NCBI GenBank assembly: GCA_037893245.1
Contig: JBAIAA010000447.1
Coordinates: forward strand, 1-64,000
Reading direction: 5' to 3'
Length of the DNA: 64,000 nucleotides
Source: Crossaster papposus
Lineage: Eukaryota; Echinodermata; Asteroidea; Velatida; Solasteridae
Shown here piece after piece: positions 1-64,000 of this stretch. The translations under genes and the position numbers were made by a program. Position 1 is the first letter of the stretch, and the number at the start of each line of letters is the position of its first letter. The notes below the pieces were generated by a model, which was not told where the DNA came from, searched no databases, and was given only the letters and a program-made list of their open reading frames with translations.

Positions 1-2806
1 GATTTGATTTCTATGCCAGGTGGCCCATCCGAGTTTCTTGAATCCGCACTTAAATGGTTCAGACAGTCTACAAAGCAGTTCCATTTGGGATGATGGCCCA
101 CAGGCTGATTCTGGTACAGGACCTGCCGTTTGTACTGCTCCATATGAGGTAATTCACACACACTCAACTTGTTTTCAGAACCCAAATATTCACTCTGGGT
201 GCCCAGAAGCCAGAAACAAATTTATAAATCAAGTGTTGTTTTTTTGCAAGCACCCCCCTCCCCCTTTCACCCCCCCCCCCCCCCACCCCACCCCACACCC
301 CACCCCTCCCACCCCTACTCCCAACTCCCTCTCCTTCAGAGGGGCAACTAGTCCGAGGCAATTAGGCATATGCGTCTACCCCTAAAGAAAATAACAGTGG
401 TGTTTTGGTTTTTTTCCACTCGTTCTAAATCATAAACGTTTTCTGCATCCGGCAACATAGAAAGTAGTAAGATTTTGATTCATTAGTGAACTTGTTTTCT
501 GAACCCTATCAAATATTCACTGTGGGTGCCCAGAAGCCAGAAACAAATTTGTAAATAAAGTGTTTTTGGCAAGCACCATCCCCCCCTTCACCCCCCCCCC
601 CCACACACCCACCCCTCCCCCCACACACCCACCCCTCCCCTCGCCCTCCCACCCCTCCCCAAAGAAATTGTTATTTGTTTAAAATTAAATGTGATTTTGA
701 TTTGATTTCTATGCCAGGTGGCCCATCCGAGTTTCTTGAATCCGCACTTAAATGGTTCAGACAGTCTACAAAGCAGTTCCATTTGGGATGATGGCCCACA
801 GGCTGATTCTGGTACAGGACCTGCCGTTTGTACTGCTCCATATGAGGTAATTCACACACACTCAACTTGTTTTCAGAACCCAAATATTCACTCTGGGTGC
901 CCAGAAGCCAGAAACAAATTTATAAATCAAGTGTTTTTTTTGCAAGCACCCCCCCCCCCCCCCCCCCCACCCCACACCCCACCCCTCCCACCCCTACTCC
1001 CAACTCCCTCTCCTTCAGAGGGGCAACTAGTCCGTGGCAATTAGGCATATGCGTCTACCCCTAAAGAAAATAACAGTGGTGTTTTGGGTTTTTTCCACTC
1101 GTTCTAAATCATAAACGTTTTCTGCATCCGGCAACATAGAAAGTAGTAAGATTTTGATTCATTAGTGAACTTGTTTTCTGAACCCTATCAAATATTCACT
1201 GTGGGTGCCCAGAAGCCAGAAACAAATTTGTAAATAAAGTGTTTTTGGCAAGCACCATCCCCCCCCCCCCCCTTCACCCCCCCCCCCCCCACACACACAC
1301 CTACCCCTCCCCCACACACCCACCCCTCCCCTCGCCCTCCCACCCCTCCCCAAAGAAATTGTTATTTGTTTAAAATTAAAGGTGATTTTGATTTGATTTC
1401 TATGCCAGGTGGCCCATCCGAGTTTCTTGAGTCCGCACTTAAATGGTTCAGACAGTCTACAAAGCAGTTCCATTTGGGATGATGGCCCACAGGCTGATTC
1501 TGGTACAGGACCTGCCGTTTGTACTGCTCCATATGAGGTAATTCACACACACTCAACTTGTTTTCAGAACCCAAATATTCACTCTGGGTGCCCAGAAGCC
1601 AGAAAAAAATTTATAAATCAAGTGTTTTTTTTGCAAGCACCCCCCCCCCCCTTTCACCCCCCCCCCCCCCCCCCCACCCCACACCCCACCCCTCCCACCC
1701 CTACTCCCAACTCCCTCTCCTTCAGAGGGGCAACTAGTCCGAGGCAATTAGGCATATGCGTCTACCCCTAAAGAAAATAACAGTGGTGTTTTGGTTTTTT
1801 CCACTCGTTCTAAATCATAAACGTTTTCTGCATCCGGCAACATAGAAAGTAGTAAGATTTTGATTCATTAGTGAACTTGTTTTCTGAACCCTATCAAATA
1901 TTCACTGTGGGTGCCCAGAAGCCAGAAACAAATTGGTAAATAAAGTGTTTTTGGCAAGCACCATCCCCCCCCCCCCCTTCACCCCCCCCCCCCCCCCCCC
2001 CACACACACACCTACCCCTCCCCCACACACCCACCCCTCCCCTCGCCCTCCCACCCCTCCCCAAAGAAATTGTTATTTGTTTAAAATTAAAGGTGATTTT
2101 GATTTGATTTCTATGCCAGGTGGCCCATCCGAGTTTCTTGAATCCGCACTTAAATGGTTCAGACAGTCTACAAAGCAGTTCCATTTGGGATGATGGCCCA
2201 CAGGCTGATTCTGGTACAGGACCTGCCGTTTGTACTGCTCCATATGAGGTAATTCACACACACTCAACTTGTTTTCAGAACCCAAATATTCACTCTGGGT
2301 GCCCAGAAGCCAGAAACAAATTTATAAATCAAGTGTTTTTTTTGCAAGCACCCCCCCCCCCCCCCCCCACCCCACACCCCACCCCTCCCACCCCTACTCC
2401 CAACTCCCTCTCCTTCAGAGGGGCAACTAGTCCGAGGCAATTAGGCATATGCGTCTACCCCTAAAGAAAATAACAGTGGTGTTTTGGGTTTTTTCCACTC
2501 GTTCTAAATCATAAACGTTTTCTGCATCCGGCAACATAGAAAGTAGTAAGATTTTGATTCATTAGTGAACTTGTTTTCTGAACCCTATCAAATATTCACT
2601 GTGGGTGCCCAGAAGCCAGAAACAAATTTGTAAATAAAGTGTTTTTGGCAAGCACCACCCCCCCCCCCCCTTCACCCCCCCCCCCCCCCCCACACACCCC
2701 ACCCCTCCCCCACACACCCACCCCTCCCCTCGCCCTCCCACCCCTCCCCAAAGAAATTGTTATTTGTTTAAAATTAAATGTGATTTTGATTTGATTTCTA
2801 TGCCAG
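1..2806 (+). repeat. Cassette-exon array 1 (units of about 690-711 bp)
   Basis: Units begin at about 20, 718, 1409, 2120 and 2807. Each starts with a T-rich stretch and a cag acceptor, then a 129-nt open segment that ends in gag followed by a gtaatt donor. It is followed by two related copies of a ~80-bp module that ends in gcaagcacc and a C-rich run. The first four units give exons 20-148, 718-846, 1409-1537 and 2120-2248. The fifth has no donor and runs on into the recombinase exon. The order of an Asn/Ser variant at residue 8 (N,N,S,N,N) matches array 2. Confidence 0.85.
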
Positions 2807-5800
2807 GTGGCCCATCCGAGTTTCTTGAATCCGCACTTAAATGGTTCAGACAGTCTACAAAGCAGTTCCATTTGGGATGATGGCCCACAGGCTGATTCTG
2901 GTACAGGACCTGCCGTTTGTACTGCTCCATATGAAGCCTCAAGTGCCGAGTCACAGAGATCATCAACCGAGGCTACTGAGACCGGTCACATAACGGTCAT
3001 GGAGACCAGCAATGAAAGTGGGCACAGGAAATGGGACAAGAAACACTTTTGCTTTTTCTGTGAAGTACCTCAATCTAAGTTGCCCCGTCATCTCCAGTCA
3101 TGTCACAAAGAAGAGAGCGAAGTTGTAGAGATTGCGTCTGAGACCAACCCAAGTGCCCGTAAGATACTTCTGTGGAAAATCCGCAATGTTGGTAATCATA
3201 GGCACAATTGCCAAGTCCTTCGGAAAGGCCGGGGTGCACTTATTGTAGGATATAGGCCTAATCATAAGGTATCTCCACATGCATACGGACCGTGCATATA
3301 TTGTTATGGCTATTATGTGCGAAGTGATCTCTGGCGTCACCAGTGCCCACTGAAACCTGCACTCCCTGCACACTCGCATGGTAGCACTACCACAACTCCT
3401 CTGCGTAGATGTGTTGCTCACAAGAGTGATTTGTTAAAGCCTCCACCTGTCGGTGTGTCTTTCCAGTTGAACCAGGTTCTTATTCCGATGAAGAGAGATG
3501 AGGTGACTCTGCTGGCCAAGAATGACACTTTGATTGTGGAAGTAGCCAAGCGGGAATACGCGAAACTCGGGCACGATGTAGATCAACATGGCTACATCCG
3601 AAACAAGATACGGGAATTGGGTCGTCTTGTCATACAACTCCGCAAGAATACACACCAGCCAAATGCATCACTTGAATTATTTGTCCACCCCCACTACCTG
3701 AATGATATCATCAAGGCTATTCACGGTATTGCTGGCTTTAATGAAGACAAGCAGTTGTATGATGTTCCGTCTCTAGCTTTAAAGATTGGACATTCCATCA
3801 AGAAGTGTGCACTCATACTTAAAGGAAATGCTCTAGAGTCTGGCCAAAAGCAAAAAGCTCAACACGCTGAAGAATTTCTGCAGTTGTGCGAACTGACCTG
3901 GCGAGACCGTGTATCCACCCATGCACACAGAACACTGTACCAAGGAAAGCGCAACCAACCTCAAATTCTGCCGACAAATGCTGATGTTGTGAAAATGTCG
4001 GCGTTCCTCTATGAAGCTGGCAACAGAGAAGTGGAACTTGTCCAGGATGCTCGGGGCGAACAAATTGGACCAGCTTGGAAGAGATTGAATGAAGTCGCAC
4101 TGTGCCACCTTATTATGTTCAACCGCAGAAGGCAAGGGGAGGTATCAAAAATGAAACTAGAAGACTTTCAGAAGCACACAACAGCTAGTGTCAACGGGGA
4201 ATGCCTGCTGACTGATCTTGAACGGCATCTGTGCAAGATGTTCAGAGTTGTCGAAATAGTTGGCAAGAGGGGTCGAACTGTTCCTGTGCTTCTCAGCAAT
4301 GAGGTGGTGGCGTGGTTGAGTGCTCTGATTGCGAAGAGAAATGAAGCTGGAGTCGCCCACGACAACACCTACTTGTTTGCACGATGTTCTTATGGAGGTA
4401 CAGGTCATATAAGAGGATGTGACTGTATAAGATTGTACGCAGACATGGCGGGCCTTGACAATGCTGCCAGCATCCGGTCTACAAAACTTCGTAAGCACGT
4501 GGCAACCGCATCGCAAATTCTTGCCTTGAAGGAACATCAACTTGAAACACTTGCAAACTTCATGGGTCATGATTTGCGTGTCCATCGTGAATACTACCAG
4601 TTGCCAGATACTGTGCAGAGGGTCACCAAACTTTCTAGACTTTTTCTCAGCTTGGAGAGGGGAAACTTGCCTTCCCAGCAGGGCAAATCCCTGGATGAAC
4701 TGCATGTCACTGGTGGTAAGGACACAGTTGTTTTAAATTATTTACTCAACAGCAAAAGAAAGACATTAATTATTGCTTTTGTTGAAAAATATTTGATCAG
4801 TAATTACTATTCACTAATACATCTTCAACAGCGAAAGAAATGCAAGAAATAACATTTTGTTATCAGTTCACAATATATGATAACAAATGGTATACGTGTT
4901 TGTGTGCATTTCTTTTGCTATTGCTCCTGCATTACAGAACAAGAAAGAGAAATAGAGAAAAATAGAAAGAAACAGACCACAGAAATTTGACAAGAGTTGA
5001 GTCCACTTTTCTGAATTTACATGCAGGACAACAACCAACTGTCGGGTATGTGTGCATTAATCTAACAAAAACTGCTCTTTGTGACTTGCAGAAGGCTTCA
5101 CTAGTGACGAGGACAGCGATAACAGCAGTGACAATTCCTGTGATGTGCCCAGTGAAAACAGTAAGTTTAGGCTTTTATGTGTCTGTATTTTAACCAGTTC
5201 GCGCCGGATGACGTATATAAACGCAAAAATTTTCAAAAATTCAAAACGAATGACGCATAAACCTGCCAAGTTCAAGTTCGGAAATGTATGTCAGCAGCGC
5301 GCAAGGCCGGAAATGCGTGGGTGTGCTTCCCGGCACTATCAGCCTGAACCCGCTTCAGATCGAGTTTCGTAAAAAATAATCCCGCCCGTGGGCTTGGCGA
5401 TGTTAAAATAATCCCGGCGCAAACTGGTTAAGTCGGGCTGTCTTTAAAAAAACAATTGTCTGTCTGTCCATTTGTTTGTTCATCTGGCTATCGGGCTGTC
5501 TGAATTAAAAGTGCCTAAATATCTGTGTTTTATATCGACTTGTTTCCTATTTAACATTAGGTACTCGACAGGCTCCTATCAGTGTTCCATCTAGAAGTCT
5601 GGCATCTCTGAACAACTCGAGACGCGTGAAACGTCGTCCCTGGACTGCCGAGGAGAAGGGAGACGTTACGAAGGGTTTGCAGAAATTCTTTCTGCTGAAG
5701 AAGCTTCCTGGCAAACGAGACATCGAAACATCCTGTCTTGTGGCACTGCAGACACGAAGCTGGAGGAACATCAAAGACTTTTGTCGGAACAAAATGAAGC

Positions 5801-5814
5801 TTCATCAAAGCTAA
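20..5814 (+). CDS. Tyrosine recombinase gene, copy A, 5' exons missing
   Basis: Visible exons are cassettes 20-148, 718-846, 1409-1537 and 2120-2248, then the main exon 2807-4715, then 5092-5160 and 5561-5814. All junctions obey GT-AG and keep frame. Counting from the start of the main exon, zinc-finger-like ligands are C82, C85, H95 and H100, then C163, C166, H178 and C180. The recombinase core has R442 in box I, R562 in box II, H588 after the FMG motif, and Y597 nine residues later as the expected nucleophile. The usual box II His is Thr here. The third exon is acidic (Asp/Ser-rich). The last exon encodes a SANT/Myb-like segment with W, W and basic residues. If the donor at 4716 is not used, translation would stop at 4852. 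Tudor exons of this copy should lie left of the window. The role, DNA strand exchange for integration or excision, is inferred from the fold family. Confidence 0.8.
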
Positions 5815-6072
5815 GCAGGGTGTTTCGTCAGTTCACATACATGTACGGATGCGTCAGAGTACTTGACTATTTAGAATTTGCAATCGCAATGATGACTTTA
5901 GAATGCACATCAATATGAAACCAATGGACAACCAGCAATTTAGTGTAGTGTCCTCACTTTGATAGGTGTAATTCACACACACTCAAGTGTCCTCCATTGG
6001 ATAGAATGACAAGTATGCCCTCAGTGTGGTAGTGTCTACATGTATGCGTGTACATGTAGGTGTAACTTTTAT

Positions 6073-6203
6073 TAATTCTTTTGGGTTATTTTTTGTAACC
6101 CTAAAAGTCCTCAATCCTCCAACAGGTGAAGGGTTGATTAATTCTTTTGGGTTATTTTTTGTACCCTAAAAGTCCTCAATCCTCCAACAGGTGAAGGGTT
6201 GAG
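6073..6203 (+). repeat. 66-bp direct duplication at the element left end, copy B only
   Basis: A segment starting attaattcttttggg and ending gaagggttg occurs twice in a row here but once at the equivalent place in copy C (about 20146-20210). It contains a cctcaatcctcc word that also recurs in the low-complexity repeat at 60130-60535. This is a length variant between otherwise near-identical copies. Confidence 0.7.
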
Positions 6204-6349
6204 GACTTGTTGGGGTTAATGCAATTCGCCATATCACACAAGGTCGAGGCCACGCAGGTGGGGGCTACTACTAAGGGAAGATGAACAGAGGAACCAGCTC
6301 TTCACACTGAAAAAAGATCCATGCTTCCCAGATTTCTTTCACAATGCGA

Positions 6350-6590
6350 TAGAGCTTGAAGGGGTAACTAGTCTGAGGCAAGGCATACGCCTCTACCCCT
6401 AAAGTAAAATAACAGTGGTATTTTGTTTTGTTCACTTGCTCCAAATCATAAAAGATGTCTGCATCCGGAACATATAAAATAACATTTTTTAAAACTTTTT
6501 TTTCAGAACCCTATCAAATATTCACTCTGGGTGCCCAGAAGCCAGAAACAAATTTGTAAATCAAGTGTTTTTTTGCAAGCACCATCTCCC
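6350..6590 (+). repeat. Left-end module shared with the cassette-array units, copy B
   Basis: This stretch, from ggggtaactagtctgagg to gcaagcacc, is a diverged copy of the second half of every array unit. That half includes the acccctaaag block, the ctgcatccgg block and the gaaccctatcaaatattcac block. As in the units it is followed directly by a C-rich tract. It therefore links the outer end of the element with the internal array. Confidence 0.7.
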
Positions 6591-6896
6591 CCTCTCCCCT
6601 CTCCCCTCTCCCCCTCCCCTCCCCCCCTCCCCCCTCCCCCTCCCCCCTCCCCCCTCCCCCCTCCCCCCTCCCCCCTCCCCCCCTCCCCCTCCCCCTCCCC
6701 CCTCCCCCCTCCCCCCTCCCCCCTCCCCCCTCCCCCTCCCCCTCCCCCCTCCCCCCCTCCCCCCTCCCCCCTCCCCCCCTCCCCCTCCCCCCTCCCCCCT
6801 CCCCCCTCCCCCCTCCCCCCTCCCCCCTCACCCCTCCCCCTCCCCCTCCCCTCCCCCCCTCCCCCTCCCCCCCTCCCCCCTCCCCCCTCCCCCCTT
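6587..6896 (+). repeat. Pyrimidine tract, mainly C6T/C5T heptamers and hexamers
   Basis: About 310 bp contain only C and T on the plus strand apart from one A near 6830. Runs of five to seven C are separated by single T. The minus strand is therefore an uninterrupted series of G-runs. Open frames through it (Pro/Ser-Leu on one strand, Gly-Arg-Glu on the other) are artefacts of the repeat. Unit lengths are irregular here, unlike the copy C tract. Confidence 0.9.
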
Positions 6897-6964
6897 TCCA
6901 ATGTTGAGATGTTTGCCGGTCCGTGCGCACAAAGTGGAACCGCCCAAAATGAACAACACTGAAC

Positions 6965-6981
6965 AGGGGGGGGGGGGGGGG
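6965..6981 (+). repeat. Poly-G run, copy B
   Basis: A run of about 17 G lies 65 bp after the pyrimidine tract. The same place in copy C (21007-21031) has about 25 G. Length is probably unstable or poorly called. Confidence 0.85.
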
Positions 6982-7789
6982 GTACGCTTAACCCCTGACC
7001 AAAATTAGTGAACAGCGTGTACGGAAATCGATAAATCTTGGGTTTCCGCACAACAAATTCCAAGTGTTTGCTTGGCATTTCGGCTGATGCTTTTGGACAG
7101 CACAACAACCATTTTACAAAGTGAAAGTATAAAATTTTTTACACAGTCACCAGTATTCATTTAAATTAATGTACATTTTATTGTTCAAGTGCATTTTTTT
7201 TTAAATGTACATTATATATTCAGTTTTTTTCGTTTGGTTTTAGAATTTCAATTTCATTATGTTTTAAAGTTTGCTTTTGTTTAATTTTGTTATATTACTT
7301 TTGGAGGGGGCGTGCAATTGCAGAATTGGCATCATCATTTTTATTTGCTTTTTCAAACCACCATGGACAGTTCTATAAAGGAATACTACCTCTGAACAAA
7401 CTTAGGACCTTATTTTTAATAATATAATTGTTTTTGTAAACACTCTAATGCCTAATGCTCATCTAAAAAAAAGATGATTGTTGTTAATTGTACTATGTTT
7501 GTGACATGACAGTATAGACATAAACATGGAAGTCTACAGTTAAATTGTAGATGTTTGCAATCGTGCTGAAAACCACCTTTTCACATTGTATGACAAAAGA
7601 TTGCCGTAATTAGAAAAAAAAAAACCTGTTTAACATAGAGTTTTCCTTCAAGTGTTACAAACAAACAAGCGATATCTAAAAATCAGTACAAGTTGTGTAG
7701 CATAGTACATGTACATTTTATCTGGCAATAAAAACAATCAGTTCTTAATTGCGGAAAACTAATTCATGTTTCTTGGTCTTGATTTTGTG
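6982..7789. other. AT-rich spacer without a gene
   Basis: This stretch and its counterpart in copy C (21032-21838) have no convincing coding frame. They contain T-runs, A-runs and a tacatgtacat palindromic word. They lie downstream of the Rep gene and could hold its 3' untranslated region. Confidence 0.5.
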
Positions 7790-8149
7790 TTAAGGTAGAA
7801 TACACCATTTGCAGATATCGAAAGAATTTACTACCTAATTATTAAAAGATATCTTATCATCTGAAAGTTAATAATTAATAATGATTGGAGGCATCCAGCA
7901 AATTGAGTGCGCTAGATGTCCTTTAATTATTCTGAAAAATATAATTTTATTTAAAAAAAATTGCGATCGCGAAAAAACACAATTAACATAAGATCAACTG
8001 CTCGACGCCGGTTAAAAATAAACGCTGTTTGTGCTTTTCTCAGCATGCACGATTGTCAAACTTCGGACATAATTTTCTTAAACTACACCCCCCAAATCCA
8101 CCCATTCATGATAATTCAAGCTATTACCAATGGTGTATCCTATCTTTAA
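7790..8149 (+). mobile_element. Short terminal-inverted-repeat element (MITE), copy B
   Basis: Ends are inverted copies of about 20 bp beginning aaggtaga/gatacaccatt and ending aatggtgtatcctatctt, next to ttaa on both sides. It contains a gcgatcgcg palindrome. The same family occurs at 21839-22200, 37307-37575 (truncated), 53081-53448 and 54389-54766, so it is a dispersed family that happens to sit inside the large element. It has no coding capacity. Confidence 0.8.
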
Positions 8150-8286
8150 GTAATGATGTACTAAATTCCTTATTTCACCAGGGTAGACCCTATAATTATC
8201 TAAATACACCGTGACCTTGAGTAAAACTTGTTTAGTTGAGAGAATATTTGTAAAGCAAATAATATATTTAGTGAAAAAACATTTGG

Positions 8287-8287
8287 G

Positions 8288-8321
<34 letters not shown>
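8287..8321 (+). repeat. Poly-G run downstream of Rep, copy B
   Basis: A run of over 30 G follows gggc and precedes gaattc. The counterpart in copy C (22340-22364) is about 24 G. It lies about 95 bp beyond the Rep stop codon. Confidence 0.85.
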
Positions 8322-8415
8322 ATTCAAAAAAACCCACATTTGTACCATTTGTCTTATTGTCTTATTTAACCTCTCATTCTAACAAATACATATAATAATC
8401 AATCTTTACCCAATA

Positions 8416-10123
8416 TCAGCGACGCAAAGCAGCGCGTACAAAGTGGAACGCGCTTTTGTTGGTCTTCAGGAATTTGGTAGTGAATGGAAAAACCTTCCAA
8501 CGGACAGCCATCATTTCAGTTTCCCTCTCATCTACAGCCCCACCCTGGACAAGCACAAGTTGATGTTTCCCAGTACAAAAAATTGGGGTGTCATTTCTAA
8601 AAACTAGATCTCGTGCAAAGTAGGATTTAGGGGCCGGAAGGTGGACAAGTTGACCTTCTAGTAATAAAAGAAGGTCTTGCCAGGGTATCCATTTGTTGAG
8701 TCCAACGAAAGTCATTGAGAAAGAGGACTTCTGCCTGCTCTCAGCACCAATCCACGCAAACGTGGTTGTGCTGGGTGGTAAATGTTTTATAGATTTTGTT
8801 GAGTGGATTTAATAAAAATGTTTTTCCGCAATTTGCTGGGCCAGTATCATTATGTTACGATATTTTCCCCTGCCTTTGTCAGAAGCGTGGCAACTGCTTC
8901 TGTAAAAGTCTGTTCGAACCCACCATTGTTATGGCAGAACGTCTTTAGCACATCTCAGCCAGTCGCCATGACAGACACATTTATCGACTTTATGACACTT
9001 CTCCAGTATTTGAAGTCGAGTCAGTCTCGATCGCTCTAGTAGTGGTTCAGCTTCCGCCATGTCCCAGGCGTCCTTTAAACAAAATGGGAAGGGGGAAGGG
9101 GTGGGGGGGGGGGGGGAGGAGGGAGAGAGAAAAAAACACACAATAACATACTGGATGAATTTACAACAGGCTTCGAACAGTCAGGCGCAAGGAGTTCTAC
9201 TTTTTTTCAGACAAAATTAAATAAGCATGAGAGATATATACTATTAGGGCTTATTAACGAATTTTCAAAGAGTCGGTATAAATAATAATTGTTGTTGTTG
9301 TTGTTTTCTATTGTGGGGGATTCTGCGACCCTCATCAATATGTACACAGCTAAAGTGTAATGAAAAATTTGTGGAAATCTGAGTTTATTAAAACACTAAT
9401 TTGTTAGCAAAGATGGTGTGTACCTCAAATTATTTGATGTTCATTTAATGCAGCCTATAGCTATGTGTTACCTTTAGTACTTGGTGACAACTCTCTCGCC
9501 CCTGTTGATTATAACTCGGCCAGGTCGGTTTTTCCCATCGTTTTCTGTTTGTTGGCAAGGCCAACAACTCCAAGGCGTGATGACTTGATGCCTTGGAGAC
9601 CATGATTTGGCCGACGTCGTAGGCCGACAACCGGGGATCGCACTTTTTCTTGGACGGTTGTTCCGTAATCTCTGCAGACCGCTCACACGACCGCGGTCAT
9701 GACGCACTTTAGAGGCCTGGGCTGTCCTAGGCGGGTCCGCGTTTGTCAAATCGGGATGGCCGGGTGACTGTATTACAAGTTCGTCTTCCTCATGACATAC
9801 TGCCATGCGCTGAAATAATTGGTGTGATTGGACGAAAAGTTCACTCTGATACCGTTCACATCAGCTAAACGATTTCGCACTTGTAGCCAGCGCATGGCAG
9901 CTTGAAGTTTAACCGCCATGTGATAGTGAAAACCCCGTTTATGTGAGGTTCCTTGCAGCAAGACCAGCACACGACATGCACCGGGACTAAAAGCTTGCAC
10001 GACTTTTCCCGCAAATGTCGCTCGATCTGGTATGACCCTATCGTCTGCCTGGCTGTAGGTAATCAAGTAGACTTGTCGCACTTGACGGTCCGCCAGTGGC
10101 ATTAATTCCACGTTGTTGTCCAT
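8416..10123 (-). pseudogene. Rep-type HUH endonuclease-SF3 helicase gene, copy B, frameshifted
   Basis: This is the same gene as 22558-24158. The start codon is at 10123, exon 1 is 9472-10123 and exon 2 is 8416-9072, with the same GT-AG junctions. Several one-base indels break the frame. Examples are in the segment just before the histidine pair of the HUH motif, in the region after the motif III tyrosine, and early in exon 2 just after the CHGDW motif. Most are in runs of G, C or A, so read error is a real alternative to decay. This copy does keep an open C-terminus: it reads through the codon that is a stop in copy C and adds about 33 residues, including an EMMAVRWKVF motif, before a stop at 8416. 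Confidence 0.75.
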
Positions 10124-10219
10124 GTGGTTCGAGTGCGGCCAAAATGTAGACCAAGTGCCCGGATAGATGTCGATGATGCCAATTCTGCAATTGCCCCAAT
10201 GACACTACACGACCGGCGG

Positions 10220-10227
10220 CTTATATA
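10220..10227 (-). promoter_or_regulatory. TATA box of the Rep gene, copy B
   Basis: On the minus strand the sequence is TATATAAG, 97 bp before the Rep ATG. No other ATG is in between that would disturb the chosen start. Spacing leaves room for a transcription start about 30 bp downstream. Confidence 0.6.
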
Positions 10228-11102
10228 GCCTTGCAATTACCCAGCATCAAATTTTCTCCATGCTAGAACAATCAACTACAATGTACATTCAAAAACTACA
10301 CGTGTCTCGTTGGACAAATGTTACTTAACTCTTAATGACGTCATATTATGTACACCTGTCAAGTTGGCACCCTGCCAACGTCGTAGACCGTCACGGTCAA
10401 ACCACTTCACGGTTGACAGTCGGCAAAAAAATGGTTTTAAATGTGATTGTATGAATCTTTTTCTTATTTGTCTTGTCATGAGAGTTTCAAATGTGCCGTC
10501 TGACCAATAGATGGTTTTGTGGTTGCAATGTGTCTTAATTCGCTGGGAAGCTTGAGTAAACGTGAACGGTTAACCCCCTACTGGTAAAGTAAGATAAGAA
10601 TTATTATTACTTTAAACACAGACTTATGGTTTACCGTTGAATAAAACAATGATTCACGGATTCTCGTAAGTCAATATACCGAAAGTAACATTATATTGTT
10701 TTTTTGACGCTGAAAAGTCACTGTTAAAAACAGACATTCGTTTGGAGGGTCGCCGTTATCTTGAATTAGTCATGGTAAACCGTGGTGCCTCCTCTTTGGT
10801 CTATCGTGTCGACCGTTAGAAACTCCACCCACACCCTTCCTAACCGCAAAATATAATTTACCTATATGATCAGCGTGTTGTAAGGCCTTTGAAATTAATA
10901 GGAGACACTATAAACAGGAACAAAATGCTGGCGGCCTAGACACATTTTTATCATTTTCAATATGTGGGTCATCACGAGGAATATTGGTCCAAATTGGTGT
11001 CGGAAATATTGTTAGACTCGGAACGGGTTAATGGATGCGTCCGTTTACGTAATTCTTATTATCTCTACTCAAAATCAATGCAGTGGCTTAGCTAGCCAGC
11101 GC
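10228..11102. other. Divergent intergenic region between Rep and recombinase genes, copy B
   Basis: About 0.87 kb without a coding frame. It contains the Rep TATA box at one edge, the recombinase-gene TATA box at the other, a tgacgtca CRE-like site near 10337 and the nested inverted repeats at 10356-10419. The copy C counterpart is 24264-25130. The compact arrangement suggests shared control of both genes. Confidence 0.55.
10356..10419. promoter_or_regulatory. Nested inverted repeats near the Rep promoter, copy B (possible replication origin)
   Basis: An outer pair CTGTCAA/TTGACAG encloses a perfect hairpin GTTGGC-accct-GCCAAC (10363-10379), a palindrome GACCGT-c-ACGGTC and a GTCAA.../GGTTGAC pair. 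It lies 130 bp upstream of the Rep TATA box in the divergent intergenic region. Rep proteins usually act at hairpins or iterated sites next to their own gene, so this is the best origin candidate. That role is inference. Confidence 0.45.
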
Positions 11103-11112
11103 TATATAAAAG
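11103..11112 (+). promoter_or_regulatory. TATA box of the recombinase gene, copy B
   Basis: TATATAAAAG lies in a GC-rich setting, with a tcagtcggtg initiator-like sequence about 30 bp downstream. Two candidate leader exons with good donors follow. Confidence 0.55.
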
Positions 11113-11132
11113 CATGATTGAAAAGTTTAGTC

Positions 11133-11625
11133 AGTCGGTGTAGTACAGCCCGTCTGGGTGCGTGTACATGTCAATACCGCAAATGGAGGGCTTTAATGTA
11201 AGTACAACACTCACATACTGAGGACACCTTGCAAACCGAGCGCGTCCTCGGTATGAAATATTGTGAAAAATGGCACTTTCGTGGCCGTTTTTGACTGTTG
11301 GTTAAATATCAAAGCGTTTGGGAGGAGTCCTCGGTTGACGCATAAGATCTGACGTGAGGCAGTATGCACATTTTTTTCCCCGTCAAAAAAAACAGCAAAC
11401 GGGATTACTCTGAATGGCATAGCGCCCTCCGTTGGTTGCGCGTGTGAAAATGACGTAAATGTAAACATGTATGTACAATTACATGTGTACATTACATGGA
11501 CAACATACTCGTTCAGACATGTCTTAACTATTATAACGTTGTTTTGGCCTAAGTGCATATTGTAGTTTATGCGAAGACGTGGTCATTTGCAGCTAGCTAG
11601 GTGTACCATGGAGCTGGAATAAATG
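11133..11625 (+). other. Candidate 5' leader exons of the recombinase gene, copy B
   Basis: Leader exon 1 runs from about 11133 to 11197 and ends ctttaat before gtaagtac. Leader exon 2 is 11593-11625, 33 nt, between a tttgcag acceptor and another gtaagtac donor. If joined, they hold a 14-codon upstream open frame starting at the atg near 11182 and stopping inside exon 2. A long intron would then lead to the exon with the Tudor start codon at 12417. Counterparts in copy C end at 25225 and lie at 25618-25650. Only splice consensus supports this. Confidence 0.35.
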
Positions 11626-12416
11626 GTAAGTACAGCAATTGTATTTGAAGCTTGCATGTTACTCGCTATGACTGAGTATGATTGTAGCAGAGTATGACAT
11701 ATATGACGTGCTCATTTACATTGTAATGTAATTTTTAGTTATGGCCTCGATCTGTTACTATAGTCTATAGGATGATATGGGAAGTGAATATGCCTAATTT
11801 CAGAATAATATAGAAGTTATAACCAAATTTAACTGCTTTATTTGCCAACGCAAGCATGAGTTGTGGAGCACCGTGCGAACAAGAAATAGTTAATTGTAGT
11901 TATTGTATAAATAATAAAACAAATAAGTAGCCACAATTATTAATATTTAATTGTATAAGCCAAATTGGTATTCCAACTGCACATGCGCACATTTTCCCTT
12001 GACGAATTTTTCTTTCGATATAAAACATTTCATTCGATGCGTGCAAAAGCATAGCGGGGTACCAGCAAATTTCAAGAGATCGTCGTGTTTTAAAGTTACT
12101 AAGTAACATATTTTTGTTTACGTTTGGTGTTTTCAGCCGCTTTGTGGCCAAACTTTTGTTCGAACAAATATTATTTATTTTTTTCGATTTCACAAGAAAA
12201 TGTAAAAAATGCGGATTTGGTTACCACGTCCCCCATAGCCTTGTGTGCATTTGTCTGCCGTGTTTGTATCACTTGACCTCCTTGAGAAAAATTGTTGAAT
12301 CTTGTTGTGCACATGCGCAGTCGGAACTCCAAAGTGGCTTATTATCAGTTTAATGGTATATTGTTGTTGTATTGTTGTGTAGTCTAGGTGTGGCTGACAG
12401 AACTACCATAACAAAC

Positions 12417-13946
12417 ATGAAACGAAGTAGTCGTCTTGATGGAACCTTGACAAATCACCAGCATCATGAAGGGGAGAACGTAATCGCACTGTGGCCTCCA
12501 GATTCATCATGGTATCCTGCCGTAATAATCTCCTTCACCAAAGGTAAGTGCGGAGCCTCTAAAAGGACATATGACGAAAACAAATGAAATGCCCTCGTAA
12601 TTTGTGGGTTCACGTTAACGTGAACCCACATTAGGGTTGTGGGTTCCGTAGGTAAGAAATTTAATCCATAATGTAGAATCCCATTTGTCACACATAAATT
12701 AAGACAGCTGTATACCCTCTTACATCCCCCCATGACATGTACCACATGTAAATAAACAATGCCATTTTTCCTAAACTTGATTCCTCCCCCCCCCCTTTCA
12801 GAACCAAAAATATATATGATCTGTAAACAACAAATACTTTTCAACATTCCACTCCCAATTGCATGTAATCCCTTTAAAGTTTAATTAGTTGAATTTGTGG
12901 CTTTCTTATCAGGAAAGTACTGCGTCCGATACACTGATGGTGTGACACGCTGCCTATTTGAGCACCAGGTGAGAAAATTACCATAGAATGCATTAATTAA
13001 AAACAGACAGGTTAGGAAGAATACAAATGAAATGCGTAATTCTTCCAAATAGGCACTTGGGGAGACAAACTAGCGTAATGTTTTAGGTAATAAGGAGACA
13101 GTGGCACTTAGGGAGACATTTTAGTGTCTCCCTAAGTGCCTTAGAAGTCTTAGAAGTCATATAATGAATGCACATGACACAAATTCTCATTTGAATTACA
13201 TATCTTTTTATGAAGAGGATAAATACCGGTATGTCGTCAGTTAAGTTGCCACATCAAGGGCGAATGTTGTTGCTTGTGATGGTGTTAAAATAGATAGTAT
13301 ATTTTATAGATAACACAAAGAAATTGTTATTTGTTTAAAATTAAATGTGATTTTGATTTGATTTCTATGCCAGGTGGCCCATCCGAGTTTCTTGAGTCCG
13401 CACTTAAATGGTTCAGACAGTCTACAAAGCAGTTCCATTTGGGATGATGGCCCACAGGCTGATTCTGGTACAGGACCTGCCGTTTGTACTGCTCCATATG
13501 AGGTAATTCACACACACTCAACTTGTTTTCAGAACCCAAATATTCACTCTGGGTGCCCAGAAGCCAGAAACAAATTTATAAATCAAGTGTTTTTTTTGTA
13601 AGCACCCCCCCCCTTTCACCCCCCCCCCCCCACCTCACACCCCACCCCTCCCACCCCTCCCACCCCTACTCCCAACTCCCTCTCCTTCAGAGGGGCAACT
13701 AGTCCGAGGCAATTAGGCATATGCGTCTACCCCTAAAGAAAATAACAGTGGTGTTTTGGGTTTTTTCCACTCGTTCTAAATCATAAACGTTTTCTGCATC
13801 CGGCAACATAGAAAGTAGTAAGATTTTGATTCATTAGTGAACTTGTTTTCTGAACCCTATCAAATATTCACTGTGGGTGCCCAGAAGCCAGAAACAAATT
13901 TGTAAATAAAGTGTTTTTGGCAAGCACCATCCCCCCCCCCCCCTTC

Positions 13947-13978
<32 letters not shown>

Positions 13979-16900
13979 ACACACACACCTACCCCTCCCC
14001 CACACACCCACCTACCCCTCCCCCACACACCCACCCCTCCCCTCGCCCTCCCACCCCTCCCCAAAGAAATTGTTATTTGTTTAAAATTAAAGGTGATTTT
14101 GATTTGATTTCTATGCCAGGTGGCCCATCCGAGTTTCTTGAATCCGCACTTAAATGGTTCAGACAGTCTACAAAGCAGTTCCATTTGGGATGATGGCCCA
14201 CAGGCTGATTCTGGTACAGGACCTGCCGTTTGTACTGCTCCATATGAGGTAATTCACACACACTCAACTTGTTTTCAGAACCCAAATATTCACTCTGGGT
14301 GCCCAGAAGCCAGAAACAAATTTATAAATCAAGTGTTGTTTTTTTGCAAGCACCCCCCTCCCCCTTTCACCCCCCCCCCCCCACCCCACACCCCACCCCT
14401 CCCACCCCTACTCCCAACTCCCTCTCCTTCAGAGGGGCAACTAGTCCGAGGCAATTAGGCATATGCGTCTACCCCTAAAGAAAATAACAGTGGTGTTTTG
14501 GTTTTTTTCCACTCGTTCTAAATCATAAACGTTTTCTGCATCCGGCAACATAGAAAGTAGTAAGATTTTGATTCATTAGTGAACTTGTTTTCTGAACCCT
14601 ATCAAATATTCACTGTGGGTGCCCAGAAGCCAGAAACAAATTTGTAAATAAAGTGTTTTTGGCAAGCACCATCCCCCCCTTCACCCCCCCCCCCACACAC
14701 CCACCCCTCCCCCACACACCCACCCCTCCCCTCGCCCTCCCACCCCTCCCCAAAGAAATTGTTATTTGTTTAAAATTAAATGTGATTTTGATTTGATTTC
14801 TATGCCAGGTGGCCCATCCGAGTTTCTTGAATCCGCACTTAAATGGTTCAGACAGTCTACAAAGCAGTTCCATTTGGGATGATGGCCCACAGGCTGATTC
14901 TGGTACAGGACCTGCCGTTTGTACTGCTCCATATGAGGTAATTCACACACACTCAACTTGTTTTCAGAACCCAAATATTCACTCTGGGTGCCCAGAAGCC
15001 AGAAACAAATTTATAAATCAAGTGTTTTTTTTGCAAGCACCCCCCCCCCCCCCCCACCCCACACCCCACCCCTCCCACCCTACTCCCAACTCCCTCTCCT
15101 TCAGAGGGGCAACTAGTCCGTGGCAATTAGGCATATGCGTCTACCCCTAAAGAAAATAACAGTGGTGTTTTGGGTTTTTTTCCACTCGTTCTAAATCATA
15201 AACGTTTTCTGCATCCGGCAACATAGAAAGTAGTAAGATTTTGATTCATTAGTGAACTTGTTTTCTGAACCCTATCAAATATTCACTGTGGGTGCCCAGA
15301 AGCCAGAAACAAATTTGTAAATAAAGTGTTTTTGGCAAGCACCATCCCCCCCCCCCCCCCTTCACCCCCCCCCCCCCCACACACACACCTACCCCTCCCC
15401 CACACACCCACCCCTCCCCTCGCCCTCCCACCCCTCCCCAAAGAAATTGTTATTTGTTTAAAATTAAAGGTGATTTTGATTTGATTTCTATGCCAGGTGG
15501 CCCATCCGAGTTTCTTGAGTCCGCACTTAAATGGTTCAGACAGTCTACAAAGCAGTTCCATTTGGGATGATGGCCCACAGGCTGATTCTGGTACAGGACC
15601 TGCCGTTTGTACTGCTCCATATGAGGTAATTCACACACACTCAACTTGTTTTCAGAACCCAAATATTAACTCTGGGTGCCCAGAAGCCAGAAAAAAATTT
15701 ATAAATCAAGTGTTTTTTTTGCAAGCACCCCCCCCCCCCTTTCACCCCCCCCCCCCCCCCCCACCCCACACCCCACCCCTCCCACCCCTACTCCCAACTC
15801 CCTCTCCTTCAGAGGGGCAACTAGTCCGAGGCAATTAGGCATATGCGTCTACCCCTAAAGAAAATAACAGTGGTGTTTTGGTTTTTTTCCACTCGTTCTA
15901 AATCATAAACGTTTTCTGCATCCGGCAACATAGAAAGTAGTAAGATTTGATTCATTAGTGAACTTGTTTTCTGAACCCTATCAAATATTCACTGTGGGTG
16001 CCAGAAGCCAGAAACAAATTGGTAAATAAAGTGTTTTTGGCAAGCACCATCCCCCCCCCCCTTCACCCCCCCCCCCCCCCCCCCACACACACACCTACCC
16101 CTCCCCCACACACCCACCCCTCCCCTCGCCCTCCCACCCCTCCCCAAAGAAATTGTTATTTGTTTAAAATTAAAGGTGATTTTGATTTGATTTCTATGCC
16201 AGGTGGCCCATCCGAGTTTCTTGAATCCGCACTTAAATGGTTCAGACAGTCTACAAAGCAGTTCCATTTGGGATGATGGCCCACAGGCTGATTCTGGTAC
16301 AGGACCTGCCGTTTGTACTGCTCCATATGAGGTAATTCACACACACTCAACTTGTTTTCAGAACCCAAATATTCACTCTGGGTGCCCAGAAGCCAGAAAC
16401 AAATTTATAAATCAAGTGTTTTTTTTGCAAGCACCCCCCCCCCCCCCCCCACCCACACCCCACCCCTCCCACCCCTACTCCCAACTCCCTCTCCTTCAGA
16501 GGGGCAACTAGTCGAGGCAATTAGGCATATGCGTCTACCCCTAAAGAAAATAACAGTGGTGTTTTGGGTTTTTTCCACTCGTTCTAAATCATAAACGTTT
16601 TCTGCATCCGGCAACATAGAAAGTAGTAAGATTTTGATTCATTAGTGAACTTGTTTTCTGAACCCTATCAAATATTCACTGTGGGTGCCCAGAAGCCAGA
16701 AACAAATTTGTAAATAAAGTGTTTTTGGCAAGCACCACCCCCCCCCCCTTCACCCCCCCCCCCCCCCCCACACACCCACCCTCCCCACACACCCACCCCT
16801 CCCCTCGCCCTCCCACCCCTCCCCAAAGAAATTGTTATTTGTTTAAAATTAAATGTGATTTTGATTTGATTTCTATGCCAGGTGGCCCATCCGAGTTCTT

Positions 16901-19886
16901 GAATCCGCACTTAAATGGTTCAGACAGTCTACAAAGCAGTTCCATTTGGGATGATGGCCCACAGGCTGATTCTGGTACAGGACCTGCCGTTTGTACTGCT
17001 CCATATGAAGCCTCAAGTGCCGAGTCACAGAGATCATCAACCGAGGCTACTGAGACCGGTCACATAACGGTCATGGAGACCAGCAATGAAAGTGGGCACA
17101 GGAAATGGGACAAGAAACACTTTTGCTTTTTCTGTGAAGTACCTCAATCTAAGTTGCCCCGTCATCTCCAGTCATGTCACAAAGAAGAGAGCGAAGTTGT
17201 AGAGATTGCGTCTGAGACCAACCCAAGTGCCCGTAAGATACTTCTGTGGAAAATCCGCAATGTTGGTAATCATAGGCACAATTGCCAAGTCCTTCGGAAA
17301 GGCCGGGGTGCACTTATTGTAGGATATAGGCCTAATCATAAGGTATCTCCACATGCATACGGACCGTGCATATATTGTTATGGCTATTATGTGCGAAGTG
17401 ATCTCTGGCGTCACCAGTGCCCACTGAAACCTGCACTCCTGCACACTCGCATGGTAGCACTACCACAACTCCTCTGCGTAGATGTGTTGCTCACAAGAGT
17501 GATTTGTTAAAGCCTCCACCTGTCGGTGTGTCTTTCCAGTTGAACCAGGTTCTTATTCCGATGAAGAGAGATGAGGTGACTCTGCTGGCCAAGAATGACA
17601 CTTTGATTGTGGAAGTAGCCAAGCGGGAATACGCGAAACTCGGGCACGATGTAGATCAACATGGCTACATCCGAAACAAGATACGGGAATTGGGTCGTCT
17701 TGTCATACAACTCCGCAAGAATACACACCAGCCAAATGCATCACTTGAATTATTTGTCCACCCCCACTACCTGAATGATATCATCAAGGCTATTCACGGT
17801 ATTGCTGGCTTTAATGAAGACAAGCAGTTGTATGATGTTCCGTCTCTAGCTTTAAAGATTGGACATTCCATCAAGAAGTGTGCACTCATACTTAAAGGAA
17901 ATGCTCTAGAGTCTGGCCAAAAGCAAAAAGCTCAACACGCTGAAGAATTTCTGCAGTTGTGCGAACTGACCTGGCGAGACCGTGTATCCACCCATGCACA
18001 CAGAACACTGTACCAAGGAAAGCGCAACCAACCTCAATTCTGCCGACAAATGCTGATGTTGTGAAAATGTCGGCGTTCCTCTATGAAGCTGGCAACAGAG
18101 AAGTGGAACTTGTCCAGGATGCTCGGGGCGAACAAATTGGACCAGCTTGGAAGAGATTGAATGAAGTCGCACTGTGCCACCTTATTATGTTCAACCGCAG
18201 AAGGCAAGGGGAGGTATCAAAAATGAAACTAGAAGACTTTCAGAAGCACACAACAGCTAGTGTCAACGGGGAATGCCTGCTGACTGATCTTGAACGGCAT
18301 CTGTGCAAGATGTTCAGAGTTGTCGAAATAGTTGGCAAGAGGGGTCGAACTGTTCCTGTGCTTCTCAGCAATGAGGTGGTGGCGTGGTTGAGTGCTCTGA
18401 TTGCGAAGAGAAATGAAGCTGGAGTCGCCCACGACAACACCTACTTGTTTGCACGATGTTCTTATGGAGGTACAGGTCATATAAGAGGATGTGACTGTAT
18501 AAGATTGTACGCAGACATGGCGGGCCTTGACAATGCTGCCAGCATCCGGTCTACAAAACTTCGTAAGCACGTGGCAACCGCATCGCAAATTCTTGCCTTG
18601 AAGGAACATCAACTTGAAACACTTGCAAACTTCATGGGTCATGATTTGCGTGTCCATCGTGAATACTACCAGTTGCCAGATACTGTGCAGAGGGTCACCA
18701 AACTTTCTAGACTTTTTCTCAGCTTGGAGAGGGGAAACTTGCCTTCCCAGCAGGGCAAATCCCTGGATGAACTGCATGTCACTGGTGGTAAGGACACAGT
18801 TGTTTTAAATTATTTACTCAACAGCAAAAGAAAGACATTAATTATTGCTTTTGTTGAAAAATATTTGATCAGTAATTACTATTCACTAATACATCTTCAA
18901 CAGCGAAAGAAATGCAAGAAATAACATTTTGTTATCAGTTCACAATATATGATAACAAATGGTATACGTGTTTGTGTGCATTTCTTTTGCTATTGCTCCT
19001 GCATTACAGAACAAGAAAGAGAAATAGAGAAAAATAGAAAGAAACAGACCACAGAAATTTGACAAGAGTTGAGTCCACTTTTCTGAATTTACATGCAGGA
19101 CAACAACCAACTGTCGGGTATGTGTGCATTAATCTAACAAAAACTGCTCTTTGTGACTTGCAGAAGGCTTCACTAGTGACGAGGACAGCGATAACAGCAG
19201 TGACAATTCCTGTGATGTGCCCAGTGAAAACAGTAAGTTTAGGCTTTTATGTGTCTGTATTTTAACCAGTTCGCGCCGGATGACGTATATAAACGCAAAA
19301 ATTTTCAAAAATTCAAAACGAATGACGCATAAACCTGCCAAGTTCAAGTTCGGAAATGTATGTCAGCAGCGCGCAAGGCCGGAAATGCGTGGGTGTGCTT
19401 CCCGGCACTATCAGCCTGAACCCGCTTCAGATCGAGTTTCGTAAAAAATAATCCCGCCCGTGGGCTTGGCGATGTTAAAATAATCCCGGCGCAAACTGGT
19501 TAAGTCGGGCTGTCTTTAAAAAAACAATTGTCTGTCTGTCCATTTGTTTGTTCATCTGGCTATCGGGCTGTCTGAATTAAAAGTGCCTAAATATCTGTGT
19601 TTTATATCGACTTGTTTCCTATTTAACATTAGGTACTCGACAGGCTCCTATCAGTGTTCCATCTAGAAGTCTGGCATCTCTGAACAACTCGAGACGCGTG
19701 AAACGTCGTCCCTGGACTGCCGAGGAGAAGGGAGACGTTACGAAGGGTTTGCAGAAATTCTTTCTGCTGAAGAAGCTTCCTGGCAAACGAGACATCGAAA
19801 CATCCTGTCTTGTGGCACTGCAGACACGAAGCTGGAGGAACATCAAAGACTTTTGTCGGAACAAAATGAAGCTTCATCAAAGCTAA
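12417..19886 (+). CDS. Tudor-zinc finger-tyrosine recombinase-SANT gene, copy B (three indels in the main exon)
   Basis: Exons are 12417-12543, 12913-12968, cassettes 13374-13502, 14120-14248, 14809-14937, 15497-15625 and 16203-16331, main exon 16882-18787, then 19164-19232 and 19633-19886. The first two exons give a 61-residue N-terminus with a Tudor-like segment (residues 19-60, W26, W32-Y33, Y45, Y49). All cassettes are phase 0-0. With all five the product would exceed 1000 residues. Against copies A and C the main exon has one-base deletions near 16896 (ttt to tt), 17437 (ccc to cc) and 18037 (aaa to aa). The first creates an early stop in the spliced frame. All three are in homopolymers, so polishing error is as likely as decay. 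Recombinase residues are as in copy A. Confidence 0.65.
12603..12630. other. 28-bp perfect palindrome in intron 1, copy B
   Basis: TGTGGGTTCACGTT is followed at once by its reverse complement. It lies in the intron between the two Tudor exons, 60 bp after the donor. A partial second copy of gtgggttc follows. Confidence 0.8.
13103..13140. other. 16-bp-stem hairpin before the array, copy B
   Basis: Arms GGCACTTAGGGAGACA and its reverse complement are separated by TTTTAG. A related ggcacttggggagac occurs about 50 bp to the left. It is in the intron between the second Tudor exon and the first cassette, where RNA pairing could affect cassette use. That effect is speculation. Confidence 0.75.
13320..16881 (+). 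repeat. Cassette-exon array 2 (six units)
   Basis: Units start at 13374, 14120, 14809, 15497, 16203 and 16882, with spacings of 679-746 bp. Length differences are mostly in the C-runs. The first five carry a 129-nt, phase 0-0 exon with a gtaatt donor and the sixth is fused to the recombinase exon. Units 14120 to 16882 match units 20 to 2807 of array 1 one for one, including private variants such as agaaaaaaat in units 1409 and 15497. The array was therefore copied as a block. Confidence 0.85.
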
Positions 19887-20359
19887 GCAGGGTGTTTCGT
19901 CAGTTCACATACATGTACGGATGCGTCAGAGTACTTGACTATTTAGAATTTGCAATCGCAATGATGACTTTAGAATGCACATCAATATGAAACCAATGGA
20001 CAACCAGCAATTTAGTGTAGTGTCCTCACTTTGATAGGTGTAATTCACACACACTCAAGTGTCCTCCATTGGATAGAATGACAAGTATGCCCTCAGTGTG
20101 GTAGTGTCTACATGTATGCGTGTACATGTAGGTGTAACTTTTATTAATTCTTTTGGGTTATTTTTTGTAACCCTAAAAGTCCTCAATCCTCCAACAGGTG
20201 AAGGGTTGAGGACTGTTGGGGTTAATGCAATTCGCCATATCACACAAGGTCGAGGCCACGCAAGGTGGGGGCTACTACTAAGGGAAGATGGAACAGAGGA
20301 ACCAGCTCTTCACACTGAAAAAAGATCCATGCTTCCCCAGATTTCTTTCACAATGCGAA

Positions 20360-20596
20360 TAGAGCTTGAAGGGGTAACTAGTCTGAGGCAAGGCATACGC
20401 CTCTACCCCTAAAGTAAAATAACAGTGGTATTTTGTTTTGTTCACTTGCTCCAAATCATAAAAGATGTCTGCATCCGGAAACATATAAAATAACATTTTT
20501 TTAAAACTTTTTTTCAGAACCCTATCAAATATTCACTCTGGGTGCCCAGAAGCCAGAAACAAATTTGTAAATCAAGTGTTTTTTTGCAAGCACCAT
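20360..20596 (+). repeat. Left-end module shared with the cassette-array units, copy C
   Basis: This is the counterpart of 6350-6590, with the same blocks in the same order and a C-rich tract immediately after it. It differs from the copy B version mainly by single-base indels. Confidence 0.7.
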
Positions 20597-20934
20597 CTCC
20601 CCTCTCCCCTCTCCCCTCTCCCCCCTCCCCCCTCCCCCCTCCCCCCTCCCCCCTCCCCCCTCCCCCCTCCCCCCTCCCCCCTCCCCCCTCCCCCCTCCCC
20701 CCTCCCCCCTCCCCCCTCCCCCCTCCCCCCTCCCCCCTCCCCCCTCCCCCCTCCCCCCTCCCCCCTCCCCCCTCCCCCCTCCCCCCTCCCCCCTCCCCCC
20801 TCCCCCCTCCCCCCTCCCCCCTCCCCCCTCCCCCCTCCCCCCTCCCCCCTCCCCCCTCCCCCCTCCCCCCTCCCCCCTCCCCCCTCCCCCCTCCCCCCTC
20901 CCCCCTCCCCCCTCCCCCCTCCCCCCTCCCCCCT
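20597..20934 (+). repeat. Pyrimidine tract, nearly pure C6T heptamers
   Basis: About 340 bp consist almost wholly of the heptamer CCCCCCT, some 45 copies with very little variation. This is the copy C counterpart of 6587-6896. It is more regular, which could be homogenisation or consensus smoothing of long reads. Confidence 0.9.
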
Positions 20935-21006
20935 TTTCCAATGTTGGAGATGTTTGCCGGTCCGTGCGCACAAAGTGGAACCGCCCAAAATGAACAACAC
21001 TGAACA

Positions 21007-21031
21007 GGGGGGGGGGGGGGGGGGGGGGGGG
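21007..21031 (+). repeat. Poly-G run, copy C
   Basis: A run of about 25 G, the counterpart of 6965-6981. Confidence 0.85.
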
Positions 21032-21838
21032 TTACGCTTAACCCCTGACCAAAATTAGTGAACAGCGTGTACGGAAATCGATAAATCTTGGTTTCCGCAC
21101 AACAAATTCCAAAGTGTTTGCTTGGCATTTCGGCTGATGCTTTTGGACAGCACAACAACCATTTTACAAAGTGGAAGTATAAAATTTTTTACACAGTCAC
21201 CAGTATTCATTTAAATTAATGTACATTTTATTGTTCAAGTGCATTTTTTTTAAAATGTACATTATATATTCAGTTTTTTTCGTTTGGTTTTAGAATTTCA
21301 ATTTCATTATGTTTTAAAGTTTGCTTTTGTTTAATTTTGTTATATTACTTTTGGAGGGGGCGTGCAATTGCAGAATTGGCATCATCATTTTTATTTGCTT
21401 TTTCAAACCACCATGGACAGTTCTATAAAGGAATACTACCTCTGAACAAACTTAGGACCTTATTTTTAATAATATAATTGTTTTTGTAAACACTCTAATG
21501 CCTAATGCTCATCTAAAAAAAAGATGATTGTTGTTAATTGTACTATGTTTGTGACATGACAGTATAGACATAAACATGGAAGTCTACAGTTAAATTGTAG
21601 ATGTTTGCAATCGTGCTGAAAACCACCTTTTCACATTGTATGACAAAGATTGCCGTAATTAGAAAAAAAAAAACCTGTTTAACATAGAGTTTTCCTTCAA
21701 GTGTTACAAACAAACAAGCGATATCTAAAAATCAGTACAAGTTGTGTAGCATAGTACATGTACATTTTATCTGGCAATAAAAACAATCAGTTCTTAATTG
21801 CGGAAAACTAATTCATGTTTCTTGGTCTTGATTTTGTG

Positions 21839-22200
21839 TTAAGGTAGAATACACCATTTGCAGATATCGAAAGAATTTACTACCTAATTATTAAAAGATA
21901 TCTTATCATCTGAAAGTTAATAATTAATAATGATTGGAGGCATCCAGCAAATTGAGTGCGCTAGATGTCCTTTAATTATTCTGAAAAATATAATTTTATT
22001 TAAAAAAAATTGCGATCGCGAAAAAACACAATTAACATAAGATCAACTGCTCGACGCCGGTTAAAAATAAACGCTGTTTGTGCTTTTCTCGGCATGCACG
22101 ATTGTCAAACTTCGGACATAATTTACTTTAAACTACACCCCCCAAAATCCACCCATTCATGATAATTCAAGCTATTACCAATGGTGTATCCTATCTTTAA
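21839..22200 (+). mobile_element. Short terminal-inverted-repeat element (MITE), copy C
   Basis: This is the counterpart of 7790-8149 at the same place in the large element, so the insertion predates the tandem amplification. It differs by a few substitutions and one-base indels. Confidence 0.8.
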
Positions 22201-22339
22201 GTAATGATGTACTAAATTCCTTATTTCACCAGGGTAGACCCTATAATTTATCTAAATACACCGTGACCTTGAGTAAAACTTGTTTAGTTGAGAGAATATT
22301 TGTAAAGCAAATAATATATTTAGTGAAAAAACATTTGGG

Positions 22340-22364
22340 CGGGGGGGGGGGGGGGGGGGGGGGG
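22340..22364 (+). repeat. Poly-G run downstream of Rep, copy C
   Basis: A run of about 24 G, shorter than the copy B counterpart. Confidence 0.85.
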
Positions 22365-22557
22365 AATTCAAAAAACCCACATTTGTACCATTTGTCTTAT
22401 TGTCTTATTTAACCTCTCATTCTAACAATACATATAATAATCAATCTTTACCCAATATCAGCGACGCAAAGCAGCGCGTACAAAGTGGAACGCGCTTTTG
22501 TTGGTCTTCAGGAATTTGGTAGTGGAATGGAAAAACCTTCCAACGGACAGCCATCAT

Positions 22558-24158
22558 TTAAGTTTCCCTCTCATCTACAGCCCCACCCTGGACAAGCACA
22601 AGTTGATGTTTCCCAGTACAAAAAATTGGGGTGTCATTTTCTAAAACTAGATCTCGTGCAAAGTAGGATTTAGGGGCCGGAAGGTGGACAAGTTGACCTT
22701 CTAGTAATAAAAAAAGGTCTTGCCAGGGTATCATTTGTTGAGTCCAACGAAAGTCATTGAGAAAGAGGACTTCTGCCTGCTCAGCACCAATCCACGCAAA
22801 CGTGGTTGTTGCTGGGTTGGTAAATGTTTTATAGATTTTGTTGAGTGGATTTAATAAAAATGTTTTTCCGCAATTTGCTGGGCCAGTAATCATTATGTTA
22901 CGATATTTTCCCCTGCCTTTGTCCAGAAGCGTGGCAACTGCTTCTGTAAAAGTCTGTTCGAACACACCATTGTTATGCAGAACGTCTTTAGCACATCTCA
23001 GCCAGTCGCCATGACAGACACATTTATCGACTTTATGACACTTCTCCAGTATTTGAAGTCGAGTCAGTCTCGATCGCTCTAGTAGTGGTTCAGCTTCCGC
23101 CATGTCCCAGGCGTCCTTTAAACAAAATGGGAAGGGGGAAGGGGGGGGGGGGGGAGGGAGAGAGAAAAAAAACACACAATAACATTACTGGATGAATTTA
23201 CAACAGGCTTCGAACAGTCAGGCGAAGGAGTTCTACTTTTTTTCAGACAAAATAAATAAGCATGAGAGATATATACTATTAGGGCTTATTAACGAATTTT
23301 CAAAGAGTCGTATAAATAATAATTGTTGTTGTTGTTGTTTCTATTGTGGGATTCTGCGACCCTCATCAATATGTACACAGCTAAAGTGTAATGAAAAATT
23401 TGTGGAAATCTGAGTTTATTAAAACACTAATTTGTTAGCAAAGATGGTGTGTACCTCAAATTATTTGATGTTCATTTTAATGCAGCCTATAGGCTATGTG
23501 TTACCTTTAGTACTTGGTTGACAACTCTCTCGCCCCTGTTGATTATAAACTCGGCCAGGTCGGTTTTCCCCATCGTTTTCTGTTTGTTGGCAAAGGCCAA
23601 CAACTCCAAGCGTGATGACTTGATGCCTTTGGAGACCATGATTTGGCCGACGTCGTAGGCCGACAACCGGGATCGACGCTTTTTCTTGGACGGTTGTTCC
23701 GTATCTTCTGCAGACCGCTTCACGACCGCGTCATGACGCACTTTAGAGGCCTGGGCTGTCCTAGGCGGGTCCGCGTTTGTCAAATCGGGATGGCCGGGTG
23801 ACTGTATTACAAGTTCGTCTTCCTTCATGACATACTGCCATGCGCTGAAATAATTGGTGTGATTGGACGAAAAGTTCACTCTGATACCGTTCACATCAGC
23901 TAAACGATTTCGCACTTGTAGCCAGCGCATGGCAGCTTGAAGTTTAACCGCCATGTGATAGTGAAAACCCCCGTTTATGTGAGGTTCCTTGCAGCAAGAC
24001 CAGCACACGACATGCACCGGACTAAAAGCTTGCACGACTTTTCCCGCAAATGTCGCTCGATCTGGTATGACCCTATCGTCTGCCTGGCTGTAGGTAATCA
24101 AGTAGACTTGTCGCACTTGACGGTCCGCCAGTGGCATTAATTCCACGTTGTTGTCCAT
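22558..24158 (-). CDS. Rep protein: HUH endonuclease fused to SF3 helicase
   Basis: A predicted replication initiator that would nick DNA and unwind it. Exon 1 is 23505-24158 (218 codons) and exon 2 is 22558-23115, joined in phase 0 by a GT-AG intron with a long pyrimidine tract. The ATG at 24158 sits in an accATGg context and is the first ATG after a TATA box 98 bp upstream. In exon 1 the HUH motif has H66 and H68 (FHYHMAVKL), motif III has Y109 and K112 (YVMKED), and a basic nuclear-localisation-like run is at 157-164. In exon 2, Walker A is GPANCGKT at 296-303, Walker B is EVLFLND at 333-339, and a motif C-like DTPIFCTGKH is at 379-388. Translation stops after 403 residues at a TAA where copy B has a Glu codon, so about 33 C-terminal residues are lost. 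The layout resembles Reps of CRESS-DNA viruses and related animal genomic sequences. Nuclease and helicase assignments are by motif. Confidence 0.8.
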
Positions 24159-24255
24159 GGTGGTTCGAGTGCGGCCAAAATGTAGACCAAGTGCCCGGAT
24201 AGATGTCGATGATGCCAATTCTGCAATTGCCCCAATGACACTACACGACCGGCGG

Positions 24256-24263
24256 CTTATATA
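24256..24263 (-). promoter_or_regulatory. TATA box of the Rep gene, copy C
   Basis: TATATAAG on the minus strand, 98 bp upstream of the ATG at 24158, identical in context to copy B. Confidence 0.6.
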
Positions 24264-24390
24264 GCCTTGCAATTACCCAGCATCAAATTTTCTCCATGCT
24301 AGAACAATCAACTACAATGTACATTCAAAACTACACGTGTCTCGTTGGACAAATGTTACTTAACTCTTAATGACGTCATATTATGTACAC

Positions 24391-24452
24391 CTGTCAAGTT
24401 GGCACCCTGCCAACGTCGTAGACCGTCACGGTCAACCCTTCACGGTTGACAG
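24391..24452. promoter_or_regulatory. Nested inverted repeats near the Rep promoter, copy C (possible replication origin)
   Basis: Same arrangement as 10356-10419. The innermost pair is more regular here (GTCAACC-cttcac-GGTTGAC), two bases having been lost relative to copy B. A tgacgtca CRE-like palindrome lies about 15 bp to the left. Confidence 0.45.
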
Positions 24453-25130
24453 TCGGCAAAAAATGGTTTTAAATGTGATTGTATGAATCTTTTTCTTATT
24501 TGTCTTGTCATGAGAGTTTCAAATGTGCCGTCTGACCAATAGATGGTTTTGTGGTTGCAATGTGTCTTAATTCGCTGGGAAGCTTGAGTAAACGTGAACG
24601 GTTAACCCCTACTGGTAAAGTAAGATAAGAATTATTATTACTTTAAACACAGACTTATGGTTTACCGTTGAATAAAACAATGATTTCACGGATTCTCGTA
24701 AGTCAATATACCGAAAGTAACATTATATTGTTTTTTGACGCTGAAAAGTCACTGTTAAAAAACAGACATTCGTTTGGAGGCGTCCGGTTATCTTGAATTA
24801 GTCATGGTAAACCGTGGTGCCTCCTCTTTGGTCTATCGTGTCGACCGTTAGAAACTCCACCCACCCCTTCCTAACCGCAAAATATAATTTACCTATATGA
24901 TCAGCGTGTGTAAGGCCTTTGAAATTAATAGGAGACACTCTAAACAGGAACAAAATGCTGGCGGCCTAGACACATTTTTATCATTTTCAATATGTGGGTC
25001 ATCACGAGGAATATTGGTCCAAATTGGTGTCGGAAATATTGTTAGACTCGGAAAGGGTTAATGGATGCGTCGTTACGTAATTCTTATTATCTCTACTCAA
25101 AATCAATGCAGTGGCTTAGCTAGCCAGCGC

Positions 25131-25140
25131 TATATAAAAG
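25131..25140 (+). promoter_or_regulatory. TATA box of the recombinase gene, copy C
   Basis: TATATAAAAG, same context as copy B. Confidence 0.55.
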
Positions 25141-26444
25141 CATGATTGAAAAGTTTAGTCAGTCGGTGTAGTACAGCCCGTCTGGGTGCGTGTACATGTC
25201 AATACCGCAAATGGAGGGCTTTAATGTAAGTACACACTCACATACTGAGGACACCTTGCAAACCGAGCGCGTCCTCGGTATGAAATATTGTGAAAAATGG
25301 CACTTTCGTGGCCGTTTTTGACTGTTGGTTAAATATCAAAGCGTTTGGGAGGAGTCCTCGGTTGACGCATAAGATCTGACGTGAGGCAGTATGCACATTT
25401 TTTTCCCCGTCAAAAAAACAGCAAACGGGATTACTCTGAATGGCATAGCGCCCTCCGTTGGTTGCGCGTGTGAAAATGACGTAAATGTAAACATGTATGT
25501 ACAATTACATGTGTACATTACATGACAACATACTCGTTCAGACATGTCTTAACTATTATAACGTTGTTTTGGCCTAAGTGCATATTGTAGTTTATGCGAA
25601 GACGTGGTCATTTGCAGCTAGCTAGGTGTACCATGGAGCTGGAATAAATGGTAAGTACAGCAATTGTATTTGGAAGCTTGCATGTTACTCGCTATGACTG
25701 AGTATGAATGTAGCAGAGTATGACATATATGACGTGCTCATTTACATTGTAATGTAATTTTTAGTTATGGCCTCGATCTGTTACTCTAGTCTATAGGATG
25801 ATATGGGAAGTGAATATGCCTAATTTCAGAATAATATAGAAGTTATAACCAAATTTAACTGCTTTATTTTGCCAACGCAAGCATGAGTTGTTGAGCACCG
25901 TGCGAACAAGAAATAGTTAATTGTAGTTATTGTATAAATAATAAAACAAATAAGTAGCCACAATTATTAATATTTAATTGTATAAGCCAATTTGGTATTC
26001 CAACTGCACATGCGCACATTTTCCCTTGACGATTTTTCTTTCGATATAAACATTTCATCGATTGCGTGCAAAAGCATAGCGGGGTACCAGCAAATTTCAA
26101 GAGATCGTCGTGTTTTAAAGTTACTAAGTAACATATTTTTGTTTACGTTTTGGTGTTTTCAGCCGCTTTGTGTGGCCAAACTTTTGTTCGAACAAATATT
26201 ATTTATTTTTTTCGATTTCACAAGAAAATGTAAAAAATGCGGATTTGGTTACCACGTCCCCCATAGCCTTGTGTGCATTTGTCTGCCGTGTTTGTATCAC
26301 TTGACCTCCTTGAGAAAAATTGTTGAATCTTGTTGTGCACATGCGCAGTCGGAACTCCAAAGTGGCTTATTATCAGTTTAATGGTATATTGTTGTTGTAT
26401 TGTTGTGTAGTCTAGGTGTGGCTGACAGAACTACCATAACAAAC

Positions 26445-29400
26445 ATGAAACGAAGTAGTCGTCTTGATGGAACCTTGACAAATCACCAGCATCATGAAGG
26501 GGAGAACGTAATCGCACTGTGGCCTCCAGATTCATCATGGTATCCTGCCGTAATAATCTCCTTCACCAAAGGTAAGTGCGGAGCCTCTAAAAGGACATAT
26601 GACGAAAACAAATGAAATGCCCTCGTAATTTGTGGGTTCACGTTAACGTGAACCCACATTAGGGTTGTGGGTTCCGTAGGTAAGAAATTTAATCCATAAT
26701 GTAGAATCCCATTTGTCACACATAAATTAAGACAGCTGTATACCCTCTTACATCCCCCCATGACATGTACCACATGTAAATAAACAATGCCATTTTTCCT
26801 AAACTTGATTCCTCCCCCCCCCCCCTTTCAGAACCAAAAATATATATGATCTGTAAACAACAAATACTTTTCAACATTCCACTCCCAATTGCATGTAATC
26901 CCTTTAAAGTTTAATTAGTTGAATTTGTGGCTTTCTTATCAGGAAAGTACTGCGTCCGATACACTGATGGTGTGACACGCTGCCTATTTGAGCACCAGGT
27001 GAGAAAATTACCATAGAATGCATTAATTAAAAACAGACAGGTTAGGAAGAATACAAATGAAATGCGTAATTCTTCCAAATAGGCACTTGGGGAGACAAAC
27101 TAGCGTAATGTTTTAGGTAATAAGGAGACAGTGGCACTTAGGGAGACATTTTAGTGTCTCCCTAAGTGCCTTAGAAGTCTTAGAAGTCATATAATGAATG
27201 CACATGACACAAATTCTCATTTGAATTACATATCTTTTTATGAAGAGGATAAATACCGGTATGTCGTCAGTTAAGTTGCACATCAAGGGCGAATGTTGTT
27301 GCTTGTGATGGTGTTAAAATAGATAGTATATTTTATAGATAACACAAAGAAATTGTTATTTGTTTAAAATTAAATGTGATTTTGATTTGATTTCTATGCC
27401 AGGTGGCCCATCCGAGTTTCTTGAGTCCGCACTTAAATGGTTCAGACAGTCTACAAAGCAGTTCCATTTGGGATGATGGCCCACAGGCTGATTCTGGTAC
27501 AGGACCTGCCGTTTGTACTGCTCCATATGAGGTAATTCACACACACTCAACTTGTTTTCAGAACCCAAATATTCACTCTGGGTGCCCAGAAGCCAGAAAC
27601 AAATTTATAAATCAAGTGTTTTTTTTGCAAGCACCCCCCCCCCCTTTCACCCCCCCCCCCCCACCCCACACCCCACCCCTCCCACCCCTACTCCCAACTC
27701 CCTCTCCTTCAGAGGGGCAACTAGTCCGAGGCAATTAGGCATATGCGTCTACCCCTAAAGAAAATAACAGTGGTGTTTTGGTTTTTTTCCACTCGTTCTA
27801 AATCATAAACGTTTTCTGCATCCGGCAACATAGAAAGTAGTAAGATTTTGATTCATTAGTGAACTTGTTTTCTGAACCCTATCAAATATTCACTGTGGGT
27901 GCCCAGAAGCCAGAAACAAATTGGTAAATAAAGTGTTTTTGGCAAGCACCATCCCCCCCCCCCTTCACCCCCCCCCCCCCCCCCCCCCACACACACACCT
28001 ACCCCTCCCCCACACACCCACCCCTCCCCTCGCCCTCCCACCCCTCCCCAAAGAAATTGTTATTTGTTTAAAATTAAATGTGATTTTGATTTGATTTCTA
28101 TGCCAGGTGGCCCATCCGAGTTTCTTGAATCCGCACTTAAATGGTTCAGACAGTCTACAAAGCAGTTCCATTTGGGATGATGGCCCACAGGCTGATTCTG
28201 GTACAGGACCTGCCGTTTGTACTGCTCCATATGAAGCCTCAAGTGCCGAGTCACAGAGATCATCAACCGAGGCTACTGAGACCGGTCACATAACGGTCAT
28301 GGAGACCAGCAATGAAAGTGGGCACAGGAAATGGGACAAGAAACACTTTTGCTTTTTCTGTGAAGTACCTCAATCTAAGTTGCCCCGTCATCTCCAGTCA
28401 TGTCACAAAGAAGAGAGCGAAGTTGTAGAGATTGCGTCTGAGACCAACCCAAGTGCCCGTAAGATACTTCTGTGGAAAATCCGCAATGTTGGTAATCATA
28501 GGCACAATTGCCAAGTCCTTCGGAAAGGCCGGGGTGCACTTATTGTAGGATATAGGCCTAATCATAAGGTATCTCCACATGCATACGGACCGTGCATATA
28601 TTGTTATGGCTATTATGTGCGAAGTGATCTCTGGCGTCACCAGTGCCCACTGAAACCTGCACTCCCTGCACACTCGCATGGTAGCACTACCACAACTCCT
28701 CTGCGTAGATGTGTTGCTCACAAGAGTGATTTGTTAAAGCCTCCACCTGTCGGTGTGTCTTTCCAGTTGAACCAGGTTCTTATTCCGATGAAGAGAGATG
28801 AGGTGACTCTGCTGGCCAAGAATGACACTTTGATTGTGGAAGTAGCCAAGCGGGAATACGCGAAACTCGGGCACGATGTAGATCAACATGGCTACATCCG
28901 AAACAAGATACGGGAATTGGGTCGTCTTGTCATACAACTCCGCAAGAATACACACCAGCCAAATGCATCACTTGAATTATTTGTCCACCCCCACTACCTG
29001 AATGATATCATCAAGGCTATTCACGGTATTGCTGGCTTTAATGAAGACAAGCAGTTGTATGATGTTCCGTCTCTAGCTTTAAAGATTGGACATTCCATCA
29101 AGAAGTGTGCACTCATACTTAAAGGAAATGCTCTAGAGTCTGGCCAAAAGCAAAAAGCTCAACACGCTGAAGAATTTCTGCAGTTGTGCGAACTGACCTG
29201 GCGAGACCGTGTATCCACCCATGCACACAGAACACTGTACCAAGGAAAGCGCAACCAACCTCAAATTCTGCCGACAAATGCTGATGTTGTGAAAATGTCG
29301 GCGTTCCTCTATGAAGCTGGCAACAGAGAAGTGGAACTTGTCCAGGATGCTCGGGGCGAACAAATTGGACCAGCTTGGAAGAGATTGAATGAAGTCGCAC

Positions 29401-31114
29401 TGTGCCACCTTATTATGTTCAACCGCAGAAGGCAAGGGGAGGTATCAAAAATGAAACTAGAAGACTTTCAGAAGCACACAACAGCTAGTGTCAACGGGGA
29501 ATGCCTGCTGACTGATCTTGAACGGCATCTGTGCAAGATGTTCAGAGTTGTCGAAATAGTTGGCAAGAGGGGTCGAACTGTTCCTGTGCTTCTCAGCAAT
29601 GAGGTGGTGGCGTGGTTGAGTGCTCTGATTGCGAAGAGAAATGAAGCTGGAGTCGCCCACGACAACACCTACTTGTTTGCACGATGTTCTTATGGAGGTA
29701 CAGGTCATATAAGAGGATGTGACTGTATAAGATTGTACGCAGACATGGCGGGCCTTGACAATGCTGCCAGCATCCGGTCTACAAAACTTCGTAAGCACGT
29801 GGCAACCGCATCGCAAATTCTTGCCTTGAAGGAACATCAACTTGAAACACTTGCAAACTTCATGGGTCATGATTTGCGTGTCCATCGTGAATACTACCAG
29901 TTGCCAGATACTGTGCAGAGGGTCACCAAACTTTCTAGACTTTTTCTCAGCTTGGAGAGGGGAAACTTGCCTTCCCAGCAGGGCAAATCCCTGGATGAAC
30001 TGCATGTCACTGGTGGTAAGGACACAGTTGTTTTAAATTATTTACTCAACAGCAAAAGAAAGACATTAATTATTGCTTTTGTTGAAAAATATTTGATCAG
30101 TAATTACTATTCACTAATACATCTTCAACAGCGAAAGAAATGCAAGAAATAACATTTTGTTATCAGTTCACAATATATGATAACAAATGGTATACGTGTT
30201 TGTGTGCATTTCTTTTGCTATTGCTCCTGCATTACAGAACAAGAAAGAGAAATAGAGAAAAATAGAAAGAAACAGACCACAGAAATTTGACAAGAGTTGA
30301 GTCCACTTTTCTGAATTTACATGCAGGACAACAACCAACTGTCGGGTATGTGTGCATTAATCTAACAAAAACTGCTCTTTGTGACTTGCAGAAGGCTTCA
30401 CTAGTGACGAGGACAGCGATAACAGCAGTGACAATTCCTGTGATGTGCCCAGTGAAAACAGTAAGTTTAGGCTTTTATGTGTCTGTATTTTAACCAGTTC
30501 GCGCCGGATGACGTATATAAACGCAAAAATTTTCAAAAATTCAAAACGAATGACGCATAAGCCTGCCAAGTTCAAGTTCGGAAATGTATGTCAGCAGCGC
30601 GCAAGGCCGGAAATGCGTGGGTGTGCTTCCCGGCACTATCAGCCTGAACCCGCTTCAGATCGAGTTTCGTAAAAAATAATCCCGCCCGTGGGCTTGGCGA
30701 TGTTAAAATAATCCCGGCGCAAACTGGTTAAGTCGGGCTGTCTTTAAAAAAACAATTGTCTGTCTGTCCATTTGTTTGTTCATCTGGCTATCGGGCTGTC
30801 TGAATTAAAAGTGCCTAAATATCTGTGTTTTATATCGACTTGTTTCCTATTTGACATTAGGTACTCGACAGGCTCCTATCAGTGTTCCATCTAGAAGTCT
30901 GGCATCTCTGAACAACTCGAGACGAGTGAAACGTCGTCCCTGGACTGCCGAGGAGAAGGGAGACGTTACGAAGGGTTTGCAGAAATTCTTTCTGCTGAAG
31001 AAGCTTCCTGGCAAACGAGACATCGAAACATCCTGTCTTGTGGCACTGCAGACACGAAGCTGGAGGAACATCAAAGACTTTTGTCGGAACAAAATGAAGC
31101 TTCATCAAAGCTAA
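26445..31114 (+). CDS. Tudor-zinc finger-tyrosine recombinase-SANT gene, copy C (complete and open)
   Basis: Exons are 26445-26571, 26943-26998, cassette 27403-27531, main exon 28107-30015, then 30392-30460 and 30861-31114. They sum to 2544 nt, an 847-residue protein, or 804 if the cassette is skipped. Order of parts: Tudor-like domain (19-60), Ser/Asp-rich 43-residue units, two zinc-finger-like motifs, a helical N-terminal recombinase part, the catalytic part and an acidic linker (GFTSDEDSDNSSDN), then a SANT/Myb-like end. Counted from the start of the main exon, catalytic candidates are R442, R562, H588 and Y597, with Thr at the usual box II His. A Tudor domain normally binds methylated Lys or Arg on proteins, so this enzyme may be guided to chromatin. 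Tyrosine recombinases cut and rejoin DNA through the Tyr. Crypton-type elements also encode a recombinase, but I know of no Tudor or Rep partner there. Confidence 0.85.
26631..26658. other. 28-bp perfect palindrome in intron 1, copy C
   Basis: Identical to 12603-12630. Confidence 0.8.
27133..27170. other. 16-bp-stem hairpin before the array, copy C
   Basis: Identical to 13103-13140 and in the same intron. Confidence 0.75.
27349..28106 (+). repeat. Cassette-exon array 3 (contracted to two units)
   Basis: Units start at 27403 and 28107. The first has the 5' half of the 13374-type unit and a tail with the ttggtaaataaag variant otherwise seen in the tails of units 1409 and 15497. It therefore looks like a recombinant left by loss of four units through unequal exchange or slippage. 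Confidence 0.8.
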
Positions 31115-31352
31115 GCAGGGTGTTTCGTCAGTTCACATACATGTACGGATGCGTCAGAGTACTTGACTATTTAGAATTTGCAATCGCAATGATGACTTTA
31201 GAATGCACATCAATATGAAACCAATGGACAACCAGCAATTTAGTGTAGTGTCCTCACTTTGATAGGTGTAATTCACACACACTCAAGTGTCCTCCATTGG
31301 ATAGAATGACAAGTATGCCCTCAGTGTGGTAGTGTCTACATGTGTGCGTGTA

Positions 31353-32426
31353 TGTGTGTGTGTTTGTTTTCCCGTAAATAAGTACCAACCAGCATATCAA
31401 TACATGTACATCGCCTGCTACACCAATTTCTCGTACTATCGTCAGCTAAAATGGGATGTACAGTAGCTGCGAAGATTCAGCTGGGGACCAACAAAAACAC
31501 ACATAAACTTGCTTTAATAGTAAAACAAGCTTAATAATTACAAAATAAACTTGCATTAGACTTGTGCTGGGATGATCAGACTCTTTAGGCAACTTGTATT
31601 CTCAACTAAGGGATATTATTTATGTTTCATTATTATACATGGTAACCATTCAACCAAGGGTGTTTTTTTGTATGGGGCACCACAAATTAAATAAATTAAA
31701 TCATATATAAAACAAAATAAAACATTAAGTCGGGGTTCAAACGTAAGAACAAAACTTTACACCCAAAATATACATTTGTAAATAAAAAGTAAAACAATTA
31801 ACAATATTATATAATAAATTAGTCATATGTGCTTGACTCAATCACACACCAGACTAATTTCTTAATATAAGTTTGAAATTGATTATTATAAGAAAAGCTC
31901 GATCCCCAACAACTTAGACAGCAAGATCTTAGACAAATTTGATTCATAATGAGGAATATTTCCAAGACAATGTTTAAATTGAGTGACACAAAATTAGAAT
32001 TGAACGGTATCTGACTAAATTAGTTTGGTAAAAACGTGTGGGGTTTTTTCTCGGACGAAATGAAATCTGAAAATTGGTAAATTTAAATAGAAAATGTTTT
32101 ATAATACCCGTGGTAAAAACGTTCAACACAGGATTAAAATAGTAATAAAGAAACGAGGGGAATAGTACAGGGCGAGTAAACAAAAAGTGAAACCCCGACA
32201 CAAAACAAAATATATTTCATATAAAAAACACCAAAGTTATTCTTACATGTAGTTGAAAATAACCACACGTGAATATTGGGAGCTAAATTTTCTTAGTTCA
32301 TGCATGCAGAGACGTCTGCATCAAGGTATCAAAAGTACTAGACGAAACAGCTTGAGAATTTCTCTGAACGTACTCTCTATTCGAAAGAAATAAAAAAAAA
32401 ACCCAATTTATTATATACTAATATAC
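31353..32426. other. No gene recognised (right flank of the tandem element)
   Basis: The stretch starts TG-rich and then becomes AT-rich, with no convincing coding frame or repeat. It is the only flank of the tandem element in the window. Confidence 0.5.
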
Positions 32427-32685
32427 CACTGAGTAGATTTAGCCTGCTGAGGTCACCAGGGTCAAGTAGAAGGCTTGGCTTTTCTAGCCACAGAGGATCT
32501 CCACCTGTTGTGCTACACGATTTATAGGTCAAAGGACAGTCACAGACACTTGCTGCGCGGGATAATTCTAACGCCATAACGGATTTTGCTAAGCCTGTAC
32601 TAGCTCGCTGTACTGCAACAACGTTTGCACAACATCCCCTGAAAATAGATATTCCTGAAACCATCAAATAACACTTCCTTGCCAT
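32427..32685 (-). CDS. Candidate first coding exon, unknown protein
   Basis: An open frame starts at an ATG in a gctaccATGGca context (32685) and runs 86 codons to a possible gtatat donor at 32427. The product begins hydrophobic, contains several Cys, and has a PLWLEKPSLLLDPGDLS segment. I recognise no family. Without the donor the frame continues a further 16 codons. Good start context and normal composition are the only support. It could equally be a chance frame. Confidence 0.25.
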
Positions 32686-34269
32686 GGTAGCCATAACAGT
32701 ATGTTATGATTTAGCCGTTGACGAAGTTGTCCGTCGAGTTATTCTGACTGAGCTTGACACCACCATGGAATTATTATGACCACAGAGCAAGGAACAGTCA
32801 CAGTGCATGACCAAACGGTCGGTGTTGCTGTATAATGGAGTGCTATGGATTTTGAACTAGTAACGGGGGTAAGTGAATTTGTTAATCGTCCAAAATAAAT
32901 ACTACTGAGTACTGTAAACAGTTTAAAGAGGTTTTTTTTATTACGATTTAGGCAACCACGTGATATTTTTGTCGCATAGTAATAGTATAACTAGTTTCAG
33001 TGATAACCTGTCCTTCCTCTATGCATTTTGCTGTATTCTTTTGTTTTACTATGCATGGTCTTACAACTTGGTCATGTTGTTTGTTGGGCTTGTTAGTCAG
33101 GACTATTTTGAGTTTGAACTTAGATTCGTAGACCCTACTGTTCGTTATTGTTCTACGTCTGCTACTAGTATTAGTACTATTCGAATGCAGACAAACTCTC
33201 AAACACATGCAGGGTTTTCCCTGTATAAAGCCTAGACACATGCTGGAAATGATAGAGGGAACAGTATACAATTGTTCGTGTTTAACAAAACCTTTGATAA
33301 CCTCGTATTTATATTGTTCGATATTTAATTGAAGTCCTGGTGCGTGAAATTATGTCTTTTCACACTTTTCAGGGTTCGCTGGCGCCGAAACCGTCTCCTT
33401 GTGACCATTCATTTGGTGAGACTACCCGGATGGGCGGGGGGCTACTCTTTCAGGAGGATAGACTATTATTTTGAGGAAATCATGGAGGTCAGTAACTCAA
33501 ATTTCAAGATTAATCGATCATTATTGGAACATTTGGGGGAAAATTCAAGGAAACCTGCAAAGCGATATTAAATGTTAATATTACTGTTCGTCGTGTGCAC
33601 ATATCCCTTGGACTATAAAAACAAATATACCTTTGATGTTGCACAATTCAATTGTTTGTACCCACCATGCCCACTGGCTATTGTTTTGAATTTATTGATA
33701 ACCTTTATCTCTCCTGACAAAACTAATGAGCTCACTGCATACCCTTTTACTCACGCTTACTCACAAAAAGAACAATAAACCTCGACGGTTGAAACACATA
33801 AAAGCAAAATCAGCAATCCTGGCCATGATTATATTAATTAAGATTTTACCTTTTGGTTTTTATCCATGTTACAGTTGTTTTCCCAGTTCCGGATCGCTTT
33901 TAATAAAAACTCCCCTCTTCTTATGGCTCGTGCCCCGAAACAAAAATCTCGGTGCATTTAAAAAAAAAAACATGTAAGCTTCTTGATACACAAATATTTG
34001 TTTAATAAATTATCCATAAAGGAATTGCGGCTACATTTTTGACTCGCACTTTGACATGTTTGGACGGTTTGTAGAAAATCACAAGAGTCGCAAAACCACA
34101 ATATGTCACTCACAACGTGTGATTTCGATTATGCCTTTTTGTAATCTACAGTTGTATTAACTCATGCATCGATTATTTGTTGAGTCAAAATCAGTAGAAA
34201 AATCTCTAGTATTAAAACATCTTACAAAGAGTGAATCTTGTACTTTTTCATAGTTTCAGATCGCGCTTA
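32686..34269. other. No gene recognised
   Basis: Mixed sequence with short frames only. A ttttcag acceptor-like site near 33371 followed by an open stretch to a gtgagac donor near 33415 could be a small exon, but nothing else supports it. Confidence 0.4.
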
Positions 34270-35255
34270 AAATATCAAATCAAATCAAATCAAAAAGATA
34301 TTTATAAAGCGCCAAAATCAAAAGTTTGCTCTAAGGCGCTGAAGAGGCACAAAATGAAGATGAAGATGAATTACTGCTGGTACGCATCCCGAAAAAGATG
34401 AGCTTTCAGGAGTGTCTTGAATGTATGCAGTGAGGTGGTGTCTCTGATGTATTCTGGAAGTTTGTTCCAGATTATAGGGCCATAAACAGAGAATGACCTA
34501 TCAGCAAAGGAAACACAATGGGTTCTGGGCACAACAAAGTGCAGCGAAGAGGAGGTTGATGATCGAAGACTACGTCTCCGTTGAGGAGGAATTCGAAGCA
34601 TGTCCATGATGTAAGCAGGAGCTAGTTTCCAGTAAGCTTTGAACATAAGAATGATGACCTTATAGTTGATTCTTTGTGAGATTGGGAGCCAGTGTAATTT
34701 AATGAGTTCAGGAGTGATGGAGTCAAACTTCCGTTTGTTAGAAATTACTCTGGCAGCAGATCGCTGAACATTTTCAAGCCTCTTTTTGAGTTTTTGATTG
34801 ATACCGATCAAGAGGCTGTTACAGTAGTCCAGTCGTGAGGTCACCAGAGTATGTACTGCCAACTTAGTGGCCTCAACAGTCAGCAGTTTACGGGCTCTAC
34901 TAATGTTTATTAGGTGGTAGTTAGCAGCTTTGATGATACTGGACACCTGAGCAGACATAGTCATCCCAGAGTCAAACATGACCCCAAGATTCCTGACTGG
35001 TTTAGTTTGGGGAGGGACGTCAGCTCCAGCGACTTTCAGAGATGGCAGATTGAACTTGGCGAGTTGAGCCCTGAAACCAATTGTTAATACCTCAGTCTTG
35101 TCGGCGTTGAGTTTCAGGAAATTTGATGACATCCAGTCTTGCACTTCCATGATACAACCTTCAACTCCTGACACACCCTTTAAGACCTCATCAGGCGTAA
35201 CAGGGCAAATTGAGATATAGATCTGTGTATCGTCAGCATACATGTGCATCTACTG
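34270..35255 (-). mobile_element. 5'-truncated non-LTR retrotransposon (CR1/L2/Jockey-like)
   Basis: The minus strand encodes 292 residues of the C-terminal part of a reverse transcriptase (35249-34371). It starts at the YADDTQIY catalytic box and continues with SSNFLKLNADKTEVL, NLGVMFDS, the thumb-like LDYCNSLL segment, and the common LINE tail ending HTFKTLLKAHLF. Everything upstream of the active-site box is missing, the usual result of incomplete reverse transcription. After the stop there is a short 3' end ending in repeated atttg units (34272-34290), as in L2/CR1 elements. The frame is still open, so the insertion is fairly young, though it cannot move by itself. Confidence 0.9.
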
Positions 35256-36989
35256 CACGCCCACAAGCAATTTTATGTGACATGTTCTATAAGTCAGTTT
35301 ATCGGCCCGTTCCCGCGCGCACCACGGTATGGTCGCACTGCGCTACACAAACGAAAATTTCAAAATCAATGTCTTACCCAAGTCGTCTTTTAAAAACTGT
35401 ATTGGAAGTATTTCAAAAAAAAATTTTTTTTTAATATTTAAATACTAAAATCGGCTTGACTCGAGTTGGTTCTAGCTAACATGTATTTTCTCGCGCGATT
35501 ATCTGTTTATGTACGAAGCAGTTTTAACTGATCCGGAATTTGTTAAGTCGATTCGCAACTACAGCAAAAGGATGTCGGCACTTTTATATATTTATTTTAT
35601 TTATTTATTAACCACTTCAAACAGCGAAAGAACCGCCAATTACTGGAATGAGATAAACATACACACAATCTCTCCCAGAGAGATTGTATATAACAAATAG
35701 GCCTATATGAAATATAAATGTAAATGTCGTTTTGACGTTGTATTTTTAAAATTAGAAGAGCAATATTGAAACAAAAACAATAGTATCTCCACCACCCAAA
35801 GTAAATGATACTAAACCCATTTCACTTGAATGTTGAGGATTGGTCTAGCCGAAAGCAGTCTGAATAATTGTTGCGATCTCGAACTAGGAAAACGACTGTA
35901 TCAGCGTAGTACTACTAGGGAACTCAAAATGAATGTTAGAAAAACATTGTTTGCTGAAGTATTTGTTGCTGCTAACCGATCAGTTTTAATCCACCGGAAG
36001 TGAAACTCATTACCAAACGGGCTGAATCGAGGACAAGCATGGGACGAGTCAGAATCGCTCTTCACACGTCTCAATCAGTATAGCTCTAGCAATCTAATGA
36101 ATGACTTTGCAAATAACTGGTGCCTGTCAATGATTACGTGTTTTGTGTCAGGTATACTATAGGTCTCTCGCAAGTCTCGTCATTTTCTAAACTTCCTTTT
36201 TTACACTTTATCTTTCTGTTCACATTACAAAAGGTGTATTCATTGAAAATCCGCTAACTTCAACGGAAATTGTGTGCAACATTCACCGATCATTGCGTAA
36301 TACGCGTACGAGACAACATACATGTACTTCTGCGGCTTCTGCACAGGCAGTGAGGCTTTCGACTTTGAGTTACTTCAGTTGCCAGACTTCGCCGCTTTCG
36401 AGGTTTTCCGCGTATAACAAAGAGGAGCAAGATCCCCAAAAACAAAAACTATGGTAGGTCAACAAGATACGTATTAATAATAATAATTATAACAATAATA
36501 CAAATAATAATAGCATTGAACGATGAAATGTATTGACTATTATACAATATGATGCATGTGTGTGAATATTTTGAATACGTCATTTGAGGGTTTGTTTTTC
36601 ATGTTATTACTTTTAAAGTTTAGCGATCCTGGGATTCTAGTACTGGTGATGGCTTCAATAGTCCAATCCTGGGGTCTCAGTGCACATATAGATAGGTGGT
36701 GAAAACACGTTTAGTTTTTGGAACACAATAGGAATCCCGGTCATATTTCAAAATGCATTGAAAGCGGGCTTGTATAGAGCAACATAAATATGTTGTTTTC
36801 AACTTGAACCCTCGGCTGCCAAATTCTGTAATACTCACGCACGTTCTAAAACTATTAATTGCGTGTTTATTTTGTCTGCTCTATTATGGAATATCATTAC
36901 CCCCACAATGAAGGTATAATCTATGCTCACATGCAATTTTCCACGATGAATATAAATACGAATACATTTCTAGTTTGATTTGTCGTAGT
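35256..36989. other. No gene recognised
   Basis: AT-rich sequence with short frames. A taa/taat microsatellite is at 36473-36515. I see no supported exon. Confidence 0.4.
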
Positions 36990-37306
36990 TTTTCAGTATA
37001 GTCTAGATTTGTTAAAAGGTTTCTGTGAAATACTTAAACAATATTGATGTTAAATTCTTTATCAAGCGTTTGAGACCAGCATTGCTAGCTTTATGCTTTA
37101 TGTTTTGTTTGAAAAACTTAACCTTGATGGCATTGCCTGTTAAACCACATGTGGTTCGGTTCACCCTGCGCGACCTGGGCGCCCGGCCCCAGCTCAATTT
37201 ACAACCAAAAACTTGACTGTGCCTCACTTAACAGGCCGACCTTTTTTTCTTAATGACATGGACCCTAATCAATCAGTCTTTGAATAGGCGGAGCTAAAAC
37301 TCATGG

Positions 37307-37575
37307 ATGCCGAGAAAGGCACGAAAAACAGCGTTTGTTTGCAACCGGCGTCGAGCAGTTATTCTTATGTAATTTGTTTTTTTCGCGATCGCCGTCTTGC
37401 GATCGCGAATTTGTCTTTATAAAATATTTTTTTTACAGAATAATTACAAGATATCTAGCGCAATAATTTTGCTGGATGCCTAACATCATTATTTACTTTT
37501 AGATGAGTCAGATATTTCTTAATAATTCGGTAGTAAATATTTTCGATATCTGCAAATGATGTATCCTACCTTTAA
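37307..37575 (-). mobile_element. Truncated copy of the aaggtag-type MITE
   Basis: Matches the reverse complement of 53081-53350. It begins inside the element at tgccgagaaaggcac and ends with the normal terminus aatgatgtatcctacctttaa. The other terminus is missing. Confidence 0.75.
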
Positions 37576-38565
37576 CACTGACAAGTCAAAAGGCCATGTT
37601 ATGTACAATCGTATAAATATTATAAGAAAAACGTTTACTAAAATCAAAACAACCTTTTTTTCTTGAAACTATAGGCCTATTACCTGATTACGTTTTTATT
37701 TAAAATTGTAGTCTTGCTGCTGTCGTATTGAGTGTGTGTGACAAGTTTGGAACTTTGTTTTCGAGGGCTAACTTTGGCATCAATTTACTACAGTTTTATG
37801 TTGGATTTTGTTTAATCCAGTACACGTATTGCTGACTCTTACAAATATATACATAGACTTTTTTTACAAAAAAAGTTGAAATTCAAATTCCGAAATCAAG
37901 AGAAGGCTTATTTTAGCAGTGTTTCTAAATCGTGGAATTCTGTGGTGGCAGTGGGTGATGGCTTTTATAGTTCGATCCTGGAATGTCATCCACAGAAGTG
38001 CGTGATGGATACACAATATTTTTCGCACAAATCAACATAAATGCAACCGTTTCTTCTGTTCTTTTTTGAATTTAAAGAGAAGCCATACCCAGGTTATCCC
38101 AGGACAAACAAAGTACTGTTCTATTTACATGCGTGCTCTTTGATTTTGTTTTTCTAATATCGGCCGACCATTTGTTTTTATCTGTATAATATATGCCATT
38201 TTGTATGGTGAAATGTTCTTATATTTACTTTGATCTATACATTTCTATACAAGATTATCAAGAATATGACTTACCAGTACGTGATTATTTTTGATAGTAG
38301 ATTTGTTTGAAGAGACATTGTGAATTACTTGAAAATCTTACTGTGAAATCTTAAATCAAGCGGTTGAGAACAGCATTGATTTGTTCGAATATCAACTTTA
38401 ACCTTGGTAGCATTGGACTGTCAATTTGTCAAACCATAGGTGAAACCATGGTCAAACCAAGTGTAGTTCTGTTCACAAAACACTTGAGATATAGGCCTAC
38501 CATGGAGGAATGAGACCGGCGAACAAGCTCAATTTGACCGCAAATGATTATTGCGCCTGAACATC

Positions 38566-38586
38566 GGGGGGGGGGGGGGGGGGGGG
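38566..38586 (+). repeat. Poly-G run
   Basis: A run of about 21 G. It makes spurious Pro/Gly frames on either strand. Confidence 0.8.
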
Positions 38587-39289
38587 CATTGCTGTAACGG
38601 GGTGACCTTTTTATAAAAAGGCATGAACCCCCCAATCAATCTGTACTGGGATGGGCGGAGCGAAAACTGTAGGTGTAGTAAACAAAACTCATATGTACAA
38701 AACAATTTAACCATTGAAACCTTTTTGGGTGTTAATTAGATGATTGTTAGAAAGGAAGAGTTTTGAATGTAATGTTTAGATCACCAGACCTCCAGGCTCA
38801 AGGACTGACAAACTTTTACTACAACCAAAGTTCTTGTTTGTTTCTTTCTTGGAACTATGTTAATTACACTTATAATGTATATTTCTTCACGATAACAACA
38901 AGCATGTTCTTCGAGAGTTTGGAACTTTGTTTTGAAGGGCCATCTTTGGCATCAATGTTCACAAAGTTCAATATTGGATAGTTACACGTGTATTTTGTTT
39001 AATCCAGTACACGTATTGGTGACTGTTACAAACATAATTATAGACAGACTGTTTTCCTCAAAAGTTGAAAAACAAATTCCGAAAACCAAAAAGAAGGCAT
39101 ATTATAGCAGTGTTTCTAAATCGTGAAATTCTGTGCTGGCAGTGGGTGATGGCTTTTATAGTTCGATCTTGGAATGTCATCCACAGGAGTGCGTGCTGGA
39201 TACACAATATTTTTCGCACAAAACAACATAAATGCAACCGTTTCTTCTGTTCTCTTTTGAATTAAAAAAGAAAAGAAGCATACGTTAAC

Positions 39290-41640
39290 CCGCACAACGC
39301 ATGCTCGTTGAGTTTTCCACTATTTTTTTGTTTTAAAACGTTGCTGCATCTCGCACATTTCCTGTAAGATTATTAGATGGGTAAAAAAGCAAAACCTTCG
39401 TTTTATTTACTTTTGTAATGGAGAATATTTTTTTAAAGTGTACATCCTAACCCTTGTTTATTATTTGTAAAGTGAAGCTTGAACTTTCACGGCCTTGTCG
39501 TGTCGAACCACACAGAGTTGGATAGCGAAGCCCATGAGACTGGAGGCTCGCTAGCTCAATTGATGACATCTGCTTGAAATTTGGCGGGAATTCTCTAACG
39601 GGCCCACGTTGTTATCAATAAATATAAGCGCTCAGCGTCAGTGAAGCTAAAACTATGGATTCAGTAAAATATTTTATTATTTTTGCAAGTTGATTTTGGC
39701 AGTCCTGTTTTTGTTTAAAATGTGTAGTCTATTTATTATTTTACAAAAGAAGAAAATATTGTTGTTTAACTTCATACAACAAGATGTATACTTTATTCAC
39801 AGGCATGCTCGTTGAGTTGTCCACTGTTATTTTTTATAAAAACGTTGCTGCTTCTCGCACATTTTCTGTAAGATTATTTGATGGGTAAAAAGCAAATACT
39901 TTGTTTAATTTTTCTTTGTAATAGAGGATATTTTTTAAAAGTGTACATCCTAACCCTTGTTTATTATTTGTAAAGTGAAACTTGAACTTTCACGGCCTTG
40001 TCGTGTCGAACCACACATAGTTGAATAGCAAAGCCCATGAGACTGGAGGCTCGCTAGCTCAATTGATGACATCTGCTTGAAATTTGGCGGGAATTCTCAA
40101 ACGGGCCCACGTTTTTATCAATACATTTTTTTATCAAAGAATAGAAGCACTTGGCGTCAGTTAAGTTAAAACTATGGATTTAGTAAAATATTTTAAAACT
40201 TAGTTTCTTTTTTTAGAATGAAGATTCCCTATTCTTAAAAAAACACTGTATGTCTCCACATTATGACAGATTCATGCTTTGAAGTGTATACATTAATTTT
40301 GAGCACGTGGAGTTTAATTAGTTTTGTGTCTTTGTAAACAATGTTTTTGTTTTCTTTATGTTGACTGTCGTTTATTAATTTGTTTACAGAAGAAACAAGA
40401 TTTATACATTATTCACACGCATGCCAGTTGAGTTTTCCCACTATCATTTAAAAAAAAAATCGTTGCTGCCTCTCGCACATTTCCTGTAAGATTATTTGAT
40501 TGGTAAAAAGCAAATACTCCGTTTTATTTGTCTTTGTAATGGAGGATATTTTTAAAAAGTGTACATCCTAACCCTTGTTTATTATTTGTAAAGTGAAACT
40601 TGAACTTTCACGGCCTCGTCGTGTCAAACCACACAGAGTTGGATAGCAAAGCCCATGAGACTGGAGGCTCGCTAGCTCAATTGATGACCCACATCTGCTT
40701 GAAATTTGGCGGGAATTCTCTAACGGGCCCACGTTGTTATCAATGAATATAGGCGCTCAGCGTCAGTGAAGCTAAAACTATGGATTCAGTAAAATATTTT
40801 ATTATTTTTGCAAGTTGATTTTGGCAGTCCTGTTTTTGTTTAAAATGTGTAGTCTATTTATTATTTTACAAAAGAAGAAAATATTGCTGTTTAACTTCAT
40901 ACAGCAAGATTTATACTTTATTCACAGGCATGCTCGTTGAGTTGTTCACTATTATTTTTATAAAAACGTTGCAGCTTCTCGCACATTTCCTGTAAGATTA
41001 TTTGATGGGTAAAAAGCAAATACTTCGTTTTATTTGTCTTTGTAATGGAGGATATTTTTAAAAAGTGTACATCATATCTTAAGCCTTGTTTATTATTTGT
41101 AAAGTGAAACTTGAACCTTCACGGCCTTGTCGTGTCGAACCACACAGAGTTGGATAGCAAAGCCCATGAGACTGGTGGCTCGCTAGCCCAATTGGTGACA
41201 TCTGCTTGAAATTTGGCGGGAATTATCTAACGGGCCCACGTTTTTATCAATGATATAAGCGCTCAGCGTCATTGAAGCTAAAACTATGAATCCAGTAAAA
41301 TATGTTAAAACTTAAAGGTGTTTTTTTCAGAATGTAGATTTTATATTGATACAAAACACCGTATATCTCCACATTATGACAGATTCATGCTTTGAAATGT
41401 ATACATTAGTTATGTAGCACGTGTTGTTTAATTAGTTTTGTGTCTTTTGAACAAACATTTTGTTTTTTCTTTATGTGGACTGTCGGTTATTTTTTTTAAA
41501 CAGAAGAAAATATTGTTATTTAAATTCATACCACAAGATTTATACTTTATTCACACGCATGCTCGTTGAGTTGTCCACTATTACTGAAACAAAAATATTG
41601 TGTTTTCTTTAAGTTGACTGTCGGGCCGCACTTTTGAATA
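39290..41640 (+). repeat. Higher-order satellite: alternating ~505-bp and ~620-bp monomers
   Basis: Monomers start with catgctcgttgagttktcc at about 39300, 39804, 40421, 40928 and 41560. Spacings are close to 505, 617, 507 and 632. Monomers 1 and 3 share the ending with ttggcagtcctgtttttg. Monomers 2 and 4 share a different ending with ttatgacagattcatgc. All contain tttcacggcctygtcgtgtc and gctcgctagc. The true period is therefore a two-monomer unit of about 1125 bp, present about twice. Confidence 0.8.
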
Positions 41641-41724
41641 ATGATGAAAAACATGTGATTGAGAATAAATATTTTACCTCCTTCAAAAATGTGTTATTGA
41701 ATGTTTTTTGTTAAATGTGTCACA

Positions 41725-41858
41725 AGAGGGTGGGGGGGGGGGGGGGGTGTACAGGTTGTTGGTGGATTTGTGTTGGTGGATTTGTGTTGGGGAGGAGGGT
41801 GGTTTTTTTTGGGGGGGGGAATGGGGGAAGGGGGGTGAATACGATAGGGGGGGGGGAG
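41725..41858 (+). repeat. G-rich low-complexity stretch
   Basis: Several G-runs of 7-15 are separated by short GT/GA sequence, with a direct repeat of tggtggatttgtgttgg. It could form quadruplexes. Confidence 0.75.
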
Positions 41859-43978
41859 ATAAAATAAGTGACTAAGTCAATAAATTGCAGGGGAAGCATT
41901 TGAAACCTTGAAGCTGGTATTTTTGTTCAATAATTATGGCTGAACGTACAACCTATTGACCATAAGCACGCACATGAATTTCCGCGAATTATAGTCTAAC
42001 ATAAAACAAGGAAAGCTGAAATCTGGTTTCGGGGGTTATGGTTTCGGTATTCGGAAATTGCGGAGGCGAAGGGTGCACTTACTTAGTGTGGAAGCTATCT
42101 GGAACTAGAAATGAAAATGATCGCCGGAGACGGCCGGATATAGCAACGAAATGGGTTGGTTTCGTGTTCAATTAGGCGTCAATTTCCGCATGCGAAAACG
42201 TGATTTTTTAAACAGTGTTACTTAACCAGGATTTTATGTCAATATGATTAAGTCCAACAGTTCAAGGGTAAATAAGCAGATAGAAGTCTGGGAACACACG
42301 TAGTTGATATTTACAAGTGTAATTTGAGTTGTGAGCGACTTGATAGTAAACATATGTTTACGTGAGCGGGTTTCGCGGGCTACGTCTGACAGAATTGTTT
42401 GCCGATTTCATGAGAGTCTCGGTAGCTCCAAACTCTACATTTATTTAATCAATTATTGGCTGCTAGATACATGGCAGTCACGGTTTGGTGAACGCCAGAG
42501 GAGACGGAGGCAATCCTGGAAACCAGGGCATTGGCTGGTATAAAGGATTAGGCTTATAAGTATTATAAAGTTTATTAAAGTATTTTACAAACGAACGTGT
42601 AACGTTTAACGTCAATGCTATTTTATGGATGTGGGTGCACTAGGTCAAATAGAAAGTGGATTTGTATGCATACAATGTATATACATGTTTGTACATGTAT
42701 GGTCTGATTATGTACCTGCAGGTATTATTTTGTAACACATGTATTTATAAAGTGGATAGAGGATGGTGAAACTGTTCAAACTGATGAGGTAGTTTCACAT
42801 GCTTTATTGTTACTGTTAGGTTTTTTGGCTACGATGATGAACTACGAATAAAACATCAATTGATGAAACCCCAGAACCCGACTCCTCACCGAGTATCACT
42901 ACACTAATTGAGCCCATTGTTCTTGTGCATCATGCATACAATTAGAATTGCCTCATGAAGACCCACCACACTACTTAGGTCGTGTTCCATTTAGTAACTC
43001 GTCGTCATGTACTCGTGACGGTTCTTACTCGTTACACTATTCGCATTTTTTTAAACATTCGATGATATTACTCGTGCCAGCACGAGTACAAAGAACTATA
43101 TTCGATCAAAAGTAATGATTATGTTTGGCAAGAATTGGTTGTTGACGAGTACTGGTTAAGTATGATTACAGTGAACCAAACAGCCTGAGTACTTCAATCC
43201 TCCTTAGAAAATATGATTTTATTTGCGTTCCTTCTCGATCTACCATTACATTGAAATACAAAACCATTATAGACAAAACGACGAGTAATGGATTTACTTG
43301 CCGCCACGTTGCAACGCCTGTTGTTCATCTTTTCCCCAAATGCAATTACCAAGGGGACTTGTAATGGACAGTTTAGCCTGTCAGATGCACTTATTAATTG
43401 GCATTCCTTAGGTATGTACCATGGGGTCTACAAGGCTGCATTTTAACAGTAAAGCACCAGGGATCTAATTACAATGACTCATGGTAGTGGTCATTCAAGA
43501 TAAGGGATCGTTGATTGATCAGTGGCATCGCATAGCGCAATTGTTTGTAAACTAACACATTTTGTAGCATGTTAGCCGATGTTGTAAATGTCTAGAATAT
43601 TCATTGGCTATTATCCATTACTTGGAATGCCTCGCCGTGCGCGATCTTGCGTTTGCTTAATAACCCCTGGCCATGAATAATACGTGAACGACTGGTTATT
43701 CAGTGCATACCGCGCTGCGATTTCGAAAAGTGCACGACCGACTGTAATGTCAGTCATGATGTTTACAAAACATTATTATGGCTTCTATTAATGCAGTTAA
43801 TTTTAATACATTTCTAGAACATATTTGTCTTGCAAATATCTTTTATTTGAATTCATAAAACAGCACGGACATTTTGGAACTCTTGTACAGTACATTGCCT
43901 ATAAGGCACCAATTAAACCATAAGCAACGTTAATTGGTTTATATTTCATGAAAACGACTCGAAACTCGGGCTAAACCC
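41859..43978. other. No gene recognised
   Basis: Non-repetitive sequence with only short open frames. An acatgtatacatg-rich patch is near 42670-42700. The stretch lies directly left of the foldback element. Confidence 0.45.
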
Positions 43979-44018
43979 CATTACTCGGACACTCTCGATA
44001 GAAGTGACATTTAATTGA

Positions 44019-44056
44019 TTGTACACGAACCATCGGTACCGATGGTTCGTGTACAA
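44019..44056. other. 38-bp perfect palindrome, left arm
   Basis: TTGTACACGAACCATCGGT is followed at once by its reverse complement, 40 bp inside the left end. The second copy is at 49180-49217. Confidence 0.9.
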
Positions 44057-45079
44057 ACCAGAATGGGCCAATAACGACACAGCGCCCATAGTTTGTGCGC
44101 TGACAGATAGAGCCAATAAGAGAGCACACAATCACCCACGATCCCTGACCATTGCAGCGCTTAACCTCGAGAATTACGCAACTTTATCTAAACAGCAGAT
44201 GGCGTATACGACTGCAGAGTTTGCGAGCGCTGTGAGCGCGCTGTTTAGTAATTCACCAACATGCACTGACCTTCTATCTAGCTTCTACATGTATTTAGGC
44301 TGTGGGTTGGCGTGCATGTCCTTGTAACTTGACTCTCTGAATACCAACAGCGTTAACTTGCACTGTAAAGCGCAGTACCTATGGGTTATAGTTTATGTAC
44401 AAAATATGAATTAAACGGCAAACTAAACAAATGATGTTCTAAACGTTATGCTGTCCTTTCCTTTCTGGCAAGAGAATGTCGGTGCTTACCACATCAATAA
44501 TACAACTTTTATTATGAATTTATATATGAATATATGATGCCAGAGAGACATGAAGACGAAATGAGTGACGAAGATAATGAGGTTGACCATGACATATACT
44601 AGGTCATAATGTGCAAAATGAAGACAATGATGAGGTAGAAATAAACGAAGCTAAAGCTAGTCACTTTGAGCAAAATGGGCAAAATTACGCCGGGAGGCGT
44701 ACGTAGCCTATCGTCCGGCGTGACATTAAGACTGAGAGCTAGAGAGCGATAATTAGCCAGCTCTCGAGAACATGGGCGGACAAAAGCTCATATTACTCTT
44801 AGAAAACGGTCTAAAATCGCTAATGTGCACAGCGGAGATAAAGGAAGATTTTTGTTTGGCTTTGGCAATGGGCATCACATAAAATACACACAGAATAGGG
44901 GCCGTAAACCCACGATGGAACGGCAAACTTTGCACTGATGATGTCATAAATATTTTAAAAAAACATTTCAGTAAAATCGACTGGAAGTCAAATTAGCTTA
45001 TACAAAGAACTGTTAAATGTTCACGTTTCTGTATGTCAGCTGAAAAAAATTCTGCAGATGACAGACACTGATGAAGTTT

Positions 45080-46098
45080 TCTCCGAGTGCCAAAAGTGAA
45101 GTCATAACATTCTGCAAATTTGCGCTCGCACCCCTCTTTTGCTTTATCGCACCCCTTTTTCTCCGAGTGCCAAGAGTGCTTGAAGTCAAAACATAATGCA
45201 AATTTGCGCCCACACCCCTCTTTTGCTTTCTCGCACCCCTTTTTCTCTGAGTGCCAACGGTGAAAACAAAACATACTGCACATTTGCGCTCGCACCCCTC
45301 TTTTGCATTCTCCCACCCATTTTTGCTCTTGCCAACAGTGAAGTCATAACTGCACATTTGCACCCGCACCCCTCTTTTGCTTTATTATCACACCCCTTTT
45401 TCTCCGAGTGCCAAGAGTGAAGTCATCATAACATACTGCACATTTGCGCCCGCACCCCTCTTTTGCATTCTCGCACCCCTTTTTGCTCTTGCCAACATTG
45501 AAGTCATAACATACTGCACATTTGCGCCCGCACCCCTCTTTTGGTTTTTTTCGCACCCCTTTTTGCTCTTGCCAACAGTGAAGTCATAACATACTGCACA
45601 TTTGCGCTCGCACCCCTCTTTTGCTTTCTCGCACCCCTTTTTATCCGAGTGCCAACAGTAAAGTCAAAATATACTGCCCATTTGCGCTCGCACCCCTCTT
45701 TTGTTTTCTCGCACCCCTTTTTCACCGAGTGCCAACAGTGAAGTCAAAACATACTGCCAATTTGCGCCCGCACCCTTTTTTTGCTTTCTCGCACCCCTTT
45801 TTCTCCGAGTGCCAACCGTTAGGTCAAAACTATTTGCGCCCGCACCCCTCTTTTGTTTTCTCGCACCCCTTTTTTCTCCGAGTGCCAACAGTGAAGTCAA
45901 AACTATTTGCGCCCGCACCCCTCTTTTGGTTTCTCGCACCCCCTTTTTATCCGAGTGCCAACCGTGAAGTCAAAACATACTGCACATTTGCGCTCGCACC
46001 CCTCTTTTGTTTTCTCGCACCCCTTTTTTGTTTTCTCGCACCCCTTTTTCTTCGAGTGCCAACATTGAAGTCATAACTATTTGCGCCCGCACCCCTCT
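45080..46098 (+). repeat. Foldback inner tandem repeat, forward block
   Basis: About a dozen units of roughly 75-105 bp. Each contains gcacccctcttttg, tcgcaccccttttt and gagtgccaacagtgaagtc. Frames read through it on both strands (repeats of CFLAPLFLRVPTVKSK and the like) because the repeat lacks stops. They are not genes. Confidence 0.85.
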
Positions 46099-47755
46099 TA
46101 GAGCAAAAGGGGGTGCGAGAAAGCACTCGGATAAAAAGGGGGGTGCGAGAAAGCAAAAGAGGGGTGCGGGCGCAAATAATTTTGACTTCGCTGTTGGCAC
46201 TCGCTAAAAAAGGGGTGCGAGAAAACAAAAGAGGGGTGCGGGCGCAAATGTGCAGTATGTTATGACTTCACTGTTGGCAAGAGCTAAAGGGGGTGCAAGA
46301 AAGCAAAAGAGGGGTGCGAGCGCAAACGTGCTGTATGTTTTGACTTCACTGTTGGCACTCGGAGAAAAAGGGGTGCGAGAAAAGAAAAGAGGGGTGCGAG
46401 CGCAAATGTGCAGTATGTTTTGACTTCACTCTTGGCACTCGGATAAAAAGGGGGTGCGAGAAAGCAAAAGAGGGGTGCGGGCTCAAATAGTTTTGACTTC
46501 ACTGTTGGCACTCGGAGAAAAAAGGGGTGCGAGAAAACAAAAGAGGGGTGCGGGCGCAAACAATTTTGACCTAACGGTTGGCACTCGGAGAAAAAGGGGT
46601 GCGAGAAAGTAAAAAAGGGGTGCGGGCGCAAATGTGCAGTATGTTTTGTTTTCACCGTTGGCACTCAGAGAAAAAGGGGTGCGAGAAAGCAAAAGAGGGG
46701 TGTGGGCGCAAATTTGCATTATGTTTTGACTTCACTCTTGGCACTCGGAGAAAAAGGGGTGCGATAAAGCAAAAGAGGGGTGCGAGCGCAAATGTGCAGT
46801 ATGTTTTGACTTCACTCTTGGCACTCGGATAACAATGGTTGCGAGAAAGCAAAAGAGGGGTGCGGGCGCAAATAGTTATGACTTCACTGTTGGCACTCGG
46901 AGAAAAAGGGGGTGCGAGAAAGCAAAAGAGGGGTGCGGGCTCAAATAGTTTTGACTTCACTGTTGGCACTCGGAGAAAAAAGGGGTGCGAGAAAACAAAA
47001 GAGGGGTGCGGGCGCAAACAGTTTTGACCTAACGGTTGGCACTCGGAGAAAAAGGGGTGCGAGAAAGCAAAAAACGGGTGCGGGCGCAAATGTGCAGTAT
47101 GTTTTGTTTTCACCGTTGGCACTCAGAGAAAAAGGGGTGCGAGAAAGCAAAAGAGGGGTGTTGGTGCAAATTTGCATTATGTTTTGACTTCACTCTTGGC
47201 ACTCGGAGAACAAGGGGTGCGATAAAGCAAAAGAGGGGTGCGAGCGCAAATGTGCAGTATGTTTTGACTTCACTCTTGGCACTCGGATAACAATGGTTGC
47301 GAGAAAGCAAAAGAGGGGTGCGGGCGCAAATAGTTATGACTTCAATGTTGGCACTCGAAGAAAAAGGGGTGCGAGAAAACAAAAGAGGGGTGCGAGCGCA
47401 AATGTGCAGTATGTTTTGACTTCACTGTTGGCACTCGGATAAAAAGGGGGTGCGAGAAAGCAAAAGAGGGGTGCGGGCTCAAATAGTTTTGACTTCACTG
47501 TTGGCACTCGGAGAAAAAAGGGGTGCGAGAAAACAAAAGAGGGGTGCGGGCGCAAACAGTTTTGACCTAACGGTTGGCACTCGGAGAAAAAGGGGTGCGA
47601 GAAAGCAAAAGAGGGGTGCGAGCGCAAACGTGCTGTATGTTTTGACTTCACCGTTGGCACTCAGAGAAAAAGGGGTGCGAGAAAGCAAAAGAGGGGTGCG
47701 AGCGCAAATTTGCAGAATGTTATGACTTCACTTTTGGCACTCGGAGAAAACTTCA
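46099..47755 (-). repeat. Foldback inner tandem repeat, inverted block
   Basis: The same unit in reverse orientation, about 1.6 times as long as the forward block. A larger subset of about 460 bp (near 46660-47120 and 47120-47580) is itself duplicated, so this block expanded after the inversion. Confidence 0.85.
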
Positions 47756-48042
47756 TCAGTGTCTGTCATCTGCAGAATTTTTTTCAGCTGACATACAGAA
47801 ACGTGAACATTTAACAGTTCTTTGTATAAGCTAGGCTTCCAGTCGATTTTACTGAAATGTTTTTTTTTAATATTTAGGACATCATCAGTGCAAAGTTTGC
47901 CGTTCCATCGTGGGTATTTTATGTGATGCCCATTGCCAAAGCCAAACAAAAATCTTCCTTTATCTCCGCTGTGCACTGTTGTTGCAATATTAGCGATTTT
48001 AGACCCGTTTTCTAAAAGTAATATTAGCTTTTGTCCGCCCAT
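47728..48042 (-). CDS. Possible coding relic in the right foldback arm, unknown protein
   Basis: The minus strand of the unique right arm has a 104-residue frame from an ATG in aacATGGgc context at 48042. It reads LILLLENGSK and FLFGFGNGHHIKYPRWNG, then a Lys-rich part, and ends inside the first tandem repeat unit. The left arm carries the same sequence with indels that break it. I do not recognise the family. It may be a remnant of a transposase or of a captured gene. Confidence 0.3.
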   Translation of the reverse strand: MGGQKLILLLENGSKIANIATTVHSGDKGRFLFGFGNGHHIKYPRWNGKLCTDDVLNIKKKHFSKIDWKPSLYKELLNVHVSVCQLKKILQMTDTDEVFSECQK

Positions 48043-48516
48043 ATTCTCGAGAGCTGGCTAATTATCGCTCTCTAGCTCTCAGTCTTAATGTCACGCCGGA
48101 CGATAGAGTAGCGACGTACGACTCCCGGCGTAATTTTGCCCATTTTGCTCAAAGTGACTAGCTTTAGCTTCGTTTATTTATACCTCATCATTGTCTTCAT
48201 TTTGCACATTATGACCTAGTATATATGTCATGGTCAACCTCATTATCTTCGTCACTCATTTCGTCTTCATGTCTCTCTGGCATATATAAATTCATAATAA
48301 AAGTTGTATTATTGATGTGGTAAGCACCGACATTTTCTTGCCAGAAAGGAAAGGACAGCATAACGTTTAGAACATCATTTGTTTAGTTTGCCGTTCAATT
48401 CATATTTTGTACATAAACTATAACCCATAGGTACTGCGCTTTACAGTGCAAGTTAACGCTGTTGGTATTCAGAGAGTCAAGTTACAAGGACATGCACGCC
48501 AACCCACAGCCTAAAT

Positions 48517-48939
48517 GTGACCTGTCATCACAAAATGAGCGTAAAGTCGGAAAAATCAAAAATGGAGATATGGGTATTTCTAAATTCTGTGGAAACAGAG
48601 CTTTCCAATGGTATATAACACTTGGAGGTTTGATACTCAATAAGTTTTTTATTTTTATTTTTTAGTCTGGAGTCTTAATACAGAGATTATGAGAAAACGG
48701 GCATTTCTTGCGATAACTTGTGTAAAAGGTATAGAAAGGCATAGTCAAAATTGTCTCAAAAACAAATTTTGTTTTTATCTGATCGTCCCGAAAAATTGGG
48801 AATTGATTGTTGGGGATTTAGTCTTTAAAAAAACCCATATAATCTCAAAATCGACCACCCCTTCAAATTTTGACTTTGACTGGCCGTACTGGGAAATCAC
48901 TCCGTGCAACTTTACGCTCATTTTGTGATGACAGGTCAC
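48517..48939. mobile_element. Nested inverted-repeat element (423 bp) in the right foldback arm
   Basis: Termini are inverted copies of about 30 bp starting GTGACCTGTCATCACAAAAT. It is flanked by AAAT on both sides (48513-48516 and 48940-48943). The left arm at about 44293 has the uninterrupted sequence cctaaatacatg (in reverse complement), which is a real empty site and fixes the 4-bp target duplication. No gene inside. Confidence 0.9.
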
Positions 48940-49179
48940 AAATACATGTAGAAGCTAGATAGAAGGTCAGTGCATGTTGGTGAATTACTAAACAGCGCGC
49001 TCACAGCGCTCGCAAACTCTGCAGTCGTATACGCCATCTGCTGTTTAGATAACGTTGCGTAATTCTCGAGGTTAAGCGCTGCAATGGTCAGGGATCGTGG
49101 GTGATTGTGTGCTCTCTTATTGGCTCTATCTGTCAGCGCACAAACTATGGGCGCTGTGTCGTTATTGGCCCATTCTGGT

Positions 49180-49217
49180 TTGTACACGAACCATCGGTAC
49201 CGATGGTTCGTGTACAA
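49180..49217. other. 38-bp perfect palindrome, right arm
   Basis: Identical to 44019-44056 and at the same distance from the right end of the foldback element. Confidence 0.9.
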
Positions 49218-49257
49218 TCAATTAAATGTCACTTCTATCGAGAGTGTCCGAGTAATG

Positions 49258-50369
49258 CACAGGTGGCGTTATATATTCCTTTGCTGGTGTTTTGGAAAGG
49301 CAATTCGAACCACCGGTCCCGTCTACTTTCTATGATCTGACCGACATCGGCCTATTCCTTAAAATGGACTAATATAATCCTTGCTTATTTAATGAGATAA
49401 GTGGGAGACGTATGTAAACTGTCCCTATTGTCTGTCACCGCTTGTGGTAAATCTTTAGCAACTTTTAGTCATAATCAAAGTAAACAATCCCATTTTATTC
49501 AAACACCGTGTTTGTTTCAATAAGAAATATTTATAACCCGAGTTTAATGTATAATGCTGCAGTTGTTCGATAAATGGAACATGGAATACGACGCAATACA
49601 TGTACATTATAACAAGCACTAAGATTATGTTATAATGTATACTTGTTTTTTTGTGGGAAATAAATAAAATAAATATAACCATAAACAGAACCAATAAAAC
49701 AAAAACCAATTAGCAAGAATTTGTTAACTTCAAAAACAGTAATAATTGACATACATGTAACCTTAAACAAAAAAATTTCTAACCAAAAGAGCCTTGAATT
49801 TAGACATTTCCAACCATGCAAGCTATAATGAACTGACATCTCTCATAACGCAAACTCTACAACCGAAGCAAAACATTAAAATCTTTTAACTTTGAATCTC
49901 CAATACAGACAAAAACGAACCCCTTGGAGGACTTCGGTTGAAAATGAATTAAAGAAACTGCGATTAAACATAGACAAAATTAAAATAGAAAGAAACACAA
50001 AAGCTGTTTTACATTTACAAAGTTGAAAAGCATCATAAATATGTACACTTCGTTTAATTAATGTTATCACTACAAGATAAAATACATTATTCTCCACAAA
50101 CACACGGTGGTCCAAACGCTATGCGAATCAGCTGATGGTTGCCTTGGTGCAGTAGTAAATATTATAAATGAACAGCCACCTGGCCCAAACCTTGCTGGCA
50201 GAAAGCCAACAAGCGCGGGTATGCACGATAATTACCCATTGAAACAAAGCAAATTGATACACATGTAGCAAATCAGGTTCACCGGATACGCAGTATCCGG
50301 TCGGATTTCTACTGTTGTTTTCGTTTTCTTTTGAAATGTACTGAATAGAGTGTTTCATGATAGACATAC
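49258..50369. other. No gene recognised
   Basis: AT-rich sequence right of the foldback element, with many short frames and no splice-supported exon. Confidence 0.45.
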
Positions 50370-50636
50370 CGGGAACGATATTATCGGGTTTGATGATATT
50401 ATCGAGTGGCTTTCGTGGCCTTTTGAAGACATCGAGTACGGACTTCCTCCAAAAACGCCGTAAACGTAAAGGGCCTTCAAGGGGCCTTCAAAATAAACGC
50501 GGAGGTACTCCGCGTCACAGCCCTTGTTCACGCACCGCCGTTCATAGCTGCAGTCGACGGTCGGTCTACGGGTGATCAGCGTGCGTTCGCACGCCCAGTG
50601 CCCACCCGGTTCGACCCACTCGGAGCAAGCATCCAT
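50370..50636 (-). CDS. Candidate first coding exon, Cys-rich unknown protein
   Basis: The minus-strand ATG at 50636 is in a perfect gaaccATGGa context, and the frame stays open for 89 codons to a gtatgt donor at 50369. The N-terminal half has regularly placed Cys (MDACSEWVEPGGHWACE and a later CSYERRCVNKGC). I do not recognise the family. If the donor is unused the frame stops 4 codons later. No other exon of the gene was found. Confidence 0.3.
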
Positions 50637-52205
50637 GGTTCATTTTCAAAACTTGCAACCCTAGTGAGTGGTGGGCTCTTCATCAGTGACGCTTTCTCAC
50701 TTGTGGGTTCATCAAGCCAAATTTGATAGAATTCGAGGTGAGGGTTTTTCAATTATCATGATTATAGCCCACAGTCTGGGCAATGTTTTTGTTGTTGCAG
50801 TTCGTCCGTCATTGTCCGTGTTTACTGTCGGACAGTGACGTGACTTGATGTAGGCTGGGCTGACACGGCTTAACTGCCGCAAATCTCTTGTGTTTATACT
50901 GCTTTTTAACCGGACAACATGACAACACATGTTAAGCTGCACATGCCTGTTCGTCTAACGTTATTTCGAATTACACAAGTTAGTTGAATTAAAATTGTTC
51001 CAAGGGATAGCCTAAATTAACAGTTTTCCGAATAGGAGTATCTACCTAGACTATTGTATGTTACGTTTGAGTTCTACAGGCTTAATTAGCATAGAAGTTC
51101 ACAGCTAACATAAGCAAGCGATGACCACAATTCTTGCATTTGGTTTGTGATCTAGGGCCTAGAAGTGAGGCCACCTTTTTATTTGTTGGATTGGTAATAG
51201 GAGCAAAGCAATCTTGGTCACACAGGCATGAGATTTTCGGCTTTATTTTATAAAATAGACCTAAAAGACGTGAACAAAAATTAATAAAAAAAATTAAAAA
51301 TTTGGACTGTTTGCGATTACATGCATTTAAAAAGGGGTAGGTAGGTAGCGAAATATTCCCCATTCATATATATAATTATTGCAGAGTTTTATGAACTGTT
51401 AAGGTGGATGCAGACCTCCTCCAATTAGCTGCTTGTGGTTTCTTCTGCTCACTCGTATTGATTTCGGTCAGTCTTATTTGCTCCATGGTGAGTTATCTGG
51501 TCACAGGTTCATAAGGGTGGTCATGGCTTGTAACATTTTTTGTCTACTAAATATTTGCGACCCTTGTATTGGACAGTTTATCTTTTTAATATAATTATAG
51601 CACTTGGGCTTGATTTTGTCTAAGTCATGTGATAATTGTTCCGGAGTTCGCTATTCACTTCCTACCTGACATAATTATTTACATTTGCTAATTCGGTGGC
51701 AATTTTGTACGCAGCCGACAGCATTAATTGTAGGTTTGATTCTAAGAATAAAATGTTTGAACCGTATTTGTGGCAGATCTCTGCCCTGTGTTTAGATTGT
51801 TAATCTTAATTTTAAAAAAAAATTAAAAAAATCAGGAGTAACCTGCAATCCGGGCCAAGAAGTTCTCATGCATTAACAATCACAAAGAAAAACTGTGAAA
51901 CCCATAGCCTGCATTTTTCAGTAACAAGCTTCATAGAACTTGAGCAACACAGCATATAATGCTACATGAAAGTGTGTTAATTTTAGTGATAATGAAATGA
52001 TATGTGGCACAAAGAACATTTAATTCTGCTAGAATTGCTCGAAAGGCATCATTGCCTCACTATTTTCTTTCCTGCACATCCAGCCGAGTTCTCTTACGAT
52101 TCTGAACCAGCCTGAAGGATTACAACATAAATAATACTAAGTAAAATATACATGTACTTGGCAACAGACAACTGCTGCGTTGAGTTTTTCTTTTTTGTTT
52201 GCAGG
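50637..52205. other. No gene recognised
   Basis: No supported coding sequence. A gtcattgtccgtg patch near 50808 and several T-rich stretches are unremarkable. Confidence 0.4.
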
Positions 52206-52379
52206 ATGGCCAGACCACGCGGTTCCAAAAGTTCATCAAGAACAGGGACTATAGTGCAGGTTAAAGTTCTACGATCTCAAACATTCACCCGGAAACAGGA
52301 CATAAACATCGGTCACAGCGTGGACATTTCTCGCCCTCAAGTCCTACCTGTTTGGACAGAAGTTTGTCTAATTGCTTGA
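52206..52379 (+). CDS. Candidate small coding exon, unknown basic protein
   Basis: A long T-rich tract and a tttgcag acceptor are followed directly by gATGGcc at 52206 and 57 codons ending TGA at 52379. The product is basic (MARPRGSKSSSRTG at the start). I recognise nothing in it. The acceptor and start context are the only support. Confidence 0.25.
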   Translation: MARPRGSKSSSRTGTIVQVKVLRSQTFTRKQDINIGHSVDISRPQVLPVWTEVCLIA

Positions 52380-53080
52380 TGGATTGATTTGGATTTCGAT
52401 TTCAAGTTGAAATCGGTGGATAACCGTCGTCAAGTGTCTGGGACAATTTATCTCTAACTACTACTACTAGTACTAGGATGTGATGGACATTTGTCGACAC
52501 GTAAGAGTATCATTTGTGTGATTTTAGTTATAATTGTTAATTGGTTCTTAACTGTTAACAGACAGAGTAAGCCTAATTGTATGATATATTCTACTGCTAT
52601 AATTTGCATCTTGTTTACATTGGAGCTTTATTGATCGGGGCAAAACATGCAGTAATGCATAGCCCACAATTAATACCTGAGTTGTAGTGGCGTCATTGCT
52701 AGTTTGTTTACATGTGCGTTTTGTTATAGGAGCGAAGTCGAGACACCAGACGACGTAGAGACAGACTCACTCAGAGGGGCGCGCATGTGAACGGAGCGTG
52801 ACGTCATTGCTTCTCCCGCCATCTCTGTTGACCTTGAAATGTAGCAAGTTACACGCGCAGTGTGTATTGTGTGCATGGGCCGTGACCTAAATGTACCTTG
52901 CTTTTTTACAATGTATCCTTTTTGACCTGCTTATAGTTTGTTGTTTAATCCTAGCCTACGTTGTTGCGCGCATAACAGTATCAATGTTTGTTTTCAGTTT
53001 CGAATTCATTCCGGTTACAGAGTTGCACGAATCTCCTGTTATTAAATTGTTTGTATTGGTGTATAATGTACTTCAAAGGT
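52380..53080. other. No gene recognised
   Basis: Contains a CpG-richer patch at 52730-52870 with a tgacgtca CRE-like site at 52800, which could be promoter sequence. No coding frame is convincing. Confidence 0.35.
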
Positions 53081-53448
53081 TTAAAGGTAGGATACACCAT
53101 TTGCAGATATCGAAAATATTTACTACCGAATTATTAAGAAATATCTTACTCATCTAAAAGTAAATAATGATGTTAGTCATCCAGAAAAATGATTGCGCTA
53201 GATATCTTGCAATTATTCTGAAAAATATAATTTTATAAAGACAAATTCGCGCGATCGTGAAAAAAACCAAATAACATAAGAGTAACTGCTCGACGCCGGT
53301 TGCAAACAAACGCTGTTTTTCGTGCCTTTCTCGGCATCACATGAGGTCAGTTAAGGTCAGTTAAACGATATTTACTATAAAATACAACCCCCAAATCTAC
53401 CCATTGATGATAATTCAAGCAATTACCAATGGTGTATCCTACCTTTAA
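53081..53448 (+). mobile_element. Short terminal-inverted-repeat element (aaaggtag MITE)
   Basis: Termini aaaggtaggatacaccatt and its near-perfect inverse, each next to ttaa. Same family as 7790-8149 and 54389-54766. Internal words match throughout (gatatcg, ctgctcgacgccggtt, gcgatcg). Confidence 0.85.
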
Positions 53449-54004
53449 GGATTTTATAATTTTATTGCACGGCTACCGTTTGCCTTATACCAACTTATTT
53501 TGTTCGCATGGGAGCAATGACAAAATGCCGACGTCCATCTATTTCACATTACGCACTTTGATTGCTTCTAGAGTTTCATTATACTGAGTCGCCGCAACTA
53601 AGGGCTGGAAATACATTTAGCCATTTGTCCCTTAATTCATATGCGGTTTTCCTGCAGGTTTTTGTTTTTTTCCTTTTCTTGGAGCGGTGCACAGCTACGA
53701 AGGATCTTCTGGTGGAACTTGTACGGTGTTTTAATTATGATATCAATAGTTGTGTCACAGCCTTTAATATGCGGATACTGCATAACAATACATTGTGCTC
53801 CTCAATTCGCTATGGGACTTTTCTTAGGGTTTATTACGGGCCTTGGGCATTTGTTCTCGTTTCCAAAGGGAAAGAAATGTTAAATCATTTGAGGCCCATG
53901 CGGCTTCAATTATGTATTGCCTCTAGGGTCGTTTGGTTTAAGAGGGCCGAAACAGGGCTCTGATGGGGTCCAGGCCATTGGGACAACTTAACTGTTGATA
54001 GTAT

Positions 54005-54830
54005 CTAAAGAATTCTGTTATCGAATGTATGAATGATATGAGGCCTTTTGCTCTTACATCTGTCGCCATGAAAGTATTTGAGAAAATTGTATTGAATCAA
54101 TTAAAGCCTATTGTCACTACATTTATTGATCCTTTGCAATTCGCTTATATTAGCAACCGTAGTACAGAAGATGCTATTGTTTATAATTTGGAAAAGCTGT
54201 ATTCTCATTTGGAGGGTTCTAGAAATGGTAACTCCGTTCGGATAATGTATTATGATTTTTCGTCAGCATTTAACACGATGCAACCTCATCTCCTCGCCAA
54301 CAAGTTGTCGAATATGGATGTTCCCGATCAGCTGGTTATAGACTTATCCTTGAATTTCTTACAAATCGCAGTCAGTTTGTAAAGTTAAAGGTAGTATACA
54401 CCATTGGTAACTGCTTGAATTATCATGAATGGGTGGATTTAGGGGGTTACATTTCATAGTAAATATCGTTTAACTGACCTGTCCGACGTTTTACAATCAT
54501 GGTTGCTAAGAAAAGCAAGAAAAACGACTTTCGTTTTCAACCGGACCGGGCAGTTTTTCTTATGTGGTTTTTGTTTTTTCGCGATCGCCGTCCGGCGATA
54601 ATGAATTTTGGTTTATACAATTCAATTTTTTGGAACAATTACAGGATATCTAGGGCAATCATTTTGCTGGATGCCTACAATCATTATTTACTTTCAAATA
54701 AGTAAAATATTTCTTAATAATTCGGAAGTAAATTTTTTCGATATCTGCAAATGGTGTATACTACCTTTAAGTTGACCAGGACCTGTTCCAATAATTCCAT
54801 GCTGTTCCAGTGTAAACAAAATAAATAGGG
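54005..54830 (+). pseudogene. Non-LTR retrotransposon reverse transcriptase fragment, split by a MITE
   Basis: The plus-strand frame 54029-54382 encodes the palm region start of a LINE reverse transcriptase: NDMRPFALTSVAMKVFEK, LQFAYISNRSTEDAI, and YYDFSSAFNTMQPHLL. A one-base shift near 54340 changes frame, then a MITE interrupts it at 54389. Coding similarity resumes just after the MITE (from 54772) for about 15 codons before it is lost. The LINE is truncated on both sides. It belongs to a different position of the reverse transcriptase than the fragment at 34270-35255, so the two do not overlap. Confidence 0.8.
54389..54766 (-). mobile_element. Short terminal-inverted-repeat element inside the LINE fragment
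   Basis: Same family as 53081-53448. Flanks are aagtt on the left (54382-54386, allowing the terminus to start at aaaggtag) and aagtt on the right. Taking out the element and one aagtt makes the two LINE parts join without loss or gain, so the target duplication here is 5 bp rather than ttaa. Confidence 0.8.
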
Positions 54831-54849
54831 CGTTTTCAACCGGAATCGG

Positions 54850-55205
54850 GCAGTCTACAGCATCTCCACACTGCTAAAGAAGTCTACAGCTTCTACACGG
54901 TGCTGAAGAAGTCTACAGCATCTACACAGTGATAAAGAAGTCAACAGCATCTACACAGTGCTACAGAGGTCTAGAGCATCTACACAGTGCTAAAGAAGTC
55001 TACAGCATCTACACAGTGCTAAAGAGGCCTACAGTATCTACACAGAGATAAAGAAGTCTACAGCATATACACAGTGCCAAATAGGTCTACAGCATCTACA
55101 CAGTGATAAAGAAGCCTACAGCATCTACACAGTGCTGAAGAAATCTACAGCTTCTACACAGTGCTAAAGAAGTCTACAGCATCTACACAGTGATAAAGAA
55201 GTCTC
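54850..55205 (+). repeat. 29-bp minisatellite, about 12 copies
   Basis: The unit is gaagtctacagcatctacac followed by agtgctaaa, with base changes between copies. Because 29 is not a multiple of 3, it cannot encode a repeated peptide in one frame. Confidence 0.9.
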
Positions 55206-55528
55206 CTCGTCGAAAACTAAGGGGAAAGTTAAAGAGCACCTCTAACAAAGTTGTAGTTTTGGTATTTTATGACGGGGTATTTACCAATCTTACCGTTAGT
55301 ATATATTTTTACGCCATGGGGTTTACTTTAGTGCAACAAAATAAAAGTTCAATTCGGCTTTATTTTTGAGAAAACGACAGTCATGTTTAATGTATGCAAA
55401 TAAGATTCATATGACCCCGAAACGTCATCGTGTTATTCAGCTAGTATGATGCATGCGTGCGATGGCGAGGCAAGCATGCCGCCGTGCGCGTATATACAAT
55501 TTGCGATTGTGTTGCTTGCGGTCTTTTT
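55206..55528. other. No gene recognised
   Basis: Short unique stretch between two tandem repeats, with no coding frame. Confidence 0.4.
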
Positions 55529-55557
55529 AGCTGTTTCGGTTTTTCACCGAAACAGCT
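55529..55557. other. 12-bp-stem hairpin
   Basis: AGCTGTTTCGGT and its reverse complement are separated by TTTTC. T-rich sequence follows. It stands at the left edge of the ~185-bp tandem repeat and may be one end of an inverted-repeat element. Confidence 0.7.
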
Positions 55558-55599
55558 TTTGTAATCGTTAATTTTTTTTTTCTCTTTTTTTTTTTTTCT

Positions 55600-56060
55600 T
55601 TTTCAGACTTTTCTCCATAGGATTTGTACACGTTTGTTCAGACAGGTCACTTAGGTACTTTGGTCAATCCGATCGACTTGAAACTTAGCATACATTTAGA
55701 CAACCACACAAGGACGGTCCTAGAAGAAATTCGCCGCGATTACGTCACTCAAGGTCACGTGACTTCGCGTTAAAGGTGCAATTTTTCCCATAGGTTTTGT
55801 ACACGTTTTTCTTAAGACTATTGTCTTTGACACTTTGGTAAATCCGACCGACTTGAAACTTAGCATACACTTAGAACACCACCCCCAGACGGTCCTAGAA
55901 GAAATTCGGCACGATTAGGTCATTCAAGGTCACGGGGCGTCACGTTAAAGATTCAATCTTTCCCCCATAGGTTTTGTACACGTTTTTCTTTAGAATATTG
56001 CCTTGGACACTTTAGTAAATCTGATCGACTTGAGACTTGGCACACACAAAAGACCACCAC
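55600..56060 (+). repeat. Tandem repeat of about 185 bp, roughly 2.5 copies
   Basis: Units share taggttttgtacacgttttt, the segment cgacttgaaacttagcatac and acggtcctagaagaaattcg. Copies begin near 55612, 55788 and 55968, the last being partial. Divergence between copies is moderate. Confidence 0.8.
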
Positions 56061-56154
56061 ACACATATTGAAAGTAATTTTAGACACTCGAAACAGCTCC
56101 GTGTTTGTCCACAAACACATGTCTAGTTTCTCAATGTTTTTCTCGACATTAGTT

Positions 56155-56324
56155 TGTATTTTGTTAGATTTGGTTAAAGTGCTAAAGTCTTGTGTGGTAG
56201 GTAAATGTTTGAGGAATTGTCTTAAAAACCCTGAAGTAAATTTTCTGAGGTTTCCAAGGAAGGATGTTCAGACACGAAGAGAGTGGGTCCGATTTGTAAA
56301 CCACACGATCGAGGTCGGATTTTA
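56155..56324 (+). CDS. THAP-like zinc-finger half-domain, isolated exon or relic
   Basis: The frame reads CVVGKC (C-x4-C), then NFLRFPRKD, then REWVRFV and stops at 56324. This is the order of the first half of a THAP DNA-binding domain: Cys pair, the F-x-FP motif, the conserved Trp. The second half with the C-x2-H pair is not found downstream in any frame before the next repeat. It could be an exon followed by an intron, or a broken domain. It is not a copy of the THAP relic at 57832. Confidence 0.45.
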
Positions 56325-56404
56325 GGTTGACCGAGTGGTCGCTTCTCTGCAGTGGTTCATGTTTTTCCAACACTTTTGCAATGACTTGTATTCACTGAGA
56401 AAAC

Positions 56405-56745
56405 TATTCAAGTGGCATCAGTATACAGTGTATATCCATCTAAATGATGTAAAACCAGTTTGTGTGTAAAAACCCGATGCTGGATGCCATTCTGTTCGGC
56501 GAGATTTTCCCCACCACGCGCCACGTCGTCAACGGGGGCCTCGGGTTCGAAACGCGGTTGCGCATCATGAACGATCGGTGCCTCCTCGTTACCAGTTACA
56601 CCGTTGCGATCGGACCATAGACCTGGAGGAAAAAAACAACTCCAGGTCCACTTGCCGATTCCAGTGCATTGCCTTGGAAATCTTCGTCATTGAATTCTTC
56701 CAAATACTCGCTCAAATCTTCCCAGGAATTGTATGATTCTGTCAT
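56405..56745 (-). CDS. Candidate coding segment with one frame change, unknown protein
   Basis: From an ATG at 56745 the minus strand encodes an acidic start (MTESYNSWEDLSEYLEEFND) for about 49 codons. Near 56635 the open frame shifts and then continues, acidic and Asn/Glu-rich, to a stop near 56405. The change of frame could be a small intron, a read error or decay. Composition looks coding in both parts. I do not recognise a family. Confidence 0.3.
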
Positions 56746-56843
56746 AAGTATATTATGACGCTAACGTCAATAATGTTTGTGGACTTTGTTGGGACCAGGC
56801 CGATGATCGTGCGTGGGCCATGGGGCAGCACGCATGCGGTTTG

Positions 56844-57031
56844 CAGGCGCGGATCCAGGGGGGGGGCGCACCCGGCGCGCGCCCCCCCTAAAAAAATCTC
56901 GAGAACACCTCAGCGCACCCCCCCCCCCCCCCCCCCCCCCCGCGCCTCCTGCGCTCCCATATCTTCTCCCAATATATTATGTTGACAATTTTTGGCGCCC
57001 CCTCTAACCGAAATTCCTGGATCCGACCCTG
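56844..57031. mobile_element. hAT-like MITE, 188 bp
   Basis: Ends are CAGGCGCGGATCCAGG and its imperfect inverse CCTGGATCCGACCCTG. Such CAGGG-type termini around a ggatcc core are typical of hAT-derived MITEs. A C-run of over 20 and a gcgcgc patch lie inside. Flanking gtttg is present on both sides but a full 8-bp duplication is not clear. Confidence 0.65.
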
Positions 57032-57831
57032 GTTTGTATTGTGGTTTGCACGTGGGTACGTTAGACCATGCGCTGATGATGACATGGACCGCACGTTGAC
57101 CACGCTTAATTAGTTTTGTACTTGTAAGTTGTAGAGTATAACAAAGCTCGTGCTCGACTTTCATCCAAAGTGAAAGGAAGACTTTTGTACCTACAAATCC
57201 TCGGTGAGAATTATCAATTAGTGAGTACCAAGACAAGGTTGTTTTCTTACTGTTCCCGTGCACGCAAAGAATGAAAAGTTGTGTGCAGCTATAGGGCCGG
57301 GCAACGTACATGTACAACATGCGTGTGTGTGCGTACATGTGTGGGTTTCTCCTCAATTTCTTTGTTTTCCCCACAATGACGCGTCAAAACAAAAGCGTGA
57401 CCTTTACGTTTTTTAAGTACGCGTCCAGCGTACATTAGTGGGACCAGTGTTGGAATGCACACCAATAATGTGGAGACACTTTGCAATCCCGGGACCGAAA
57501 TGCCGGTCCCCACATTTTTAACTAGGGAAATGGGTCAACAGATGGCGCTCTTTATCATCCAATGAATTTGCCGTGGTCCTGTGATTGTGGTGTGCTTTCC
57601 CCCATGGTGTTTTTAGATGCATCTCACACAAAAAACACATGCCATGCCCACTGACCTCTATACCTGGACGGATCATTGGCTCACAGAAGTGACGCCGTGG
57701 GTCCGCCATGATGCACTTCCGAAAAATCGACCTGCGAGAAGGTTGTACATGTACATGTAATACAGATTTGTGTACAATTCGACTGCAGCCTTGTGTGAAG
57801 GTTCTGTTTCTGAAATTTATAATCGTTGAAA

Positions 57832-59621
57832 ATGCCCACATGTGCTGCAATCAACTGCTCAAACCGGTGTAATAAAGGATGTGGACGGACATTTCATTCG
57901 TAAGTTCAACTATGTTTTCATGTATTTTAAAAGCAGATTGGAAGTAGTTAGCGTACCTAGCGCTCTGTGTAGTCCCTATGTTTTATATTTCATGCATGCA
58001 TGTACGTATGCGGTATGGCATAATGCCAATGGCAATGCAATTCAATGTAATTCTGATCATTTCATTGCTGCGCTGAGTGATAGGCGATATAATCTATAAC
58101 AATCCAATGCCATGCTATATGCCATAGAATTCGACTAGACTAAGTAGATTCAATTTCTAACGATTAGTCTAGTCATAATTATCATCTTGTTATGTTAATT
58201 GTAACTTGAACTTGACAGTCACGATAAACGTCTTTAACTTGACGAGTGTCTTACTTGAAAATGGGTATTATATGTATATTCATCATAGATTTACCTCATT
58301 CATCGTCATGATAACTCTAGTATACTTGACTCTATTGAAGATTATGCATACAATAATTAATTAGTATTCTTATATTTATATAATAATAATAAACTTGGAC
58401 ATTGACATTGTTTACTTTAACTTAGTTGCATTTTATTTTAGTTGAAGTTCCTATGAATTTTGTTCAGACTTTCACCATCAGCCTACTCTAGTGATCTAGA
58501 TTCCCCGCTAGAAGGGTGGAAGTATCTAAATTTCCTACATTCCTTCACCTGTTATAGGCCTAGTACTAGTAGATCTATGTTATAAAACTGTACCACATTA
58601 GAAGACAATTTGTTTGACAGATGATAATTTTTTTGACAAAAAATAATGAATTTAATTTAATTAAAAATACTGGAACACTTTTTACAGTCACCCCACCTTG
58701 GAAATAAATCTTCTGATGTACATGTAGTGTGTAGACTGTAGTGTAGATTATTCTACATAGAATTTAATTTACCTCGTAATGCTTACATTTGCTGCAGGTT
58801 TCCATTCAGCCGCCGGTCTGTACTTGCAGAATGCATGTATGGATGGTCAACATGAAGCGAGATTTGTGGACTCCTGACAAAAGCTCTGTACTCTACGTCA
58901 ATCATTTTTAAGAGACCTGCTTTGACAATACTGGGCAGACAGTTCGTCTTACTCAGGATGCTGTCCCTACAATATTTTATTTTCAGCTTCATCTTCAGAA
59001 GGTACATTAAATTGTATATGTTACAAACACGTATTTTCTGTATTATCTACTTTAGCTTTAACAACAACTTTTTCAAAACATTCAGTTTTGAGTAGCCATG
59101 TGCCTGTATTCAAACTGAAGAATTACTAAAGGAATTGATATTATTGACGTATTGTTTCACTTTATCTTCATGAAAGTTGTAAAATAATCCCTTGTTATGT
59201 TGGAAGAGGATTAATTTTGAAATAAATTGTATACACATCATGTATTAAATATTTATTTGACAAATTTTATATTCATATTTATTTTTAAAAATAGTTATTA
59301 TACTTATGAGATCTGTTGTTGTTTATTCCCTTTGTACAGAATTCGCACAAACCAAGTAAACCCCCAAAAGACAGAAGTGATGATAAAGTAAACAACCTCC
59401 CAGATACTGCTGACATACCAGAGTCTCCAAGACCTTCATTTTTGTTTATACATGTAGACCACTCCTACTCGATACGAGTTGTGAGTTCAAGTAATCAATT
59501 CAAATTGTGTGTCCTACCACTCACGTACAATTTCAAAATGTCTTTCCAGGTAATTCCACATGAGAGAAAATTACTGGGGAGGTACTTTTGTTTTCCTTTT
59601 TCAATAATTGTTCATGATTGA
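57832..59621 (+). pseudogene. THAP-domain protein gene, inactivated
   Basis: Exon 1 (57832-57899) starts MPTCAAINCSNRCNKG and ends in a gtaagt donor. It holds the Cys pair of a THAP zinc finger. Exon 2 (58798-59001) supplies the FPF motif, Trp, an MKRDLWTPDKSSVL segment and then the AVPTIF box, in the order seen in THAP9-like proteins. It has two lesions: a frame change near 58836 and an in-frame TAA at 58919. The third zinc-ligand Cys is Tyr, while the His remains. Exon 3 (59340-59621) encodes a Lys/Pro/Asp linker and DHSY at 59457-59468, matching the D/E-H-x-Y HCF-1-binding motif of many THAP proteins. Lost ligand plus two breaks argues for a pseudogene, though exon order is intact. No downstream exon is recognised. 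Confidence 0.65.
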
Positions 59622-60129
59622 GAAGAATTAAATAGTAACAATTTCAGGACAGAGTATGCCCAAGCACTGAGGTGCATGTATTTCTGTTGCAGACATAATT
59701 TTCATGTTTATAATTTGAGCTAGCCGTTCATGGAAGATCTTTGTTAAAAATTAGCACTATGCTAAGTGTTGCACACATAGCGTAACGTGGTTGAAATTCC
59801 ATTACAGCTATTGTTGAATTGCCCTGTACAATAAACCGGTACAATATAAGATTGAGAATTCATTTTACCTCATGTTATTTTCTTTATTCTAATATATACA
59901 GTTCAAATCTGTGCCAGTGATGATAAAATATTTTTTTGAGAAAAAAAAAGAATACAGTGATTAGGAATGATTCGTAAACCATTTAAAACCTTTGCCACAT
60001 CACAAGTGCCTTTTTTTTATCTTGAATAGGCTATATGGTTTAATGGCAAAATGTAAAGAATTTTCAAAACATCTTGCAAGAAAGCACATCATTTACAAAT
60101 GTATTGTTTATTGATCTATTTATTAACCC
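59622..60129. other. No gene recognised
   Basis: AT-rich sequence after the THAP relic. Further exons of that gene could be here, but none is visible. Confidence 0.4.
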
Positions 60130-60535
60130 GTACCCCCTAGGCCTTTCTTGCTAGCAACCATCCTCAATCCTCCCAAATCCTCATTTTTTAAAAAACCTCA
60201 TTTTTTTGAAAACCCCATTTAGCCTCAATCCTCAAAAATTCTCCACACTTGAAACAACATCATGTGCCTCAATTCTTCAAAATCCTTATTTTTTTTAATC
60301 CTCCAAAACTGCAATGAAGATTCTGGGGATTGAAAAAAGTCAATCCTCCAAAATTCTCATGATTTTTCGAAAACCCCATTCAGCCTCAATCCTCAAAAAT
60401 CCTCCACACTTGAAACCACATCGTGCCTCAATCCTCCAAAATCCTCATTTTTTTTAAAAACCCATACATCCTCAATCCTCAAAAATCCTCAAAAACTGCA
60501 ATGAGAATTTTGGAGGATTGAGGAGCGTTAGGGTT
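60130..60535 (+). repeat. Low-complexity repeat of cctcaatcctcc/aaaatcctcattttt words
   Basis: Two imperfect units of about 185 bp are built from short cctcaatcctc and tttttaaaaaaccc words. The block starts with taaccc and ends with gggttaa, suggesting an inverted-repeat element with simple internal sequence. The same cctcaatcctcc word occurs at the left end of the large tandem element. Confidence 0.7.
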
Positions 60536-60719
60536 AATCAGTTCAGAAATTTATTCATTTATTAAAGCGTTTTATTTTTCCTTTGGGAGAATAATAAAAC
60601 AAGGGGCTTGATTTAACTTCTAAGGTCTCCTATAATAATAAAAAATTAAGCGACACGCCCCAGATAATTAAAAATAGTGTCTACACAATACAGCCCTTCA
60701 GTACGTAATGTATAGTGAA

Positions 60720-61127
60720 CCGTATCGCTCTTGGAAGTGTAAAATGGCCGCCGCGCGTGCTCGCCGACTTCAAGCGTCAGCACGGCAGAATATGGGCAAC
60801 GATCCGTCCAGGTATAGAGGTCAGTGGCCAAGCCGCGCCAAAGCTCTGGTCGAAAAAGTGATTGGCGCCCTCTGTTGATGCATGGAGATATTGACTGGTA
60901 CGGTTTCTGTTTTCCGCACGTGAATACACTGGTTTCGTCGGTAACCTTTGTACGCTATGTAATATACGCGACGCGCCTGCCTGCGGCCAGTATTACGTGA
61001 CGGACTTGCTAGACTCGACTAGACTCGACTGACGGCGGCGCATGTAGTGTCATCGCATCGCGAGCGCCCCAGCCGGCCAGCTGCAGGATGACATCGATGC
61101 GGAACAGGAAAGATGGACGTTGTTGAA
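60720..61127 (+). promoter_or_regulatory. CpG-rich region with a possible first exon
   Basis: GC- and CpG-rich compared with its surroundings, including ggcggcgc and gcgcgtgc. It ends in aagATGGacgttgttgaa followed by gtaagtac (61113-61127 as a five-codon coding start before a donor). An upstream ATG at 61088 gives only a 13-codon frame. No next exon was identified. Confidence 0.3.
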
Positions 61128-61548
61128 GTAAGTACCATGCCTCCTGACTGGTAATTTCATATCATATTGTTTCCAGACCTAGTTGTTGTTGCCCGTGAAG
61201 CCATTGTCCCTTCGCTAATTTTGCTGCAGCCGTTTTTGTACACTACTACAGCTAGTCCGAGTTACTGGACTATCTAGTTATCGCTTTTTTAACATTTGGA
61301 CATTATCTATTTCGAGTAACTTGGACCCAAAAATCACCTTTTTCAACATTTGGACACGGTCTGGTGATATTAGGGTCCAAGCAAACCCGGTTGGACTCGT
61401 TGTACGAAATGTCTGCACATCGATCCCCATGACCTCCCACACTTTTCCTAAAAAATGTCACGGAAAACGGCCACTTACAAAAATGCTGCTTGTCCCCAGT
61501 AGGCACTAAGGATCAAGGAAGACACTAACACTATCGGTGTGTTCTTAC

Positions 61549-61780
61549 CTTTTAAAAAAGTGAGAAAATCGGGCCTCAAAATGTGGAGCAATGTTCGCCG
61601 ATTCAAATGCACGTAGCCATTGTTGAGCAAACTCATGACGTCATTCTTGTTGACAACAACGTCGCGCGCAACTCCGGTCGCATAGTCAGCGGCTGTTACC
61701 TGTTTCGTGCACTGTGCTGTAGTGGATGGGTGGTTTAGCCATCCACTACAGCACAGTGCACGAAACAGGTAAGAACACAA
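61549..61780 (-). CDS. Candidate coding exon, unknown protein
   Basis: The minus strand is open from about 61780 to a strong ggtaagaac donor after 61549. The reading includes VTAADYATGVARD, VNKNDVMSLLNNG and LLHILRPDFLTFLK, which have the composition of a real helical protein. I recognise no family. The start is uncertain, because the 5' part lies in a long hairpin (61696-61772). Confidence 0.35.
61696..61772. other. 34-bp perfect hairpin with 9-nt loop
   Basis: Arms 61696-61729 and 61739-61772 are exact reverse complements. The right arm on the plus strand ends acaggtaa and continues to gaac, which is a good splice donor. The left arm overlaps the candidate exon on the minus strand. Arm identity suggests a recent inverted duplication. 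Confidence 0.85.
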
Positions 61781-63299
61781 CCAATTAGGCCGCCACGTTT
61801 GTTTGCGTTACGTTTCCGGTAACCCGACCGACCGTAATTTTTTTTTGGTCAAAAAAATAATTTGAAAATGTGTAAATGATCTTGAATTGCTGAAAACTAA
61901 ACCTTTGCTACACGTGTAAAATGTACAGCATTAAGAAAGTCACACGATTGTCCCGTTTTTAATTGGCAAGTTATAGCATGGTAACGTATAGTAACGTTAG
62001 AAACAAAAATCATGTCGACTTCACAAAACAAAACACTTGCTACGAATTGTCCCCGTTTTATCGGCAAGTTAGACACAAAATCCATGTCTTTTCTGTCTTT
62101 TCAAAAATGCTTCTAAATAATTGTACGTCATAAATGCTTGTAACCTTTCTGTCGTCCATATTTGCTGGTTTGCTTACTTGCTTTACTCGTATTTTCGGAA
62201 GGAAACCGATGTTTTTTTGCCGGTGTGATCGGCGTGCAACTACTCGCACTCGCAGTGAACGGATTGCAGAACCAGGGGTGCCAACTCTCACGCATTGAGC
62301 GTGAGAGTCACACATTTCGGGTTATTCTTACGCCCACACAGGATTTCTCACGCTAAAAAAAATCCCACCGCGAAAACAAATAAATCCGCACTTCGGCTCA
62401 TCCAACGACATTGCTAGCGCACATAAAATTATTTAAGGAAGAATATCATCTGGCTCCGTGTTTTGTATACGTATATAAAACCATAAAAAGATGCAGGACA
62501 CAGACTCCGTGCGCATTCTGTAACATACCGGTACAGTCTGGCCGTTTTATGAACTGCAGTCTAATAGTCTGATTCCGCGTGAATGAATACATGTACAGGT
62601 ACATCGGGATACGGACACTATACCTGGGTCTTTCTACAGTATAGGTTAATAAGAATGTGACATTTACATCCAAATTGAAATTGCTTAGAGAAGATTGAAA
62701 GACTCAAACATGAATTGAGGGTACACTCACCTTTTCAGAAAAAGTAGCAAAAAGATAACTTTTTGTTGTACAATAACAAAATTAAGGGTTTTGTCTACTG
62801 CCTTTAAGGGGAGTTACCTACGTAACGGAGACGGACACCTTGGTAGCCCCAGCAGTCGAGCAAGGTATTTGAGAAATTTTGAAGTGTGTTTGTAAAGTGC
62901 TAATGATTATTGTAAATAATAAAAATATAGGAGGCTCCCTAAAGTTTCCTTTTTGGCAAAAGAAGAAAGAAACCCCTCCAAATCGCTGTAATTTTCATAT
63001 GGTCGATTATTTCCTTTAATATTTCCTTGAAAGACCATGATAAAATGCATCAAGTCTATCATGTCAGTAACCGAGTCTTTGGTGGTCCACTGCTGACTGC
63101 ATAATGTGTTGTTAGTCAAGTCCATCTATGTATGTTTGCTCATTATTTAGAATGGTGTTCAGCATTAGCACAGACTTACCCAGGTAACATTGACGGACAC
63201 AATAAAAAAATATACAGACAATGGAATTCCGAGGGAAATTCAAACATTCAAGTCTAAACATTTTATTCAAAACGGTTACCAGGCTCTTTGCACAATGTG
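61781..63299. other. No gene recognised
   Basis: No supported exon. A small hairpin TCTCACGC-attga-GCGTGAGA lies near 62287-62308, and another short repeat of ctcacgc follows. Confidence 0.4.
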
Positions 63300-64000
63300 A
63301 CACGACAGTGGCATCCCTCACAGTTACTATTCAGTGTATCACACAGAAAACCCTGCCGGCTGTGATGGCGCACAGTGCAAAGGGGCTATCAACATTTAAT
63401 TCGAAAAAGTTCATTCTAATTTAATTTATTTTCAAACAATTTAATTTCAAACAATTTAATTTCAAACGTCAAGGTGCCTATAGACTAATCCGAGGGAAAA
63501 ATTAGATGCCATTTTGAGGTACCTTCACTGGCCGCGCGCACGCTGTATGTGGCTTCCCTTACAGTTACTATTCAAGTGTATCACACAGAAAGACCTGCCC
63601 ACTGTCATGGTGCACAGTGCAAAGGGGCTATCAACATTTAATTCGAAAAAGTTCATTCTAATTTAATTTAATTTCCAACAATTTAATTTCCAACAATTTA
63701 TTTTCAAACAATTTAATTTCAAATGTCAAGGTGCTTATAGACTAATCCGAGGAAAAAATTAGATGCCATTTTGAGGTACCTTCACTGGCCGCGCGCACGC
63801 TGTATGTGTGGCATCCCTCACAGTTACTATTCAAGTGTATCGCACAGAAAGACCTGCCCACTGTCATGGTGCACAGTGCAAAGGGGCTATCAACATTTAA
63901 TTCGAAAAAGTTCTCTAATTTAATTTCCAACAATTTAATTTCCTACAATTTAATTTCTAACAATTTATTTTTAAACAATTTATTTTCAAACAATTTATTT
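63300..64000 (+). repeat. Tandem repeat of about 245-265 bp continuing past the window end
   Basis: Units share cacagttactattca, gtgtatcrcacagaaa, gcacagtgcaaaggggctat and gaggtaccttcactggccgc. Copies begin near 63315, 63558 and 63818. Each ends in a variable number of caatttaattt words, which account for length differences. Confidence 0.85.

Follow-up and report, generated by a model that had tools for sequence, protein, structure and literature searches.

Rep-encoding modules between transposon copies in the genome of Crossaster papposus suggest a replicate-then-insert life style

What kind of element repeatedly places a gene for a Rep protein (HUH nuclease plus SF3 helicase) beside a gene for a tyrosine recombinase (YR)? 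The question is raised by the window analysed here, 64,000 nucleotides of a contig of Crossaster papposus, in which positions 6052..31352 were originally predicted to be one mobile element with two divergent genes that first replicates and then integrates. The divergent genes were borne out, Rep lying on the minus strand and YR on the plus strand in every unit of a head-to-tail array. The single element was not upheld, because the span joins copies of two modules, R (~5 kb, encoding Rep) and Y (6-9 kb, encoding YR).

Two modules and their junctions

Positions 1-31350 of the window read Y-R-Y-R-Y, with array junctions at ~6050 and ~20122 and a right end at 31350, beyond which other sequence follows. 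The sole reverse transcriptase-like open reading frame noticed (34371-35249) lies outside the array. The parts of the array are:

1..6050, plus strand: Y copy 1, left part beyond the window; intact YR main exon at 2807-4852
6032..6066, no strand: Y-right/R-left junction, CTACATGTA-TGCGTG-TACATGTAG
6051..11164, no strand: R copy 1; Rep on the minus strand (about 10123-8430), frameshifted
11146..11180, no strand: R-right/Y-left junction, CCCGTCTGGG-TGCGTG/TACATGTCAATACC
11165..20122, plus strand: Y copy 2; YR gene frameshifted
20123..25192, no strand: R copy 2
25193..31350, plus strand: Y copy 3; YR main exon intact
31332..31352, no strand: array right end, Y-right followed by other sequence beginning TATGTGTGTG

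In Y copy 2 a single exon occurs six times (starts 13373 to 16882). Within the window, Rep copy 1 and YR copy 2 carry frameshifts, and Rep copy 2 has a premature stop.

Both modules join at TG/TACATGT-like sites, and the Y-right/R-left junction contains a perfect 9-bp inverted repeat flanking 6 bp. Of 516 candidate Y 3' ends 40 were scored, and 15 of these have no adjacent exact R-left end; all 14 of the 15 that were read have the same terminus, CTACATGT[A/G]TGCGTG, followed by flanking sequence in 11 cases and by another Y in three. A target preference is visible in the flanks: left flanks end in TG (10/10), and right flanks start with TA (14/16), mostly TACA (12/16). Through these TG/TACA flanks element and target have terminal direct repeats in common, like the 4-6 bp repeats of Cryptons.

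The ends of R mostly adjoin Y. TGCGTG directly precedes 43 of the 52 exact R-left places, and the 16 of these that were read show Y in 15 and R in one; the remaining nine, all read, show Y with a variant core in six and flank in three. Among the 54 exact R-right places, two of which were outside the reading, 44 were read and continue into Y (39), R (1) or flank (4); by overlapping coordinates, eight of the 54 are R-R junctions. Since 4/44 R-right and 3/52 R-left places adjoin flank, R ends, too, can serve for integration. The R-R junctions represent the empty site for Y, both in the window family and in family B. By eye, Y and R have no common termini beyond the recombination core. Because Y possesses ends of its own and is much more abundant than R, and because R-R junctions provide its empty site, R and Y are two separable modules; a fixed YR element with Rep as one of its genes was therefore rejected. 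An independent insertion of Rep in the recombinase element would have counted against the original prediction; the arrangement is nearly the reverse, with Y sitting inserted in R.

The Rep and YR genes

Coding and origin-like features were assigned in R copy 2 and Y copy 3:

20123..20242, no strand: hairpins at the R left end, candidate replication origin (folding z-scores)
22558..23142, minus strand: Rep exon 2, SF3 helicase (Walker A/B), premature stop late in the exon
23487..24158, minus strand: Rep exon 1, HUH nuclease (HYH, YVMK)
26445-26571 and 26943-26998, plus strand: YR exons 1-2, Agenet/Tudor-like, ends set by eye from GT/AG sites
28107..30152, plus strand: YR main exon, two CxxC/H motifs (by eye) and tyrosine recombinase domain
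30870..31113, plus strand: YR 3' exon, the predicted SANT part

The catalytic residues that had been named are all present and invariant in the aligned diverged relatives. In Rep, H66/H68 and Y109/K112 (H104/H106 and Y147/K150 in P0001 numbering) are conserved in 3/3 families, and Walker A GPANCGKT and Walker B FLNDFRW in 4/4; in YR, R442, R562, H588 and Y597, together with K487, are conserved in 2/2 relatives. Rep is thus an HUH Y1 nuclease joined to an SF3 helicase, an architecture of CRESS-DNA/parvovirus type, whose two exons are probably spliced into one protein, as judged from the DNA. Its Pfam matches, Parvo_NS1 (E=0.004) and REP_ORF2-G2P (E=0.013), are under the curated cut-offs, and the SF3 exon of one diverged relative exceeds that of Parvo_NS1 (24.8 vs 20 bits). 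A sequence search of the PDB gave two Rep helicase chains at E=0.029, the best matches being Midasin P-loops (E=0.003), and nothing usable for HUH or YR. No confirmed relative was found in IMG/VR, or in phage records searched with the SF3 exon, and PHROGs yielded weak matches only, to families without a fitting function. A weak Bacteroidetes match of 40 aa was set aside.

In the predicted Tudor-zinc finger-recombinase-SANT protein, the recombinase domain matches PF00589 (E=5e-4, under its curated cut-off), the sole YR-related family listed. Matches of the Tudor part to Agenet/Tudor models all fall short of the cut-off (best E=5e-5), no zinc-finger family is among the Pfam matches listed, and the supposed SANT exon has zero Pfam matches at E<=10. 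DUF3504 and GCR1_C are likewise absent from the matches listed.

Unlike the disrupted copies of the window, unbroken Rep and YR copies are common elsewhere in the genome. All 65 scored YR matches (of 1698 candidates) are stop-free, and in most scored window-family copies Rep is open, with an intron-like gap separating its exons. Outside Rep, no frame of at least 150 codons occurs in 11/11 R copies except in a C-rich repeat stretch, so that R has no detectable capsid gene, although short or spliced genes could escape such a search. The R-left hairpins, which overlap, have the two lowest folding z-scores among 158 R windows; in family B no hairpin stands out at the left end of R (best z of 31 windows -2.3; tip -1.4).

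Copies, a second family and piggyBac partners

Exact Y-left ends number 394 against 52 R-left and 54 R-right ends (the search patterns differ in length), so most Y copies are without a neighbouring R. Window-family Rep is missing within 15 kb of 30/65 top YR copies. The idea of the pair as a unit therefore stands in part: the two genes are neighbours at numerous unlinked loci and again in a diverged family, but most Y copies do without R. The best single alignment for each pair of R copies beyond the window shows 98.8-99.9% identity, which, together with precise ends on many contigs, makes the activity of the element look recent. Ys are more alike within one array than between arrays: those flanking one R differ by one substitution in total over six sites, and random pairings were equally alike in 173/200,000 cases (contig C467, whose second Y is too short, was omitted).

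A diverged family repeats the pairing (Rep 59-70%, YR 72% identical); there, too, Y occupies the same site in R, and in both families it lies ~1 kb upstream of Rep. Five arrays of the diverged family (C153, C311, C362, C848 and C395) read Y-R-Y, and a sixth (C792) has Y at its start and end. Between the two Rep-YR families, three coding pieces give dN of 0.21-0.29 vs dS of 1.7-3.1. No YR is listed within 12 kb of 20/39 Rep copies of the 70% class, a count based on 75 scored of 1211 YR candidates, from which three rows (94-98%) were dropped, and on 56 of the 394 Y-left ends; seven of 150 Rep rows, which fit no class, were left out of the class counts.

Beyond the stretch originally described, two further Rep families (58% and 56%) alternate in arrays with piggyBac transposons, which here occupy the place of the integrase. 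A piggyBac lies within 10 kb of 23/26 and 5/7 scored Rep copies in the two families, and the partners match DDE_Tnp_1_7 (PF13843) at E=3e-81 and 7e-84. In the 56% family, TTAA-flanked CCC...GGG termini are found at two solo copies (L096, L097) and one array end (L098). In the 58% family, TTAA is present at the right end and inside-left of C669, with TTGTAA inside-right, and the left array end of C863 has TTATAA in place of TTAA. Two array ends pass from piggyBac through TTAA into flank (C80 left, C669 right), whereas three of the six array ends viewed continue into R (at C80 and C863 on the right, at C669 on the left). The layout of a composite transposon is thus seen at the Y-R-Y sites and at these two piggyBac ends; other ends meet R or contig ends.

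How the modules may spread

The reading that we prefer, with a probability of roughly two in three, is that circular rolling-circle replicons carry an integrating transposon and that transposon-bounded concatemers become integrated. R would be a small replicon encoding a Rep of CRESS/parvovirus type, and Y an autonomous Crypton-like YR transposon integrated at one fixed TG/TACATGT-like site of R. The composite would leave the chromosome as a circle, or be copied out; Rep would copy it by rolling circle, with the hairpin as a putative origin, into monomers and concatemers; and YR, presumably catalytic and able to act on R in trans, would insert segments either at chromosomal TG/TACATGT sites or next to a copy already in place, so that Y-(R-Y)n arrays result. 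Because integration of a single circle yields R-Y and not Y-R-Y, the scheme has to assume dimers, Y-Y-R circles or a Y already resident. Against this reading stand the Y-Y tandems, the lack of an outstanding hairpin in family B, unpaired Rep and YR copies, R ends at flank and piggyBac arrays that run into R. The Y-Y tandems (3/14 Y right ends read) imply that YR by itself, or Rep acting in trans, is able to build arrays.

Could the arrays instead be chromosomal accidents, in which Y entered one R copy and its neighbourhood was amplified by unequal crossing-over or segmental duplication, Rep being irrelevant to mobility? Head-to-tail order, several arrays at contig ends and the higher Y identity within sites agree with this. 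We nevertheless consider it improbable, given that array ends coincide with transposon termini while flanks differ on many contigs, that R copies from separate contigs outside the window resemble each other about as closely as the one pair read within such an array (C467, 99.8%), that Rep exons are mostly open and constrained, and that the arrangement is found again with an unrelated enzyme. HUH elements suit tandem arrays and the absence of classical target duplication, and both features, along with the palindromic sequence at the Y-right/R-left junction, would fit Rep as the Helitron-like transposase of both modules, with YR as cargo or resolvase. That is the least probable of the alternatives, considering how many Y copies lack R, the unlikeness of the termini of Y and R outside the core, and the two piggyBac-paired arrays that finish at piggyBac TTAA termini. 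The remaining alternative, unlikely though somewhat less so, is that R represents an ssDNA virus (parvovirus- or CRESS-like) that was endogenized and caught by transposons, these alone being mobile now. Its best arguments are the Parvo_NS1 match above cut-off and the known parvovirus-like repeats with NS1 and coat ORFs in acorn worm (PMC3198968, in part); the lack of a long frame outside Rep and the C-rich stretch in all 11 R copies and the open Rep of most scored copies, with its intron-like gap, speak against it.

Among known elements, the preferred replicon reading would best be described as following a logic like that of Teratorn and KolobokP, with an enzyme pair like that of actinomycete integrative elements. 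The latter, such as pSAM2, combine a Rep for rolling-circle replication with a YR for site-specific integration; they are bacterial, use tRNA targets and carry conjugation genes, and the resemblance is one of function. In Teratorn, where piggyBac is joined to a herpesvirus, the proposed scenario likewise has a transposon in a replicon, a rolling-circle concatemer and integration between two transposon copies, but the virus there measures 180 kb, whereas here a Rep module of ~5-9 kb meets two unrelated integrating enzymes (PMC10175614, in part). Composite-like KolobokP transposons resemble our arrays in their succession of terminal unit, internal region and terminal unit, in solo terminal units and in multimers with a common terminal unit; their internal region encodes a DDE transposase, whereas here the integrating enzyme, YR or piggyBac, is encoded by the flanking unit, and Rep by the internal one (PMC9587614, in part). 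Cryptons are YR-only DNA transposons with catalytic R-H-R-Y and no reverse transcriptase, for which a circle model has been proposed and whose short terminal direct repeats are taken as the recombination substrate (PMC3212892, in part). Y shares with them the YR residues, the absence of reverse transcriptase from the element and the short direct repeats at its termini, but differs in its Agenet/Tudor-like part, in having no DUF3504/GCR1_C match listed and in forming arrays with a Rep module. Helitrons, too, are eukaryotic mobile elements with an HUH nuclease and a helicase, but theirs are a Y2 nuclease and an SF1/Pif1 helicase (PMC6213432, in part); a simple Helitron was rejected because of the SF3-type motifs and the YxxK with one Tyr. 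The ssDNA-virus-like transposons of Tuber and acorn worm likewise have a Rep-like gene multiplied within a eukaryotic host genome, accompanied in Tuber by transposase ORFs, but they have 37-bp TIRs, and the available part of PMC3198968 reports neither YR nor composite arrays.

Rep sequences occur in many eukaryotic genomes, although integrase activity had not been identified for the viruses concerned (PMC3198968). No report of the pairing described here was found among titles and beginnings of abstracts, Repbase being outside that search. A broader proposal, which we believe about as much as we doubt, is that capsid-less, plasmid-like HUH-SF3 Rep modules serve as the replication engine and unrelated transposons (the YR element or piggyBac) as interchangeable integrases, the whole spreading as transposon-(replicon-transposon)n concatemers and forming a eukaryotic replicon-transposon class. 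Since one and the same genome holds near-identical Rep modules flanked by copies of either of two unrelated integrating enzymes, the route of integration is directly testable. The replicate-then-integrate life cycle originally envisaged fits the observed pairing and arrays. The finding also suggests one way in which long head-to-tail transposon arrays could arise, and gives eukaryotes a counterpart to the integrating rolling-circle elements of bacteria. The position of Rep modules between transposon copies, with two unrelated partners, suggests a life style of replicating first and inserting afterwards.

Two modules and the enzymes they encode

Self-comparison of the window reveals a head-to-tail array of two modules, R (about 5 kb), which encodes Rep, an HUH nuclease with an SF3 helicase, and Y (6-9 kb), which encodes a tyrosine recombinase (YR). 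Junction mapping gives the order Y(partial)-R-Y-R-Y, with other sequence past position 31350. The R copies measure 5.07 and 5.11 kb and the two complete Y copies 6.2 and 9.0 kb; Rep is encoded on the minus strand and YR on the plus strand. The Ys differ in size because an exon-intron block of about 700 bp has been tandemly copied, its exon start occurring six times in one complete Y and twice in the other, and repeat number in the YR protein may therefore differ from copy to copy. In 8 of 11 R copies (e.g. on contigs C88, C97 and C87), the left end (approximately positions 39-440, minus strand) has a stop-free frame of 101-135 codons; it is absent from both window copies and from C162, and may be due to chance.

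Repeats and other features of the window
13373-16882 and 27402-28106: 43-aa YR exon with C-rich intron, tandemly repeated, copy number differing between Ys
34371-35249, minus strand: reverse transcriptase-like ORF, presumably akin to the CR1/L2 kind
45077-47750: tandem arrays of an ~80-bp unit, forming a large inverted pair
54852-55204 and 63308-63997: 29-bp and 257-bp tandem repeats, beyond the array

The motifs and residues named in the original prediction are borne out: Rep has HYH, YxxK and Walker A/B, and YR has R442, R562, H588 and Y597, as well as K487. None of these varies across relatives sharing 47-72% identity. Family models back Rep and YR weakly, so that their putative identities rest on motifs, conservation and order.

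Module ends and the site of Y

In the host genome (1.02 Gb, 1841 contigs), the exact left end of R occurs at 52 places, its right end at 54 (up to one mismatch allowed), and the exact left end of Y, searched with a shorter pattern than that of R, at 394. Among 44 right ends of R that were read, 39 lead into Y, one into R and four into flank; eight of the remaining ten are R-R by overlapping coordinates, and two are unread. The R-R junction read on C467 (...CCCGTCTGGGTGCGTG|TACATGTAGG...) is the Y-bearing site in unbroken form, and therefore Y is an insertion in R.

The exact left end of R is missing beside 15 of the 40 scored 3' ends of Y (the best 40 of 516 candidates). Fourteen of these were read, and all terminate at one and the same motif, followed by flank in 11 cases and by another Y in three. 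Left flanks adjoining Y or R end in TG (10 of 10), and right flanks start with TA in 14 of 16 cases and with TACA in 12. Contig C88 holds R-Y with flank on either side, and Y adjoins left flank at seven further sites. On C676 (loci L072-L074), Rep modules are spaced 5.6 kb apart with a variant left end of Y after each right end of R, which may mark insertion of a non-autonomous Y of very small size. On C138 (130823-863850), thirteen left ends of Y in a single orientation are spread across 0.73 Mb.

The modules appear to have been active recently. R copies outside the window are 98.8-99.9% identical to each other (best alignment), whereas the window copies are 96.5-98.8% identical to these and 97.2% to each other. 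The HUH exon and a 194-aa helicase piece are each stop-free in 10 of 11 R copies, and the second window copy has a stop immediately past the helicase piece. The 681-aa YR frame is intact in 9 of 10 complete Ys, and all 65 scored YR matches are stop-free, although scoring the best 65 of 1698 candidates favours the best copies.

At six Y-R-Y sites, the paired Ys differ by no substitution in five cases and by one in the sixth (first 2.1 kb, gaps uncounted), against a mean of 1.43 over the same length for 60 pairs from different sites; such likeness was matched by 173 of 200,000 random pairings. This fits arrays that each stem from one molecule lineage, as concatemers of one circle would, and is also compatible with local duplication or conversion.

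Other Rep families and their partners

A Rep helicase search of the genome (best 150 of 333 candidates scored) brought up a second Rep-YR family, family B. On C792, its Rep is 59% (HUH) and 70% (SF3) identical to that of the window and adjoins a YR that is 72% identical, in the same gene arrangement and, among scored hits, with Y at both array ends. Y-R-Y arrays are also present on C153, C311, C362, C848 and C395. Reps of this family lie 5.56 or 12.06 kb apart (15.28 kb once), corresponding to R-R or R-Y-R; the R-R junction read is the empty site of Y, located, as in the window family, about 1.0 kb upstream of Rep. Among scored or listed hits, a family-B YR lies within 12 kb of 16 of the 39 Reps of this 70% class, window-type Y is near three (two YR hits, one left end), and 20 have no Y partner among the matches listed within 12 kb. 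Conversely, 18 of 30 full-length family-B YRs are accompanied by such a Rep. Between the two families, dN is 0.21-0.29 and dS, near saturation, 1.7-3.1 for the two Rep exons and YR, which indicates constraint on both proteins. On C1153, C745 and C97 a 70%-class Rep adjoins window-type Y, possibly through module exchange between families.

Two further Rep families, 58% and 56% identical to the window Rep, share arrays with a piggyBac transposase (PF13843). The piggyBac search gave 1695 candidates, of which 86 were listed, and 31 of these 86 are near a Rep of either family. A scored piggyBac lies within 10 kb of 23 of 26 Reps of the 58% family and 5 of 7 of the 56% family, but of none of the 56 window-family or 39 family-B Reps. 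The ends TTAA-CCCTTTCA...TGAAAGGG-TTAA are common to two solo piggyBacs and to the piggyBac copy that begins the C80 array on the left, of which the left end alone was read, and inside that array the same piggyBac is inserted in R at TTAA. On C669, TTAA and then sequence unlike R follow the last piggyBac end, and C863 ends on the left at a piggyBac terminus with TTATAA; C80 and C863 on the right and C669 on the left continue into R.

Two side observations concern these families. Inside the termini of a piggyBac copy adjoining the 58% Rep family (L091:5609-6212), a 613 bp stretch matches the 3' end of Rep at 92% identity. It belongs to a 62-63% class with 15 scored fragments, eight of which have a scored piggyBac no more than 10 kb away. 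Tandem repeats of ~690 bp occupy part of a 56%-family R module (L092:988-5477).

A possible route of integration

Bacterial integrating rolling-circle elements have an enzyme pair resembling Rep and YR. In the mechanism proposed here the structural steps are observed, and we infer replication, circles and catalysis: Rep modules would replicate as circles by rolling circle, a resident transposon would provide integration, and concatemer segments bounded by transposons would enter the chromosome. The same replicate-then-integrate logic has already been proposed for Teratorn (PMC10175614), and the same array form described for KolobokP (PMC9587614). A search of titles and abstract openings, with Repbase and most subscription papers outside its scope, found no Rep-YR or Rep-piggyBac composite, and the closest printed precedent found is Rep plus transposase in Tuber (PMC3198968). 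We therefore consider the arrays a variant of a known theme, for which a class-level reading is possible. Rep is the common part across the families, and the integrating enzyme differs.
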